In this document: piece after piece, positions 1 to 64,000 of the stretch | Layout of the letters: every line of letters starts with the position of its first letter | How positions within the stretch are numbered: the stretch's first letter is position 1 | Source of the DNA: Branchiostoma floridae | Taxonomy: Eukaryota > Chordata > Leptocardii > Amphioxiformes > Branchiostomatidae | NCBI RefSeq assembly: GCF_000003815.2 | Contig: NW_023365773.1 | Span: 604,878-668,877, forward strand | Length of the DNA stretch: 64,000 nt | Direction of reading: 5' to 3' | Program-made: the position numbers and the translations under genes | The notes under the pieces: generated by a model | Seen by the model: the letters and a program-made list of their open reading frames with translations, nothing else | The model's database searches: none | What the model was told of the DNA's origin: nothing

Positions 1-684
1 CGAACTACCTGTAATAAGTTTAATATAACAACTCACTTCATCCTAACGACTGTAAAAGAGGAACCATTAGCGGTTCAGAAAAGAAAATTGGCATGTAACC
101 TATAGAGACACTCACTCTTATACAATCCATAGCAGGTATACACAGGTCTGCCTGAGGTCAATAACATCAAGTTAGGACGTAAGGTTGTTGGCTTTGATAT
201 CCAGAGACTCCAATGCGCTGAGTTTATTTCAAAAAGCCGCTGACAATGGAATTGTACGTTCCAACCTAAGAAAGAAAGACAACATGTAGTAAAAATACAA
301 CAACATGAGACCTCATCTCGTGGCCACACCCTCTAGCTCTGCAGAAGTGAACTTGTTTTTTTACGGGCAAACAGCAATAATAAACCCAAGAATTGTCATA
401 CCTGAAGGAAGCAGTATCTCTCTAAACTTCTCTCTAAGTCTTCTCTGACTTTGTCTGTGGTGTAATATCGTGCAGCATCTGTTGCATGTCGGCAGCACAA
501 GTCACAGAACCACCATGATAGAATATTACTATGGTACCGTTACATCATAAAATAGTTAATACATCACATATTATACATATACATTTTCACGACAACATAA
601 CTACATAGAAATGCATTAGCTAACAGTCATATCGAACAGGAATACACCATGATGATATAGCCACCAAAGCATCCACATTTGCAC
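1..684. other. Left flank, no clear gene
   Basis: Apart from one weak candidate exon on the minus strand (402-478) I see no domain, RNA gene or repeat here. The sequence is AT-rich and resembles the intergenic DNA further right. It could be an intron or flank of a gene lying to the left of the window. Confidence 0.4.
402..478 (-). CDS. Possible internal exon of an unseen gene
   Basis: On the minus strand a CAG acceptor and a GTATGA donor bracket 77 bases. They read without a stop in one frame as a charged helical peptide containing YYTTDKVREDLERSLERYC. The composition looks coding and the splice signals fit, but the polypyrimidine tract is weak and no partner exon was found. It could be chance. 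I do not recognise a family. Confidence 0.22.
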
Positions 685-1170
685 TACAGTCAAACCTGTA
701 TTAGCCATCTTTGCATAGCAGCCACCTGGCCATAGTGGCCACTTTTTGTCTGTCCCTTGGATTCGTAATGATTAAGAAATAGGTTTAGCGGCCACCTGTC
801 CAACGCGGCCACGGCCACACGATTTCCGGTCCCGTTGATACAGAAACACTGCCTATTGCAACCATACTGCAGCCTTATGTCACCCTGGACCGAGTTTGAA
901 ATTGTAGATTGCGAGGATTTGGAGTTCCTGACAGGGTCATTTTGGCGGTAGCAGAAGGTATGCATGCCTTGAGCATTAAAGTGCAAGTCTTCGTCGGTGA
1001 ATTTACCGATCGAGACAATGTTACTTGGTGAGAAAGATTAGTGGGAACTGAAATCATGTGTAGCTTGCTCATGGTCAATTGATCAACATTTTCTCAATAG
1101 CGGCCACCTGTCTATAGTGGCCAGATTTCTCCAGTCCCTTGAGTGGCCGCTATAGACAGGTTTGACTGTA
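685..1170. mobile_element. MITE, Tc1/mariner-like, with perfect 15-bp terminal inverted repeats
   Basis: The ends are TACAGTCAAACCTGT at 685-699 and its exact reverse complement at 1156-1170. The termini read TA-CAGT...ACTG-TA, the usual pattern of IS630/Tc1/mariner elements with a TA target duplication. The interior contains several diverged copies of a GGCCACCTGTC-type subrepeat in both orientations, so it can fold back. No transposase is encoded, so it is non-autonomous. Confidence 0.72.
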
Positions 1171-1309
1171 TTCAGTAACCCAAACACCTTACAGCATTTT
1201 CAAAGGAAATTGATTCTTTTGTTCAATAAACAGACATAAGCACCATTGTAGTTAGTTTAACGTCTACTTCTATCATATATTACAATTGAAATTATGATTT
1301 GACCGCTTT

Positions 1310-1652
1310 CCATAAAACGACAGTTCACAGAAATGTACACTCGACCACTTGTATTGGCGCATTGCAAGAAAATATGCGATACATAACCTAATATTCAATT
1401 CTGTTTTAAGCGAAATGTCTTTAGATATCGTAATAATTGGTTTGCATTATCACAGTTTCGAGTTCAAGGTCAAATAAGACTCATAACTTCGAAACCCTTT
1501 GCGAGTCTTTCGCCATTTCCCCATTCCCAAAAAGGCCGAAATTTGGCAATTTGACGGTCTCCTTCGCCACTTTTCAAGATACGGCCGGGAGCGGTACTGC
1601 AGATTAGGCTCTCATAGGGTATGTACTCTTACCTTCTAAAAAGCGAGAATAT
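1310..1652. repeat. Inverted repeat, left arm, outer part
   Basis: This stretch is the reverse complement, with substitutions and small gaps, of roughly 6195-6550. The best-matching core (about 1455-1652) includes the strings CTCATAGGGTATG and CTTACCTTCTAAAA, found inverted near 6207-6237. The match stops at GCGAGAATAT (1643-1652), where the LINE begins. Confidence 0.75.
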
Positions 1653-4600
1653 GCAAGATAAACAGGAGATGAAAGAAGTACATGTTACATGCACATTCAG
1701 AACTGACTGCACCTCTGACTGGGCCACGTTTGCCTTCATGATTAAACATAGTGGGATGAATGGGACTCCTTTCAGTCACAAGAAAACAATGATTCACAAT
1801 GATAGTACAAAGTTGTCACTGATTATGATCTTGCTCCTAAGTGGAGATATTGAGATCAACCCAGGGCCAAGACCACCTAAGTTTCCCTGTGGGAGCTGTA
1901 ACAAAGCAGTACAGAATAAGCATGCTGCTATTTGTTGTGATGACTGCAATACGTGGTATCATAAGGACTGTATTGAGCTTGGCTCTCAGGTATACACTGT
2001 ATTAGAAACCCACCGATCATACTCATGGATATGCTGTGACTGCGGCATACCAAACTTTGCATCAGACATGTTCGACATCACTGATGACAGCTTTCATTCG
2101 GTAAATTCATTTGATACGCTGAACTCCAGCACAAGTTTGCCAGGTGACACACCAACGGCCACATCCACTCCACTTAGATCAAAGCAGGGGAAAACTCACA
2201 CTAGAGGTAATGGTCACAAAAAGGGGAGCAAGGCTAAACTCCTGCTGGTAAACTGCCAGAGTGTTAGAAACAAAACTGCTGAATTGGCAACTGTGATTGA
2301 CACTTATAAACCAGACATATTAGCAGGCACAGAGTCATGGCTCAATGAAAACATATCAAGCAGCGAAATATTCCCTGACAGCTATATAGTACACCGTAAA
2401 GACAGACAAACTGGCCCAGGAGGTGGTGTATTTCAGGCAAACAGGGATGATCTGATTGTCACACACAGAACAGATCTGGACACAGATTGTGAGATCATTT
2501 GGACACAAACCCAACTTGCAGGAAAGAAACCGCTTATGATCGGTACATACTACAGACCTCCATCAGATCAAGGCAGTAGTCTGGATGAGCTTGACAGCTC
2601 TATAAATAAAATGGGAACTAAGATAAACTCCGACAACGTAATCATTTTTGGAGATTTCAACACCCCTGGTATAAATTGGGATGTCAGCACAACAGACAAC
2701 GCTCAGAACCATACAGGGCAGGCACAGAAACTACTGCATTTAGTGGATAACCATGGGCTATTCCAAACAGTTCAGGAACCAACTAGAAATGGTAATCTTT
2801 TGGACCTGGTCTTAGTTAATAACCCAAACATAATTGAAAAGACCACAGTAGTTCCGGGAATAAGTGACCATGACATGGTTCTAGTGGACGTGAACTTGGC
2901 ACCCAAACAGAACAAAAAACCAAAAAGGAAAGTGTACATTCGCACGAAATCTGACGAGCCGGCTATCAAGAATGACCTTGAGGACTATGCTACAAACTTT
3001 AACCAGAGAACAAAAGACATGTCGGTGACACAGAAATGGGATGACTTCAAAGGAAAAATGAAGCACACAATGAACAAGCACATTCCTAGTAAAATGACAT
3101 CAAGCAGATACAACCTGCCTTGGTTTAACAGAAACTTAAGAAGACACTGTCGGAAGAAACAACGTCTTTACAATAAAGCTAAGAGAACAGGGCAAGAGGA
3201 AGACTGGAACAAGTACAAGAAAGTAAAAAAAGGAGTACAGAAAAGCATAAGATCAGCACATTCAAAATACGTGGCGAACATACTTGGAGAAGCTATAACT
3301 GACAAACCCAAAACATTCTGGTCATACATAAAAGGCCTGAGGAGAGACCTTGTTGGGGTAGCCACTCTGAAGGTGGGGAGCACCATTATAAGTGACAGTG
3401 AAAAGAAAGCAGAAGCACTCAGTTCACAGTTTAAAAGTGTATTCACAGAAGAAGACACCACAGACATGCCATCTCTTGGAAACCCCTGCACCACTCCTAT
3501 GGAACATATAGACATTTCTACGTATGGTGTAGAAAAAATGTTGCAAGGCCTTAATCCGTCCAAAGCATCCGGGCCCGACCAAATACCGCCTTGGTTCCTC
3601 AAAATGACAGCCAGTGAAATCGCACCTGTTTTGACTAACATTTTCCAACAATCGCTTGACACAGGAGAAATCCCCCAAGACTGGAGAGATGCAAACATAT
3701 GCGCCATTTTCAAAAAGGGAGATAGAGCGGTTCCCAGTAACTACAGACCTGTTTCACTTACCTGTATTTCCTGTAAACTACTCGAACACATTATTCATAG
3801 CCATATCATGAAACACTTGGAAGGCCACAATATACTAACGGACTACCAGCATGGTTTCAGAGCAAAGCGATCAACAGAAACACAGCTTGTTTTAACAGTT
3901 CACGACATAGCTGGGGCATTGAACAATAAAAGACAGGTGGATCTAGCAATACTTGATTTCACTAAAGCCTTCGACAAAGTCCCACATAGCAGACTCATAA
4001 CAAAACTGGAGTACTATGGAATTCAAGGTTCTACATTAAACTGGTTAAAGGCTTTCCTGACGAATAGAGAGCAAACGGTAGTGGTAGAAGGGAAGGCCTC
4101 AGCTCCAGTTAAAGTAGCATCGGGAGTTCCGCAAGGGACTGTTCTGGGACCATTGCTCTTCCTCTTGTACATAAACGACTTGCCAGACCAGCTCGATTCA
4201 AGTGTGAGGTTATTCGCCGATGATTGTCTGCTATATATAGAGGTATCTGCAAAGAATGACTCACAACTTCTTCAGAAAGATCTGAACACCCTGGAAGAAT
4301 GGCAAAGGAAATGGCTTATGCAGTTCAATCCTGATAAGTGCTATATCATGCACATAACGAACAAACGCACGCCAAATGTGTCCCCTTACCAGTTTTGTGG
4401 TCAGACATTAGCAACCACAAAAAGCCACCCATACCTAGGTGTTACGTTAACAACTGGGCTGAAGTGGGGTGTCCATGTTAACAAAATAACAACCAAGGCT
4501 AAACAGACATTGGGAGTGATCAAACGTAACTTGTGGGCATGCCCAGCCCGCGTAAAATCACTTGCATACACGTCACTGGTAAGACCTAACCTTGAATATG

Positions 4601-5046
4601 CTGCAACAGTATGGGATCCGTATACAAAGAAAGACAAAGATAAACTTGAAAGGGTACAGAACCAAGCTGCCCGATTCTGTACAAACAACTACAACAGGGA
4701 TGCTAGTGTTACTAAAATGAAAACAGATCTACAGTGGACATCACTTGAAGACAGAAGGAAAATGTCCAGACTTTGCATGATGTACAAAATGACCAATAAG
4801 CTGGTGGACGTACCGACTGATAAGTATCTAATACCAGCTCAAAAAAGAACAAGAAACAGCCATGACTTCAAGTACCAGAGTTTCCAAGCTAGGATTGATG
4901 TGTTCAAAAATTCGTATTTTCCCAGAACTATCGTAGATTGGAATTTGTTATCACCAAGTACAGTAGGGGCATCTTCTCTGGATAGTTTTAAAGAACGCTT
5001 GCAGTTAGATGTGCAAAAGTTAGGTGTGACGGGTCGTTCGGTGTAA
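1621..5046 (+). CDS. LINE ORF2-type polyprotein: 2A-like peptide, PHD finger, APE endonuclease, reverse transcriptase
   Basis: The 1141-residue ORF encodes the retrotransposition machinery. A 2A-like motif GDIEINPGP lies at residues 75-83. A C4HC3 PHD-type zinc finger follows (about 90-141: CGSC, CDDC, WYHKDC, CCDC). The APE-like endonuclease spans about 205-425 (LVNCQSVRNK, IIFGDFN, GISDHD). The reverse transcriptase spans about 650-930 (KKGDRAVPSNYRPVSL, LDFTKAFDKVPH, GVPQGTVLGPLLF, LFADD with the catalytic Asp pair at 867-868). A CR1-like C-terminal region ends the protein. There are no internal stops. The ATG at 1621 lies in host flanking DNA, so an in-frame ATG at 1651 or later is the likelier native start. 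The element runs opposite to the four host genes. Confidence 0.9.
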   Translation: MYSYLLKSENMQDKQEMKEVHVTCTFRTDCTSDWATFAFMIKHSGMNGTPFSHKKTMIHNDSTKLSLIMILLLSGDIEINPGPRPPKFPCGSCNKAVQNKHAAICCDDCNTWYHKDCIELGSQVYTVLETHRSYSWICCDCGIPNFASDMFDITDDSFHSVNSFDTLNSSTSLPGDTPTATSTPLRSKQGKTHTRGNGHKKGSKAKLLLVNCQSVRNKTAELATVIDTYKPDILAGTESWLNENISSSEIFPDSYIVHRKDRQTGPGGGVFQANRDDLIVTHRTDLDTDCEIIWTQTQLAGKKPLMIGTYYRPPSDQGSSLDELDSSINKMGTKINSDNVIIFGDFNTPGINWDVSTTDNAQNHTGQAQKLLHLVDNHGLFQTVQEPTRNGNLLDLVLVNNPNIIEKTTVVPGISDHDMVLVDVNLAPKQNKKPKRKVYIRTKSDEPAIKNDLEDYATNFNQRTKDMSVTQKWDDFKGKMKHTMNKHIPSKMTSSRYNLPWFNRNLRRHCRKKQRLYNKAKRTGQEEDWNKYKKVKKGVQKSIRSAHSKYVANILGEAITDKPKTFWSYIKGLRRDLVGVATLKVGSTIISDSEKKAEALSSQFKSVFTEEDTTDMPSLGNPCTTPMEHIDISTYGVEKMLQGLNPSKASGPDQIPPWFLKMTASEIAPVLTNIFQQSLDTGEIPQDWRDANICAIFKKGDRAVPSNYRPVSLTCISCKLLEHIIHSHIMKHLEGHNILTDYQHGFRAKRSTETQLVLTVHDIAGALNNKRQVDLAILDFTKAFDKVPHSRLITKLEYYGIQGSTLNWLKAFLTNREQTVVVEGKASAPVKVASGVPQGTVLGPLLFLLYINDLPDQLDSSVRLFADDCLLYIEVSAKNDSQLLQKDLNTLEEWQRKWLMQFNPDKCYIMHITNKRTPNVSPYQFCGQTLATTKSHPYLGVTLTTGLKWGVHVNKITTKAKQTLGVIKRNLWACPARVKSLAYTSLVRPNLEYAATVWDPYTKKDKDKLERVQNQAARFCTNNYNRDASVTKMKTDLQWTSLEDRRKMSRLCMMYKMTNKLVDVPTDKYLIPAQKRTRNSHDFKYQSFQARIDVFKNSYFPRTIVDWNLLSPSTVGASSLDSFKERLQLDVQKLGVTGRSV
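1843..1869 (+). other. 2A-like translational recoding motif
   Basis: The codons read GDIEINPGP, matching the D-(V/I)-E-x-N-P-G-P consensus at which ribosomes skip the final Gly-Pro bond. Leucine-rich residues precede it (SLIMILLLSG), as is common for 2A. Skipping would release about 82 N-terminal residues from the PHD-endonuclease-RT protein. 2A-like motifs are known at this position in CR1-type LINEs of amphioxus and sea urchin. Activity here is inferred. Confidence 0.75.
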
Positions 5047-5121
5047 TATAACCAGCTGCTGCCGCGCCGCGCGCCTGCGAAGCTGGTGTGTTACGCCGAA
5101 TGGCGGTTATACCGGCTATAT

Positions 5122-5142
5122 AGATACAGATACAGATACAGA
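5122..5142 (+). repeat. LINE 3' tail of GATACA repeats
   Basis: Three to four copies of a GATACA hexamer end the LINE at its junction with the inverted-repeat arm. Short microsatellite tails instead of poly(A) are typical of CR1/L2 elements and mark where target-primed reverse transcription began. Confidence 0.7.
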
Positions 5143-5146
5143 ATTA

Positions 5147-5370
5147 CACTTAAAGCCAACGAATTTTCGACCAAACAGGTCCAGGATCCTTCACACACAT
5201 TTACAATGACCTGAAAGACGTTTAATATCACAATTTGGCACAGAAAGGAGCGATGATTAAGTGTGAGGGTTGAACTCATGTCACATCCGTCGAAGCGCCG
5301 CCTACATTCTCGTACACATCAAGTCTTGTCCGTAATTAGTAAGTTTAGGATAAATGCGGACATCATTCAC
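5147..5370. repeat. Inverted repeat, left arm, inner part
   Basis: Homology to the right arm resumes here after the LINE (ATTACACTTA, then GGCACAGAAAGGAGCGATG and CTCATGTCACATCCGTC, both found inverted near 6050-6110). Similarity fades towards 5370. Confidence 0.7.
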
Positions 5371-5964
5371 TTTCCGTGGAGAACTTGAGCCTTAGACGCA
5401 ACTTTCCATCCGCTTATATGGGATAAGGGACTGTCAGGGAAGCCCGAACGTCACTCAGAAAACAACACGGTTTCCTCCCTAACATCTGCTTGGAGACCTT
5501 ATGTAATTCCAAACATTTAATTTGCTAAACTGTCCTTCCGCTTAATATGTAACGTAATAACAAATATCTGGACACCAGCCCACAGAATTCTGTACGAAGG
5601 ACATACCTCCAAATTGTATGCAGGTTATATGGACCGGTTAACTAAGAATACTGTATGATGCCTGATAACGTTGTGTTGCATGAAATCGCGCGCCTTTTGG
5701 TAGGAGAGAAAATACCTTTACAGAACAATTAATTTACCGTTCCAGACCGCTACAAACATGTACCACGTTTTCAGTGATCCAGTCTGTACAAGTAGTCTAT
5801 ATTCTTCAGTTACATGTATGGCACGCTAGTATATGCTACATATATGGGCTTCTGATATCATTTTGTTGTCTATTGGCAAGTTGTCTATTGTAATAGCGGA
5901 TTAATTTGAGTGTTATACTCGGGCAAGAATTTGCAATAAACATTTATTATAAAGTTCAAGGAAA
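5371..5964. other. Spacer of the inverted repeat, no gene
   Basis: AT-rich DNA between the two arms. I see no ORF of note, no RNA gene and no mobile-element signature. Confidence 0.4.
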
Positions 5965-6550
5965 TGCAAATATGGCGAAATAAATCCTTAAAATACTCAG
6001 AACGGATAAAACGTTGTGCTAACACGAATGTAGGCGGCACTTTGACGGATGTGACATGAGCTTAACCCCGCACTTAAACATCGCTCCTTTCTGTGCCATC
6101 GCGTGTTGTGAAAACTCTTACATGTAATTCTACATGCACCGGAAGATTTTCAGACCCGTTTGGTCGATTGTTCACTTTCGTTAAGTGTAATGCCTGGAAT
6201 ATTCTCGCGTTTTAGAAGGTAAGAGTGCATACCCTATGAGAGCCTAATCTGCAGTACAGTTCCCGGCCGTATCATGAAAAGTGGCGAAGGACACCGTCAA
6301 ATTGCCAAATTTTTGTCTTTTCGGGAATGGGGAAATGGCGAAAGGCTCGCAAAGGGGTTTGAGATTTTGAGGCTTACCTTGAACTTGAAACTGTGACAAT
6401 GTTGAACCACGTGTAACAATATCTTAAGACATTTCGCTTCAAACATAACTGAATGTTAGTTTATATATTACACGTTTGTCTCGTAATTCACCAATAACAG
6501 TGTATGCGTGTACATTTCCTGTAAATTGTCGTTTTATAAAAACGATATTT
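5965..6550. repeat. Inverted repeat, right arm (intact)
   Basis: This is the uninterrupted counterpart of 1310-1652 plus 5147-5370. A shorter degenerate copy in the same orientation lies at about 37965-38120, again just downstream of one of the four genes (gene C). The segment is therefore part of the gene-family duplication unit, not only a local hairpin. Confidence 0.7.
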
Positions 6551-6694
6551 CATTTTCCCACTTTAGGTATAGGGTTTTTTCCATGGTTAATACTGATTGA
6601 AGGAGGCCATGTAAATATACACATTTCCTCATTTTTCATTTATACATATATCAATGAAAAAGCCAGACTAGTCCATTAATAAAATCGCACACGC

Positions 6695-7874
6695 ACATGT
6701 CGTTACAAAATATTTATTTTCATTCCTGTACAAAACATACACCGTACGGTAATTGAGCAAATATGTACATTTAATTTATAGATCTTTAACTACAATGTAA
6801 CATAAATATATACAGTATATATACAACACAAGAAATAGATCTAAAAGAACGGCCTCTTATAGAACATATCCAGCTTTGAGGGAATCACAATTTGATAAGT
6901 TTCTTTCGAAGTCACGCATAACGCTGTAATAGCGAATAGTAATGTTATGCTTTACGTTAATATTACATGGAATATGCTATACATTTATAATAACGGTGAT
7001 AATGAAGGAATTTCTGTGTAGTGTATACAGTTAAAGATTATACTTTATCTTGCAGTATGTTTCAGCTGTGACAAGCACACATCTAGAACTTTGACAAAGT
7101 TACAAATGATACTGTGTTTTCAACTTAACATTACATGGATGTTATAGTTACAAGGAGATTTAGAAGGAATTTGCCACCAAAAGACTAGGTGCTTGTTAGA
7201 GATGGAGACTGAGAGGGGGAAAGCTAAAAAACGGGCCTAACATTTAGTAACAATATGTGTCAAACCCCTTCAGAATAGTACTTGTTCTGAGTTTCCCTAG
7301 CACATATGGTACATTTATGAAAGAGGTAGATATGCAACTAAAAATAGATACATTTGTGTCGGTTGGGATGTTACTGACCTGTGCGTCCATAAACTTACAT
7401 AAAGTTACAGGTATCAGATGGACTTGATCCCTGAATATCAATCCCTGTTCACACGTCTTTTGTATGCAGACCATTACATGGATAGCAAATAGGAGACACG
7501 TGATGTTTGAATGGCCTGCTAATTGCTATAGCGATAATTCTTGGGTATCAATACCTGTTTATGTGACTGTATTTTGTACACAAACCATTACAGGGCGGGT
7601 AACATTAAGGGAACACGATGTTTGGGTGACTTGCTTAGTGATATCTCTAGAATATTTGTGTCTTGAAGCTGGTATTACTCATAATTACTAGTTAAGGTGA
7701 CAAAACTTAGAAATGATTTCACTTGGTTCCCTCTCAGAAGTTACCGAGGTGTGATGTCTAGCTCTAGCGCCTACTACTAGTAGGGATGATAAATTTTATG
7801 CTGCATAGCTCATATCATTATGGGGAACAAATGAAACACGAGCTGTCAGGAGAGAGAGCCAACCTAGAGTGACA
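6695..7874 (-). other. Gene A 3' UTR
   Basis: Non-coding DNA between the stop codon of gene A and its presumed poly(A) site. It shares blocks with the same interval of gene B (for example around 7295-7480 and 22800-22990), so it has been duplicated with the gene. Confidence 0.6.
6713..6718 (-). terminator. Gene A poly(A) signal AATAAA
   Basis: AATAAA on the minus strand, inside a block (AATATTTATTT followed by TGTACAAA on the plus strand) that recurs near 22082, 38614 and 52280 downstream of genes B, C and D. That recurrence supports this as the real 3' end. Confidence 0.6.
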
Positions 7875-10800
7875 TTAGCTACATCTGCGACCTTTGTGCT
7901 CAATCAAAACCTTCAGCTGCCCGACCTTCACGCGTATCCAATATCTCTCCCTCCTCAACTCCTCCCACTGCTGTTCCTCCCTCCGTACATCCTCCCCACC
8001 TAATTCCACAGACTCGCCCTCATCAGCCTGGCTGCCGTCATACAGGAGGTCATTAGATAACCACTTGTAAGCCTTTCCCTTCATGGTTCTCACAAAATCT
8101 CTGACTCCTTCTGCACTGAACCTGTTATCTTGAAAGTCGACACTCTTCACATCTGTCCTAACCTTCAGCCATGCAGCTATGGCGGGGAGGGACTCGTCAC
8201 GGATGGAATTGTTATCAATATCTACTTGTGTCAGGAATGGAAGGTTGGTGAAGGCAGCTGCTAGTTCTCTAACATCAGACAACTTGTCATAACTAAGGTC
8301 CACCTTCTTCAGATTCTGACATGAACGAAGACCTTCAGCAAGACCAGGCACTGCCTGATCAGTAATGTCGTTGTGGCTGAGATCTATCTCCTCCAAGTTA
8401 AGGAGCGGAGGTAAGAAGTCTCCCCTTTTAGACAACTTGTTATGACTAAGGTTCACCTTCTTCAGGTTCTGACATAAAGTAATACCCTTAGAAAGACCAG
8501 GCACTGCCTCATCACTAATGGAATTGTGACTGAGGTCAATCTCCTCCAAGTTAGGGAGGGGAGGTAAGAAGTCTCCCCCGTCAGACAACTTGTTATGACT
8601 AAGGTTCACCTTCTTCAGGTTTTGACATGAACAAAGACCTTTAGCAAGACCAGGTACTGCCTTATCACTAATGGCATTGTGACTGAGGTCTATCTCCTCC
8701 AAGGTGGGAATGGGAAGTAAGAAATCTCCCATGTTAGACAACTTGTTATGGCTAAGGTTCAACTTCTTTAGCTTCTGACATGAACCAAGAACTTTAGAAA
8801 GACCAGGCACTGCCTTATCATTGATGTCATTGTAACTTAGATCCATCTCATCCAAAAAAGGCAGGTGTTGGAACAGAGTTGAGAGTTTAATTATGTTGTC
8901 CAATGACCAATCCTTCAGCTTCAGCTTCCTTAACAGATGCTTCACTCCATACAGCTGGTTGATGTGTTCAGCTTCCTCCTTACCCTGACAGCTGACACAA
9001 AGTGCTAACTCCTGCAGGTTGGACAGCTGTGGGAGGAACTTCAGTAGAAGGTGGACTGCAGTGACGGGTAGTGAAACATCCCCATCCAGCCAAGAGAACT
9101 CTCTGGATGTAAGATCAAGTTTTGTTACCTGGCTGGCTTCTGTTCTGCGTGTGAGGAGAGACTGGAGATCGGGCGACATTCTGACATTGTTTTTAGTCTC
9201 TACCTGCAGCTGTTGGGGCTGCTTTAGCAACAACATCAGCGCCCCCTTATTGGATATGTCATTAATGGAGAGATTGACACTGTTCAAGATCGGACATGAA
9301 GCAAGGCCTGTAGCAAGACCAGACACTGCCTCATCACTAATGGCATTGTGACTGAGATCTATCTCCTCCAACTTGGGGAGGGGAGGTAAGAAGTCTCCCC
9401 TGTCAGACAACTTGTTATGACTAAGGTATATCTTTTTCAGGTTCTGACATGAACCAAGGCCTCCAGCAAGACCAGGCACTGCCTCATCACTAATGACATT
9501 GTAACTGAGATCTATCTCCTCCAAGTTGGGGAGGGGAGGTAAGAAGTCTCCCCTGTCAGACAACTTGTTATCACTAAGGTTCACCTTCTTCAGGTTCTGA
9601 CATGAACCAAGACTGTCAGCAAGACCAGTCACTGCCTCGTCACTGATGGCGTTGTGACTGAGGTCTATCTCCTGCAAGTTTGGTAAGTGTGGTAAGAAGT
9701 CCCCCCTGTCAGACAACTTGTTATGACTAAGGTTTACCTTCTTCAGGTTCTGACATGAAGCAAGACCTTCAGCAAGACCAGACGCTGCTTCATCGTTAAT
9801 GGTATTGTGACTAAGGCATAGATCCTCCAAGTTGGGGAGGGGAGGTAAGTCTAGAATATAACATTTAGCAAGTTTTAAAACATTTAAGTTTCTGTACAAA
9901 GCAAGGCACCTTCTTGACATTGACTGGGCATTCCTTTTCTCGTCGTCTGGTAATGAAGACTTTGTGCCATGCAGTGCTAATGTGCTGAGAGATGGTGCGA
10001 ATAGAAAATACGGTGCCATCTTGGAAAAATATTCTATAATAAACCCTTTCATCTTAATTGTCAGTATTTTCAGAAAGGGGCAGTGCAAAAGGTACTTCTG
10101 AACGTGACCAACTACTAAGGCTTCGTCATTTAGCTTGAAGTACAAGCTCTCAGCATGCATCGAGTCAGTCTGGAGTAAGGGCAAGTAACTTAAGCAGCTG
10201 ATTTGTTGGTCATGACTGACATCTTTTACAGCTTTAGACATGTTGAATGGATACATTTTAAGTAGGTGTTTACATTCCAATCTGCTAGGTAACTTTATAT
10301 CTCTGATTGCTCTGGTTTTGGACATGAAATTTGCCAGACTGTGGAGCCCATGGAAGGATATTTCTGGCAGAGAGAGCAAATCAAGAGTTTTCTCTGGGAA
10401 CAAGGATTCTACGACTGGAGTCAGTAAATCTACTTGTTTTGCTTCCACTGTTGCAGTGACAACATGTAATTTGTGATCGAATGCTCCAAGTCCTACATCT
10501 GACTGAATGAGCAAGTTAAAAAACTGAAGCAGGTGGTCTCTATGGCTGTCTGACTGGCCCAGCAAATGGGCAACACAGTAACAACTGAGAGGGAGAGCAG
10601 ATGATTTCTTAACGAAATCTCTCAGCGGTAGCTCCCCCTCTGTATTTGTTGTAACCATGTGTACGACCCACTTTGCAATGAGAAATTGTCGTATGCTGTC
10701 ATGTACAAACTGGAAAGAGCCAGTGTCTTCAGGATCTCCAGATAGCAGTCCTAAGCTAGACTGATGGATATCATCCCATTCTAGCTGGTCAGGATGCACA

Positions 10801-11182
10801 AGAGATTGCTTGTTCTTTGATTTATTCTGATAGGCTTTTTTTCCTAACACTAGGCAGGCAGATTTACAAGAGGACTCGAATCCTCCATCACTCACATTAT
10901 TTTGGGAAGAAAACTTTCTCACACGCCACATAGCTACAAACTCCACAAACATTGATAATGTATGAGGAAAACTTTGATACTGTTTCCAGTACTCACACAA
11001 GTAAGAGTGGAAAAACCTGTCCCTGATGAGGTGCTTAACCAGTAAGTTACTTGGCCAGCTCTCCTGGATTGATCTTTCCGTGTCTTTATCAGTCTCGAAG
11101 AAGTCTTGGATGCAGTCATCCCAGGCCAAGGCGTCTTCACCGGTTGGGTACATTAAAGTGATGACTGTGCTGCTGCGTGGTG
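7875..11182 (-). CDS. Gene A terminal exon: NACHT-type WHD remnant, LRRs, cap
   Basis: The exon begins after a TTTTTTCAG acceptor in phase 1 and encodes about 1,100 residues. The first 200 resemble the helical and winged-helix part that follows the nucleotide-binding core of NLR proteins: SNLLVKHLIRDRFFHSYLCE, a FVEF element, then FQFVHDSIRQFLIAKW, the counterpart of the NLR FxFxHxSxQEFLAA motif. No Walker A or B sequence precedes it. LRRs follow in two blocks, separated by a segment with LPVTAVHLLLKFLPQLSNLQ. The cap (last ~100 residues) has FSAEGVRDFVRTMKGKAY and REEQQW. Closest to the terminal exon of gene D in the winged-helix part (LPLSCYCVAHLLGQSDSHRD). Confidence 0.8.
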
Positions 11183-14100
11183 CTGAAAAAAAAAGAATTT
11201 TATGATTTAGATGACAAAATAGATTCTCAAGTTTCCAAACGTTATGACATAAACATTAATATACACAACAATACTACCAAAACCATGTACAATAGTAGCT
11301 AGAGTTCCACGAACACATACCTTTGCCAAATAAACCAGGCTTGTTATGTAGAATGATGTCTGTAGACATAGATGTGTTACTCATTACATTTTATTCTATT
11401 TGCCTGGAGTTGGTTGATAAAATTTCACTATTGATTATACAAATTAGATCCCAATTTACATAATTAATACCAAATTGTATCAAGTATTACTAAAGCTATC
11501 AGGATACCAGTAATCATGATGACCCTTTCATCCTTCTGGACTTATTCTCTTTAAAAGTCTGAAACTAAACTGACTCCTGCAGTTTCAAAAAAAGATGTGA
11601 GGGGACCCAAACATACACCTCTTACTCTCTACCCTCTCTCTCAGTTACATATGTGACAAGTTTGAAAGTCCTAGCATGGAATACAGTGGATTATGAACTT
11701 TCCTTATAATTTATGCATATTATGTGTGCATAATTGGTTTCTCATTATGTAAGTTTTCACTTAGGCTACCTACATACCAAAAATCATGACGATCCTTCAA
11801 CACGTTCATATTTTCCTATTCATTATGCAAATGATGAACTCATTTGCATAATTAAGATCTATTGACATTTCTCTCTTTCTCAGCTACATATGTGACAAGT
11901 TTGAAAGGCCTATCGTGGAATGCAGTGGATTTATAGACTTTCCTCATTAATTATGCAAATTAGCTGTTGATTTGCATAATTAGTATCTCATTATGTAGGT
12001 CTTCACTTATGCTACCTACATACCAAAAAACATGACGATCCGTCAACATGTTCATATCTTCTCATTAATTATGCAAAGGAGGTCGTCATTTGCATAATTG
12101 ATATCTATCGACATTTCTCTCCTTCCCATCTACATATGTGACAAGTTTGAAAGTCCTATCATGGAATGCAGTGGATTTATAACTTTCCTCATTAAATATG
12201 CAAATTTGCTGTTCATTTGCATAATTAGTATCCTATTATGTAAGTCGTCACTCATTCTATCTACATACCAAAAGTCATGACGATCCGTCAACATGTTGTA
12301 GAGTTATTCTCGTCCAAAGTTTGAAAGGAATCTGGAGCCTGCAGTTCCAAAAAAGCCGCTAGGGGGCCCAAACTAACAGCACTTACTCTCTGCCCCAAGG
12401 GCTATCTACCATTCAAAACTCACGACCACAACATGTCCAGAACGCGAGATACGTAAAAAAATTAGTTTCCGCTGCGGTACCTTAGCAAGCCGCTAAGGTG
12501 TCCATTATCAAACTTGACCTTCGTTTCTCTGACCCCTGCCCACCTACCAAATATCATCAGGATCCATCCAAGACTTCTTGAGTTATGCTCTTGACAGACA
12601 CACACACAGACACACAAACACGCCCAAAACATAACCTTAGCCATTCTGGCAAAGGTAAACATAAATAACAGATATCAACAACAGTGGACATCACTATAAT
12701 TGTAATATAGAGGAACCTGTACCACATATCAGTATTTTCTAACTCTCATCTGACAAAAATGAAGTTCAAAAGAACGCAATAAACTTCAAAGTAACCTCAC
12801 CATCATCTGAGTCTCCATCTGAACTTGACCCGTCACCTTGATCATCCTGACCTTTCCACTCTGACCCCCATGAACCATCGTCCACATCCTTCTGGAACAG
12901 TGCACCGGTCTCCAGCTCATCTGCAAGTAAAGTAAAATTGCATCAAAATGAGATATGAATTTTAACGTCAGCCTTGAGCCCAGAAAGTATGAACTGAAGA
13001 AAAAACCTGCTGAACCTAAAGAGAAATCTATGTAAATGACATGACTGAAAACAGAACCAGTTAACTTTATCATAAAAACACTATGAAACTTTTATGATCT
13101 TAGCATAAAGTTAGAATACATTTGCAGTCATTAAACACTTACCCTGGGTTGTACTTGGACGTGGACCAGTTTTACGTGCTGAACCACCAGGGTCTCCGTC
13201 TGAGACAACATATGGAAACTTTCTGTTTTACTAAACAAATAACAGTTAGCAACAACAGTTAACATTAGTGCACATGGTCTTTGATTCACATACTAAAAAA
13301 ATGTATTTTCGAACCCTCTTCTAAAAAATTGAAATAGTAAAAGAATTAAACACAACGACAGTTATCTCACCGTCATCTGAGTCTCCATCTGAACTTGTCC
13401 CGTCACCTTTATCATCCTGACCTTTCCACTCTGACCCCCATGAACCATCGTCCACATCCTTTTGGACAATGCACCGGTCTCCAGCTCATCTGCAAGAATA
13501 AAGGGAAATTGCATGAATCTAAATTAGATACGTTTTCATGTCATTGTCCAATTAATGAGACAGATTTCTTTAATCCGAAGAAATGAGACAACTAAGAAAA
13601 AGATGAAGATAAAGATAGAAATATAGAAGACTGTACAGAATCTACTACCTACCTGCTATCTGGTGCAGGCCAGCTGCTCTCAGCCCCACCAACACAGCGT
13701 CCACTGTTGCTCCCCACAGTTCCCTCTGTACCCACTCCCACAGACACCAGTGTGGATGGTAGCTGGGGTGATAGGTGCTGCTGATCCTCTCCACGTCTGC
13801 ACTGGTGAATCCCAGCTGTAAGGCCAGCCATGTCCAGTAGGGGCCCAGTCTGTCGGCTAGCAGCAGCAACTTGTAGTAGCAGTCTGGGCAAGAAAAAGAA
13901 AGAAGAGGATTTGCAACATTTGAAAATTGCATCACAACCACCATCATGACTTCCCTGTGCTTTGAGCACCGGATTATGGAACTGTTACTCTGATGAATAA
14001 AGATTTGTTGCGCCAGACCTACCGATTGCCCGAACGCAACTTCCTGAGGAAACAAATTCCTGACAGTGATCACTATTTACAAAGAAACACAATTCAATGT

Positions 14101-17100
14101 GATACTGTAATCATGAAGAAATGTCAGTACTTACGATAACAAAAGGGATCCTCTTGTTGCTGTGCATGATGCATCAGATCTGCCTGTTCTTGCTGGAGCC
14201 CAGCACCGGCACCTGTTTCTGTCGCCGTCTGGACTTTTTCCTTAGTTGATGGTTGGTCCATGTATAGGCGTGGTTCTGTGGCCAAGTGATGTTCTGTGCC
14301 CATGCGGTGTTCTGTGTCCATACGATGGTCTATGTCCATGTGGTGTTCTGTGTCCATGTGATGTTCTCGGTCCATGTGGTGTTCTGTGCCCATGCGTTGT
14401 TCTGTGTCCATGTGGTGTTCTGTGTCCATGTGGTGTTCTGTACCCATGGAGTGTTCTGTGTCGAAGTTCAGTTCTGATTCCGTGTTCCCATGTATGCCAT
14501 GTTGAGGGTCTGTTGTCAGAGATGAGTGTTTTACGTAATGTTCTTCTGTCTTCAATACAGGGAATGACGCTGGTTGTATTGAAGGATGCTGTGCCCCTGT
14601 GCCTTCAGAATGACGTGGTTCTTCAGTTCTATGGCGATGTTCTGTTTTGACGTGATGATGATGAGTCGTCAGACTAAGATGTTCTGTTTTGACTCTGTGT
14701 CGCGGTTCTGTTTTAACTTGAGGCTCTTCTCGTTTTACGTGGAAGTGTGGTTCTGCCTTCATATGGCGAAGCCTTTGAAAGTCGAATGGTGGTGGTCTGT
14801 TTATAAGTTCAGTTTTAAGAACAGGAGGCTGTTCGGATTTCAATACTGACATGATAGGCCCTGGTTTGATGTCCCTTACTTCTGTTGAGTAGCTGCAGGA
14901 TGGAAAGTCTTGCGGTGGTTCTGTTTTTACGGGAGACAAAGGCTCCTGTTTGATGAAGACATCTGGAAACTGAGATGGAGCACTTCCCACCTGGCTGCTT
15001 CCTTCAGGTCCTTTTGGCTCTTCTGTATGAGTTAAAATTGAAAGTATTAGAAATCACACAAATGAATAATTTGTACTTGGTTTCCTCGGCAGAATAGTAA
15101 TCATAAAGCTGGAATGTTACAGAAATTATCCTTACCTTCATCTGAGAGACTGTCGTCTTGACATTCCCCATCCGCTCCCAGCAGTGTGACGTGTACGTAC
15201 AGATCCTCCCCTTCTGCTGCCCTCATGTCGTCTGTGATCAGTTCCCGGGTCAGGGTTTCTGACAAACGTCCGTCTCTGTAAGCAGCTAGAAACGTCCGAT
15301 AGCAGGATGTGTCGTCGAAGTCAATGTAGCAGAGCACACAGCCACGCTTTAGTCTTTTAAGAATGGCTTTAAACTGCTTAAAACAGTTGACGATTCTGTC
15401 ATAGGTCTGTAAGTTTCTCAATGCCCTTGTTGTAAAGGCTGTTTTATGAACTTCTTTCACACGACGACCAGCTGCCCGTTTTAATCGTAATTTTACTCTT
15501 TGCTCAAGTTTCGGTCCTTCCGACTCGCTGTCTGTACCGATGACTGTCTCTGCGTGTTTTCGGAACAGCGAAACTGCCTTTTCGAACTTGTCCGGATCTC
15601 TCACATTGCCTGCGTGGAAAACGTCCTTACTCATCTTCAACAAGGTGAAATAATCATTGTTCTCGTCAGATGAGGCGTCTTCAGTGGGACTATGTGTACT
15701 ACTTCCAATATTTCTTCTGCATGGCTCTACAAAAGATAACATAAAGATCAACTGTTAGTCGAAGAGTTTATCGAAAACCAGGAACTACCACCAGAAAGGT
15801 TTTAGATGTCTTTCTTTCAAACCGTCAACTTTATCTCATTGTGTATTGATGGCTCGCAACATTTATCGAAGTTTGAAACATTTTCAACATTTTATTTCAA
15901 CTAGAAAGCTTGTGCAAAATCTTATGATGCAAACGTGAATATAAGCCATAGGCAAGTATTAAATGCTGGTTTACAAAATTCAGCTGAACTTCTGGCAACA
16001 ACTGTTATCAATAGTCCTTAGACCGTCTGGGTAGTATGTTAGTGCGATGTTAGTTTTATGGGCGTTCAATTCCTTACCTTTTATTGATAATTCACCATCA
16101 GCAGAATCAGTCTCAGTCCTTGGTCTCTTGGACCTTGCGAGGAGAGTCTGGTCCTGACTTTTCAACTTCTGTTTATGTGTCCCTCGTGGGGACAATTGCA
16201 CACTTAACTCTGTTAAATGAAACAGAAGCATTATATTAGGACTGAATGAGCCAGACATTTAGTGGCATGACCAAATCGGTGGTCTTAGCTGATACCACAA
16301 ATAGTCACTCTTTGAATAACGTTTAATTGTGACAATGTGCGTTAAAAGTAAAACTTCAGTATACTGTACAGTATACAGTATGCTATACTTGCACAATCCT
16401 ATACGCTCATATTTTTATCATTCTTTGCTTATAACCTTCCTGATTACATACGACCTAAACTTATAACCTTCCTCAGGCTTATTACATCTTAATGCTTTGC
16501 GCACCTGTCACAATTTTCAGACAACTAAATATCAGTTTTACCCACCTGCAGTGTGCTGAAACCCTCCCTTCCTGAGAGCGTGTGCCAGCTTGACCCTACA
16601 GGCCTTCCTGCCGCGCCTGTCCCTCCAGAGCTCCAGGGCCTGGCACGCCTGGTGCTCGGTGCTGCTGGGATGTTGGAGTTGGATGTTCACCACGTCTTGT
16701 GCTGTCAGGCCCAGCTGTTCTACTGCAAACTTACCCCAAGAGGGTCCAACTTCTTTGGCAACTAACAGTAAGTAATTGTGGTCCAAACCGCGCCCTGAAC
16801 ATAGAAATATATCAACATAGTAAGTATACTATTAAGCAAATTGAACGTTACACTCATCACGTTTACTGTTGTTTGCTATTGGGGTGTCCGGGTTGTATGT
16901 CATGTATGTCCTGTGTTGTGAGGCTCAGTTGATCTTCTGAAAACTTCATCCAACAGGACGCAACAGATTTGGCTACGGGTGTGAAAACACTTGGGGCAGT
17001 TCCCGGTCCAGGACAAGTGGCAATCCGCAACTTAATTTAAAGAGCCACAGTTTATATCAGTACTTATTATATATATATATATTTATCAAAATGATAATGG

Positions 17101-17914
17101 AGTTTTAAATCATTGATTAAAGAGACAATAGATTATCAGGCTTACCAGCATCATTTCCCAACGAAGATGAGTCCTCTGATGAATCTTCTTCCTGGGACTG
17201 CTCTCTTTTCCTTTTTCTCTTCCTTTTCTTTCTAGTTTTCTTGCCTAAGAGATGATACAAAACCAGTTAACGAATACTGTATCTATTTACACAATGTAGG
17301 GAGAAAAAGTGCCTGACTTTAGTGTAGTGAGGATCATCTCAAAACATTTTTGCTAGTCAAATGCAGCAGATATCAAGTTACTAATTGCAAAATTTCAAAT
17401 GGATACAGGTCAGCTCAGAAAATGACCCAACAGATTTTCTGCCGATGTTCAAACAGACATGGCTTTATAGTGCCACAATTGTCAACTGGAAACATGCTAC
17501 ACTTCACGGAACATGTCACTATTTATAAACAAATTTGGAGCTACCAGACCAAGTGTGAAACCCAGCAAGCTTGACCGTACCGGGTATCTGTAATGTCATG
17601 CTCTAATAAACCTACAGACGACAGTTGAATTGCAACATACCTTTTCTTTCGTCTTTTGTGATCTTTTCTGCCTTCTCAGCGTAGTCATCTCTACCGATTT
17701 TTCTCAACAGGTCCGCCAGAAGGGAGAGATCTCCTGGCTTTAACCTCTGTTCTTTTTCCAGTTTTATACAGATCTCGTGAGCGTTGGATTTTTGGACAAA
17801 TCCCTCTGGCAAAATCTTTCTACCGCTGACATAGTTGCGAAGATCTCTAAGGTCGTCACCTACAAGGTTCCGGGATATCTCCAGGTACAGGTCCTGGCGA
17901 GGATTGTCCGCCAT
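7875..17914 (-). CDS. Gene A: DED-DEATH-TRADD-N-like-DEATH-LRR protein, about 1,980 aa, 10 coding exons
   Basis: Join, 5' to 3' on the minus strand: 17914-17641, 17244-17146, 16794-16546, 16209-16078, 15726-15136, 15022-14135, 13883-13653, 13199-13143, 12920-12801, 11182-7875. All junctions use GT/AG and all internal exons are phase 1-1. The order is death effector domain, Lys/Arg run plus acidic tail, DEATH, basic linker, TRADD-N-like domain, an exon crowded with SUMO-consensus sites plus a hexapeptide repeat, DEATH, acidic linkers, NACHT-type winged-helix remnant, LRRs, C-terminal cap. The likely role is an intracellular immune or cell-death scaffold. Basic runs and SUMO motifs suggest nuclear residence. 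No enzyme domain is visible. It differs from genes B and C by starting with a DED and by its large SUMO exon. Start: the ATG at 17914 is the first in the DED frame; an upstream GTG is not credible in a eukaryote. Confidence 0.7.
8260..9870 (-). repeat. Gene A LRR-coding array
   Basis: Tandem copies of a 153-base unit encode paired LRRs of 51 residues (NLEEIDLSHNAISDEAV... followed by NLKKVNLSHNKLSDRGDFLP). Alternating long and short repeats with LxxLxLxxN cores resemble ribonuclease-inhibitor-type LRRs of NLRs. Copies are near-identical to those in genes B, C and D. A non-repeat segment (about 8850-9260) splits the array. Confidence 0.85.
11600..12330. repeat. About 240-bp tandem repeat with inverted octamer motifs
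   Basis: The phrase CTACATATGTGACAAG with TTTGAAAG recurs near 11645, 11883 and 12130, a period of about 240-248 bases; CTACATACCAAAA recurs with it. Each unit contains ATTATGCAAAT and ATTTGCATAAT facing each other, that is, octamer ATGCAAAT sites as inverted pairs. Confidence 0.7.
12331..12665. repeat. Dispersed repeat with a CACACACAGACACACAAACACG tract
   Basis: After a tail homologous to the start of the tandem array (TGCAGTTCCAAAAAAGCCGC versus TGCAGTTTCAAAAAAAGATG near 11578), the sequence runs through a CACACA-type stretch and CAAAACATAACCTTAGCCATT to CAAAGGTAA. This arrangement is common in dispersed repeats of marine invertebrates; the identity is my recollection, not a search result. 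Confidence 0.4.
12801..12920 (-). CDS. Gene A exon: acidic linker
   Basis: A 120-base phase 1-1 exon encoding an acidic Gly/Asp/Ser-rich linker (DELETGALFQKDVDDGSWGS, ending SSSDGDSDD). It has no fold that I recognise. A frame-broken copy lies one exon upstream at 13371-13489. Confidence 0.7.
13143..13199 (-). CDS. Gene A exon: short linker
   Basis: A 57-base phase 1-1 exon (DGDPGGSARKTGPRPSTTQG), flanked by a CTCAG acceptor and a GTAAGT-like donor. It is Gly/Pro/Arg-rich and has no recognised fold. Confidence 0.6.
13371..13489 (-). pseudogene. Duplicated gene A exon with a 1-base deletion
   Basis: It is nearly identical to the exon at 12801-12920, including splice sites, but is 119 instead of 120 bases long (TTTTGGACAATG here, TTCTGGAACAGTG there, plus strand, near 13463). 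Including it would shift every downstream exon. Either it is a dead cassette that is skipped or the assembly has an error. Confidence 0.65.
13653..13883 (-). CDS. Gene A exon: third death fold (DEATH)
   Basis: A 231-base phase 1-1 exon encodes a 77-residue DEATH domain of the type found at the same place in B, C and D. The core reads LADRLGPYWTWLALQLGF, then SADVERI, a conserved WEWVQRELWG helix and a final LRAAGLHQIAG. It is clearly more diverged than the near-identical copies of B, C and D. DEATH domains pair with other DEATH domains in signalling complexes; its partner is unknown. Confidence 0.75.
14135..15022 (-). CDS. Gene A exon: SUMO-consensus array and hexapeptide repeat
   Basis: An 888-base phase 1-1 exon encodes 296 residues without a recognisable fold. 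The first half contains ten psi-K-x-E SUMO acceptor consensus sites: IKQE, VKTE, LKSE, LKTE, MKAE, VKRE, VKTE three times more, and LKTE, many followed by Pro as in canonical IKxEP sites. The second half is an imperfect hexapeptide repeat (consensus [DG]TEHHM, about eleven units), then a Gln-rich tail. Gene D has a short version of the exon start (SIKQEPL). A heavily SUMOylated, disordered region is inferred. An alternative is a metal-binding role for the His repeat. Confidence 0.75.
14268..14468 (-). repeat. 18-bp tandem repeat coding for TEHHMD
   Basis: About eleven imperfect 18-base units encode [DGA]TEH[HRS]M-type hexapeptides. Units differ mainly by Asp/Gly and His/Arg changes, so it is a coding minisatellite that keeps the frame. 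Confidence 0.85.
15136..15726 (-). CDS. Gene A exon: TRADD-N-like domain
   Basis: A 591-base phase 1-1 exon encodes 197 residues. The C-terminal half carries the signature shared by all four genes: RGCVLCYIDFDD, CYRTFLAAYRDGRLSETLTR, ELITDDMRAAEG, DLYVHVTLLG. The succession beta strand, F-L-x-A-Y-R-[DE]-G-x-L helix, then beta strand closely recalls the N-terminal domain of the adaptor TRADD, which binds TRAF2. The N-terminal half is a charged helical stretch (KLEQRVKLRLKRAAGRRVKE). The exon ends in an acidic tail (CQDDSLSDEG). Identification by motif only. Confidence 0.6.
15727..16077 (-). other. Gene A intron, nothing recognised
   Basis: A 351-base intron with no repeat, exon or RNA signal that I can see. 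Confidence 0.4.
16078..16209 (-). CDS. Gene A exon: basic linker with NLS-like run
   Basis: A 132-base phase 1-1 exon encodes 44 residues (ELSVQLSPRGTHKQKLKSQD...). It holds ARSKRPRTE, which looks like a monopartite nuclear localisation signal. Genes B and C have longer basic exons (HRKRKKK, RKRKQRRKPGKR) at this position. Confidence 0.65.
16210..16545 (-). other. Gene A intron with an 18-bp perfect palindrome
   Basis: The intron has no exon. GTATACTGTACAGTATAC at 16359-16376 is a perfect palindrome, probably fortuitous. Confidence 0.4.
16546..16794 (-). CDS. Gene A exon: second death fold (DEATH)
   Basis: A 249-base phase 1-1 exon encodes an 83-residue DEATH domain: VGPSWGKFAVEQLGLTAQDV, then the helix QALELWRDRRGRKACRVKLA and a final GGFQHTAG. 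The W-x-x-[FL]-A-x-x-L-G-L core is typical. It is very close to 33896-34144 (B) and 48815-49063 (C), although its first ~15 residues differ. Confidence 0.8.
16875..17028 (-). pseudogene. Truncated relic of a second DEATH exon
   Basis: The minus strand reads TPVAKSVASCWMKF, then LSLTTQDIHDIQ, without a stop. This matches the first half of the DEATH exon of gene C (VAKAVASCWVKF... LTAQDIHAIQ). It is cut off after about 48 residues and has no donor. It shows that gene A once had a tandem copy of this exon. Confidence 0.7.
17146..17244 (-). CDS. Gene A exon: Lys/Arg run plus acidic serine tail
   Basis: A 99-base phase 1-1 exon encodes KKTRKKRKRKRKR followed by EQSQEEDSSEDSSS. The basic run is a strong nuclear localisation candidate, and the acidic Ser stretch is a typical casein kinase 2 target. 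B and C carry the same exon. Confidence 0.75.
17245..17640 (-). other. Gene A intron, nothing recognised
   Basis: About 400 bases without exon, repeat or RNA signal. Confidence 0.4.
17641..17914 (-). CDS. Gene A first coding exon: death effector domain (DED)
   Basis: It encodes 91 residues from MADNPRQDLYLEISRNLV. The helices LYLEISRNL, LRDLRNYVSG and LSLLADLLRKIGRDDYAEKA match the DED pattern, the last corresponding to the LLxxIGRxDLL end of DEDs in caspase-8, FADD and relatives. It replaces the DEATH exon found at this position in B and C. The exon ends in phase 1 (GTATGT donor), so the swap is frame-neutral. An ATG-GCG-GAC context with G three bases downstream favours this start. Confidence 0.72.
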
Positions 17915-18357
17915 TTCGGAGACCAACACACTAGAATCGACTGGCACCGAGAACTCAGCTATTTATCAAGTTTTGAACACTACAATTGCATAAATGGCGT
18001 GTGCAAATGCCGCATATTTTAATGTGTAAAAGTAGAAATGTAGAATCACCCCTAAAATGCTTTGGCACGGTCCGATTGGTACCTATGGTAACGGTATGCC
18101 AGCCAGGTAGGACAAGAGTTCAAAGGATCCGTGGCAGATTGTGGTCTTTCATTGATCCTGAGAAGTTGCTTGTTTTGTTATAGCCGGTAACCCGTCCGTA
18201 GCTGTACCACATTAGTTTTGTTTGTTTGTTACTGCCATTTTTAAATGGGTCCTGGGAAAGAAATTAGACACATGTCACTATCATAAAATCAAATCAGATG
18301 ATGGCTGTAAATAAAAGCTACACCAGAGGTTTATTTAATGTTTCTCTTGGAAATGCA

Positions 18358-18380
18358 ATGTTATGTTATGTTATGTTATG
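18358..18380. repeat. (TTATG)n microsatellite
   Basis: About four and a half copies of TTATG upstream of gene A. Confidence 0.7.
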
Positions 18381-18702
18381 CTACATAGCAACTGTAGTTC
18401 AGAGGACACAAAACACTTGAGACAGTGGAGTAGAAGTGAAAGAATCAGCCTAGAACCACCCCCCCTTCATGCAAAAATGGACTCTCCCTGCGAGTGATGA
18501 ATTTACAAACATACAAGTACCCACCGAAGGTCGCCAGGTAGAGACGTCACAATACAATATAAACAAAGTCAGCGATTTGAAAAGCCAGACACACAAATAA
18601 CAGTAACGTTAACGTTATCAGTATCGTGCCCATATCTGTGTGAAAACGCCCTGAACGAGGTTTAGTATGTTGCAGTCAGAACGCCACGCTTCTGTAAGCG
18701 CG

Positions 18703-18740
18703 TTACGTCATTGGAAAACACCTGGGCAAGGGGAATCCCC
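18703..18740. promoter_or_regulatory. CRE-like plus kappaB module 1 (gene A)
   Basis: TTACGTCA (18703-18710) is followed after 19 bases by GGGGAATCCCC (18730-18740), a symmetrical site that fits the NF-kappaB/Rel consensus GGGRNWYYCC. It lies about 0.8 kb upstream of the DED start codon. Confidence 0.55.
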
Positions 18741-20336
18741 GTCTCCCAGGTAACCTGGGCAAAGCGCCCCCTCCCCCCGTCCGACATTTTTTACGGAGTT
18801 TCCGAGGACAGAGTCTTAAGTTTCTCCTAACCAGCACCAGTTCTTGTTTGCAAAAGTCAGAATTACAAACAGACAATAAATAACACTGCACATTCCACCA
18901 TGTTTATCAAGAAATACACGTACAGAAATACAGTTCTAACAGTACCAAACGATATCGCAAAGTTCAAACAAACAGGAAGTTTGCAGACCACGAACTACAA
19001 CTAAATCAGACGTCCACCGATTTAGCAGCCTGATAGTGATATAAAAAGGAAGTCTTGTTCTGCTTGTTATGCCAGGCCGGCCGGTAGGTCTTCTTAACCA
19101 CAAGACTGCGTATGTGAGTCTCAGAGAGTCGGCGGAAAAAAGACAACCTACCTGGTCTGATTCAGGAAAACAACACAACAGTTGTAAAAATAACTAACGT
19201 TACGTGTCAAATGTACCGAAGATGTCATTTTACATCTACAGTACCCTTATAATCAACTCTTGGAAGTGAAAGTCTGCAACATCACAAGTAAACGCCTCAC
19301 CTGAAACTTTTACTTTCACACCTGTTAGGAACGTCTTACTTCCTGGTGAAAAATACCCAGGGTACTTTGCAGAAGTGCACAGGACACGAGCGCCTCCTGC
19401 CACCACAGTACATACTGCAATGGAAGTATGTCAAATCCTCGACCAAATAGAGAAGTCGATTTCATCGTGCCAATTACTGTATACATAACTGTTATGTAAT
19501 GTTACTCAGATTGTGTCACATTTGTTTCAAAAATTCAAGTGGTAACATGTATGCAACTTGGGACAAAAATTCAAGTCAAATGCATGTCTGACATACATTT
19601 GACTTATTCTTAAAACACACGGAAAAATTTCCCATGCAACATACTGAAGGCATGATAACCATTATTGCAGATTTTGCAAAAGGCTATTCTATATTGCATA
19701 GCAATATGAACAATATACTTGTATTAAGAATGTAGTGGCATCATTGCAGTGTAGAGTGGTTAAAGTAATGCTCTGACAGTGAAATTTCTTTTTTGTGAGT
19801 TTGTGAAAAAATACAACTCCAATTATGAATACATGTTCATGATAATGGTTAGGCCTTGGACAAATCAACAACAACTGGCAGAATATCTGTGTCAAGAGAC
19901 TATAAAAATTTCACCATTGACAGTGAAACCACTATTGTACATGCAATTTTTTTACCTTGGTGGCCCTTTCTGCTTTAGTATCTTTAGATCTTATGGTTCA
20001 ATATTTATAAGGAAAAGTCGGACATCTTTAAAGCCAGATACGCTGTAAAAAAGGAATGGCAGTGGAGGTGGGGTAAACAGATTAACCACTGAACAGGATT
20101 GAAATACAATTTGACAGTTATCTAGGGGATGAATATGAATTTATGTTAACTTACATCAAACCACTTATTGATAATATGATCAACCTACACAATTGCTGGC
20201 AAGCGATAGACCATATGATCTTATATGAATTCATCACTATATGAAAGGGAGGGTAAACAGGTATGTAAACATTATACAGGTTGCCCTCCCTACTTACCGA
20301 TCCTACAAAGCACGCGCCGTCTTTTTATATCAGGAT

Positions 20337-20371
20337 GGCGTCACTGGAAAGTCCCAGCGCGGGGAATCCCC
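20337..20371. promoter_or_regulatory. CRE-half plus double kappaB module 2 (gene A)
   Basis: GGCGTCAC (20337-20344), GGAAAGTCCC (20346-20355, the inverse of the classical GGGACTTTCC site) and GGGGAATCCCC (20361-20371) lie within 35 bases. The same trio with small changes occurs upstream of gene C at 50498-50532. Confidence 0.6.
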
Positions 20372-21293
20372 TTTTCAGGCAACCCGGAAGTGAAAACATC
20401 CCCCCCTATCTTGATTCGTTTGTTAGCTACATTGAAAGAAACTTTGCTTCACTATAAATCGACTTAAAAGTTGGACAGGCATTAATGGGCAACATAGGAA
20501 GAACCTAGAGACACTGTGTCACTGAGAAAACGACATTTAGAACAAGAAACCACAAAGAATGTACACAACATACGATACAAGTCAACACGATCTTTCTTTG
20601 CGTCACCTGTCGGCAAGCCGGTTAAGTTAAAAAAAGTATTATTAAAAGCCCGTTCCTGTGCTTCAACATTCCCCGCTATCTGTCTATCTCAGAACACGCT
20701 TCGGCCAACGACGACGGTTCATTGAGAGATAGACATGAGCGACAACGGTTTCGTGTAGGGTGCAAAATATTTTTATCTCCTGTTGTCACAGTCCCGCTGT
20801 AGCCAACTAGTTCTAAGCGAAAATACCTGCTCCCTCCACCATCACATTGCATCTAAACCTTACGACAGACGGTTTGAGGTGGCTGATGCACGTTTTATCA
20901 ATGATATTTACGCAAACCCTAACTCTAACTTAACACCAACAACCCTGATCTTATACATCAGTGCAGAAATGAAGTACATAAAAGGTGGCGCGGGGGGGGG
21001 GGGGGGTCATTACTAAAATATACTTGACATATATTTATCAATTTCTCTACTAGTACATATCTACCAAATTTTTCAATAAGAATATGACTATCTGTAATTA
21101 TCTTTTTTTTTCAGACATAAACTCTGTGCCTGTGGACAGGTCAGGGGTCACGTAAGATCGTCAAACGCAGGTCGAAAATTGACGTGGTACTGAACTGCAT
21201 AGTACGAAACAAGGACCTGTGACTTTCAATGCTCATCCAGATTGGACCTAAAATTCATCTACGATACTTAAAGAAAGGTCAGCTTACGTTGTT

Positions 21294-21420
21294 GGTCCGT
21301 TTGGTGGCCATAAATCCTTCAAAAGTACCGCAACAGTTACAGGACCTACAGGTGCTCAGCCATTTTGGTATCGTGTGGAAAGTCCCAGCTTTGTTGACCT
21401 GACCTTACCGAGGTGAACAA
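21294..21420 (-). promoter_or_regulatory. Candidate non-coding first exon and promoter of gene A
   Basis: A minus-strand GTAAGC donor abuts 21294. Just upstream is GGAAAGTCCC (21377-21386), another kappaB site. The stretch is conserved at 51449-51560 beyond gene C, including donor and kappaB site, which suggests a functional 5' exon. No transcript evidence is available. Confidence 0.35.
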
Positions 21421-22081
21421 CAATACCCATGACCCCTCTAGCGACAAACACCTGGGTGTACAATTCTGGCAGTCTGCCAGCAGTCCGCCTCTTTCACAGG
21501 TGACACTCGTATCAACATGGTTTAGTGATTACGTCACCCCTGGACTAAACTGTTTATGCTGTGCCTGTGTGCGTGTAGACCTACCGGTTAACTGCTGTAA
21601 AGGTGAGGGGGTGAAGTCTGTCATCTCTAATGGCCTAGTTCGACAAATGGGAGGGGGCAGAGTGTCTTTGTCTAACCATCGTCCTGGATGAAATTTTTTC
21701 ATCTACCTTACAAAGACGACACAGTGAACTGATTATTTTTTGATGATCTTGAATAAAGTCAAATCTTTTAACTTTTCAAATATGTGTTTGAACTGCAGAT
21801 TTCCATGATTTTGCTACCTGAGAGAAAGAAAAGACGCACAGGAAAGTCTCTTGTGGAAAGTCTCTCGCGGGAATATTACTCTGATCAATCTGATCAGCAC
21901 ATTCACAACTGCCCTAGGAATGTTCTCAGTCTGCTGTCTTAAGCCTGTCGTGTGACATACGTGACTTTGGAAGGGAGAATCGGAAAGTGCTTTGATATTG
22001 TTTTTTTTACGGAAAGTGACGTGAGGGAAATATCAAATTTTCGTCTATCAATGAAAACACGCAAATGTAGGTACAAAAATA

Positions 22082-23249
22082 TTTATTTTCTGTACAAATA
22101 TATACACGATGGTAATTAAGAAAAATGATGTACATTGCAACTTAATACACGTCTAACTACAATGTAACGTAAGTTATAGATGCAGCCTATATACAATTCA
22201 AACAATATACAGTTATCTAAAAGAGTAGCCTCTTTCAGAATGTGACTAGCTGCTATGACACAATTTAATCTGTTCTGTCCACGGCACAGGTACGAAAGCT
22301 GCAATTTCAAATAACAATGCTGTGCTTTATGCTAACATTACGTGGATCTAACTACATACACACTGCATTTGATAAAAACTTAGACCATGAAGCAATATAT
22401 GCAGTTCAATTATCTTGATGTAAACACTGTTACGCAGTTATGTACAATAAATCTTTCCTGTCGGATGATACAATATTCATCCAGACGTAAAGGATAGAAG
22501 ATACAAGCAATGCATTTTGTTACAGTATGCACAACAGCACAACATGTTTAAACACTGACATAGTACAAATTGTTTTACAAAGTTACAAATGATGTTGTGT
22601 TTTCAACTTAACATCCATGGGTGTTATATTTACAGGAGCTTGTCACCAATGGATAGGGTTCTAACGTTAAGCCTGTTGGGAGGGAGCGGGGGATGGAGAG
22701 GTAAAAGATGAACAAGTTGGACCCTGGACATGGGCATGAAAATACACGGCAGTTGAAAAATCTACCGTGTAAAACACCTTTCTGAAAAGCAGGTGTTTCG
22801 GGTTTCCCTACCTTATATGGTACATTTATGAAGGAGGTATGTCTAGATATGCAACAAAAATAGATACATTTGTGTTGGTTGGGATGTTAATTCAGACTTG
22901 CTTATATATCCATAAACTTACAAGTATTAGATGGACTCAATTTCCGAATATCAATACCTGTTTAATATGCTTCTTTTGTATGCAAACCGCTACAGTATAG
23001 ATGCCAAATAGTTTGAATGACTTGCTAAGTGATCATTCTGTAGTATTTGTGTCTTGATGTTGAAATTACTGATGGTTACTGGTGACGATGACAAAACTAA
23101 GAATTCTTTACTTGGTTCCATGTCAGAAGTTACCAAGGTGCGTGATGTCTGGCTCTAGCGTTATTGTTTTGACAGTTTGGATGATAATATATATGATAGA
23201 TCTCAGCTGCATTGTTTATATCATCATGAAGAACAAGCGGAACGAGCAT
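22082..23249 (-). other. Gene B 3' UTR with AATAAA at 22082-22087
   Basis: The minus strand carries AATAAA at 22082-22087 in the same sequence block as gene A. Parts of the UTR (22800-22990) match the 3' UTR of gene A. Confidence 0.6.
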
Positions 23250-26200
23250 TCAGGAGGGAGTGAGCGGCTTCAGTTGCAGATTCTTTGATCTGGAGCCTGT
23301 GTGGTTAATCACAACCACCAGCTGTCCGACCCTCACGTATATCCAACCTGTCTCCCTCCTCAACCTCTCCCACTGCTGTTCCTCCCTCCGTACATCCTCC
23401 CCACCCGACTCCACATCCTCACTCACATCAGCCTGACTGCCGTCATACAGGAGGCCATGTAATAACCAACTGTCTCTGTAAGCTTTCCCCTTCATGGTTC
23501 TCACAAAATCTCGGACCCCTTCTGCACTGAAATTGTTACCATACAGGTCGACTCTCTCCACACACGTGCAAACCTTCAGCCAGGCAGCTATGGTGGGGAG
23601 GGACTCGTCACGGATGGAATTGTTAGCAATATCAACACGTGTCAGTTTTGGAAGGTTGATGAAGACAGCTGCCAGTTCTCTAACATCAGGCAAATTGTTA
23701 CCACTAAGGTCCACCTTCTTCAGGTTCTGATATGAACCAAGACCTTCAGCAAGACTAGGCACTGCCTCATCACTAATGACATTGTGACTGAGATCTATCT
23801 CCTCCAAGTTGGGGAGGGGAGGTAAGAAGTCTCCTCTGTCAGACAACATGTTATGGCTAAGGTTCACTTTCTTCAGGTTCTGACATGAACCAAGGCCTTC
23901 AGCAAGACCAGGCACTGCCTCATCACTAATGTCATTGTAACTGAGATCTATCTCCTCTAACAGAGTCAGGTGTTGCAACATCTGAGTTAAGAGTCTTATC
24001 ATGTTGCCCAATGACCAGTCTTCTAGCTTCAGCTTCTTTAACAGATGTCGCACTCCATACAACTGGTTGATGTGTTCAGCTTCCTCCTCCCCCTGACAAC
24101 TGACACAAAGCGCTAACTCCTGCAGGTTGGGCAGCTGTGGGAGGAATTGCACTAGAAGGTGGACTGCAGTAACGGGTAGTGAAACATCCTCATCCCGCCA
24201 AGAGAACTGTCTGGATGTGAGATCAAGCTTTGTTACCTGGCTGGCATCTGTTCTGCGTGTGAGGAGAGACCGAAGATCGGGCGATATGCTATTATTGCTT
24301 ATAATCTCCACCTGCAGCTGTTCGGGTTGTTCTAGCAACAATAACAATGCTCCCTTATTGGAGATGTTATTATCGGAGAGATTGACAGTCCTCATGTTCG
24401 GACATGAAGCAAGACCTTCAGCTAGACCAGGCACTGCCTCAACACTAATGGCATTGTTACTGAGATCTATCTCCTCCAAGTTGGGGAGGGGAGGTAAGAA
24501 GTCTCTTCTGACAGACAACTTGTTATGACTAAGATTCACCTTCTTCAGGTTCTGACATGAAGCAAGACATTCAGCAAGATCAGGCACTGCCCCATCACTA
24601 ATGGCGTTGTGACTGAGGTCTATCTCCTCCAAGTTGGAGAGGGGAGGTAAGAAGTCTCCTCTGACAGACAACTTGTTATAACTAAGGTTCAACTTCTTCA
24701 GGTTCTGACACGAACCAAGACCTTCAGCAAGACCAGGCACTGCCTCATCACTAATGACATTGTGACTGAGATCTATCTCCTCCAAGTTGGAGAGGGGAGG
24801 TAAGAAGTCTCCTCTGACAGACAACTTGTTATAACTAAGGTTCAACTTCTTCAGGTTCTGACACGAACCAAGACCTTCAGCAAGACCAGGCACTGCCTCG
24901 TCGCTAATGGCATTGTGACTGAGATCTATCTCCTCCAAGTTGGGGAGGGGAGGTAAGAAGCCCGTATCAGAGAACTTGTTATGGCTAAGGTTCACTTTCT
25001 TCAAGTTTTGACATGACGCAAGACCTTGGTTAAGCACAGACACTGCCTCATCACCTATGTCACTACTACGGAGATCTATCGCTTCTAACATCGGGAACTG
25101 TTGGAACATCAGGGTCAACAGCCTCGTCATTTTGCCGAATGACCAGTCCATTATCATTAGCCTAAGACACTTCAGTGGGGGTTGCATCTCATACAATTGG
25201 CCTATAAGTTCTGCTTCCTCTTCCCCCTGACAGCTGACACAAAGCGCTAACTCCTGCAGGTTGGGCAGCTGTGGGAGGAACTGCAGTAGAAGGTGGACTG
25301 CACTAACGGGTAGTGAAAGTGACAAGTGCAAGGCCCGCTGTATAATTTGGTCTACAGTAACGTGTGGTGAAACATCCCGCCCAGAGGGTTGTCCGAATGT
25401 GAGATCAAGTTTTGTTACCTGGCTGGCATCCGTTCTACGTGAGAGGAGAGACTGAAGATCGGGAAATATGCTATTATTAATATCGTAATCAATCTCCACC
25501 CGCAGCTGTCGGGATTGTTCTAGCAACAACATAAGTGCTCCCTTATTGGAGATTGTATTATTGAAAAGATTTACAGTCCTCAAGTTCGGACATGAAGTAA
25601 GGCCTTTAGCTAGACCAGGCACTGCCTCATCACTAATTGCATTGTGACTGAGATCAATCTCCTCCAAGTTAGGGAGGGGAGGTAAGAAGTCTCCCCTGTC
25701 AGACAATTTGTTAAAACTAAGGTTCACCTTCTTCAGCTTCTGACATGAACCAAGAATTTGGACAAGACCAGGTCCTGCCTCATCAGTTAAGTCACTGCGA
25801 CTGAGATCTATCTCTTCCAAGGTCTGGCTAGCATTCTCTCTGTTTGAGAGTAGAGACACGAGGTCGTCACTAATGTTGTTTCCAGCAGTCTCCACCTGCA
25901 CACGTTTGCATTGATCTTGTAGCAGCAAAAGCAATGCGCCCTCGTTGGAAATCTTGTTATTGCTAAAATGGACATGCTTTAGGTTCTGACACGAGCCAAA
26001 GCCTTCAGCAAGACCAGGCACTGCCTCATCACTAATTGCATTGTGACTGAGATCAATCTCCTCCAAGTTAGGGAGGGGAGGTAAGAAGTCTCCCCTGTCA
26101 GACAATTTGTTAAAACTAAGGTTCACCTTCTTCAGCTTCTGACATGAACCAAGAATTTGGACAAGACCAGGTCCTGCCTCATCAGTTAAGTCACTGCGAC

Positions 26201-28367
26201 TGAGATCTATCTCTTCCAAGGTCTGGCTAGCATTCTCTCTGTTTGAGAGTAGAGACACGAGGTCGTCACTAATGTTGTTTCCAGCAGTCTCCACCTGCAC
26301 ACGTTTGCATTGATCTTGTAGCAGCAAAAGCAATGCGCCCTCGTTGGAAATCTTGTTATTGCTAAAATGGACATGCTTTAGGTTCTGACACGAGCCAAAG
26401 CCTTCAGCAAGACCAGGCACTGCCTCATCACTAATGGCATTGTGGCTGAGATCTATCTCTTCCAAGTTGGGGAGGGGAGGTAAGAAGTCTCCCCTGTCAG
26501 ACAACTTGTTATGACTAAAGTTCACCTTTTTCAGATTCTGACATGAGCTAAGGCCTTCAGCAAGACCAGGCACTGCCTCATCATTGATGGAATTGTGACT
26601 GAGATCTATCTGCTTCAAGTTTTGGAAAGTCTGCAATTGCCCAACAAGAGCTTTAATATCCTGTGTTGTCAAATGACAGTTGCTACAACATAATATCTCA
26701 AGAGGAGGAAACCTCCCAGCCTCCGTACTCTTAGCGGGTAGCGATGCCAGGCCTTGTAATAACATTGACAAAGAGTTGCCGACGGTTTGCAGGAAATCAA
26801 ATCTCAACTCAACTAGAGATTTCAGACTCTGGAAATAGGGCACTAGAGTGTTGACACTTGATAAAAATATTCTTGTGGTTCTTCTTGTCGATGTTAAGAA
26901 AGAGGAGGTCATTGTTTGGGAATGCCTTCCTTCAAGGGTTAATACTTGAACATCGAAAGGACGGAAGGATAGAACCCCAGGCCAGAAACTACGACTAGTT
27001 TTGCATTTCACAGTAAATGTTGGAAACCTCACAGACAAATAGCACTCTCCTACAGACCAATATTCTGTAAATTCCACATATCTTAGTTTGCAAAGGAAAC
27101 TCAAAATATTCATAGTCTTTGCAACTTCCTTGCTGTCCACGTTTCTCACTCCAATGGCCACGGTGGTGACGTTTGGAGTAAATAATAGTGATTGTGACAC
27201 TTTACCGAGGGAACCATTAGAAAATGATGCTGACTTAACAGTTATGTTTTCTAATGATGGAGCGAACTGCAAATACCGGTGAACGGTACCAACATCAATA
27301 TTTTTGTCGGTTTTGGCAAACCTGCATTCTTTGACGACACTACCTTTGTATCTAGATGATCTTGGCATGCATTCAATGAGAGGTAGGTAACTGAGGTATT
27401 TGAGTTGATTGGCGTGGTCAACTTTAGAAACGGGCTTTTGTCGAAAGGGATACTGTTTAAGTACATCTTGGATATTTTCTGAAAGCCTTATTGTTTGGAT
27501 AAATGTTGTACTTCTGATGAATTGTGTCAGACAGTAAAGGCCGTGATGGGAGATTTCAGGGAGGGCAGACAGGTCTAGAGTTTTGTCAGGAAATAGTTTC
27601 GCCATGAAAGATGACAAAGCTTCCAGTTGTTTAGATTCTGTTGTAGTTTTCACTACTGAGAGTAGGTGATTAATATCGTCAGATCCCCCCACCTGTTGCA
27701 TGAGTAATGTTACAAACTGTGACAGGTATGTTGGAGGAGAGTCTGTCATGCCCAGGAGGTGAGCAAGGCTGTAACAGGTGATGGGCAGTGGCCGACTTCT
27801 CAGCACAAACTTCAGGAGTTCTGTCAGTCTGGGTTCTGACTGTGTGTGCTACCCACACTGCCATGAGGTATTGCCGTATACTGTCATGTACAAACTGGTA
27901 GGCATCCTCTGCTTCATCAGAAACAACCGGTTTTAACCAACCAAAGCCTGGCTGTTGAATGTCATCCCATTCTATTTGGCTTCCGTTAACATGAAATGAA
28001 TTGTGATTTGTGTGATTTTCGAAAGCAGCTTTGCCCAGCGCAATACAGAGGTTTTCATAAACAGACTTGGAATAGACCTCATTGACGTCAGAACAGAATT
28101 GTTTCATGGACTTGTTAGTGACAAATTCTACAAAAGTAATTAATGTGTCAGGAAAGATTTGATACCGTTTCCAGTATTCACACAAATAAGTGTGGAAAAA
28201 CTTGTCCCTGATGAGGTGCTTAACCAGTAAGTTACTTGGCCAGCTCTGCTGGATAGACCTTGTCGTGTCTTCATCTGTCTCGAAGAAGGCTTGTATGCAG
28301 TCATTCCAGGCTAACGCGTCTTCACCGGTTGGATACATCAGTAGGTCGACATTGCTGCTGTGTGAGG
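23250..28367 (-). CDS. Gene B terminal exon: WHD remnant, frameshift, LRRs, cap
   Basis: The exon starts in phase 1 after ATATTTCAG. It encodes the conserved YPTGEDALAWNDC start, the helical region, and FQFVHDSIRQYLMAVWVAHT. Next to gene C it lacks 5, 1 and 2 bases between about 27790 and 27825. The first two changes cancel; the last breaks the frame. Beyond it come LPITCYSLAHLLGM, a long non-repeat part, and two LRR blocks with a perfect 399-base duplication. The cap ends VVVINHTGSRSKNLQLKPL, a little longer than in the paralogues. Confidence 0.75.
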
Positions 28368-31300
28368 CTGAAATATCGTGAATATTTTGTTTTTGATTAC
28401 ACAGATAAATTCCCAAGTTTCTAGCGCGTTGATATACAGGACAATATCACTATAGCCGTGTAGAAATAAAAATATTGTTATGTGTTCATATAATCCATTC
28501 CACACGACATATCGATCAATTAACCAGTCTCCACTTCATCTGTGAATCTTGTTTGACCTTGGAATGTTCTATGACATTAGTATACGTTTTCCGATATATA
28601 TTTTTGGAATCAATAGCACATATTTGGTCATTTTGAAGCTCCTCTGTACGATTTACATTATGATTGAAAACTTAATTTTAATTTTTGGAAATGACCGAAA
28701 ATTGATGCACGCGCGGATGTCATCTATATAATCAAATCAGCATGGCAATAATTATAATTATGCAAAATGTTCACTAAACATGACACGTTTCGAGCAACAC
28801 AATTCATGGCTCAGCGTACGTTACTATTTCAAGTCAATCAAATTGCTTGCAACTTTATATGAAGACATAATTCTCTGCTCAAGACTTCGGTCGTGGCTTC
28901 AACCAGTGATTTAAAAAGCTTGGTCTTCAACGCATCATAGTGTATAATATAGAACCTTACCTCTGTCAAACTCAAACTCTGTTTCTTCTTCTTCTCCTGA
29001 ACTGCCGTATACCGCTGTGGTGGAACTAACACTGGCGTCAGAGAATGTTTTGCCTAGGGAAGGGTACACCAGTTCAATCAAAAGTTAAGGCTGCCATCAT
29101 ATTGACTGTTTTAGGTTTAAGAAATGTACACATGCCAGACATCTGTTGCATTTGTATAGTATCTGTTATATGTGCGTGTACGTAATGAACACAAATATAC
29201 AAGTACAGCGTAACGTTACTACGTAGAGACACGTTGTTGTAACTTTACTGTGGTCAATGTTTATTAAAGTAAACTTACAAAGTACTCACCTTCTGGCACC
29301 AGATGCTCATCTTCTCCCTCTGAGTCGGAACTTGCTGAGTCAGGAAGGTCCCTCTTGTTATCTACAAGACAATAAGCATGAATTAAATTCATGATGATGC
29401 TGACTTACTCTTTAAGGTTAGGTTGGTCTTTTAATAAACTACCTAATGGTCCAGTGCCTAATGCTTATTTTTATCTATCGACCTGTCTGTGAGTCATAAA
29501 AAGATGACTCAGTAAATGTGACTAATTACTGTAGATATCACTGAATGACATACCATCGTCCCTCTCAGTGCTTCTGTTGTCGGATTCTTCCTCAGACTCA
29601 GAGCTGCTGGAGCTTGAAGAACTGGAACTTTTATAACTGTCCCATTTGGCTGGTGATGATTTTCCTGATGAAGATATGAAAGCCATAAGACTATGTTACT
29701 ATTAACAAGGTTTTAAAAGTGCCGGGTATTAAAGCAATAAAAAATCATTGCAACAGTGTACAGTTAACACATTTGTGACTGAATGAAGTATTTACTTACG
29801 ACCGGGACTGGTCACATCCCTGTCGTCACCTGGCTTCTCTTTTGCAGCCTCACAATACTCTCCGGTTACAAACAGCTGGCCAGAGGCTGCTGCATCTGCA
29901 CAGCAAGACGATACCATATTGCATAGTAAGAAATAAAACTGATGGTATTAACAAAAGTGTCCCAGTTTTACTGTTATTAACTCGTTTGACAGTCAACTGA
30001 AGTTATTTCTCGGATGGAAACGGCAAATAATTTGGAATTATAAGTGAACTAATCTGCCTTAGATCATTGTTTTATTGAAATAAATTACCTGCAACCTCGT
30101 GTATTCCAGCATCCCTCAAAGCCTGCACCAGCTGTTCCAGCGTGACGTCACCAACGTTCCTCTCCATCCAATCACAGATCAGCTGGTGAGGACGGAGGGA
30201 GGGGGGCAGTCTGGCTGTCAGGTCCCGGATGTAGTCAGTGTTGAAGCCGAGAGATGAAGCCAGCCTCTCCCACATGGAACCTAGATGGTCAGCAATGGCG
30301 GCAAACTGTCTGTATAGTTCTGTAAAATATACATAACAGACAGGTATGGTGATCATTACTAGGGGTCATTAGCGATGATCAGTAGAATACCTGTAATGGT
30401 TTTTCTCTTTTCTGTTTCAATATTTTTGTCATAAAAATTCAAGATTAAGTTCGTCCTGATGCCTGAAAGGGTTAAGTTAAGGAAGAATGACATAGAAATA
30501 GAAATTATTACGTACCTGATTCCTCCTTCACTTCCATTCCAATGTTGTCTATTTCTTTAAAAAGAAAAAAATAGATAATGTATGGATATGTAAATCAATG
30601 GTTTACTTAACAATCCTATACTTACTGACCATATACTTTACTATAAGGGACAGAAGAAATTGATTAGGCAACTGCAAATTGGTTGGGAGAATGTTGTCCT
30701 GAACTTCAATTCACATTTTGAAAGTGACATATCTACATCGATGTAATAATATCTTCCGGTGAGACTACCTGATTTTACTGTTCCCATCATGCAACAGGAC
30801 GGCACCTGTTCAGCTGGCTCCTGCTTCACCTGGATGACGTCATCACCACCTGACACCTGTCGCCCACCTGTATCTTCACCATGGTAACCAGGAGGCGTGT
30901 CATCACCATGGTTACTGCTGCCTGGTGCAGGAGGACCCTGTCCTGAATGTTCCCGAGATGCACCAGGATGTGGGGGGCCTCGGTCTGCTGTGCCACTCGG
31001 GTCTGGGAAATATTAGAGAATCATTAGAATTAGTCTCATTTACATCATCAATTATCTTTGGTATAATCATGAATATGTAAAGTCAAATTTTGTTACGAGC
31101 AATGCCAATAGTACCACACGTGAGCAATATCAGAAATCTGAAATAATTTCATTTCGCTGTAAAAGCACCAAATACAGTTCATTGCATTGGTTGACAACTG
31201 TTCCACTCTTCTATATGAGGAATATTGTAATAAAGTGCTTGACAGATAATGTCAAATCAAAAGATAGAAAACTTTGGTCTGGGGAAGAGTACAGAATAAC

Positions 31301-34300
31301 GTCATTGGACGTAATAAAACATTTTAAGCCTTTTTTTAAGATTGACTTAATTTTTGGTATGATGATAATCGTGTAAAATTAAATGTCGTAACATGATTGA
31401 CGTTACACCACAATGAAATGCCAATAGTACCATGAGTAAAATGTAAGCAATACCAAAAAGGACTTATTTCATTTTGCTGTAGAGGCATCAAATTCAATTA
31501 TTTTCATTGGTTTACAACTGTATCTACTTCAAAGAGGGGTGATGTGTTAAAAACAGTTAGACCGATGGTGACACATGAAAAGATGACATACCCTGATCTG
31601 AGAAGTCTCCGTCCTCTGTAGCAGAGTCCAAGACTCGGACATGTATGTACAAGTCTGCTCCTCCCTCTGCTGCCCTCATGTCGTCTGTGATCAGTTCCCG
31701 GGTCAGGGTGTCGGACAGGCTCCCGTCACTGTAGCCTCGCCAAAAGGTGTCATAGCAGCCGACATCGGTGAAGTCAAGATGGCAGAGAACACACCCCGTC
31801 TCCGCTTTTCTTAGGGCAGCCTCGAATCTTTCAAAGCACCTCATCATTTTGTGCAACGTGGATCTGCGTTTCTTATTAAAAAGCTTCCTTTCTAAGATTT
31901 TGTTAGCAACTTCTGCAATTTTGTCATTGACACGCTTTTTAATTTCTGATTTTACTTGGACGGAAAGTTTGGCTTTTTTGTTGTCCTCAGTTTTGATAAC
32001 AATAGCGGTAAACGACTCCAAGTCTTGAACAGTTTTAGCAAATTCGTCCAAATTTATGTAAGCCTTATCATCAAAGGCTTCTTCACCCATTTTAACAATG
32101 GAATGATAAATACTGTCTTTATCTTCAGTGTTATTTTCTATCTTTGTATTTACCGCTTTTGGGGGAGGCTTTCTCAAGCTAGTGGACTCTGTGGGGAAAC
32201 ATAAAGAATGCATGTTAAACAAATGTTTAATTTTAAACTGTCTATGCCAAATACTTTTTAGATCTTCTAAAATGCAATGAACTTTGACCTACATTAGTGA
32301 TGGTCACATTCATTCAAAAAACTAACTATACTAGTAAATTTTCAACCTTTATCTAAGTACATGTAACTACACAGGCCTGGTCGGAATGCCGCTTGCTTTT
32401 AATTGGGGGTTACATTTGCCTTATTACATAAAGTGACATGTCCCCAATACATTTCAATAAATTACACCAAACCAAACCAAATACCTGGATGTTTGATACA
32501 CATATATTTCATGAGTGAACTGAACTGAGTGGCGTACTGCTACCTTGGAAAGACCTGGCGTTTTCGTCCGAGTCAGACTTCATTCTTTTCCCCAATACTG
32601 TGTTTTTAGCTTGAACTAAAGGACTATTCTTCTTTTTTCTTTTCCTGTGTCTTTCCTGCTTGATGCTTGCTTGTTGTGGTACAGGAACTGCTGCAGAATA
32701 TAAATGATACCAGTGAATAACATAGTAACATAACAGGTTCCAAAAGTCCTGTGCACCGTTGTGGATTACGTCATAGGCAATTGCTTAGGGACATATCGAT
32801 ATGCTTCCACCCCATACACCAAAATGAAGGGCACAACAATGCAGTAGATGATTTAACGTTACAATGATCAGATAAAAGAAAGAATTGTTTTCCAATATTT
32901 TCAACTACCGCACCTTTGTTAGGCTCGGGTTCTTCCCCACTTGTTGAACTCGATGATTCATGGTGTTGACTTGACCATGACGATGTCGAGTTTGTCTCAC
33001 AGCCATTGCCATTCCACCCATTCAGATATGGTGTTCCGTCACCGCTTACTCCTCTTCCCTGCACCATTGTGCCATTTGATTCTGTGGAGAGAAAAAAATA
33101 AGACAATCGTTGGGGGCATTTATCCTTTCCTAAAATTTCCCATATTGTCTTTAACATGTTTGATGTCATAGTTACTGTCTAATCATACCGATACACCCCA
33201 CAACTTACAGAATTGTTCAAAGTATGTATTTATACATATTGAGCATGAAAAGCTTATTACTTACCAGCACATGGTACATGGTTAGACTGTTTTGATTCCT
33301 GTTTTAAATGAACCGAACAGCCGCATGGATCTTGGGTCTTCCTCTTCTTATTAGGGTGCCCTGGTACAAGATAGGGAGCATCATTTAAAAAAACAACACA
33401 AGGACACTTTTTAATTGAGATATCATATGACATGAAATGGTTGCACATGCGTCCAGTTGCATTGGTTTGGAAATCTTTCTAAATATGCTTAATTTTTAAC
33501 AACAGTGATAGATATATTATGTTATGTCTTTCAATAATTCCTACAAAGAGTATGGTGGGAAAAGCGAGCAAAATACCTTTCAATTGAAGGTTGTGTTTCG
33601 GAATGCATGCAGGCTCCTCTGTGCTGAGCCCATTGGTAGTGACGCCTTGACCTTTGTATCTGTCAAGCTCGTCTGATGGTAGAAATAGCAAAATTGGGTT
33701 CACTCTCATTTCCCTTCTGACTTCAGAAAGTAGCAAATACAAGTGATGCTGAACAATTACATTCGTAGCCATTTGGATAAATAAGCACGAGGTTAGTGTA
33801 CAAAGGTACTAGTTAACTTATTGATGTCTTGACTTGTCATCAACGCTTAAAAACAGCGGTAGAAGTTTGAGACTTCTACATCTCACTTTGCCCACCTGCA
33901 GTGTGCTGAAACCCTCCCCTCCTGAGAGCTTGTGCCAGCTTGACCCTACAGGCCTTCCTGCCGCGCTTGTCCCTCCACAGCTCCAGGGCCTGGAGTGCCT
34001 GGTGCTCGGTGCTGCTGGGTTGTTGAAGTTGGAGGTTCACCACGTCTTGTGCTGTCAGGCCCAGCTGTTCTACTGCAAACTTTACCCAACAGGACGCAAC
34101 AGCTTTGGCAGCAGGTGAGAAATACGCGCGGCTGAGGGCAGGTCCTGGAAAAGTGGCAGTCAGCACGTTTTAAATACGATGACCTCAGCAGTCACAGAAT
34201 ACATATAGATGCATTTATCAAAATAAACACTGAGTTCACAGTTAACAAAGATGACAAATCTCGTAACTCCAACCTTACCAGCGTGAGCATCACTCCCCAC

Positions 34301-35226
34301 CAGAGATGACTCCTCCGATGAGTCTTCTTCCTGGAACTGCTCTGCTTTCTTCTTCCGTTTTCTCTTCCTTTTCTTTCTGGGTTTCTTGCCTAAGAGATGT
34401 TGAGATGAGACAAAGACTACTGAGAAATATTACTCATATTTTCATAAAATGGCACAGGACCGGGAAAATCAAGTAATAAATGAACGAAGATGCCAGTGCA
34501 ACGAAAAAAATGTCTAGGATTTTGTTATCACTATTCGCAAAACTGGACGTATTTGGCATGGGTGGATATCATGACAATAGCAGTACAATCTGTCTAAGGC
34601 CAAGACGTTGCGATCACAGTGGTTATTTAAACACGGATCGCAAAGTTTAACACACCTTCTAAACTCTCTGCTGTCAGCCGTTCACCGATGTCGATGAGTG
34701 CCTGCTTCAGAACCTGTAGAGTAGCGCCACTTCCATCCCTGTTTCTCCACCTGTGCAGCACCTCTCGGCACCTGCGGTCTTGATCTGGCTTCAATGTCTC
34801 AATTCCCTTTATGTCGTTCTCTTTGAACCCCAGCTTCCGGGCCAGGTCATCCCACTTGTGACTGACTTCGGCGATGACTTTTTCGAAACATTCCCGTACG
34901 TCAACTGGAACAAAGGTAAGGACAAAATTGTTCATTTAGTCTTTTTTCGAAGTTGTCATATAACAGGTAACAGGTCGTTCAGTGTAATATAACCTGCGCC
35001 ACACGTCAACTAGAACTTATGTGAGAGGATGTTATCGCAATATAGACGAGATTGTCCATGACGTTTCTTTCAATGTTATCACGTAACAGGTCCACAACAA
35101 ACTGAGGACTGAAACAACATGTCATCTTCCTGTAGTCAGAAAGATCAAGATTTCGTCAAATTGAAGTTTAGACTGAACAATATTCCAAAGCTCACCAGAT
35201 TGACCGCCATGTTCTTCCTCAGCCAT
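23250..35226 (-). CDS. Gene B: DEATH-DEATH-TRADD-N-like-DEATH-LRR gene, frameshifted in the terminal exon
   Basis: Join on the minus strand: 35226-35196, 34904-34656, 34389-34279, 34144-33896, 33672-33577, 33360-33265, 33081-32914, 32690-32544, 32188-31592, 31002-30769, 30554-30516, 30319-30089, 29895-29800, 29664-29554, 29361-29290, 29053-28961, 28367-23250. All internal exons are phase 1-1. Exons upstream of the last encode about 870 residues. A 2-base deletion near 27792 in the last exon shifts the frame between winged-helix region and LRRs, so as written the protein ends at 27679 without LRRs. The LRR frame then stays open to 23250. It is either a recent null or decoy allele or an assembly error. 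Closest relative here: gene C. Confidence 0.65.
23670..26640 (-). repeat. Gene B LRR-coding array
   Basis: The array of 51-residue (153-base) LRR pairs is interrupted twice by LPVxAVHLLLQFLPQLPNLQ segments. Two successive units at about 24620-24900 are almost identical (LNLSYNKLSVRGDFLPPLSN twice). Confidence 0.85.
25621..26418 (-). repeat. Perfect 399-bp tandem duplication inside the LRR exon
   Basis: 25621-26019 and 26020-26418 read alike base for base as far as I compared. The unit encodes 133 residues, an LRR pair plus an ENASQTLEEIDLSRSDLTDE segment, so the frame is kept. Identity at silent sites points to a very recent event. Confidence 0.85.
27790..27825 (-). other. Frameshift in gene B
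   Basis: The upstream frame reads EVCAEKSA as in gene C, then goes out of frame at GCCACTGCCC where gene C has GCCCACCTGCCC. The resulting tail of about 38 foreign residues ends at 27679. Confidence 0.75.
28368..28960 (-). other. Gene B intron, nothing recognised
   Basis: A 593-base AT-rich intron without exon or repeat that I can identify. Confidence 0.4.
28961..29053 (-). CDS. Gene B exon: acidic linker
   Basis: A 93-base phase 1-1 exon (GKTFSDASVSSTTAVYGSSG, then EEEETEFEFDR). Acidic and Ser-rich, with no fold recognised; no direct counterpart in gene C. Confidence 0.6.
29290..29361 (-). CDS. Gene B exon: acidic linker
   Basis: A 72-base phase 1-1 exon (DNKRDLPDSASSDSEGEDE...). It is a Ser/Asp/Glu-rich spacer. 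Confidence 0.6.
29554..29664 (-). CDS. Gene B exon: serine run with acidic tail
   Basis: A 111-base phase 1-1 exon with ten consecutive serines followed by ESEEESDNRSTERDD. It resembles acidic Ser regions phosphorylated by casein kinase 2. Function is inferred from composition only. Confidence 0.65.
29800..29895 (-). CDS. Gene B exon: SGQLF module
   Basis: A 96-base phase 1-1 exon (DAAASGQLFVTGEYCEAAKE...). The module [DE]A-x-x-SGQLF-x-T recurs at 44763-44858 in gene C and twice in gene D. Its function is unknown. Confidence 0.65.
30089..30319 (-). CDS. Gene B exon: third death fold (DEATH)
   Basis: A 231-base phase 1-1 exon: ELYRQFAAIADHLGSMWERL, then ASSLGF, TDYIRDL, a helix with QLICDWMERNVGD and a final LVQALRDAGIHEVAG. 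The W-x-x-L-A-x-x-LGF core is typical of DEATH domains. C and D have near-identical copies. Confidence 0.8.
30516..30554 (-). CDS. Gene B 13-residue exon with a SUMO consensus site
   Basis: A 39-base phase 1-1 exon, EIDNIGMEVKEESG. It contains VKEE, a psi-K-x-E site, conserved in the matching exons of C and D while the first half varies. The acceptor is AAG instead of the usual CAG. Confidence 0.6.
30769..31002 (-). CDS. Gene B exon: Pro/Gly-rich linker with VKQEP site
   Basis: A 234-base phase 1-1 exon. It is disordered and Pro/Gly/His-rich (DPSGTADRGPPHPGASREHS), then has a conserved end with DDVIQVKQEPAEQVPSCCMM. VKQEP is a canonical SUMO acceptor sequence. C and D carry the same exon. 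Confidence 0.7.
31003..31591 (-). other. Gene B intron with a diverged internal duplication
   Basis: Two diverged blocks (about 31100-31200 and 31418-31530; shared phrase ATGCCAATAGTACCA) repeat within the intron. The same intron in gene C (46043-46496) is clearly homologous. Confidence 0.5.
31592..32188 (-). CDS. Gene B exon: TRADD-N-like domain
   Basis: A 597-base phase 1-1 exon encodes 199 residues: a Lys-rich helical first half (SVQVKSEIKKRVNDKIAEVA), then TGCVLCHLDFTD, CYDTFWRGYSDGSLSDTLTR, ELITDDMRAAEGG, ADLYIHVRVLD and the acidic end DGDFSDQG. Genes B and C share this version; A and D share another ending. The fold call rests on the F-x-x-[AG]-Y-x-[DE]-G-x-L helix and flanking strands as in TRADD. 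Confidence 0.6.
32189..32543 (-). other. Gene B intron, nothing recognised
   Basis: About 355 bases without recognisable content. Confidence 0.4.
32544..32690 (-). CDS. Gene B exon: SUMO site and NLS-like run
   Basis: A 147-base phase 1-1 exon (AVPVPQQASIKQERHRKRKK...). IKQE is a SUMO consensus directly beside the basic run RHRKRKKK; a second basic patch is GKRMKSD. Together they suggest a nuclear, SUMO-modified segment. Confidence 0.65.
32914..33081 (-). CDS. Gene B exon: Asn/Gly/Ser linker
   Basis: A 168-base phase 1-1 exon with YLNGWNGNGCETNSTSSWSS and an acidic end. Disordered; the counterpart of 47797-47970 in gene C. Confidence 0.6.
33265..33360 (-). CDS. Gene B exon: KKRK and LKQE module
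   Basis: A 96-base phase 1-1 exon (GHPNKKRKTQDPCGCSVHLK, then QESKQSNHVPCAG). It combines an NLS-like KKRK with an LKQE SUMO consensus. The matching gene C exon keeps both. Confidence 0.65.
33577..33672 (-). CDS. Gene B exon: linker
   Basis: A 96-base phase 1-1 exon (DELDRYKGQGVTTNGLSTEE...). No fold recognised; conserved in gene C at 48465-48560. Confidence 0.6.
33896..34144 (-). CDS. Gene B exon: second death fold (DEATH)
   Basis: A 249-base phase 1-1 exon: AAKAVASCWVKFAVEQLGLT, AQDVVNLQ, then ALELWRDKRGRKACRVKLAQ and a terminal ALRRGGFQHTAG. Nearly identical to the A and C copies. Confidence 0.8.
34279..34389 (-). CDS. Gene B exon: Lys/Arg run plus acidic tail
   Basis: A 111-base phase 1-1 exon: KKPRKKRKRKRKKKAEQ followed by EEDSSEESSLVGSD. 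A strong nuclear localisation candidate. Confidence 0.75.
34656..34904 (-). CDS. Gene B exon: first death fold (DEATH)
   Basis: A 249-base phase 1-1 exon encodes a DEATH domain with the classical core VSHKWDDLARKLGFKENDIK, then RCREVLHRWRNRDGSGATLQ and VLKQALIDIGERLTAESLEG. It sits where gene A has its DED. Confidence 0.85.
34962..34992. repeat. Short match to the LINE 3' end, doubtful
   Basis: ACAGGTCGTTCAGTGTAATA resembles the LINE sequence around its stop codon (5026-5056). It may be a tiny relic or chance. The neighbouring 34995-35060 looks like a decayed copy of the splice-acceptor region of the DEATH exon. Confidence 0.25.
35196..35226 (-). CDS. Gene B first coding exon
   Basis: The coding part is MAEEEHGGQS plus one base, ending in phase 1. 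The exon continues upstream as 5' UTR to an acceptor at 35270. The gene C counterpart (MGEEGQGSDA) has the same size. Confidence 0.6.
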
Positions 35227-35338
35227 GATGAGTTACCGCGGTGTCATGTGGGATCTAGGAGAACAAAAACCTGAAACATAAAAAATCTCGTTTCAAGATA
35301 GGACATACTTTTTAAGCGTCCATCCTTGATAAAAATGT

Positions 35339-35340
<2 letters not shown>

Positions 35341-35382
<42 letters not shown>
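35341..35382. repeat. (AT)n microsatellite
   Basis: About 21 uninterrupted AT dinucleotides in the gene B 5' region. Confidence 0.9.
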
Positions 35383-35386
<4 letters not shown>

Positions 35387-35490
35387 GGATTTATCATATA
35401 ATATCTATTGTGTGTAACAACGTCTGATCGTCTGGGGTGCACAGAAGGCGCCAAGCGCAGGTTTGAAAGAACCCCCATACTTTGTCGGGA

Positions 35491-35510
35491 TGACGTCACG
35501 GGGAATCCCC
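35491..35510. promoter_or_regulatory. CRE plus kappaB module 3 (gene B)
   Basis: TGACGTCAC (35491-35499), a full CRE/ATF site, directly abuts GGGGAATCCCC (35500-35510). It lies about 270 bases upstream of the first coding exon of gene B, followed by a CCGCCATTT string. Confidence 0.65.
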
Positions 35511-35682
35511 TTACCAGGTGAGCCGAGTGTCCGCCATTTGTGGCAAGTTACCTAGCGACAGTAAATAAGGACTATTTTTGACTACCGAAATTCGTCAAAA
35601 ACTTAATATAAAAAACCTACAGACACAATTACATGGCGTAATAAAACGTGATGCATGAAAGCACCGCTATACTTAATCGGAT

Positions 35683-35719
35683 GGCGTCACTGGGAAGTAC
35701 CTACATTAGGGGAATCCCC
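35683..35719. promoter_or_regulatory. CRE-half plus kappaB module 4 (gene B)
   Basis: GGCGTCAC (35683-35690) and GGGGAATCCCC (35709-35719). With module 3 it forms an approximately 205-base tandem duplication that includes the downstream CCGCCATTT and GCGACAGTAAAT strings. Confidence 0.6.
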
Positions 35720-37964
35720 TTTTCAGGTGCGCCCAAGGTGTCCGCCATTTTGGGGCTGTTGTTTTTTGGCGACAGTAAATTATTATTTCTGCACATCCGA
35801 AGCAGACTGACAACCGAAAAGTCGTCAAAAACCCACGAATAATCTACAGTCACAGTCACTAGGCTTGATAAGACTTGCTGCATGACCATCTTGGATTCAT
35901 TCACGCTGCTTAAATACACAGGTGACGAAAGCTATGACACTGGTCTAACGGTGCACATACTGTTGTTGTTCAAATCAGAGGTCAAATACACTTCTCTCCA
36001 ACACGAAGTTGGATATCTACCGGTAATACAAGGTGATAGCATTTTCTTTTCTAAAATAGTGTGGCAGAATCAAAGACCGACATGTCTGATAATACACCTA
36101 CCTGTGTAACACCTGTGTAACACACCTGGCTATAACGGTACGGCAACAACAGGTGGACATAAACTTCTAGTAAAAATGTACTAGCAAGTAAGAACAGCTG
36201 GAAGTAGACCTGTTTTCTCATTCAAGAAACACTTAGACTTGTCATTTGCACATATAAATGTGTTGTTGTCGCAAATCAATCCCTTACCTGGATATCTTTT
36301 CGGTCACCACTTTGTTCCGCGGGGCTGCACTTTCTGGTGAACTTCCGCATTGATCTCGTACCCAGGTTCCTCATGTGCGTCACAACTCAGGGGACGAGAG
36401 TAAAGCGCCACCCTTACATTACAGCACGTACTGCAGTAAAATTTCGTACTTCCATTGATGACGTTTTTCGCAATACATCTTCACGGTGTGGGGGTCACTG
36501 TGATGCTATTTGGTCAGTGTTAAGTATGTGAAGATTTTTCACCCAAGAATTTATTGATAAGAAGTTTATTTGCAAGTTCGTGCCCGAGGGCTAATTGCAA
36601 GTACATGTACATGGTATACACATAGTGACTATGGACAGTCAGAAACAATATTATAATCTAATACTAGTGTTGGCTATTTCTAAACAGGTTAACTACGTTT
36701 GATTTAATCTACACCACTGAGCAATACAAAAGAGACCATTAGTCGTTTCAGAAGTCATCAGACTTCTTTTTCCACTGATGAACGGAGTCGGGTGACTTCT
36801 AGCTAAACGTCTGATACTCTCATGTGTATTATCCAGCGGTATAGATGGAATTAAAGTATTATTTAACTAGTGTTACGGCAGCTCTCGAGAGATGTTTATA
36901 GCATCAAAGGGATTATCTAAAGAACAGGGCTAGACTTCACAGCCCGGGTAAACTTCACCCATTCTCCTATAGCAGAGTACCGTCACTCATTTATTCCTGA
37001 TGGAGTCCCTCTGACGACTCTGTTTCGCCTTTGCGTAGGAGAATGACTTCACCTAGACCCTTTATATAGTAAAGCTATAATTATTTACCATGATTTCTAC
37101 CGGCACAGATGAGCTTCCATGAAAAGAGTTATGGTTCATTATTAAAATAATCTTTATAATAATAATTGCAAACTCATGCCCGAAGGCTAATTGCAAAAAT
37201 ACATGTGTGAAAGTACAATTATGATGATAATGATACAATAACCAAGTGGACATTAAGTGAGATAGGGGTCATCAACTAGCTATTTGGTTTGATTTATTTT
37301 CTGTATACAGTATATATATCAAAAGATTTCAACAGAGAAGACACCAGACAGGGGGTTGGTCGAGGATCAGAGATCGAAGGTGTAGCTGAAATAGAACCCT
37401 GAAGGGCCCCTACAGAACGCCCTCTGGTCGTGAGGAAACACATAGCTGGCAAATGTGGGTTCGCAGGATTGAAAAGAGGACTCATTGGAAAATAAGAGGT
37501 AGTGGTGGGTGGTGCAAAAGGTTTCACTTTGTGCTTGGAAGTTGGTGGGACTGTCTTTCCGGAAATACAAGGTCACGAGTACAGTGCATTATTCTGGGAG
37601 CTAGTGAGGGGTAATCTTTCCCACCGGTACAATCCCTGCGGATTCAAAGGTAAACTCCTGGCGTGATAACACGTGCAGCACAAAGCTGACTTGGGTTTTT
37701 TGAATCGGGTACTGGTAAAGCTATATTTGAAAATATTTAACATGTTATGTTAATTAAAAGCGGCTGATTAAGTCACGTGAATTAGAGGCCAATCTAAATG
37801 TGTGTGAAAGGATTTCATACCTGTCTTTACAGTGTTGAAGTCTAATGGCTAGTACATGTTATTGCAGTGATAACATATGACGGCTTGTATATTTTCACAT
37901 GAATTTAACGAGATAGACCGAGAGTATATATGCAAGGACCTTGATATATATGTAACTATTAGTG

Positions 37965-38120
37965 CCTAATCTGCAGAGTCACTCATGCCAACTTTTTCGA
38001 CTTTTCGGGAATAGGGAAATCACAGAGATTTATGATTTGAGACGTATGTAGCTCTGATTTCTAAAATGTGACCATTTAAGATCATTTCCCTGAAGAAACA
38101 ATAGAGATGTTGGATCATGA
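37965..38120. repeat. Degenerate copy of the inverted-repeat segment
   Basis: CCTAATCTGCAGAG, CTTTTCGGGAATAGGGAAAT and GATTTGAGACG echo 6245-6375 in the same orientation and at a similar distance from a gene 3' end. Confidence 0.55.
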
Positions 38121-38613
38121 ATTGCATGATATAAGTGGTCGAGTCATTTCCCGCATAATGTTCCTCTTCGAAGGGCTAGCTAGGGCATCCAAATTTCAAT
38201 TTCATCTTGTGAAACAAATTATTTTACAGGACATCAAACAATCGCGACATCATCAATAGATAACATTCTGTTCTGTAAGGTGATTTCATCACTTAGCGGT
38301 GCAATATGCCGTTGGGCGCCAGGAGGAGCCAGTTGTTGAATTGATTAAGGCGGAGTTAAAATCCCTTGGTGATTAATTCCATTTGACGACTGTATGGTAC
38401 ATCCTTACGGCACAATCACAACTGTCATAAGATTGTCGTAACTTGCTGTCGTTGTACCTGTTGTACGACATGTGTTGATGACTTAAGGAAGGAGACTTGT
38501 AACGTGTTTTGCTTTCATTGTCCTTCTGTTGAAGTGGTTGATAGAATAAAGTTTAATTCTGGTACGTCAGTACAATCACACAAAACACACACAAGTAGGT
38601 ATAAAAATATGTA

Positions 38614-39328
38614 TTTACTTTCCGTACACATGTACATATGATGATGATGTAATATAAGGTAATATATTATGCATTTCAATGACACACATCTTTAACTACA
38701 ACTTAATTATGTACAGTTCATTTACAAGACTAGGAGTACAGCCTATTCAGGGATGTATTTAGTTTGACCAAACCATGCTATTTCTTAAGTAGCACTTCGC
38801 AGGGTAGGCATCCGTCAGTCTCGAGAGGGATTCTGTAGCAGTTTAACGCTATTACCTAATAACAGCAAACGTCTTCATAAATGCTTAACTAATAACAATG
38901 ATTTACGTTAAGATCAGTTCTTGTAGGAGGAGAAATGATTTGAGCATTCGAAATTCACAGAGGCTATAAAGACAACAAGAAGATTGTTGTGTTTACATGG
39001 ACTTCCTTTTGTGGAAAAAATGGTTGTAACTCCAGAAAGCTCCCAAACAAAGCTATCTAGATTAAGGCCTACAATAGAAGGCCTAGGTTTAAGATTTGAG
39101 GCTACTCGAGATGTATCTCTGACGTCAGGTGTTCCTCACTCTGAAGTCCAGATTTTCAAAGTTAGAGTGTTATGACTAGAGGTTGAGAGTCGTTGATATG
39201 TTACAAGCCTGTTTTGCCTCCTTCATCCCTAAAACGGATGCTTTTGCTTCTCTCTAGGATCTATGAATTTGATTATTGGCGTACCGAACAATAAAGAGGG
39301 TTGACAAGGAGCTGTCAAAGGACATAGG
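38614..39328 (-). other. Gene C 3' UTR with variant poly(A) signal
   Basis: The conserved 3'-end block here has AGTAAA (38614-38619, minus strand) in place of AATAAA. The rest is non-coding. Confidence 0.5.
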
Positions 39329-42300
39329 TTAGCACACCTGATGTTTACCATTTGCGCTGGGACCTCTGTGATTAATCCTAATGCTCAGTCCCCCTACCCT
39401 TATAACTGTTAAGGCTGTCTCGCTCCTCAAATTCTCCCACTGCTGTTCCTCCTCTTCTACATTCTGAACCTGTCTGCCGTCATACAGGGGTCTGTTATCC
39501 ATGTAAACTTTGCCTTTCATGGTTCTCACAAAATCTCTGACTCCTTCGGCGCTGAACCTGTTGTAAAACAACCTGACGTCCTCCACAGTCGTCCTAACTT
39601 TCAGCCATGCAGCTATGGTGGGGAGGGACTCGTCACTGATGGAATTATACTCAAGATTTACATGGGTGAGGTTGGGAAGGTTAGTGAATGATGCAACTAC
39701 TGCTCTAACGTCAGAAAACATGTTAAGACTAAGGTTAACCTTTTTTAAAGTTTGATAATTACCTAAATCTTGAGCAAGATCAGGCACTGCCTCATTATTA
39801 ATGGAATTGTGACTGAGATCTATCTCCTCCAAGTTGGGGAGGGGAGGTAAGAAGTCTCCCCTGTCAGACAACTTGTTACCTCTGAGGTTCAACTTTCTCA
39901 GGTTCTGACATGAACCCAAACCTTCAACAAGACCAGGCACTGCAGCCTCATCACTAATGGCATTGTGACTGAGATCTATCTCCTCCAAGTTCGGAAGGGA
40001 AGGTAAGAAGTCTCCCCTGTCAGACAACTTGTTATGACTAAGATTCACCTTTTTCAAGTTCTGACATGAACCAAGACCTTCCGCAAGACCAGGCACTGCC
40101 TCATCACTAATGGTATTGTGATTGAGATCGATCTCCTCCAAGTTGGGGAGGGGAGGTAAGAAGTCTCCCGTGTCAGACAACTTGTTATGACTAAGGTTCA
40201 ATTTCTTCAGGTTCTGACATGAACAAAGACTTTCAACAAGACTAGGCACTGCAACGTCACTAAAGCCCCTGTCGTGAAGATCTATCTCGGTAGGACCTCT
40301 GTGGGTAATCTGAACTGTAAGTTGTCTGACTTCCACACCTATCCAACCTGTCTCCATCCACAGCCTGTCCCACTGCTGTTCCTCCTTTCGTATATCCTCC
40401 CCATCGGATTCCTCAAGCTTGCCCTCATCAGCCAGGCTGCCGTCATACAGGAGTGTGTAACCACTGTAAGCCTTTCCCTTAATGGTTCTCACAAAATCTC
40501 TGACCCCTTCAGCACTGAAGCTATTGTCGTACAAGTAGACTCGCTCCACATCTGTTCTAACCTTCAGCCATGCAGCTATGTTGGAGAGGGACTCATCGAG
40601 GATGGCATTGTTAGCAATATGTATATTGTCCAGGAAGGGAAGTTTGATAAAAGCTTCTATCAGTTCCCCAACATCAGACAACTTGTTGTATTTAAGATCT
40701 ACCGTCTTCAGATTCTGACACGAACCAAGACCTTTGGCAAGACTAGGAACTGCCGCATCACTAATGGCATTGTGACTGAGATCTATCTCCTCCAAGTTGG
40801 GGAGGGGAGGTAAGAAGTCTCCCCTATCAGACAACTGGTTATTACTAAGGTTCACCTTCTTCATGTTCTGACATGAACCAAGACCTTGAGCAAGACCAGG
40901 CACGGCCTCGTCACTAATGGCATTGTGGCTGAGATCTATCTCCTCCAAATTGGGGAGGGGAGGTAAGAAGTCTCCCCTGTCAGACAACTTGTTACTGCTA
41001 AGGTTCACCTTCTTCAGGTTCTGACATGAACCAAGACCTTCAGCAAGACCAGGCACTGCCTCATCACTAATTACATTGTGACTGAGATCTATCTCCTCCA
41101 AGTTAGGGAGGGGAGGTAAGAAGCCTGCCCTGTCAGACAACTTGTTATGACTAAGGTTCACCTTCTTCAGCTTCTGACATGAACCAAGACCTTCAGCAAG
41201 ACCAGGCACTGCCTCATCACTGATGGCATTGTGGCTGAGATCTATCTCCTCCAAATTGGGGAGGGGAGGTAGGAAGTCACCCCTGTCAGACAAGTTGTTA
41301 TGGCTAAGGTTCACCTTCTTCAGATTCTGACATGAACCAAGACTCTTAGCAAGACCAGACACTGCCTCATCACTAACGGCATTGTGACTGAGATCTATCT
41401 CCTCCAAGTCGGGGAGGGGAGGTAAGAAGTCTCCCCTATCAGACAACTTGTTATAACTAAGGTTCACCTTCTTCAGGTTCTGACAAGAAGCAAGACCTTC
41501 AGCAAGAGCAGGCACTACCTCGTCACTAATGGCATTGTGACTGAGATCTATCCCCTCGAAGTCCTGGAGAGCATTTTGTCTGTTAGAGATAAGAAGATTG
41601 TCACTGATGTTGTTCCCAGAAATCTCCACCTGAATCTGTTTGCATTGATCCTGTAGCAGCAGCAACAACAATAATGCTCCCTTGTTGGAGATCTTGTTAT
41701 ATTCAAGATTGACATGATTTAGGTTTTGACATGAGCCAACACCTTTAACAATACCAGACACTGCCTCATCACTAATGACATTGTGGCTTAGATCTATCTC
41801 CTCCAAGTTGGGGAGGGGTGGCAAAAAGTCTCCCTTGTCAGACAACTTGTTATGGCTAAGGTCTACCCTCTTTAGCTTCTGACATGAACCAAGACCCTCA
41901 GCAAGATCAGACACTGCCTCGTCACTAATGGCATTGTGACTGAGATCTATCTCCCTTATGTTTTGAAAAGTCTGTAATTGCCCGACAAGAGCTTTGATAT
42001 TCTTACTTATCAACTCAGAGTTGGTGCAACACAATAGCTCAAGCGGAGGGAACTTCCCAGTCTCTGTATTCTCAACGGGTAGAGATGCCAGACCTTGAAA
42101 TAATATCGACCAAGCGGAGGTGTTGGTGTTAGGTAGGAAATCAAATTTTAATTCAACTAGGGATTGCAGACTTTGGAAATACGACACAAGGTTTTCAGCG
42201 GCCATGTCAGGTATTCCATTGACTCTTCTCATGGATCCTGGGGGGTACCTACCTTGAACAGTTAACCGTTTGATGTCAAACGGGCGAAAGGATAGAATTC

Positions 42301-43704
42301 CTGGCCAGGTATCGCAGGGGGTTTTACACTGTAAAGTAAATGTTGCAAAAACCACTGACAAAACACACTCATCAGTACACCAGCATTCAGCAAATTCTAC
42401 ATTTTCGAGTTTGTGAAGGCATTTCAAAATGTTTATGGCCTCTGCAACTTCGCTATTGCTCGCGGATATCACTGCAATGACCAAGTTGGCGACGTTTGGA
42501 GTAAATAACAGTGATTTTGACAGGTTACTGAGGGCACCATTAGAGTATGATCTTAACCTGATAGTCATCTTTTGTATGGAGAAAGCGAATTGCAAATACC
42601 GGTGAATGGTTTCAGCATCAATATTTTTGTCATTTTGGGCAAACTTGCATTCTTTAATAAAACTACCTTTGTCTGTAGATGTATCTGGCATACATTCAAA
42701 GAGAGGCAGATAACTGAGTAATTTGACTTGATTGGCATGACCAACGTTTGATACGGGTTTTCGTCCAAAGGGATACTGTTTCAGTACATTTCTGATACTT
42801 ATATTTGCTGGAAGCCTTATTGTTTGGATAAATGTTGTACTCTTGATGAATTGTGTCAGGCAGTGGAGGCCATGATGGGAGATTTCAGGGAGAGCAGACA
42901 AGTCTAGGGTTTTGTTAGGAAATAACTTCTCAATGGAAGATGACAAAGTGCCCAGTTGGTTCGATTCTGCTGTAGTTTTTACTACTGAGAGTAGGTGATC
43001 GTCAGATCCCCCCAACTGTTGCATGAGAAATGTTACAAACTGTGACAGGTATGTTGGAGGAGAGTCTGCCATGCCCAGGAGGTGAGCAAGGCTGTAACAG
43101 GTGATGGGCAGGTGGGCTGACTTCTCAGCACAAACTCTCAGGAGTTCTGTACAGTCAGTCTGGGTTCTGACTGTGTGTGCTACCCACACTGCCATGAAGT
43201 ACTGCCGTATGCTGTCATGTACGAACTGGAAGGCATCCTTTGCTTCACTAGAATCAACCGGTTTTAACCAACCAAAGCCTGACTGTTGAATGTCACTCCA
43301 CTCTAATTGGCTTTTGTAAACATACATTGAATTGTGATTGGTGTGATTTTCAAAAGTAGCTTTGCCCACCACAATGCAGATGTTTTCATACACAGACTTG
43401 AAATGTTCATCATTGACCTCATTTTCATTACAGAGATGCTTTACAGACATCTTAGTAACAAATTCTACAAAAGCTGCTACGGTACATGGAAAGCTTTGGT
43501 ACTTTTTCCAGTATTCACACAAGTAAGAGTGGAAAAACCTGTCCCTGATGAGGTGCTTAACCAGTAAGTTACTTGGCCAGCTCTGCTGGATTACTCTTGT
43601 CGTGTCTTCATCGGTCTTGAAGAAGTCCTGGAGACAGTCATTCCAAGCCAAGGCGTCTTCACCGGTTGGATACACGGAATGGCTGACTGTGTCGATGTGT
43701 GCTG
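39329..43704 (-). CDS. Gene C terminal exon: WHD remnant, LRRs, cap, LRRs, cap
   Basis: About 1,457 residues in one exon. It starts AHIDTVSHSVYPTGEDALAW. The NLR-like helical part has SNLLVKHLIRDRFFHSYLCE, VEFV, VVGKATFENH and FQFVHDSIRQYFMAVWVAHT. After a non-repeat stretch come LRR pairs, then a full C-terminal cap (FSAEGVRDFVRTIKGKAYSG, REEQQW-like), and then, where other genes stop, more LRRs and a second cap to the stop at 39329. The P-loop region of a NACHT domain is absent. Confidence 0.85.
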
Positions 43705-46700
43705 CTGAAAAGAAATTACATTTAAGATTATAGAGAGAAATTCTAAACTTTCTAAAAGACAATGGCTCTACAAGACAGCAGAAGCAGAACTACGTACAAT
43801 GGTCAACCTTGATATGTACTAATGGAATCTAGTGTGGCTTTAGAATGAATTGATGAAGAAATGACTATTAAAATGCTAATATAGTTGATGGTTCCATTTA
43901 CCAGAATCTAGAGATGTTGTCCCATCCTCCTGAGAAATGGCCCCTCCATCCATGTTGCTATGGCGACCACCTGACCCAGATGCCGACGCCTCTCGGTCAG
44001 TGTCGTCGGGTGACCTTTCATTGGGTTGGTCCTCTCCTATACAAACATTGAGCCAACAACAACAAGTGAAGTATCTGTTTATTGTCAGGCACTATGGCCC
44101 CAAAAGACGGACAATTTGACTGAACATTAAAAAAACAACAATAATCTAGTTTGAATTCAATACATTTGAGTACAAGAGATTAAACAGGTAGAAACCAGAA
44201 ACAGGTAACTTTAGTATGAAGAATATGATGTCATTCCATGCCAAAGTGACCTCACGCGTTGGGTTTTAGCAAGAATCGTATATTTCAGATGATCTGGAGA
44301 AAAGTTTCTAAAACTTTCATTGCACACAACTAGATATTTTTTTAAACCAATCACGTCTTTAGAACTTATTTATTTGATATTATAAATGCTGTGCTCTAAC
44401 TTAACCTCTGCAGAGTGACACATAGATTTATTATATTTATATTTATCATAGTTATATTCACCAGAATTCGAAGATCTGCTCTCTTCTTCCTCAGACATGG
44501 GTCCTCCCTCCATGTTGCCATGGCTACCATCCGATGTCAACGCTGAAGTCTCCCTGTCATTGGAACTGTCCTCGCCTAGGATCAAGACCAATTTACGCAG
44601 TTGATATACATGCCTTCTGATCCCAGTGTCGATGCCACATACACATTACCATATGCTACCTCACTACATTATACATAACAGTTACAGTTACAAACGTTGA
44701 ATAATGCTCCACACCATGTAATGCAAAAGTGGGATTGTTAACCACTGCGCTATAACACTTACCATCAGCCCTGCCTGTATCCATGTCACTGTCTGCCTTC
44801 CCTTTTGCCGCCTCACAATCCGCTCCTGTCTGAAACAGCTGACCAGAATCTGCGGCGTCTATATAAAGGGAATGAATGAAAACATAAATGAATATAAATG
44901 AAAATTACAGAAAATGATAGTAAATACAATTGTCCATGTGAAAATGCAAAGAACACGTAGTCTATTGTTTTCTGAAATACTCTATGAAGTTAATATAGCC
45001 ACGGTGATACAGTAGAATATCAACTTTGGAGAAAAAGATTTGATTTACCTGCGACCTCGTGTATCCCAGCATCCCTTAGGGCCTGCGCCAGCTGTTCCAG
45101 CGTGACGTCACCAACGTTCCTCTCCATCCAATTACAGATCAGCTGATGAGGACGGAGGGAGGGGGGCAGTCTGGCTGTCAGGTCCCGGATGTAGTCGGTG
45201 TTGAAGCCGAGAGCTGAAGCCAGCCGCTCCCACATGGAGCCCAGACAGTCAGCAATGGCGGCAAACTGTCTGTCTAGCTCTGTAAGCCATGCAGGAAAGA
45301 TATGTATGACCATTGTTCACAAGCTGGGAACGCTTAGATACCTGATATAAGTGTCTAGGGACGTTATTAACAATATAATAATATTAAAGATTATCATCAT
45401 TTTGGGTGCATTTTAACCATAACTGCATATTTGTGACTTTTACTTTGGTTCGAATATATCGGCTGTAAAGCACGCATAATACAGTTAGCTACTATCGATG
45501 AAACTGTCCTACTATACTTTTTTTGTTCGATTCAAATTAGACATGATTATATACCTGATTCCTCCTTCACTTCCACTCCATCGGTGCTCATTTCTGTATC
45601 ATAGAATAGAGAAGTTAAAATAGTCAAATCTAATATCAAATATGAATTGCCACATGCACAAATTACACATGTATGTGTCATTCCCTAACGGACAGGAGTG
45701 TCATTAGACAAGACAAAGTTACTGTAGTATTATGTCTAAATGTTGATGTTTTTTTAGCACATTTTATAGCTTCAAAGATCATCAAAATAATTTCTAAATA
45801 GTGCTTACCTGATTTTACTGTTCCCATCATGCAGCAGGACGGCACCTGCTCAGCTGGCTCCTGCTTTACATGTATGACGTCATCACCACCTGACACCTGC
45901 CGCCCACCTGTGTCATCACCATGGTAACCAGGAGACGTGTCGTCACCATGGTTACTGTTGCATGGTGCAGGAGGACCCTGTCCTGAATGTTCCCGAGATG
46001 GACCAGGATGTGGGGGGCCTCGGCCTGCTGTGCCACTCGGGTCTGGGGAAGAGTGGAGAACCATTGGCATTTCTCTTATTAACATCATCGATCATCTTTT
46101 GTAAAATCATGCATGTGTTAAGTCAAATTTCGTTTTGAGCAAAACCACGTGTACGCAATATCAGAAAGCTGCAATAATTTCATTTCGATGTAAAAGCATC
46201 GAATACAATTCGTTTCATAGGTTGACAACTGTTCCAGGCTTCTCTGAGAGGAATATTGTAATAAAATGCTAGAAAGATGATGTCACATCAAAATATGGAA
46301 TACTTTGGTCTGGGGAAGGGTACGTGTATAATCATAATCATGAAAGTCAAATGTCTTTACATGATTATACCACAATAAAATGCCAATAGTACCATGTATA
46401 AAATGTGAGTAATACCTGAAAGAAGTGCTTATTTCTAAAGAGGGGTGATGTATTAAAAAGGTTAGACCGATGATGTCCTGTGAAAAGATGACTTACCCTG
46501 ATCTGAGAAGTCTCCGTCCTCTGTAGCAGAGTCCAAGACTCGGACATGTATGTACAAGTCTGCTCCTCCCTCTGCTGCCCTCATGTCGTCTGTGATCAGT
46601 TCCCGGGTCAGGGTGTCGGACAGGCTCCCGTCACTGTAGCTTCGCCAAAATGTGTCATAGCAGCCGACATCGGAGAAGTCAAGATGGCAAAACACACAAC

Positions 46701-49700
46701 CTGCCTCTGCTTTTCTAAGTGCAGCTTTGAATTGTTTGAAGCACTTCGCCATTTTGTGATAAGCTTGTCTGTTTTCCAGATCAAGTATTCTGCCTCTGAA
46801 AATTACCTGAGCTACTTCTGCAATCTTATCATTAACTCTTTTCTTTATTTTTAATTTTGCCCCAGACGTAAGCTTTGGTTTATGCTTATCATCATCATCA
46901 TCAGGCACAGCTGAAGCAATTTCCTTCAGTGATTTTACGCATTTCTTAAATTCACGATAGTCCTGAACAGTTTTTTTGTCAAAAACTTTCTCAGCATTCT
47001 CAACAACAGTGTGATAAATGGTGCTTTTGTCATCAGGTAAAACATTAGGCACAGGCAGGTCAGGATGGCGGTCATGTTTGGCTGTCAACAAATCACTCAT
47101 GCCAGGTTCATCTGTAAAGTAAAACAATATCAAAGTAATATCTTTTAAAAAGTTAAAAAGACTAACACAGTGAGCATCGTTTTCCATTCTATTTTATTTT
47201 ATTCTATTCTATTCAGTGATTTCTTTTTTGCATGTAACATTGTTTTGTACACATGCATATTCTGTGACATTCCTGTGAAATGGATAGAATATAGTTTGTT
47301 CAGTACAAAACATACGAGCCTTTATGTATATTTCAAAAACTAACATCTGTTTATGGAAAGTTTGTAACAAAAGATAATTTACATACCAACTTTGAGCAAG
47401 GAGGTTTTATCAATGCTTTGACATATTTGAAGTGTACCTATCTTAATCAGTGGTGTACCTTTTATGGACGCAAACGTCCTCCTTGTCTCAGGGTCAGGTT
47501 TTATCCTTTTTCGGTGTCCTGCAGCTATACTCCGTTTACCCGGCTTTCTCCTTTGCTTCCTCTTTCTATCCTGTCGTCTTCGTTCCAGTTCGGAATTTGA
47601 TTGTTGTGTTGAAGGATGTACTACAGACAATAAACAATTGCAACATCGGAGACACCATGGTTAGTTGGAGAAGCATAGTGTCGAATGTACAAATCTCACA
47701 ACAATCACGTTATCTTGGCAGAGGACATGCAGCAATGATGGGCAACTTAGTAATACGGATTACAGAGTATCTTTTTTATAAACATCTGAACCGCACCTTT
47801 GTCAGGCTCTGATTCTTCCCCACTAGTTACACTCGATGCTCCATAGTGCTGACTTGACCATGACGGTGTCGAGTTTGTGTCACAGCCATTGCCATTCCAC
47901 CCATTCGGATACGGTGTTCTGTCGCCGTTGACTTCTTTTCCCCGAACCACTGTGTCCGTGCCATTTGATTCTATGATGACAAAATGAGGCATTAATCCTT
48001 TCCTGACATTTCTCAAATTGCCTTTTACATGTTTCTCTACTGGAAAAAAAGAACAAAAGATTATTGTTTAGTTGATGTCATAGTTGATGCCATTACATAG
48101 CATATTACAAAGTGTGTATTTACAGAGTATGTCGAACAAAAGTCAAGCGTATAACTTACCGGCACATGCTACATGGTTGGACTGTTTTGATTCCTGTTTT
48201 AACTGAACTGAACATCCGCATGAATCTTGTGTCTTCCTCTTCTTATGAGGGTGCACTGTTACAACAAAAGAAGCATCATTTAACAAACACAATGAAACTT
48301 TTGAATAAAGATATCATATGACATGAAATGGTTGCACATGTGTCCTGTTGCATTGGTTTGGAAATCTATATAAATATGCCTGATTTCTAATATTATAATA
48401 ATATTGCTGTAATGTCTTTCAATAATTCCTCCAAAGGGTATGGTGGGAAAAGCGAGCAAAATACCTTTCCATTGTAGGTTGTGGACAGGAATGCATGCAG
48501 GCTCTTCTGTGCTGAGCTCATTGGTAGTGATGTCTTGACCTTTGTACTTGCCAAGCTCGTCTGTTGGTAGAAACAGCAAAATTGGGTTCACTCTCATTTC
48601 CCTTTCAAGATCAATTGACAATTCAAAGTATTAATCAAAAATGATTATGAACTATTCCATTGTAGCCACGTGGGCAAATTAGTACGAGGTTAGTGTACAC
48701 ATGTTCTATTTAAAATCTAGTTCAGTTCTCGAGACTTGTTATCAAGGTTAAAAAAACAGCATTACAATTTTGAGTTTGAATAAATCATGAATAAAAACAT
48801 CTCACTTTGCCCACCTGCAGTATGTCGAAACCCTCCCCTCCTGAGCGCTTGTGCCAGCTTGACCCTGCAGGCCTTCCTGCCGCGCCTGTCCCTCCACAGC
48901 TCCAGGGCCTGGAGCGCCTGGTGCTGTTTGCTGTAAGGTTGTCTGAGTTGGATGGCGTGTATGTCCTGTGCTGTGAGGCCCAGCTGATCTTCTGCAAACT
49001 TTACCCAACAGGACGCAACAGCTTTGGCAACAGGTGGGAAATACGTGCGGCTGGGGGCAGGTCCTGGAAAAGTGGGAATCAGTGCCTTACGTTATGCGAC
49101 ATACGATGACTTCAGCAGTCACAGAATATATACAGATGCATTTATCAAAATAAACACTGAGTTCACAGTTAACAAAGATGACAAATCTCATAACGCCAAC
49201 CTTACCAGCGTGAGCGTCACTCCCCACCAGAGATGACTCCTCTGATGAGTCTTCTTCCTGGATCTGCTCTGCTTTCTTTTTCCGTTTTCTTTTCCTTTTC
49301 TTTCTGGGTTTGTTGCCTAAGAAATGTTGAGATGAGACAAAGACTCATGAGCAATATTACTCATATTTTCATAAAATGGCACAGGACCGGGAAAATCAAG
49401 TAATGAATGAACGAAGATGCCAGTGCCACGACAAAGATGTCTATGATTTTGTTATCACTATTCGCAAAACAGGACGTATTTGACACGGGTGTATATCATG
49501 ACAATAGCAGTGCAATCTGTCTAAGACCAGGACGTTGTGATAACACTGTATTTAAACAAAGATAACACAGTTTAACACACCTTCTAAGCTCTCCGCAGTC
49601 AGCCGTTCACCAATGTTGATGAGAGCCTGCATCAGAACCTGTAGAGTAGCTCCACTTCCCTCCCTGTTTCTCCACCGATCCAGCACCTCTCGGCACCTGT

Positions 49701-50193
49701 GGTCAGGGCTGGCTTCTGTGGTGGCGATTCCTTTGATCTCGTTTCGGTCGAACCCCAGCTCCCGGGCCAGGTCGTCCCACTTGTGGCTTACTTTCTTCAT
49801 AACTTTGTCGAAATATTTCTCGACGTCAACTGGAATGTTGAATTGAAAGTCTGTCATGAATCGATTATCTATTGTTTCATATTTGCAGCATAGTCTGGGA
49901 TTCAGGCAATGATTTCTTATTGCCGAGTATGTAATTTGATCGATCTGTATTGTGTTAGTTTTATTTGTTTATTATGTTCAAAGGTTTTAATAACAAGTAT
50001 GAAATTCAGCATGTTTAAACAATTGCCAACCAATCAATACTACTTGTCTGTAGCCTCTCACTAGTAAAATGCGTTAGTACTTCTTGTCTTGCCACCAATT
50101 AATGTCACATTGAAAATGAATAATAAAGATAACGTTGTTATGAACATTGCAAAGATCATGACCTGCATCACTTCCTTGTCCTTCCTCACCCAT
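39329..50193 (-). CDS. Gene C: DEATH-DEATH-TRADD-N-like-DEATH-LRR protein, about 2,360 aa, 16 coding exons
   Basis: Join on the minus strand: 50193-50163, 49829-49581, 49316-49206, 49063-48815, 48560-48465, 48255-48160, 47970-47797, 47620-47387, 47111-46497, 46042-45809, 45593-45555, 45279-45049, 44858-44763, 44575-44462, 44036-43902, 43704-39329. It is the cleanest model in the window: every internal exon length is divisible by three, all phases are 1-1, and no stop or frameshift was found. Order: DEATH, Lys/Arg-acidic module, DEATH, four short linker exons with NLS and SUMO motifs, TRADD-N-like domain, VKQEP and VKEE exons, DEATH, SGQLF and acidic exons, WHD remnant with LRRs. The LRR exon holds two successive LRR-cap blocks. 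It is a probable nuclear immune or cell-death scaffold. No NTPase motif is visible in any exon. Confidence 0.78.
39660..42000 (-). repeat. Gene C LRR-coding array in two blocks
   Basis: 153-base LRR-pair units run from about 42000 to 40630 and again from about 40290 to 39730, separated by an internal copy of the cap. Many units are identical over most of their length. Confidence 0.85.
40274..40600 (-). other. Internal copy of the C-terminal cap in gene C
   Basis: The sequence aligns with the last about 100 residues of genes A, B and D but lacks the stop codon and continues into TEIDLHDRGFSDVAVP, an LRR start. It proves a tandem LRR-cap duplication within one exon. Confidence 0.8.
43902..44036 (-). 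CDS. Gene C exon: acidic linker
   Basis: A 135-base phase 1-1 exon (GEDQPNERSPDDTDREASAS..., ending SQEDGTTSLDSG). The family GE-x-x-x-NER recurs in D; disordered. Confidence 0.65.
44037..44461 (-). other. Gene C intron, nothing recognised
   Basis: A 425-base intron without recognisable content. Confidence 0.4.
44462..44575 (-). CDS. Gene C exon: acidic linker
   Basis: A 114-base phase 1-1 exon (GEDSSNDRETSALTSDGSHG, NMEGGPMSEEEESRSSNS). It is a tandem relative of the exon at 43902, sharing GED..N.R and NM[DE]GG. Confidence 0.65.
44763..44858 (-). CDS. Gene C exon: SGQLF module
   Basis: A 96-base phase 1-1 exon (DAADSGQLFQTGADCEAAKG, then KADSDMDTGRAD). It shares [DE]A-x-x-SGQLF with genes B and D. 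Confidence 0.65.
45049..45279 (-). CDS. Gene C exon: third death fold (DEATH)
   Basis: A 231-base phase 1-1 exon: ELDRQFAAIADCLGSMWERL, ASALGFNTDYIRDL, WMERNVGDVTLEQLAQALRD, AGIHEVAG. Almost identical to the B and D copies. Confidence 0.8.
45555..45593 (-). CDS. Gene C 13-residue exon with a SUMO consensus site
   Basis: A 39-base phase 1-1 exon, EMSTDGVEVKEESG, holding VKEE. Too short to find by ORF length; supported by its paralogues and its splice sites. Confidence 0.65.
45809..46042 (-). CDS. Gene C exon: Pro/Gly-rich linker with VKQEP site
   Basis: A 234-base phase 1-1 exon, DPSGTAGRGPPHPGPSREHS through DDVIHVKQEPAEQVPSCCMM. Same organisation as in B and D. Confidence 0.7.
46043..46496 (-). 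other. Gene C intron, homologous to the gene B intron
   Basis: 454 bases that align with 31003-31591 but lack part of the internal duplication. No exon. Confidence 0.5.
46497..47111 (-). CDS. Gene C exon: TRADD-N-like domain
   Basis: A 615-base phase 1-1 exon encodes 205 residues. It begins DEPGMSDLLTAKHDRHPD, has an acidic DDDDDK insert and a Lys-rich helix (LTSGAKLKIKKRVNDKIAEV), then AGCVFCHLDFSD, CYDTFWRSYSDGSLSDTLTR, ELITDDMRAAEGG, ADLYIHVRVLD and DGDFSDQG. The second half is the TRADD-N-like signature and is much better conserved among the genes than the first half. Confidence 0.6.
47387..47620 (-). CDS. Gene C exon: Lys/Arg-rich linker
   Basis: A 234-base phase 1-1 exon starting VHPSTQQSNSELERRRQDRK, with RKRKQRRKPGKR and RKRIKPDPETRR. 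A strong nuclear or nucleolar localisation candidate. The exon is longer than its gene B relative; an earlier donor is possible. Confidence 0.6.
47797..47970 (-). CDS. Gene C exon: Asn/Gly/Ser linker
   Basis: A 174-base phase 1-1 exon with YPNGWNGNGCDTNSTPSWSS and EESEPDK. Disordered. Confidence 0.6.
48160..48255 (-). CDS. Gene C exon: KKRK and LKQE module
   Basis: A 96-base phase 1-1 exon (VHPHKKRKTQDSCGCSVQLK, then QESKQSNHVACAG). It joins an NLS-like run to an LKQE SUMO consensus, as in gene B. Confidence 0.65.
48465..48560 (-). CDS. Gene C exon: linker
   Basis: A 96-base phase 1-1 exon (DELGKYKGQDITTNELSTEE, then PACIPVHNLQWK). No fold recognised. Confidence 0.6.
48815..49063 (-). CDS. 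Gene C exon: second death fold (DEATH)
   Basis: A 249-base phase 1-1 exon: VAKAVASCWVKFAEDQLGLT, AQDIHAIQLRQP, ALELWRDRRGRKACRVKLAQ. The truncated relic at 16875-17028 in gene A matches this version best. Confidence 0.8.
49206..49316 (-). CDS. Gene C exon: Lys/Arg run plus acidic tail
   Basis: A 111-base phase 1-1 exon, NKPRKKRKRKRKKKAEQ then EEDSSEESSLVGSD. Confidence 0.75.
49581..49829 (-). CDS. Gene C exon: first death fold (DEATH)
   Basis: A 249-base phase 1-1 exon: VDVEKYFDKVMKKVSHKWDD, LARELGFDRNEIKGI, CREVLDRWRNREGSGATLQV, ALINIGERLTAESLEG. Confidence 0.85.
49830..50162 (-). other. Gene C intron, nothing recognised
   Basis: A 333-base AT-rich intron. Confidence 0.4.
50163..50193 (-). 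CDS. Gene C first coding exon
   Basis: MGEEGQGSDA plus one base (phase 1). The exon continues as 5' UTR to an acceptor at 50238. The donor GTCATG is weak but fits the paralogue in position and phase. Confidence 0.55.
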
Positions 50194-50497
50194 GATGAGA
50201 TAGCAGGCCGCACGGTGTCACATGGGATTCAACAGGGCCTGAAAAAAACATGACCTACAACATAGTTCACCTGGAAAAGTTTTTTTTTGACACATCACCC
50301 TACACCAATATGTATCTCTGAATAAGGAATGCACGTGATACAGAATATCTATCTAGGTGAAAAAATATTTTGCTTCAGTTAACATAGTTACAAAATTTAT
50401 GTCAACGTTGTTTGCCCGGATCCTTGGTATGTAAACACCTTTACAGGTTGCCCTTCCCACTTACCACCCCACAAAGCAACATATTTTATATCAAGAT

Positions 50498-50532
50498 GGC
50501 GTCACTGGAAGTCCCCAGCATGGGGAATCCCC
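50498..50532. promoter_or_regulatory. CRE-half plus double kappaB module 5 (gene C)
   Basis: GGCGTCAC (50498-50505), GGAAGTCCCC (50507-50516) and GGGGAATCCCC (50522-50532) repeat the order seen at 20337-20371. It lies about 300 bases upstream of the first coding exon. Confidence 0.6.
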
Positions 50533-51448
50533 TTTTCTGGTAACCCGGAAGTAATTAAGCCCCCCTCCCCAGCCGCCTTCTTGTTTTGTTTGCTGACTTT
50601 TAAGTTTTAGTGAAGGGCTGCGAAATCCAAGCCAATCCGAACCACAGATGCACAGACCTTAAATGGCAACTTAGGCAGAACCCAAAGACATGACCATTAA
50701 GAAAACGATATAAAGATTTAAAAAATACAATAATTATACGAAAAATACATAAAAAAGCCGATACTAGTCAACACCGAATCGTTCTTTGTGGCACTTGTCG
50801 TCAGGCCAGATAAATTTGTCAGTAAAGAGACGCCAATACCGTGGCAGATCCTGTCTTTTTATTAGTATATCATGCACTATTTGTCCTCATCAATAGAGAA
50901 TAACTACACAAATCGGCCAACGACGACGGTACAAGAGATAGTCATGAGCGGCAACCGTTTCATGTAGGGTGTAAACTATCTCCTGTTGTTCCGGCCGAAG
51001 CCACCTACTTGAAACGAAAAGACCTGCTCCCTCGACCTTCATATTGCATTTAAAACTTACGACAGACGCTTTGAGGTGACCGTTGTACTTTTTTCAATGA
51101 CATGTACGCAAACCCTAACTCTGATCAGCACAAACAACCGACCTGGTCTCATATAACAGTGCACAAAATAAGAATAAGACATTACTAAAATCTACTAGGA
51201 CATATATATCGATTTTTCAGTAGAATACGACTCTCTGTAATTATCTTTTTTTTAGATATAAACTCGATCTGTTCATGTAGACAGGTCAGGGGTGTCACTC
51301 AACGAATTCGAATATACTATAAATCGTCAAACGCAGGTCGAAAATTGACGTGGCAACTGCAGGGTACGAAACGAGGCGCTGTGGCGTTCGATGTTAATCC
51401 AGAAACGATCCAAATGCTATCTACGATACTTAAAGAAGGGTCAACTTA

Positions 51449-51560
51449 CCGGGTTGGTCCGTTTGGTGGCCATAAATCCTTCAAAAGCACCGCAACAGTT
51501 ACATGACCTACAGGTTCTCCGCCATTTTGACACCTAGTGGAAAGTCCCAGCTTTGTTGAC
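51449..51560 (-). promoter_or_regulatory. Candidate non-coding first exon and promoter of gene C
   Basis: A GTAAGT donor (minus strand) abuts 51449, and GGAAAGTCCC sits at 51539-51548. Sequence and positions are conserved at 21294-21420. Confidence 0.35.
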
Positions 51561-52269
51561 CTGACCTTACCGCAGGTGGAACAACGATACCTTTGACCCC
51601 TGTAGCGACAAATACCTGAGTGTGCAATTCTGGCAGTCTGCCAGCAATCCGCCTCTTTTACAGGTGACACTCGTATCAACATGGTTTAGTGATTACGTCA
51701 CCCCAAGGTAGTGAACTCAGTTTTAGTTGTGTCTCTGTGCGTATGGACCTACGTACCGGCAAAGCTATAGAGGTGAAGGAGTGTCTGCCATCACTATTTG
51801 CTAATTTCGACAAAGGTCAAATGTCCTTGTCAGAATGTCCTTGTCTATTCATCGTCCTGAATGTTCTATTTCCACATATCTCACAAAGTTCACCTAAAGA
51901 CCTCATTATTTTGATGATATTGAATGAAGTTACATCTGTCAAAAAAGTTCCCCAAAACGGGCTCGAATAATTGAAGATTTTAATGCCTTTGCCACCCTAA
52001 ATAACACACAAATTATTGACAGTGAAGTCAATATTTAAGAGAATTATTCCGTGTGATCTGAGGGATTGTTCGTTCTGTTTGCACCGCATATTCTAAATGT
52101 CGTAAAAAAGGTTCCTAGCTGTCGCAAACCTGTCGTGCGATATATGTGACTTGAGGAGGAAGAACTGGAAAGTGCTTTGATATTATTTTTCGTCTATTAT
52201 ACTGATGGAAAGAAAAGGACTTATATTCTTGTCAATCAATAAAACCACGTAAAGCACACATTTGTCGTT

Positions 52270-53572
52270 AAACAAATATTTGTTTCAATTCTGTACAAAA
52301 CATACACACACATGTAATCGATTATATTCAGGCCAGTGCATCTTGAACTGTCTATATTCGGCAGAATGACAGTTTTTGTATAGATTGAATGTATCCAGCC
52401 TAGAGAATCAAAATATGATGTGTTCTTTTCAAACTCACGATTTACGCTGCGATCTTGTATAATGATATGCTGTAGTATATAATAATAACATAGATAAAAG
52501 TATTATTTAATAATCAAGGTTGTAATGAAGAAAGGTATACTTAATCGTCTTGAAGTAAACATTGTTATATATAAGTAAATATAAGGACACTTCTTTTTAA
52601 ATAATCACAGCTGTATTTTCACTTCATCCATGTGTTTATTCGTTCGTTCACGGAGGTCACGTCAGAAGTCAAATGGTGAACTTTGAATCTATTGCGATGA
52701 TACTTGCAATGGATACATCTTCTACCAAATCTTACACAATGATATAGACCTTTACAAACGCCAACTACAATCAATGGTAACGTACAAAGCACTTTGAACA
52801 ATAGACTTTCAAGTCTTGATCAAGATTAAGTTGACTTGTTAAAAGTGGAACGAATATCATTGTAGTAGGAGCACGCCAAGTATGCATATTCTCAGCTTAA
52901 ACTTGGCACAGACAGCACTTGCTTTTGACTGACTACAGTTTGAAACAACACCTTAAAAAACTATGCAGTATGTTCAGCTTATAAAACATGTAATAAGTCC
53001 AGCATGTAAGTTTTTTTTGGCACAATTAACTCGAAACAGAAACAATGTTTACATAATTATGTAAAATATTTACGTGTGTACAAAAGTTATATGATTACAA
53101 AAGTTACACATATACAAAGGTAACACATTCACTTGTAACATATGTACGACTGCCATGCTGGTTCAGTCTGATTTGCATAGATAAACTTATAGTTCTCAAA
53201 TAACTTACATATTTATAACATTTACACAGTCACAGAGTTTACATATTTACAAAGGAAACATATTCATCAAGTTGAAATATTAAAAAAAAGGTTAGATATT
53301 TACAATGTTCTAGTGACTGTCATTAACCTGTAGTTTCAACGGTCGTCCTAGTAGCTTAATGAACAAAAGCATATTGGAAGGATATTCAGGACAGTTTGCC
53401 TTTAGTGTGATGGAAAGCATAAGGGGAACAACTGAGAGCAGGTTCTTTTTTTTTTTATGGCAACGCTGATATAAATTGACGCACCTTGAGTGCTTAGCCA
53501 TCTTGTCTGTCTTTGTTCATCGATATTTCTTGCGTAAACAATTGAGAGCAGAAAGTCAACTTTGGGCGACAT
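52270..53572 (-). other. Presumed gene D 3' UTR, AT-rich
   Basis: The conserved 3'-end block is recognisable at 52265-52310, but AATAAA is changed to AACAAA, so the real poly(A) site may differ. 53040-53310 is a degenerate tandem array of TTACA-rich phrases such as TTACATATTTACAAAGG. No gene. Confidence 0.45.
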
Positions 53573-56500
53573 TTACTTTGCATTGTTTAATCTGGAACCT
53601 CTATGGTCAATCGTAACAGTCAGTTGTCTGATTTTCACGCATATCCAGCCTGTCTCTCTCCTCAACCTCTTCCACTGCTGCGCTTCATCCTGTACATCAT
53701 CCCTATACAGGAGTCTGCCATTTTGATAAGCCTCGCCCTTCATGGTTCTTACAAAATCTCTAACTCCTTCAGCACTGAAGCAGTTACCACACAGGCCGAC
53801 TTTATCCATAGCTGTCCTAACCTTCAGCCATGCAGCTATGGCGGGGAGGGACTCGTCGCTGATTGAATTATATTCAATGCTCACATGGGTCAGGGTGGGA
53901 AGTATGATAAATGTTTGTAACAGTTTTCCGACATCGTACAGTTTGTTATCGCTCAGGTTGACTCTCTTAAGATTCTGACTAGACGCAAGACATTCAGCAA
54001 GACCAGGCACCGCCTCATCATTGATATCATCGCGACTAAGATCTATCTCTTCTAAAAGAGGCAATTTCCGTATCAACTGAGAAAATAGTTTTATGATGTT
54101 GTCCAGTGACCACTCTTTCAGCTTCAGCTTCTTTAAAAGATGCTGCACTCCATACAGCTGACTGATGTGTTCAGCTTCCTCCTCCCCCTGACAGCTGACA
54201 CAAAGCGCTAACTCCTGCAGGTTAGGCAGCTGTGGGAGGAACTGCAGTAGGAGATGGATGGCAGTAATAGACAGTGGAGTCACGTCGCTCCAAACGTATT
54301 CTCCAGATACGAGGTCAAGTTTCCCTACGTTGTCGGTATCCTGTCTGCCTGAGATGAGAGATGTAAGGTCACGACTTACGTTGTTTCCCAAAACATAAAA
54401 CTGTATTTTTCTGCGACTTTCCTGTTGCAACATCATCAATGCTCCCTTATTAGAGATCTGATTATTGGTGAGATGGACTGTTCTTAAGCCTTGACATGTA
54501 GCAAGACCTTTAACAAGACCAGGCACTGCCTTGTCGTTAATAGAATTATGACTGAGATCTATCTCCTCGAGGGCGAGGGGAGATAAGAAGTCTCCTCTTT
54601 CAGACAACTTGTTATGACTAAGGTCCACCTTCTTCAGATTCCGACATGAACCAAAACCTTTGGCAAGACCAGGCACTGCCTTATCACTAATGGCATTGTG
54701 ACTGAGATCTATCTCCTCCAAGTAGGGGAGGGAAGGTAAGAAATCTCCCCTGTCAGACAACTTATTATGACTAAGGTCCACTTTCTTCAGATTTTGACAT
54801 GCACAAAGAACTTTAGTAAGACCAGGCACTGCCTCATCACTGATGTCATTGTTACTGAGATCCATCTCCTCCAATTTGGGAAGTGGAGGTAAGAAATCAC
54901 CCCGGTCAGACAACTTGTTATGACTAAGGTTCACCTTCTTTAGGTTCTGACATGAACCAAGACCCTCAGCAAGACCAGACACGGCCTCATCACTAATGGC
55001 ATTGCAACTAAGATCTATTTCCTCCAAGTTGGCGAGGGGAGGTAAGAAATCTTCCCTGTAAGACAACTTGTTATAACTAAGATTCATCTTTTTCATGTTT
55101 TGACCCGTACAGAGTCCTTTGGTGCGGCCAAGCGTTTCCTCATTACGTGCCAATGCGATGCTAATGAGACCAAGATTGCTCTCATTCTTAATGGAGAGGA
55201 CTGACAAAACGTCTGCCCAGTTGGACACCTTATTATGTCCAAGGTTCACCTTCTTCAGATTCTGACAGGACCGAAGGCCTTCAGTAAGCCCAGAAACTGC
55301 CTCATCACTAATGGCATTGTGACTGAGATCTATCTCCTCCAAGTTGGGGAGGGGAGGTAAGAAGTCTCCCCTGTCAGACAACTTGTTATGGCTAAGGTTC
55401 AACTTCTCTAGATTCTGGCATGAAGCAAGACCTTCAGCAAGATCAGGTACTGCCCGATCACTAATGTTATTGCCACTGAGGTCTATTTCCTTAAGGTTGG
55501 GGAGTGAAAGTAAGAAGTCTCCCTTGTCAGACAACTTGTTAAAGCTAAGGTCGACCTTCTTCAGACTCTGACATGAAAGAAAACCTTTAGCAAGACCAGG
55601 CACTGCAACATCACTAATATAGTTATGACTTAGATCTATCTTCTCCAGATTGGAAAGTGGAGGTAAGAAGTCTCCCCTGTCAGATAACTTGTTATAACTA
55701 AGGTTCACCTTCTTAAGGTTCTGACATGAACCAAGGCCTTCAGCAAGACCAGGCACTGCCTCATCAGTAATGGAATTGTAACTGAGATCTATCTCCTCCA
55801 AGTTGGGGAGGGGAGGTAAGAAGTCGCCCCGTTCAAACATTTTGTTATGACCAAGGTTAACTTTCTTCAGGTACTGACATGACATAAGACCTTTAGCAAG
55901 GCCAGGTACTGTCTCGTCACTAATAGCATTGTGACTGAGATCTATCTCCTCCAAGTTGGGGAGGGTAGGTAAGAACTCTATTCTGTGAGACAGCTTGTTA
56001 TGACTGAGGTTAAGCTTCTTGAGATAAAGTGAAAAACAAAGACCTTCAGCAAGACCAGACACTGCCTCATCGCTAATGGCATTGTTGCTGAGATCTATCT
56101 CCTCCAAGTTGGGGAGAGGAGGTAAGAAGTCTCCCCTGTCCGACAACTTGTTACAACTGAGGTCTACTTTCTTCAGTTTCTGACATGAACTGAGACCTTT
56201 AGACAGACCAGACACGGCCTCGTCACTAATGACATTGTGACTGAGATCTATCTCCTTCAGGTTAGGAAGAGGGGGTAAGATATATTTTCTAACAGACAAT
56301 CTGTTCCAACTGAGATCAATTTTCTCCAGGTTTTGGCATGAAGCAAGACCTTCAACAAGACCAGGCACTGCCTCATCACTAATGTCATTGTGACTGAGAT
56401 CTATCTCCTCCAAGTTGGGGAGGGGAGGTAAGAAGTCTCCCTTGTCAGACAGTTTGTTATAGCTGAGGTTTACTTTTTTCAGCCTTTTACATGAACCAAG

Positions 56501-57951
56501 ACCTTTCGCAAGGTCCGGTATTGTCTCATCACTGATTGCATTGTGACTGAGACTTACTTCCTCCAAGTTAGGGAGCTGAAGTAGGAGTAATCCAGAATCC
56601 GGGCAGGTAAATCTTACTTTCCTTACGTGGTCGTGACTAAGTTTTAGAATCTTCAAGTTTCTACATGATGCCATACATCTTCTTGACATGGACATTGCAT
56701 TTCGTTTTACAGTCTCCGTGAACCATGCACCACGAACAACTAATGTGCTGAGAGCTGGAGTGAATAAAAGATATGGTACGATATCTGAAAAAGCTGTCAT
56801 GTTTGTTTCTGTCTTTTGTACGCTGAGCGTTTTCAGTGAGGGACAGTTCAGAAGGTACTTCTGTATGTCATCAACCTGTAAGGCTTTGTCAGTTCTTTTG
56901 AAGTGCAAGTTCAAGTTATCAGTATATCTTGAATCAGCTTGGAATAAAGGCAGATAACTTAAACAGCGTATGTGATCGGAATGACGGATGTTTTTGGCAA
57001 CTCCGCGTTTGTTAAAGGGATACAGTTTGAGAAGATTCTTATATGCAATCATAGTTGGGAGCTTTATGTCTCTAATTACAGTGGTCTTAGACATTAAAAT
57101 TGTCAGGCAGTGGAGCCCGTGAAATGTGATTTCCGGGAGAGAAAACAAGTCAAGCGTTTTCTCTGGGAACAAGGATTCGACGATAGAAGTAAATAAATCT
57201 ACTTGTTTTGATTCCACAGTTGTAGTTACCACATGTAATGTGTGATAGAATGTCCCATGTTCTGCACCTGACTGAATGAGCAAGTTCACAAACTGAAGCA
57301 GATGGTCTCTATGGCTGTCTGATTGGCCCAGCAAATAGGCAACACAGTAACAGCTGAGAGGAAGAGCAGCTGATTTCTTTACAAAATCTCTCAGCTGTTG
57401 CATTCCCTCTGTACCTGCTAGAACCATGTGTACCAGCCATTTTGCAATGAGGAATTGCCGTATGGTGTCGTGAACAAACTGAAAAGAGCCATGTTCACGG
57501 GATGACGGTTGCAACAGCCCAAAACTTGAGTGCGGAACATCATCCCACTCCAGTTGGCCTTGATGCACAAGGCACTGATTGTTATTTGATTCGTTCTCAT
57601 AGGCTATTTTCCCCAACAAATGGCAGGCACTTTCATAGGCAGACTCGAATTCTTCCTCATTAATGCCAGTTTGGAAAGAGGACTGACGTGTAGATACTTC
57701 GGTGACAAATTCTACAAAAGCTGCTAAGGTACCAGGAAAGCTTTGATACTGTTTCCAGTATTCACACAAGTAAGAGTGGAAAAACCTGTCCCTGATGAGG
57801 TGCTTAACCAGTAAGTTACTTGGCCAGCTCTGCTGGATGGACCTTGTCGTGTCTTCATCAGTCTTGAAGAAAACTTGGATGCAGCCATCCCAGGCCAAGG
57901 CGTCTTCACCGGTTGGATACTTCAACTGGCTGATTGTGCTATTGTAAGATG
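53573..57951 (-). CDS. Gene D terminal exon: WHD remnant, LRRs, cap
   Basis: About 1,458 residues from the TTCGTTCAG acceptor, starting ASYNSTISQLKYPTGEDALA. The NLR-like part has SNLLVKHLIRDRFFHSYLCE, AFVEFVTE, LLGKIAYENE and FQFVHDTIRQFLIAKWLVHM, without P-loop. It has the longest uninterrupted LRR array in the window, one segment of diverged repeats (about 55080-55250), the LPNLQELALCVSCQ segment and the cap. The last residues are HRGSRLNNAK. Confidence 0.82.
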
Positions 57952-60900
57952 CTGAACGAAAAACAAATCTTATTAATCATAAGGCCTAGAAAACTTACGT
58001 GGTTCCTAAGTCATAATTGTTGAAGAATGGAATGGGCATTTCTAATTTTATTATCATCATCAACATCAAGAATAGCTTTATCTAAAAGTAAAAAAAAATC
58101 GCAGGAACACAATGTAAAACAATAACAGTAACACTGAGCTGGTCAACTGTAAAAATAGCAAAAAATGATATAAAATCAATTTAAGATCATAGAAGGTCGA
58201 GAAGACGACATATCAAAACTAGAAGTTATGCTGCAGTACCGCCAAAGCTGCAGGGAGACCGAGTAACAAACTCGACCCTTCAAACCTACAAAATATCAGA
58301 AGGATTAATCAACAACTTCTCAAGGTATGTGAGGTTAACACACATAACGTTCTTGTCGTATATAGGCCTTGTCGTAATGTCACTGATCATAATGCATTTC
58401 TATATAATACGAGGAATTTTATTCACCAGAATATGAAACCGCACTCTTGTCTCCTGCAGAAATGTTTCCACTCCCCTCCTTGTCATCGTCACGATCTGGT
58501 TCCGAAGCCGATGTCTGGCCGTCCTCTGGTAACCTTTCATTGGATCTCTCCTCACCTAAGATACAGAGGGAATAGATTCATAGGCTGTCTCCAGCACCTC
58601 ACTAAGTTTGGACAATTAGTAATTTGTAACATGCCGTAAGAAGGTATCTCACTAGACTGTGTTGGCAGTATGTTGGCGACTGACACCACATACTGCCAAC
58701 GCACCGTGAATAGTAACCGGCGCCAACGAACGCCAAAACGCCGCAGAAGTGACAAAAACGGCACATACATGGTACTTAACACGTAAAAGTGAAATCTGGT
58801 ACTAGTATATGTTGCGTGTCTGTTACTGTTAGATTTTTAAAAATGTTTTTTATGTTTATGCGTATACTGACAATATATTTGACTATGCTGTGCCAAGTAT
58901 CATAAGTCACAGGGCATCCTTTTATCATTGCATTTTAATTATTTTACATTTTGTTTACCTTATTAACAACGCTACGATTTCCAATAACCGGCTTCGCTAA
59001 CATGCAACATAACACGTCAGTGTGACCACGGGATAGGAAAGAACAAAAGAAATATTGTATATTTCTGTTTATAGACAAGCGGATAGATCGGATACCAATG
59101 TACAGCTTATTATGTTTTGCAGTTGCCAAAATTGAATGAGACCACTTCGTTTTTTTTTCTCTCTCTGTACATTTCGTTCTTGCTTTATACTTAGTGTAGC
59201 ATGTTCCCGAGATCACGGCTACTTACCTACTTGGACCTGAATGTCATCTTCCTGCTCAGAATCGCTACTGCTATCATGGTGCCTTTTCAATGTTAATCTG
59301 CCATCTACCAACGGAAAAAATGAAAGGAGTGTTTTATTGAAGAAAAACGTATAAAACTCTTGGACTTATATATGCTTATATTCAACTCAAATAGATGCGC
59401 GTAATGATTATCTCATCTATGTATACCTTGTGGTAGTATACCTTGTGGTACATAGATAAGACTGCTGAACCCCCACCACTACACTTACCACGACTGCCTG
59501 TGCCCATGTCTTCATCTTGCTTCTCTTTTGTAGCCTCAGCTGCTGTTGTAAACAGCTGACCAGAATATGCTTCATCTGCAAAAAGGAACAAAGCGTCAGA
59601 CATAGAGCTTCAAAAGGCACAACTAACCCTAATGAATACCAATAGTCAGTAACAGTGCAGAAATGTCACATGCAAATTTTACCAGCACCATGGCATGTAC
59701 AATGACGAAAAATGAGTTAGGAATAATGTTTGACTTGATGCTCTTTCAGTGTGTGAAAATGAATTGAAAGTTGCCGACTAACTCCTCTTTGCTGGCTGCA
59801 TCATAATCCCACTCATACGGGCTCAAACTGCCATGTCCCTCAACCAATCACCACCTCGCTGTCGTGCACTGAGTAGAATCTTTTTATAACGTTACACCAC
59901 TGAACCACTATTGTACATCATGGCCCCGGATGTCTGAATACGGTGTTCTGTGACCTCAAAGCCAAAATGATAATGGAGTGAAGAAAGACTGATAATGGAG
60001 GAGAACTAATATTTACCAGAATCTAGAACTGTTCTCCTATCGTCCTCAGCTATGGGTCCTCCCTCCACGTCGCCATGACTACGACTGGACTCTGATGACT
60101 CACTGGCGGTATCTTCTGGTAACCTTTCGCCACCTGGGATCAAGATTAAAATATTCAATTGCTGTTGCTGCCTTCCAACGATTGGTCTGAATCTCAAATG
60201 TATGCAGATAAATCATTTGCTAGCACAGCACATTTTTTATACATCATAACAAACTCATGACCTTGTGATCTCTACTTGGTACTGGCACTACTGCTGAACA
60301 CTACCACCATACTCACTACCAGGCCAGTCGGTATCCATTTCTCCATCTGGCTTCCCTTTTGCCACCTCGTAATCTGCTTCTGTCACAAACAGCTGACCAG
60401 AATCTACCGCATCTACATAAAAAGAAACAAGAGCGTTAAATATCTGGCCACGTGAACATAATATTGATAATGATGAAGTTGAAATGGAGAAAGTTGGTAT
60501 ATTAATGAGTGCAGGACACAATCAGTTTGGTGGCTGCACTTGCAAAGCTAAGAAGGGTTTGGCACTCGGTTTTATCGAGTTCTGGGAAGTGTGGCATTTG
60601 ATACAGAGTAAAGTGTGTTTTGATGTCAGTTTCAATTTGTATTACTGCAACTTTTCTACTTGGTTTGGTTGTCAAAGGAAAGTGCCATCTGTAATTGTTT
60701 GAAGAAAAGATATTGTCTACTTCCCATATTAAACGGGGTTTATAGACGCCCCGTCTGTTTACTCTGCCACTTGGTATTCGTCATCAAAACCATTTCACCG
60801 TTATCAGGACGTTTCGCCGCCTAAAGGACGAATAACCTAAACCCTAACCCCAACTCATACTAACCTAGTCCCTAATTCTAACTCCGATGGACGAACATCA

Positions 60901-63900
60901 ATCCTAACTATATAACGCCCCTCTCCCCAAGTGGTCGAGAGCATTGTCCAAATGCCTTCATACGCGTTTCTCTGTCAACAGTCCAGAATGAGATCTTGCT
61001 TGTAACCCAGACACACTACAGAAAGTCCCCAAACACCATCAGGAATTTTTTCAAAGCAAACACCGTTCTTTAAGATAACTGATATCGAAATCAAGGACGT
61101 TTAAGAAATAGCAACAGGATGCACGTAAGACGTTGCATGGCCAGCTTCCGATCTGTCCAGTGTCGAAATCAGATCCTCACTTTGTAGGTATTAATTACCT
61201 ACAGACAGTTGCATATAACTGGACAAATACAAAATTCAAATCACATTCGACATGTTGGGGAGGGCAAGGAGTTTAATTTCTTGGATTCAAAACCTAATTT
61301 AGAGCCGATGTCTGCTGTGAAAGGCTGCTGTCATTGCCGTGTTTGATTTTTGACGACGCATTAACATAATCTATGTAGGTTTTAGACTAATGCAAATGGA
61401 ATTTTGCCAAGTACCTCATTTGCCACTTGTACAAAATAGCAGGTCTACACTATAACACTCAACGCCTTGAAATCACCAGACTTCAGTCTTAAATAAAGAA
61501 TCCGCTTACAAGCTGTGATTGAAAAATAAAAGATTGCAAATACCTGCAACCTCGTGTATCCCAGCATCCCTCAGGGCCTGCACCAGCTGTTCCAGCATGA
61601 CGTCACCAACGTTCCTCTCCATCCAATCACAGATCAGCTGGTGAGGACGGAGGGAGGGGGGCAGTCTGGCTGTCAGGTCCCGGATGTAGTCAGTGTTGAA
61701 GCCGAGATATAAAGCCAGCCGCTCCCACATGGAACCCAGATGGTCAGCAATGGCGGCAAACTGTCTGTCTAGTTCTGTAAAATATGAAGGGTTTGGTGAT
61801 CAATTTACGACTTATGGAAAATATCTAATACTGATATGTATATATATATATAACAATACATATCAGATATCATTATCACTTCTGCCAAAATTCATCGTCC
61901 ATATAACGTCCATAATGATTGATGGTCTTAATATACATGTTCTTGCCTACATAGGCTAAATGCAGGTGTTAAATCATTTACAATCACAAGGAAGACTATA
62001 CTGTAGGTCAGTATCGTTCCACGTAGACTACAACAAAAAAGCCAAGATCTTTTAAATGCAGCTGTCGTTACATCCAGGTAAACATAATTCGTACCTGACT
62101 CTTCCTTCACCTCAATTCCATGGGTGTCCAACTCTAAAGAGTGAAAAAGGAAATTATGAAGATAAACCCTGAATATACATGAATGTATCGTTATTCAACT
62201 AGAATACATACAAATTACCAAAAAGAAAATCTACGTGCATGCTGTTCTGGAACACCATTTTGTAACTTTCAGCTTCTCTCCCGCGAAATAAAGAAAACTA
62301 ATTATTCACCTGATTTCACCGTTCCCATCATGCAGCAGGACAGCACCTGCTCAGCTGGCTCCTGCTTCACCTGGATTACGTCATCGCCACCTGACACCTG
62401 CTGCCCACCTGTGCCATCACCATGGTAACCAGGAGGCATCTCGTCACCATAGTTACTGCTGCCTGGTTCAGGAGGACCCTGTCCTGAATGTTCCCGAGAT
62501 GGACCAGGATGTGGGAGGCCTCGGCCTGCTGTGCCACTCGGGTCTGGGGAGAGTAAAGGGATTGCGTCATGATAAAGGTTATTGTTGGGTGTACACATGT
62601 AGTCAGCGTTAAAGCCAAGAGAGAAAGCCAGCATTAATTAGCCATTCGTTCCCACAGGGAACCCGTATGACCAACAACATCACTCAATGGTCTCATGGAT
62701 TACGAATGGCAGTACATGTAAAGGTGATAAACGTTTCACTGAATAGGGAACATTAAGATATTTGATGCGTTACAATTCCTTTAAAATCAGGATATTTCAA
62801 ATTTTTAAATGTAATTTTTCTCTTGGCCGTCTGTAATAATCACTTCTGCTCTAATGTATATAGGTCATGAATTTCAAAGTTCCATAACAAAGATATGGAA
62901 CGATGCCTTTCATGATAATATCCCATGACAGGAATATTCATTACATATCGTAACCGGATTCTTCCGTCAACTTCATTCTAAGGGTGTCCACTTCTTATGT
63001 AAAATTAAAGAGAGAAAACCCTGTTAACAATGTATGACAGGTGAATACTTATCACAATGACTGATTATTGCCGATTGCAATTATGTGTCTTGTATTTCAC
63101 TGCGCAAGTTGTTATATATTCATTATATTACCTCATATATATTTATATATATATAAATTGATTTATTCTCTAACACAAAGGGAATAGGGCATCTGCCTGT
63201 GCTCACCTGGTTTCACGCGACCCTGATGGTACAAAGGCTCCTGTTTGATGGAGACTGGCAAGTCTGGCGCTGTACTTTCTACCTGGCGTCCCTCTGTAGG
63301 ACCTCTCGGCTCCTCTGTACAAATGAAAGAAAATGCAACCGGTAATTTTAAGTCAGACAGAGAAGATTGATTCTATAGATTTTTGGTAGCTAAAATGATG
63401 ATGAAAATGAGCGTTACCTTCATCTGAATGACTGTCGTCATGGCATCCTCTTTCCTCTGTAGCGTGAAATGCAGAAGATCACATGTTCACATAGCACACA
63501 AAGAACGATGTTAAACAAACTTTTCTCAAATTTAAGTTTACACTTTTAGAGTACGTAAATTGTACCTTTATCTGCTAGACTGTCGTCCTGACATTCCCCA
63601 TCCTCTCCCAGCAGTGTGACGTGTACGTACAGATCCTCCCCTTCTGCTGCCCTCATGTCGTCTGTGATCAGTTCCCGGGTCAGGGTTTCTGACAAACGTC
63701 CGTCTCTGTAAGCAGCTAAAAACGTCCGATAGCAGGACGCGTCGTCGAAGTCGAGATAGCAGAGAACACAGCCGCGCTTTACTTTCTGTAGGGTGGCACA
63801 AAATCTTTCAAAACAATTGACGATTCTGTTGTATACTTTCAGGTCACTTAAAATGCGCGTTGTAAATGCCATCTCCTGCACTTCTTGAACTTTTTTATTG

Positions 63901-64000
63901 ACTGCCTTAGCGAGTTTTAACTTCACACGTCGATCAAGGAGCGGTTTTTTTGAATCTCTGCCAGATTCACCAATGACTAACTCTGCATGTGTTTGGAACA
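53573..64000 (-). CDS. Gene D (5' partial): TRADD-N-like-DEATH-LRR gene
   Basis: Join on the minus strand: 64000-63566 (partial), 63456-63418, 63314-63207, 62543-62310, 62133-62095, 61774-61544, 60412-60320, 60133-60017, 59575-59489, 59304-59227, 58556-58427 (frame-broken, likely skipped), 57951-53573. It leaves the window inside the TRADD-N-like exon, so N-terminal death folds, if any, lie to the right. TRADD-N-like and terminal exons match gene A. The third DEATH, VKEE and VKQEP exons match B and C. It is thus a chimera of both subfamilies. Decayed copies of exons in its introns show active exon turnover. Confidence 0.65.
53900..56640 (-). repeat. Gene D LRR-coding array
   Basis: 153-base LRR-pair units, more diverged from each other than in B and C, which suggests less recent homogenisation. 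Confidence 0.85.
57952..58426 (-). other. Gene D intron with a dispersed-repeat fragment
   Basis: 58180-58330 (GCTGCAGGGAGACCGAGTAA, then CTACAAAATATCAGAAGGAT) looks like a dispersed-repeat fragment related to the one in gene A. No exon. Confidence 0.35.
58427..58556 (-). pseudogene. Gene D cassette exon with a 1-base frameshift
   Basis: Splice sites match the family and it starts GEERSNERLPEDGQTSASE. It is 130 bases long instead of a multiple of three, because of an extra base near 58501 (TGGTTTCCG). In frame it hits a stop soon after. Beyond the extra base the other frame reads on coherently as in the gene C exon. It is either a skipped dead exon or a sequence error. Confidence 0.6.
58557..59226 (-). 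other. Gene D intron, nothing recognised
   Basis: A 670-base intron without exon or repeat that I can identify. Confidence 0.4.
59227..59304 (-). CDS. Gene D exon: short acidic linker
   Basis: A 78-base phase 1-1 exon, DGRLTLKRHHDSSSDSEQED, then DIQVQVG. Confidence 0.6.
59489..59575 (-). CDS. Gene D exon: SGQLF module, second copy
   Basis: An 87-base phase 1-1 exon (DEAYSGQLFTTAAEATKEKQ...), a tandem relative of 60320-60412. Confidence 0.6.
59576..60016 (-). other. Gene D intron, nothing recognised
   Basis: A 441-base intron. Confidence 0.4.
60017..60133 (-). CDS. Gene D exon: acidic linker
   Basis: A 117-base phase 1-1 exon (GGERLPEDTASESSESSRSH, GDVEGGPIAEDD, TVLDSG). Related to the exons at 43902 and 44462 of gene C. 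Confidence 0.65.
60320..60412 (-). CDS. Gene D exon: SGQLF module, first copy
   Basis: A 93-base phase 1-1 exon (DAVDSGQLFVTEADYEVAKG...). Donor GTAGTG, acceptor TGTAG. Confidence 0.6.
60413..61543 (-). other. Gene D large intron with dispersed repeat
   Basis: 1.1 kb without recognised exon. 60760-60900 (CATTTCACCGTTATCAGGAC, GCCGCCTAAAGGACGAATAA, then CTAAACCCTAACCCC) resembles a dispersed repeat frequent in marine invertebrates; this is from memory only. Confidence 0.4.
61544..61774 (-). CDS. Gene D exon: third death fold (DEATH)
   Basis: A 231-base phase 1-1 exon: ELDRQFAAIADHLGSMWERL, ALYLGFNTDYIRDL, WMERNVGDVMLEQLVQALRD, AGIHEVAG. It belongs to the B/C type, not the gene A type. Confidence 0.8.
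61775..62094 (-). other. Gene D intron, nothing recognised
   Basis: 320 bases; only a short (TA)n run. Confidence 0.4.
62095..62133 (-). CDS. Gene D 13-residue exon with a SUMO consensus site
   Basis: A 39-base phase 1-1 exon, ELDTHGIEVKEESG, containing VKEE. Confidence 0.65.
62310..62543 (-). CDS. Gene D exon: Pro/Gly-rich linker with VKQEP site
   Basis: A 234-base phase 1-1 exon, DPSGTAGRGLPHPGPSREHS through DDVIQVKQEPAEQVLSCCMM. Confidence 0.7.
62590..62700 (-). pseudogene. Relic of a third-type DEATH exon
   Basis: ATGTAGTCAGCGTTAAAGCC and the following AAAGCCAGC and TTCCCACAGGGAACCCG parallel 61683-61733 of the intact DEATH exon (plus strand), but with stops and indels. A dead duplicate. 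Confidence 0.6.
62953..62998 (-). pseudogene. Relic of the VKEE mini-exon
   Basis: The minus strand reads EVDTLRMKLTEESG in the correct phase, matching ELDTHGIEVKEESG. The SUMO lysine context is lost (KLTE instead of VKEE) and the donor is poor (GTTACG). With 62590-62700 it forms a duplicated exon block. Confidence 0.5.
63207..63314 (-). CDS. Gene D exon: short SUMO exon
   Basis: A 108-base phase 1-1 exon, EEPRGPTEGRQVESTAPDLP, then VSIKQEPLYHQGRVKPG. It is homologous to the first part of the gene A exon at 14135-15022 but lacks the array and the hexapeptide repeat. It keeps one IKQEP site. Confidence 0.7.
63418..63456 (-). CDS. Gene D mini-exon copying the TRADD-N exon tail
   Basis: A 39-base phase 1-1 exon, EERGCHDDSHSDEG. 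It mirrors the end of the TRADD-N-like exon (GECQDDSL-DEG/DKG), so it probably arose by duplication of that exon's 3' end with its donor. Confidence 0.5.
63566..64000 (-). CDS. Gene D exon: TRADD-N-like domain (partial at window edge)
   Basis: At least 145 residues, open to the edge: FQTHAELVIGESGRDSKKPL, the helix VKLKLAKAVNKKVQEVQEMA, RGCVLCYLDFDD, CYRTFLAAYRDGRLSETLTR, ELITDDMRAAEGE, DLYVHVTLLGEDGECQDD. It is nearly identical to the gene A domain. Confidence 0.6.

Follow-up and report, generated by a model that had tools for sequence, protein, structure and literature searches.

In TRADD, TRADD-N is followed by DEATH, and in PIDD1 the LRRs come first, then an autoproteolytic ZU5-UPA unit, with DEATH last. 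Lineage-specific expansions of Death-like and TRADD-N domains with variable tails are described from marine animals, including amphioxus, in the sections of Kaur et al. 2021 (PMC8195603) available to us. The same sections report LRR-tailed TRADD-N proteins (GT4-TRADD-N-LRR) and a sponge form in which one to three Death-like domains and TRADD-N are followed by SH3 and LRRs. They restrict the classic TRADD clade to vertebrates, place 46-71 cephalochordate TRADD-N domains in the clade of DEDD2, which is called nucleolar, and put forward a model of TRADD-N as a movable bridge between sensing and effector parts. Amphioxus also has DD-NACHT and DED-NACHT proteins, according to the part of PMC2575513 consulted.

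The window analysed here is a 64-kb stretch of DNA from Branchiostoma floridae. It contains four paralogues on the minus strand, with DEATH/DED, TRADD-like_N, DEATH and LRR exons. The first-pass annotation had claimed these four genes and the order DEATH/DED - TRADD-N - DEATH - LRR, and both are upheld by Pfam matches and splice phases. The features are as follows, each gene being read from its 5' end.

17615..17962, minus strand: gene 1 DED exon; the frame is open and includes a putative start codon of its own (Pfam DED 37.5 bits)
16866-17036, minus strand: gene 1 partial second D2 copy, by BLAST only
16546..16794, minus strand: gene 1 DEATH type D2 (Pfam Death 37.3 bits, 16541-16828)
15136..15726, minus strand: gene 1 TRADD-like_N exon, phase 1-1 (Pfam 27.8 bits, 15104-15754)
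14127..15053, minus strand: gene 1 SUMO-consensus exon, given as its open frame with approximate limits; ten psi-K-x-E motifs followed by a tandem repeat of 18 nt (14273-14462)
13653..13883, minus strand: gene 1 third DEATH, form A, phase 1-1 exon, from splice sites and Pfam Death (30.8 bits, 13648-14076)
13371-13484 and 12801-12920, minus strand: gene 1 short acidic exons between the third DEATH and the LRR exon
7878..11182, minus strand: gene 1 LRR exon with phase-1 acceptor at 11182, putative HD1-WHD-HD2 module (about 10494-11150), LRR array and C-terminal tail
34656..34904, minus strand: gene 2 DEATH domain 1 (Pfam Death 61.6 bits, 34630-34935)
34279..34389, minus strand: gene 2 basic-run exon (KKRKRKRKKK)
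33896..34144, minus strand: gene 2 DEATH type D2 (Pfam Death 28.5 bits, 33879-34169)
33265-33360, 32914-33081 and 32544-32690, minus strand: gene 2 small basic and acidic exons after D2
31592..32188, minus strand: gene 2 TRADD-like_N exon (Pfam 19.9 bits, 31560-32288, below cut-off; 65% identity to the gene 3 exon)
30644..31002, minus strand: gene 2 SUMO-consensus exon (VKQEP), given as its open frame, 3' limit approximate
30089..30319, minus strand: gene 2 third DEATH, form B (Pfam Death 40.1 bits, 30075-30365)
23253..28446, minus strand: gene 2 LRR exon, frame-disrupted; 27682-28446 and 23253-27848 are each open but do not share a frame
49581..49829, minus strand: gene 3 DEATH domain 1 (Pfam Death 68.2 bits, 49555-49968)
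49206..49316, minus strand: gene 3 basic-run exon
48815..49063, minus strand: gene 3 DEATH type D2 (Pfam Death 32.5 bits, 48765-49091)
46497..47111, minus strand: gene 3 TRADD-like_N exon (Pfam 24.7 bits, 46465-47193)
45809..46042, minus strand: gene 3 SUMO-consensus exon (VKQEP)
45049..45279, minus strand: gene 3 third DEATH, form B (Pfam Death 37.4 bits, 45023-45316)
44763-44858, 44462-44575 and 43902-44036, minus strand: gene 3 acidic exons after the third DEATH
39332..43704, minus strand: gene 3 LRR exon with putative HD1-WHD-HD2 module (about 43016-43672), LRRs (LRR_6 247.5 bits) and tail
63549..64000, minus strand: gene 4 TRADD-like_N exon, truncated where the window stops, the rest being in C215 (whole exon 26.2 bits)
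63207-63314, minus strand: gene 4 second SUMO-consensus exon, like that of gene 1
62310..62543, minus strand: gene 4 SUMO-consensus exon, like those of genes 2 and 3
61544..61774, minus strand: gene 4 third DEATH, form B (Pfam Death 34.1 bits, 61509-61799)
60317-60412, 60017-60133 and 59489-59575, minus strand: gene 4 acidic exons after the third DEATH
53576..57951, minus strand: gene 4 LRR exon with putative HD1-WHD-HD2 module (about 57266-57919), LRRs (LRR_6 262 bits) and tail

A check with HMMs bore out most of the domain calls. Death was over the curated cut-off in all nine exons scanned; the curated cut-offs are 35.9 bits for DED and 23.7 bits for TRADD-like_N. Scores under the latter were obtained for TRADD-N in gene 2, C215:180k, C204, C12 and one of the two exons on C3, and the TRADD-N exon on C4 has no Pfam match. 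TRADD-N families have a conserved motif of a tiny residue plus Ser between strands 2 and 3; the candidate for it reads DGSLS in genes 2 and 3 and DGRLS in genes 1 and 4, in a register that is uncertain without a structure. LRR_6 was scanned in the arrays of genes 3 and 4. Basic runs and SUMO-consensus exons are both present, and the gene 1 SUMO exon has its ten psi-K-x-E motifs within 309 aa, against an average of 0.38 and never more than 3 in 2000 shuffles. Gene 4 extends past the window into C215:668-676k, with a second TRADD-N and two further DEATH domains.

All exons of each gene would be joined in a single polypeptide. Phase 1 gives the best acceptor in 33 of 36 exons and the best donor in 36 of 36, where chance would give 1/3 each. 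In gene 3, exon lengths and LRR exon sum to about 2,370 codons (first exon excluded), in line with the 2,000-2,400 residues or so proposed earlier. The LRR exon is open over 1126 aa in gene 1, 1486 aa in gene 3 and 1467 aa in gene 4, and that of gene 2 has three small indels relative to gene 3 that shift the frame. Ratios of dN/dS are below 1 in the pairs compared (0.28-0.36 for the HD module in all pairs of the four genes, 0.11 for the basic-run exon between genes 2 and 3), except for the diverged third DEATH of gene 1, with 0.82-1.01 against the other three genes. Apart from that domain, the ratios indicate purifying selection in these pairs.

The tail had been described as NACHT-less LRRs. 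The LRRs are there (in genes 3 and 4 by LRR_6) and no NACHT was found in the window, but the tail is not a bare LRR array, as the first ~200 residues of the LRR exon share homology with what follows NACHT in intact NLRs of the same genome. The putative sub-domains HD1, WHD and HD2 are named here from their position. A profile of this HD module matched an intact NLR with 43.3 bits (profile positions 11-192 of 220), the match starting at the end of Pfam NACHT; the best of 1000 shuffles reached 8.0 bits. In a genome search with the module, seven of the eight weakest matches were directly behind NACHT. Searches of PDB chains with single sequences and profiles gave no matches, and no Pfam family was over its cut-off in eight members, so that the link to NLRs depends on comparison within this genome. 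A weak Pfam match to HTH_TANC1 (E 0.025) was also seen and is not relied on. As the LRR exon starts with a part homologous to HD1-WHD-HD2, the protein resembles an NLR that has lost its head more than an independent fusion to LRRs.

The genome search gave 51 HD matches, 32 of them long, and only these 32 were used for co-location counts (19 short or fragment matches were left out), together with 28 of at least 96 TRADD-N, 22 of at least 150 DEATH and 13 of at least 104 NACHT matches. The TRADD-N input covers the contigs with HD matches and a few others; C12:15320050 and C11:13561591, more than 1 Mb from any HD, were left out. Seven of the 32 lie at -26 to +154 nt behind NACHT, and for six of them the open frames listed for HD and NACHT are equal in length; at C11:15196201 the NACHT is partial (positions 111-165) and the open frames are 518 aa vs 553 aa for NACHT. 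None of these seven has TRADD-N upstream. Among the 25 long matches lacking NACHT, 15 are preceded on the same strand, at no more than 9 kb, by a TRADD-N scored by Pfam (Fisher p 0.008 against 0/7), three more have one by reading, and in seven, some of them near gaps or masked sequence, it was not found. An alternative table without the ten matches that have neither NACHT nor TRADD-N gives p 6e-6.

A NACHT hidden in a separate exon is not supported. Of the genome matches to NACHT, at least 104 with 103 of 152 candidates scored, none falls within the window or a family locus, the best score in a six-frame scan of the window is 7.7 bits vs 366-372 for the two sequences used to build the profile, and open frames of at least 60 aa in the window and the family loci examined contain no Walker A. 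The family thus looks like an NLR chassis of HD1-WHD-HD2 and LRR without the NTPase, with TRADD-N, mostly together with DEATH, upstream.

Copies outside the cluster show which parts are constant. On C4 the order is CARD-TIR-DEATH-TRADD_N-DEATH-LRR at ~30% identity, and on C12 and C14 it is CARD-TIR-TRADD_N-LRR, without DEATH, at ~20% identity. The core common to members is TRADD-N, mostly DEATH, HD and LRR. As a family trait, the domain order first read from the window therefore holds for the core and not for the front end, which is DED, DEATH-DEATH or CARD-TIR depending on the member. Trees of upstream and LRR cassettes were compared in AU tests (p 2e-5 and 1e-6, for clades picked after the identity table was seen), and they indicate that an upstream cassette (TRADD-N/SUMO/DEATH) and a downstream one (HD-LRR) were reassorted between paralogues.

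The first-pass annotation knew of no described family with this exact order; the general kind is published. Expansions of Death-like and TRADD-N domains and LRR tails are already known from the consulted sections of PMC8195603, and the families there resemble ours in both domain types, in their amphioxus expansion and in possible LRR tails, the sponge SH3-LRR form being nearest in order. Their LRR examples, however, are GT4-TRADD-N-LRR and the sponge form, and TRADD-N plus DEATH plus HD1-WHD-HD2-LRR is not described in those sections. Among the titles and abstract openings covered in the open-licence PMC literature, no description was found of a NACHT-less NLR with TRADD-N, of a version with an NLR-derived tail, or of the order DEATH/DED - TRADD-N - DEATH - LRR. 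NLRs, as far as the sources seen describe them, share with the window family the N-terminal death folds, the HD1-WHD-HD2 region (by homology behind NACHT) and the C-terminal LRRs, but in the window family NACHT was not found and TRADD-N, mostly with DEATH, is upstream of HD instead. With TRADD it shares TRADD-N followed by DEATH, and differs in its extra front domains, SUMO and basic linkers and NLR-type tail. PIDD1 is likewise a NACHT-less protein with LRR and DEATH, in the reverse order and with ZU5-UPA; neither ZU5 nor UPA had a Pfam match in the window exons scanned.

What we say of function in this family we infer from its sequences. It is probably (at roughly 0.6) an intracellular innate-immune signalling family built on an NLR chassis that has lost its NACHT NTPase, with an autoinhibited TRADD-N/DEATH core and cassette reassortment. 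The HD/WHD-LRR part would keep this core inactive by direct contact. Without a P-loop, switching presumably cannot depend on nucleotide exchange and would proceed without it; release might be triggered by a ligand, a partner, or SUMO or nuclear relocation. The freed death folds of the interchangeable N-terminal signalling part (DED, DEATH-DEATH or CARD-TIR, with death-fold or TIR domains) could then seed homotypic assemblies that include caspases, FADD-like or TRAF-like adaptors, with cell death or NF-kB as output. Variants would arise by tandem duplication and by reassorting upstream TRADD-N/SUMO/DEATH with downstream HD-LRR cassettes. As for its history, there is about an even chance that TRADD-N replaced NACHT in an old NLR lineage, giving ATP-independent 'headless NLRs', of which CARD-TIR-TRADD_N-HD-LRR (C12, C14) would be the simplest, with DEATH added later and C215 diversified by phase-1 exchange of front (signal), core (TRADD-N/DEATH) and tail (HD-LRR) cassettes.

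Three other readings have to be weighed against this one. The proteins could be nuclear, transcription-linked regulators of a DEDD2-like kind and not pathogen receptors, with basic runs and SUMO directing them to nuclear bodies and LRRs serving as scaffolds. The KKRKRKRKKK runs, the ten psi-K-x-E in one exon and the cephalochordate TRADD-N domains in the clade of nucleolar DEDD2 (in the sections of PMC8195603 noted above) would fit, and so would the uniformity of the LRR units. Mean entropy in 26 units is 0.87 at predicted strand-exposed positions vs 0.83, a weak test in that the pattern picks conserved units; a hypervariable LRR surface is unsupported in these conserved-type units and, with no excess variation at exposed positions, a hypervariable sensor is not favoured. 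However, the predicted basic and SUMO motifs are short, and CARD-TIR fronts on an NLR chassis suggest immune signalling, which makes this reading unlikely. That the LRR exon is an untranslated, decaying NLR fragment in a pseudogene cluster is very hard to credit. The three frame-changing indels of gene 2 point that way, as do copies at gaps or masked stretches, but the LRR-exon frames of the other three genes are open, dN/dS in the HD module is low among all four, and open frames are also seen in the diverged C4 and C12 copies.

Each unit could also hold two adjacent, co-duplicated genes, an adaptor (DEATH/DED-TRADD_N-DEATH) and a separate HD-LRR gene. The joined product is predicted from genomic sequence, and of 16 close copies (L009-L013 and L015-L025, with L027 being identical in locus to L016 and the masked L014 left out) nine have a Met immediately ahead of the conserved PTGED motif and a tenth, L021, has one ten residues before it. 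Against this, six of the 16 lack such a Met, being Met-free over a stretch that begins 12 residues ahead of the conserved region and reaches more than 70 residues inside, so that in them the LRR exon is not fully translatable alone. The gene 3 LRR exon lacks Met in about its first 85 residues and that of gene 4 in about its first 175; gene 4 and C215:464k, two of the six, have their next Met only some 164 residues after the conserved region begins. A phase-1 acceptor is the best site at the start of the LRR exon in 15 of 16 readable close copies and fits the upstream phase-1 donors, and copies on other chromosomes preserve the order at 20-31% identity. An independent LRR-exon gene is unlikely given the missing Met codons and the acceptor, and the two-gene arrangement as a whole seems rather improbable.

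NLRs are generally regarded as ATP-driven switches. If the preferred reading, an NLR chassis that lost its NTPase, is true, an HD1-WHD-HD2-LRR body with TRADD-N upstream, retained in a conserved and expanded family, would be a chassis that can be regulated in another way, and the cluster suggests that NLR-like receptors can work without ATP. It would also offer a direct test of the movable-bridge model of TRADD-N, as set out in the sections seen of PMC8195603. The cluster amounts to a set of natural recombinants, with similar cores, DED, DEATH or CARD-TIR fronts and swapped tails, so that the contribution of each cassette may be compared.

The opening ~200 residues of the LRR exon, the HD module, are not LRRs, and they match 51 places in the animal's own genome. 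Of the eight matches with E >0.01, seven follow a NACHT domain at a distance of −26 to +154 nt, and for six of the seven the listed open frame is as long as that of the NACHT. A profile built from eight family members scores 43.3 bits against one intact NLR (L055, residues 258–455), where the alignment begins as the Pfam NACHT (110–266) ends, and 24.1 bits against a second NLR on the same contig as the window (L056 on C215, NW_023365773.1); 1000 shuffled sequences reached at most 8.0 bits. Given these scores and the weak matches next to NACHT, the opening of the LRR exon is, at the level of sequence, a homologue of the NLR region in which HD1, WHD and HD2 lie, the subdomain names being assigned by position. 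A single open frame holds both NACHT and HD module in the intact NLR; the LRR exon of the window family begins at the border between the two.

The first-pass annotation described the family as lacking NACHT, and three approaches agree with it. No NACHT was found in the window or at the family loci among the 104 genome matches listed (103 of 152 candidates scored), a profile from two intact NLRs gave nothing above 7.7 bits in the 1149 open frames of the window, and Walker A is absent from open frames of at least 60 aa in the window and the family loci examined. About 43 kb past the window end and on the same strand, at C215:711993-714792, there is a NACHT-LRR frame with two DEATH matches upstream; this is an NLR neighbouring the NACHT-less cluster.

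Most of the domains read from motifs were upheld. All nine window exons scanned for DEATH score above the Pfam cut-off, Pfam also supports the one DED, and the LRRs score very high in both genes scanned (two of the four). TRADD-N is above cut-off in genes 1 and 3, and in gene 4 when the whole exon, including DNA neighbouring the window, is scored; in gene 2 it falls below. Basic runs and SUMO-consensus motifs are present, and the 309-aa SUMO exon of gene 1 holds 10 psi-K-x-E motifs, more than any of 2000 shuffles. Since dN/dS is below 1 in the gene pairs compared, the exons behave as coding by this measure, the exception being the third DEATH (downstream of TRADD-N) of gene 1, which is very divergent (0.82–1.01). 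The SUMO exon of gene 1 also contains an 18-nt tandem repeat with MDTEHH-type units (window 14273–14462), which by reading is longer in the paralogue at C215:552k, so that its length varies between paralogues. In the LRR exon of gene 3 (window 39332–43704) the LYDG ... HRG stretch of the C-terminal tail occurs twice in similar copies separated by LRRs, which looks like a fusion of two LRR-tail units.

That the DEATH and TRADD-N exons and the HD-LRR exon form one polypeptide, as had been proposed from consistent splice phases, is supported by splice-site phase, LRR exons without Met and gene order along C215. In genes 1–4, the best-scoring acceptor is phase 1 in 33 of 36 upstream exons and the best donor in 36/36. 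Among 16 readable close copies, the best acceptor at the start of the LRR exon is phase 1 in 15, gene 2 being the sole exception (phase-1 site 0.4, phase-2 site 0.6). Six of the 16 have no Met from 12 residues ahead of the conserved region to >70 residues inside it; a Met stands immediately ahead of the PTGED motif in nine and ten residues earlier in one. Along C215, TRADD-N lies upstream on the same strand at ≥10 of 14 long HD-module matches, and TRADD-N with DEATH farther upstream at ≥7, counting DEATH matches among the best 150 of the genome search.

The genome searched (513,431,437 bases, 431 contigs) has numerous DEATH, TRADD-N and NACHT-LRR exons. Several relatives of the window genes carry other front domains:

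Relatives with CARD and TIR in front (Pfam bits unless stated)
C215:175-184k: CARD-TIR-TRADD_N-SUMO-DEATH-HD-LRR; CARD 67.8, TIR_2 44.4, DEATH 37.1; TRADD-N 18.6, under cut-off
C4:18.42-18.43M: CARD-TIR-DEATH-TRADD-N-SUMO-DEATH-HD-LRR, HD module ~30% identical; CARD 64.7, TIR 43.5, front DEATH 35.8, second DEATH 44.9; TRADD-N without Pfam match, 58.7 bits to the family profile
C12:20.48M: CARD-TIR-TRADD-N-HD-LRR, ~20% identical, no DEATH seen between TRADD-N and HD-LRR; CARD 58.2, TIR 42.7; TRADD-N 13.0, under cut-off, but 35.4 bits against the family profile
C14:13.12M: arranged like C12:20.48M by reading; TRADD-N 25.0 in the genome search

The copies on C204 and C3 have two DEATH exons in front (~8 kb apart on C3). 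TRADD-N scores 17.3 bits on C204, under the Pfam cut-off; C3 and gene 4 have two TRADD-N exons each, one and both of them above it, respectively. The C204:62543 and C11:23363807 matches agree in their scores, and the protein stretches listed for them are identical, which suggests that C204 is an alternative haplotype of the C11 stretch. Across 32 long HD matches, seven have NACHT with no TRADD-N shown and 25 show no NACHT; at least 15 of the latter have a Pfam-scored TRADD-N upstream, three more have one by reading, and seven are without one shown. TRADD-N and NACHT occur together at none of the 32 in the searches made. Elsewhere, C17:18.30-18.90 Mb is a separate large tandem array with at least 50 TRADD-N matches, where 10 of 13 listed DEATH matches sit 207–379 bases ahead of a TRADD-N match. 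On C5, C1, C4, C7 and C10, open frames of ~350 aa begin with a short HD1-like stretch (L028-L030, L032, L033, L038); the C5 frame, read to its end, has a few LRRs and a C-terminal tail resembling that of the window genes.

Eight genes of the close family combine their exons in varying ways. Two forms of the third DEATH occur, 30–40% identical to each other and 73–96% within each: form A in gene 1, C215:552k, C215:180k and C3, and form B in genes 2, 3, 4 and C204. Genes 1, 4, C204 and C3 share one form of the HD module, and a second form is found in genes 2, 3, C215:552k and C215:180k; all four combinations with the DEATH forms occur. The HD grouping is rejected by the third-DEATH data (AU p 1.8e-5) and the DEATH grouping by the HD data (AU p 1.2e-6), for groups chosen after the identity table was known. 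Gene 4 is a clear mosaic: its TRADD-N and HD are close to those of gene 1, its third DEATH is close to those of genes 2 and 3, and it has both kinds of SUMO exon. Near C215:538291, two stretches separated by masked sequence match window 41985–42563 and 42928–45172 at 99.6–99.8% DNA identity; this partial copy of gene 3 either was duplicated very recently or reflects duplication in the assembly. A non-LTR retroelement adjoins the cluster (window 1618–5046, plus strand; open 1142-aa frame with PHD finger, endonuclease and reverse transcriptase), and retrotransposons are reported near TRADD-N genes in the text available from PMC8195603.

The same text describes amphioxus TRADD-N expansions (a NCOA6 clade with DED-TRADD-N-WD40, and a DEDD2 clade for which cephalochordates have 46–71 copies). 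It also describes an architecture GT4-TRADD-N-LRR and, in sponges, proteins in which one to three Death-like domains are joined to TRADD-N, SH3 and LRRs; members of the window family may well be among its TRADD-N counts. Amphioxus NLRs including DD-NACHT and DED-NACHT are described in the available part of PMC2575513. TRADD-N/DEATH on a NACHT-less NLR chassis was not found described in the literature searched, including these portions of both papers. Because related expansions are published, we count this form as a variant, one that appears new.

In this variant the TRADD-N unit stands upstream of the HD module, the position of NACHT in NLRs. TRADD-N has been proposed to bridge flanking domains and keep them inactive until a signal arrives (PMC8195603), and the window family fits that proposal as far as the available text sets it out. 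The LRR units are uniform and their predicted exposed positions are no more variable than others. These sequences therefore give no support to a hypervariable pathogen-binding surface; the LRRs may equally well serve as a scaffold or have a conserved ligand. The front domains may bring in partners of the death-fold or TIR type, TRADD-N together with DEATH would form a switchable core, and the HD-LRR part would restrain that core or act as sensor, with control independent of nucleotide.
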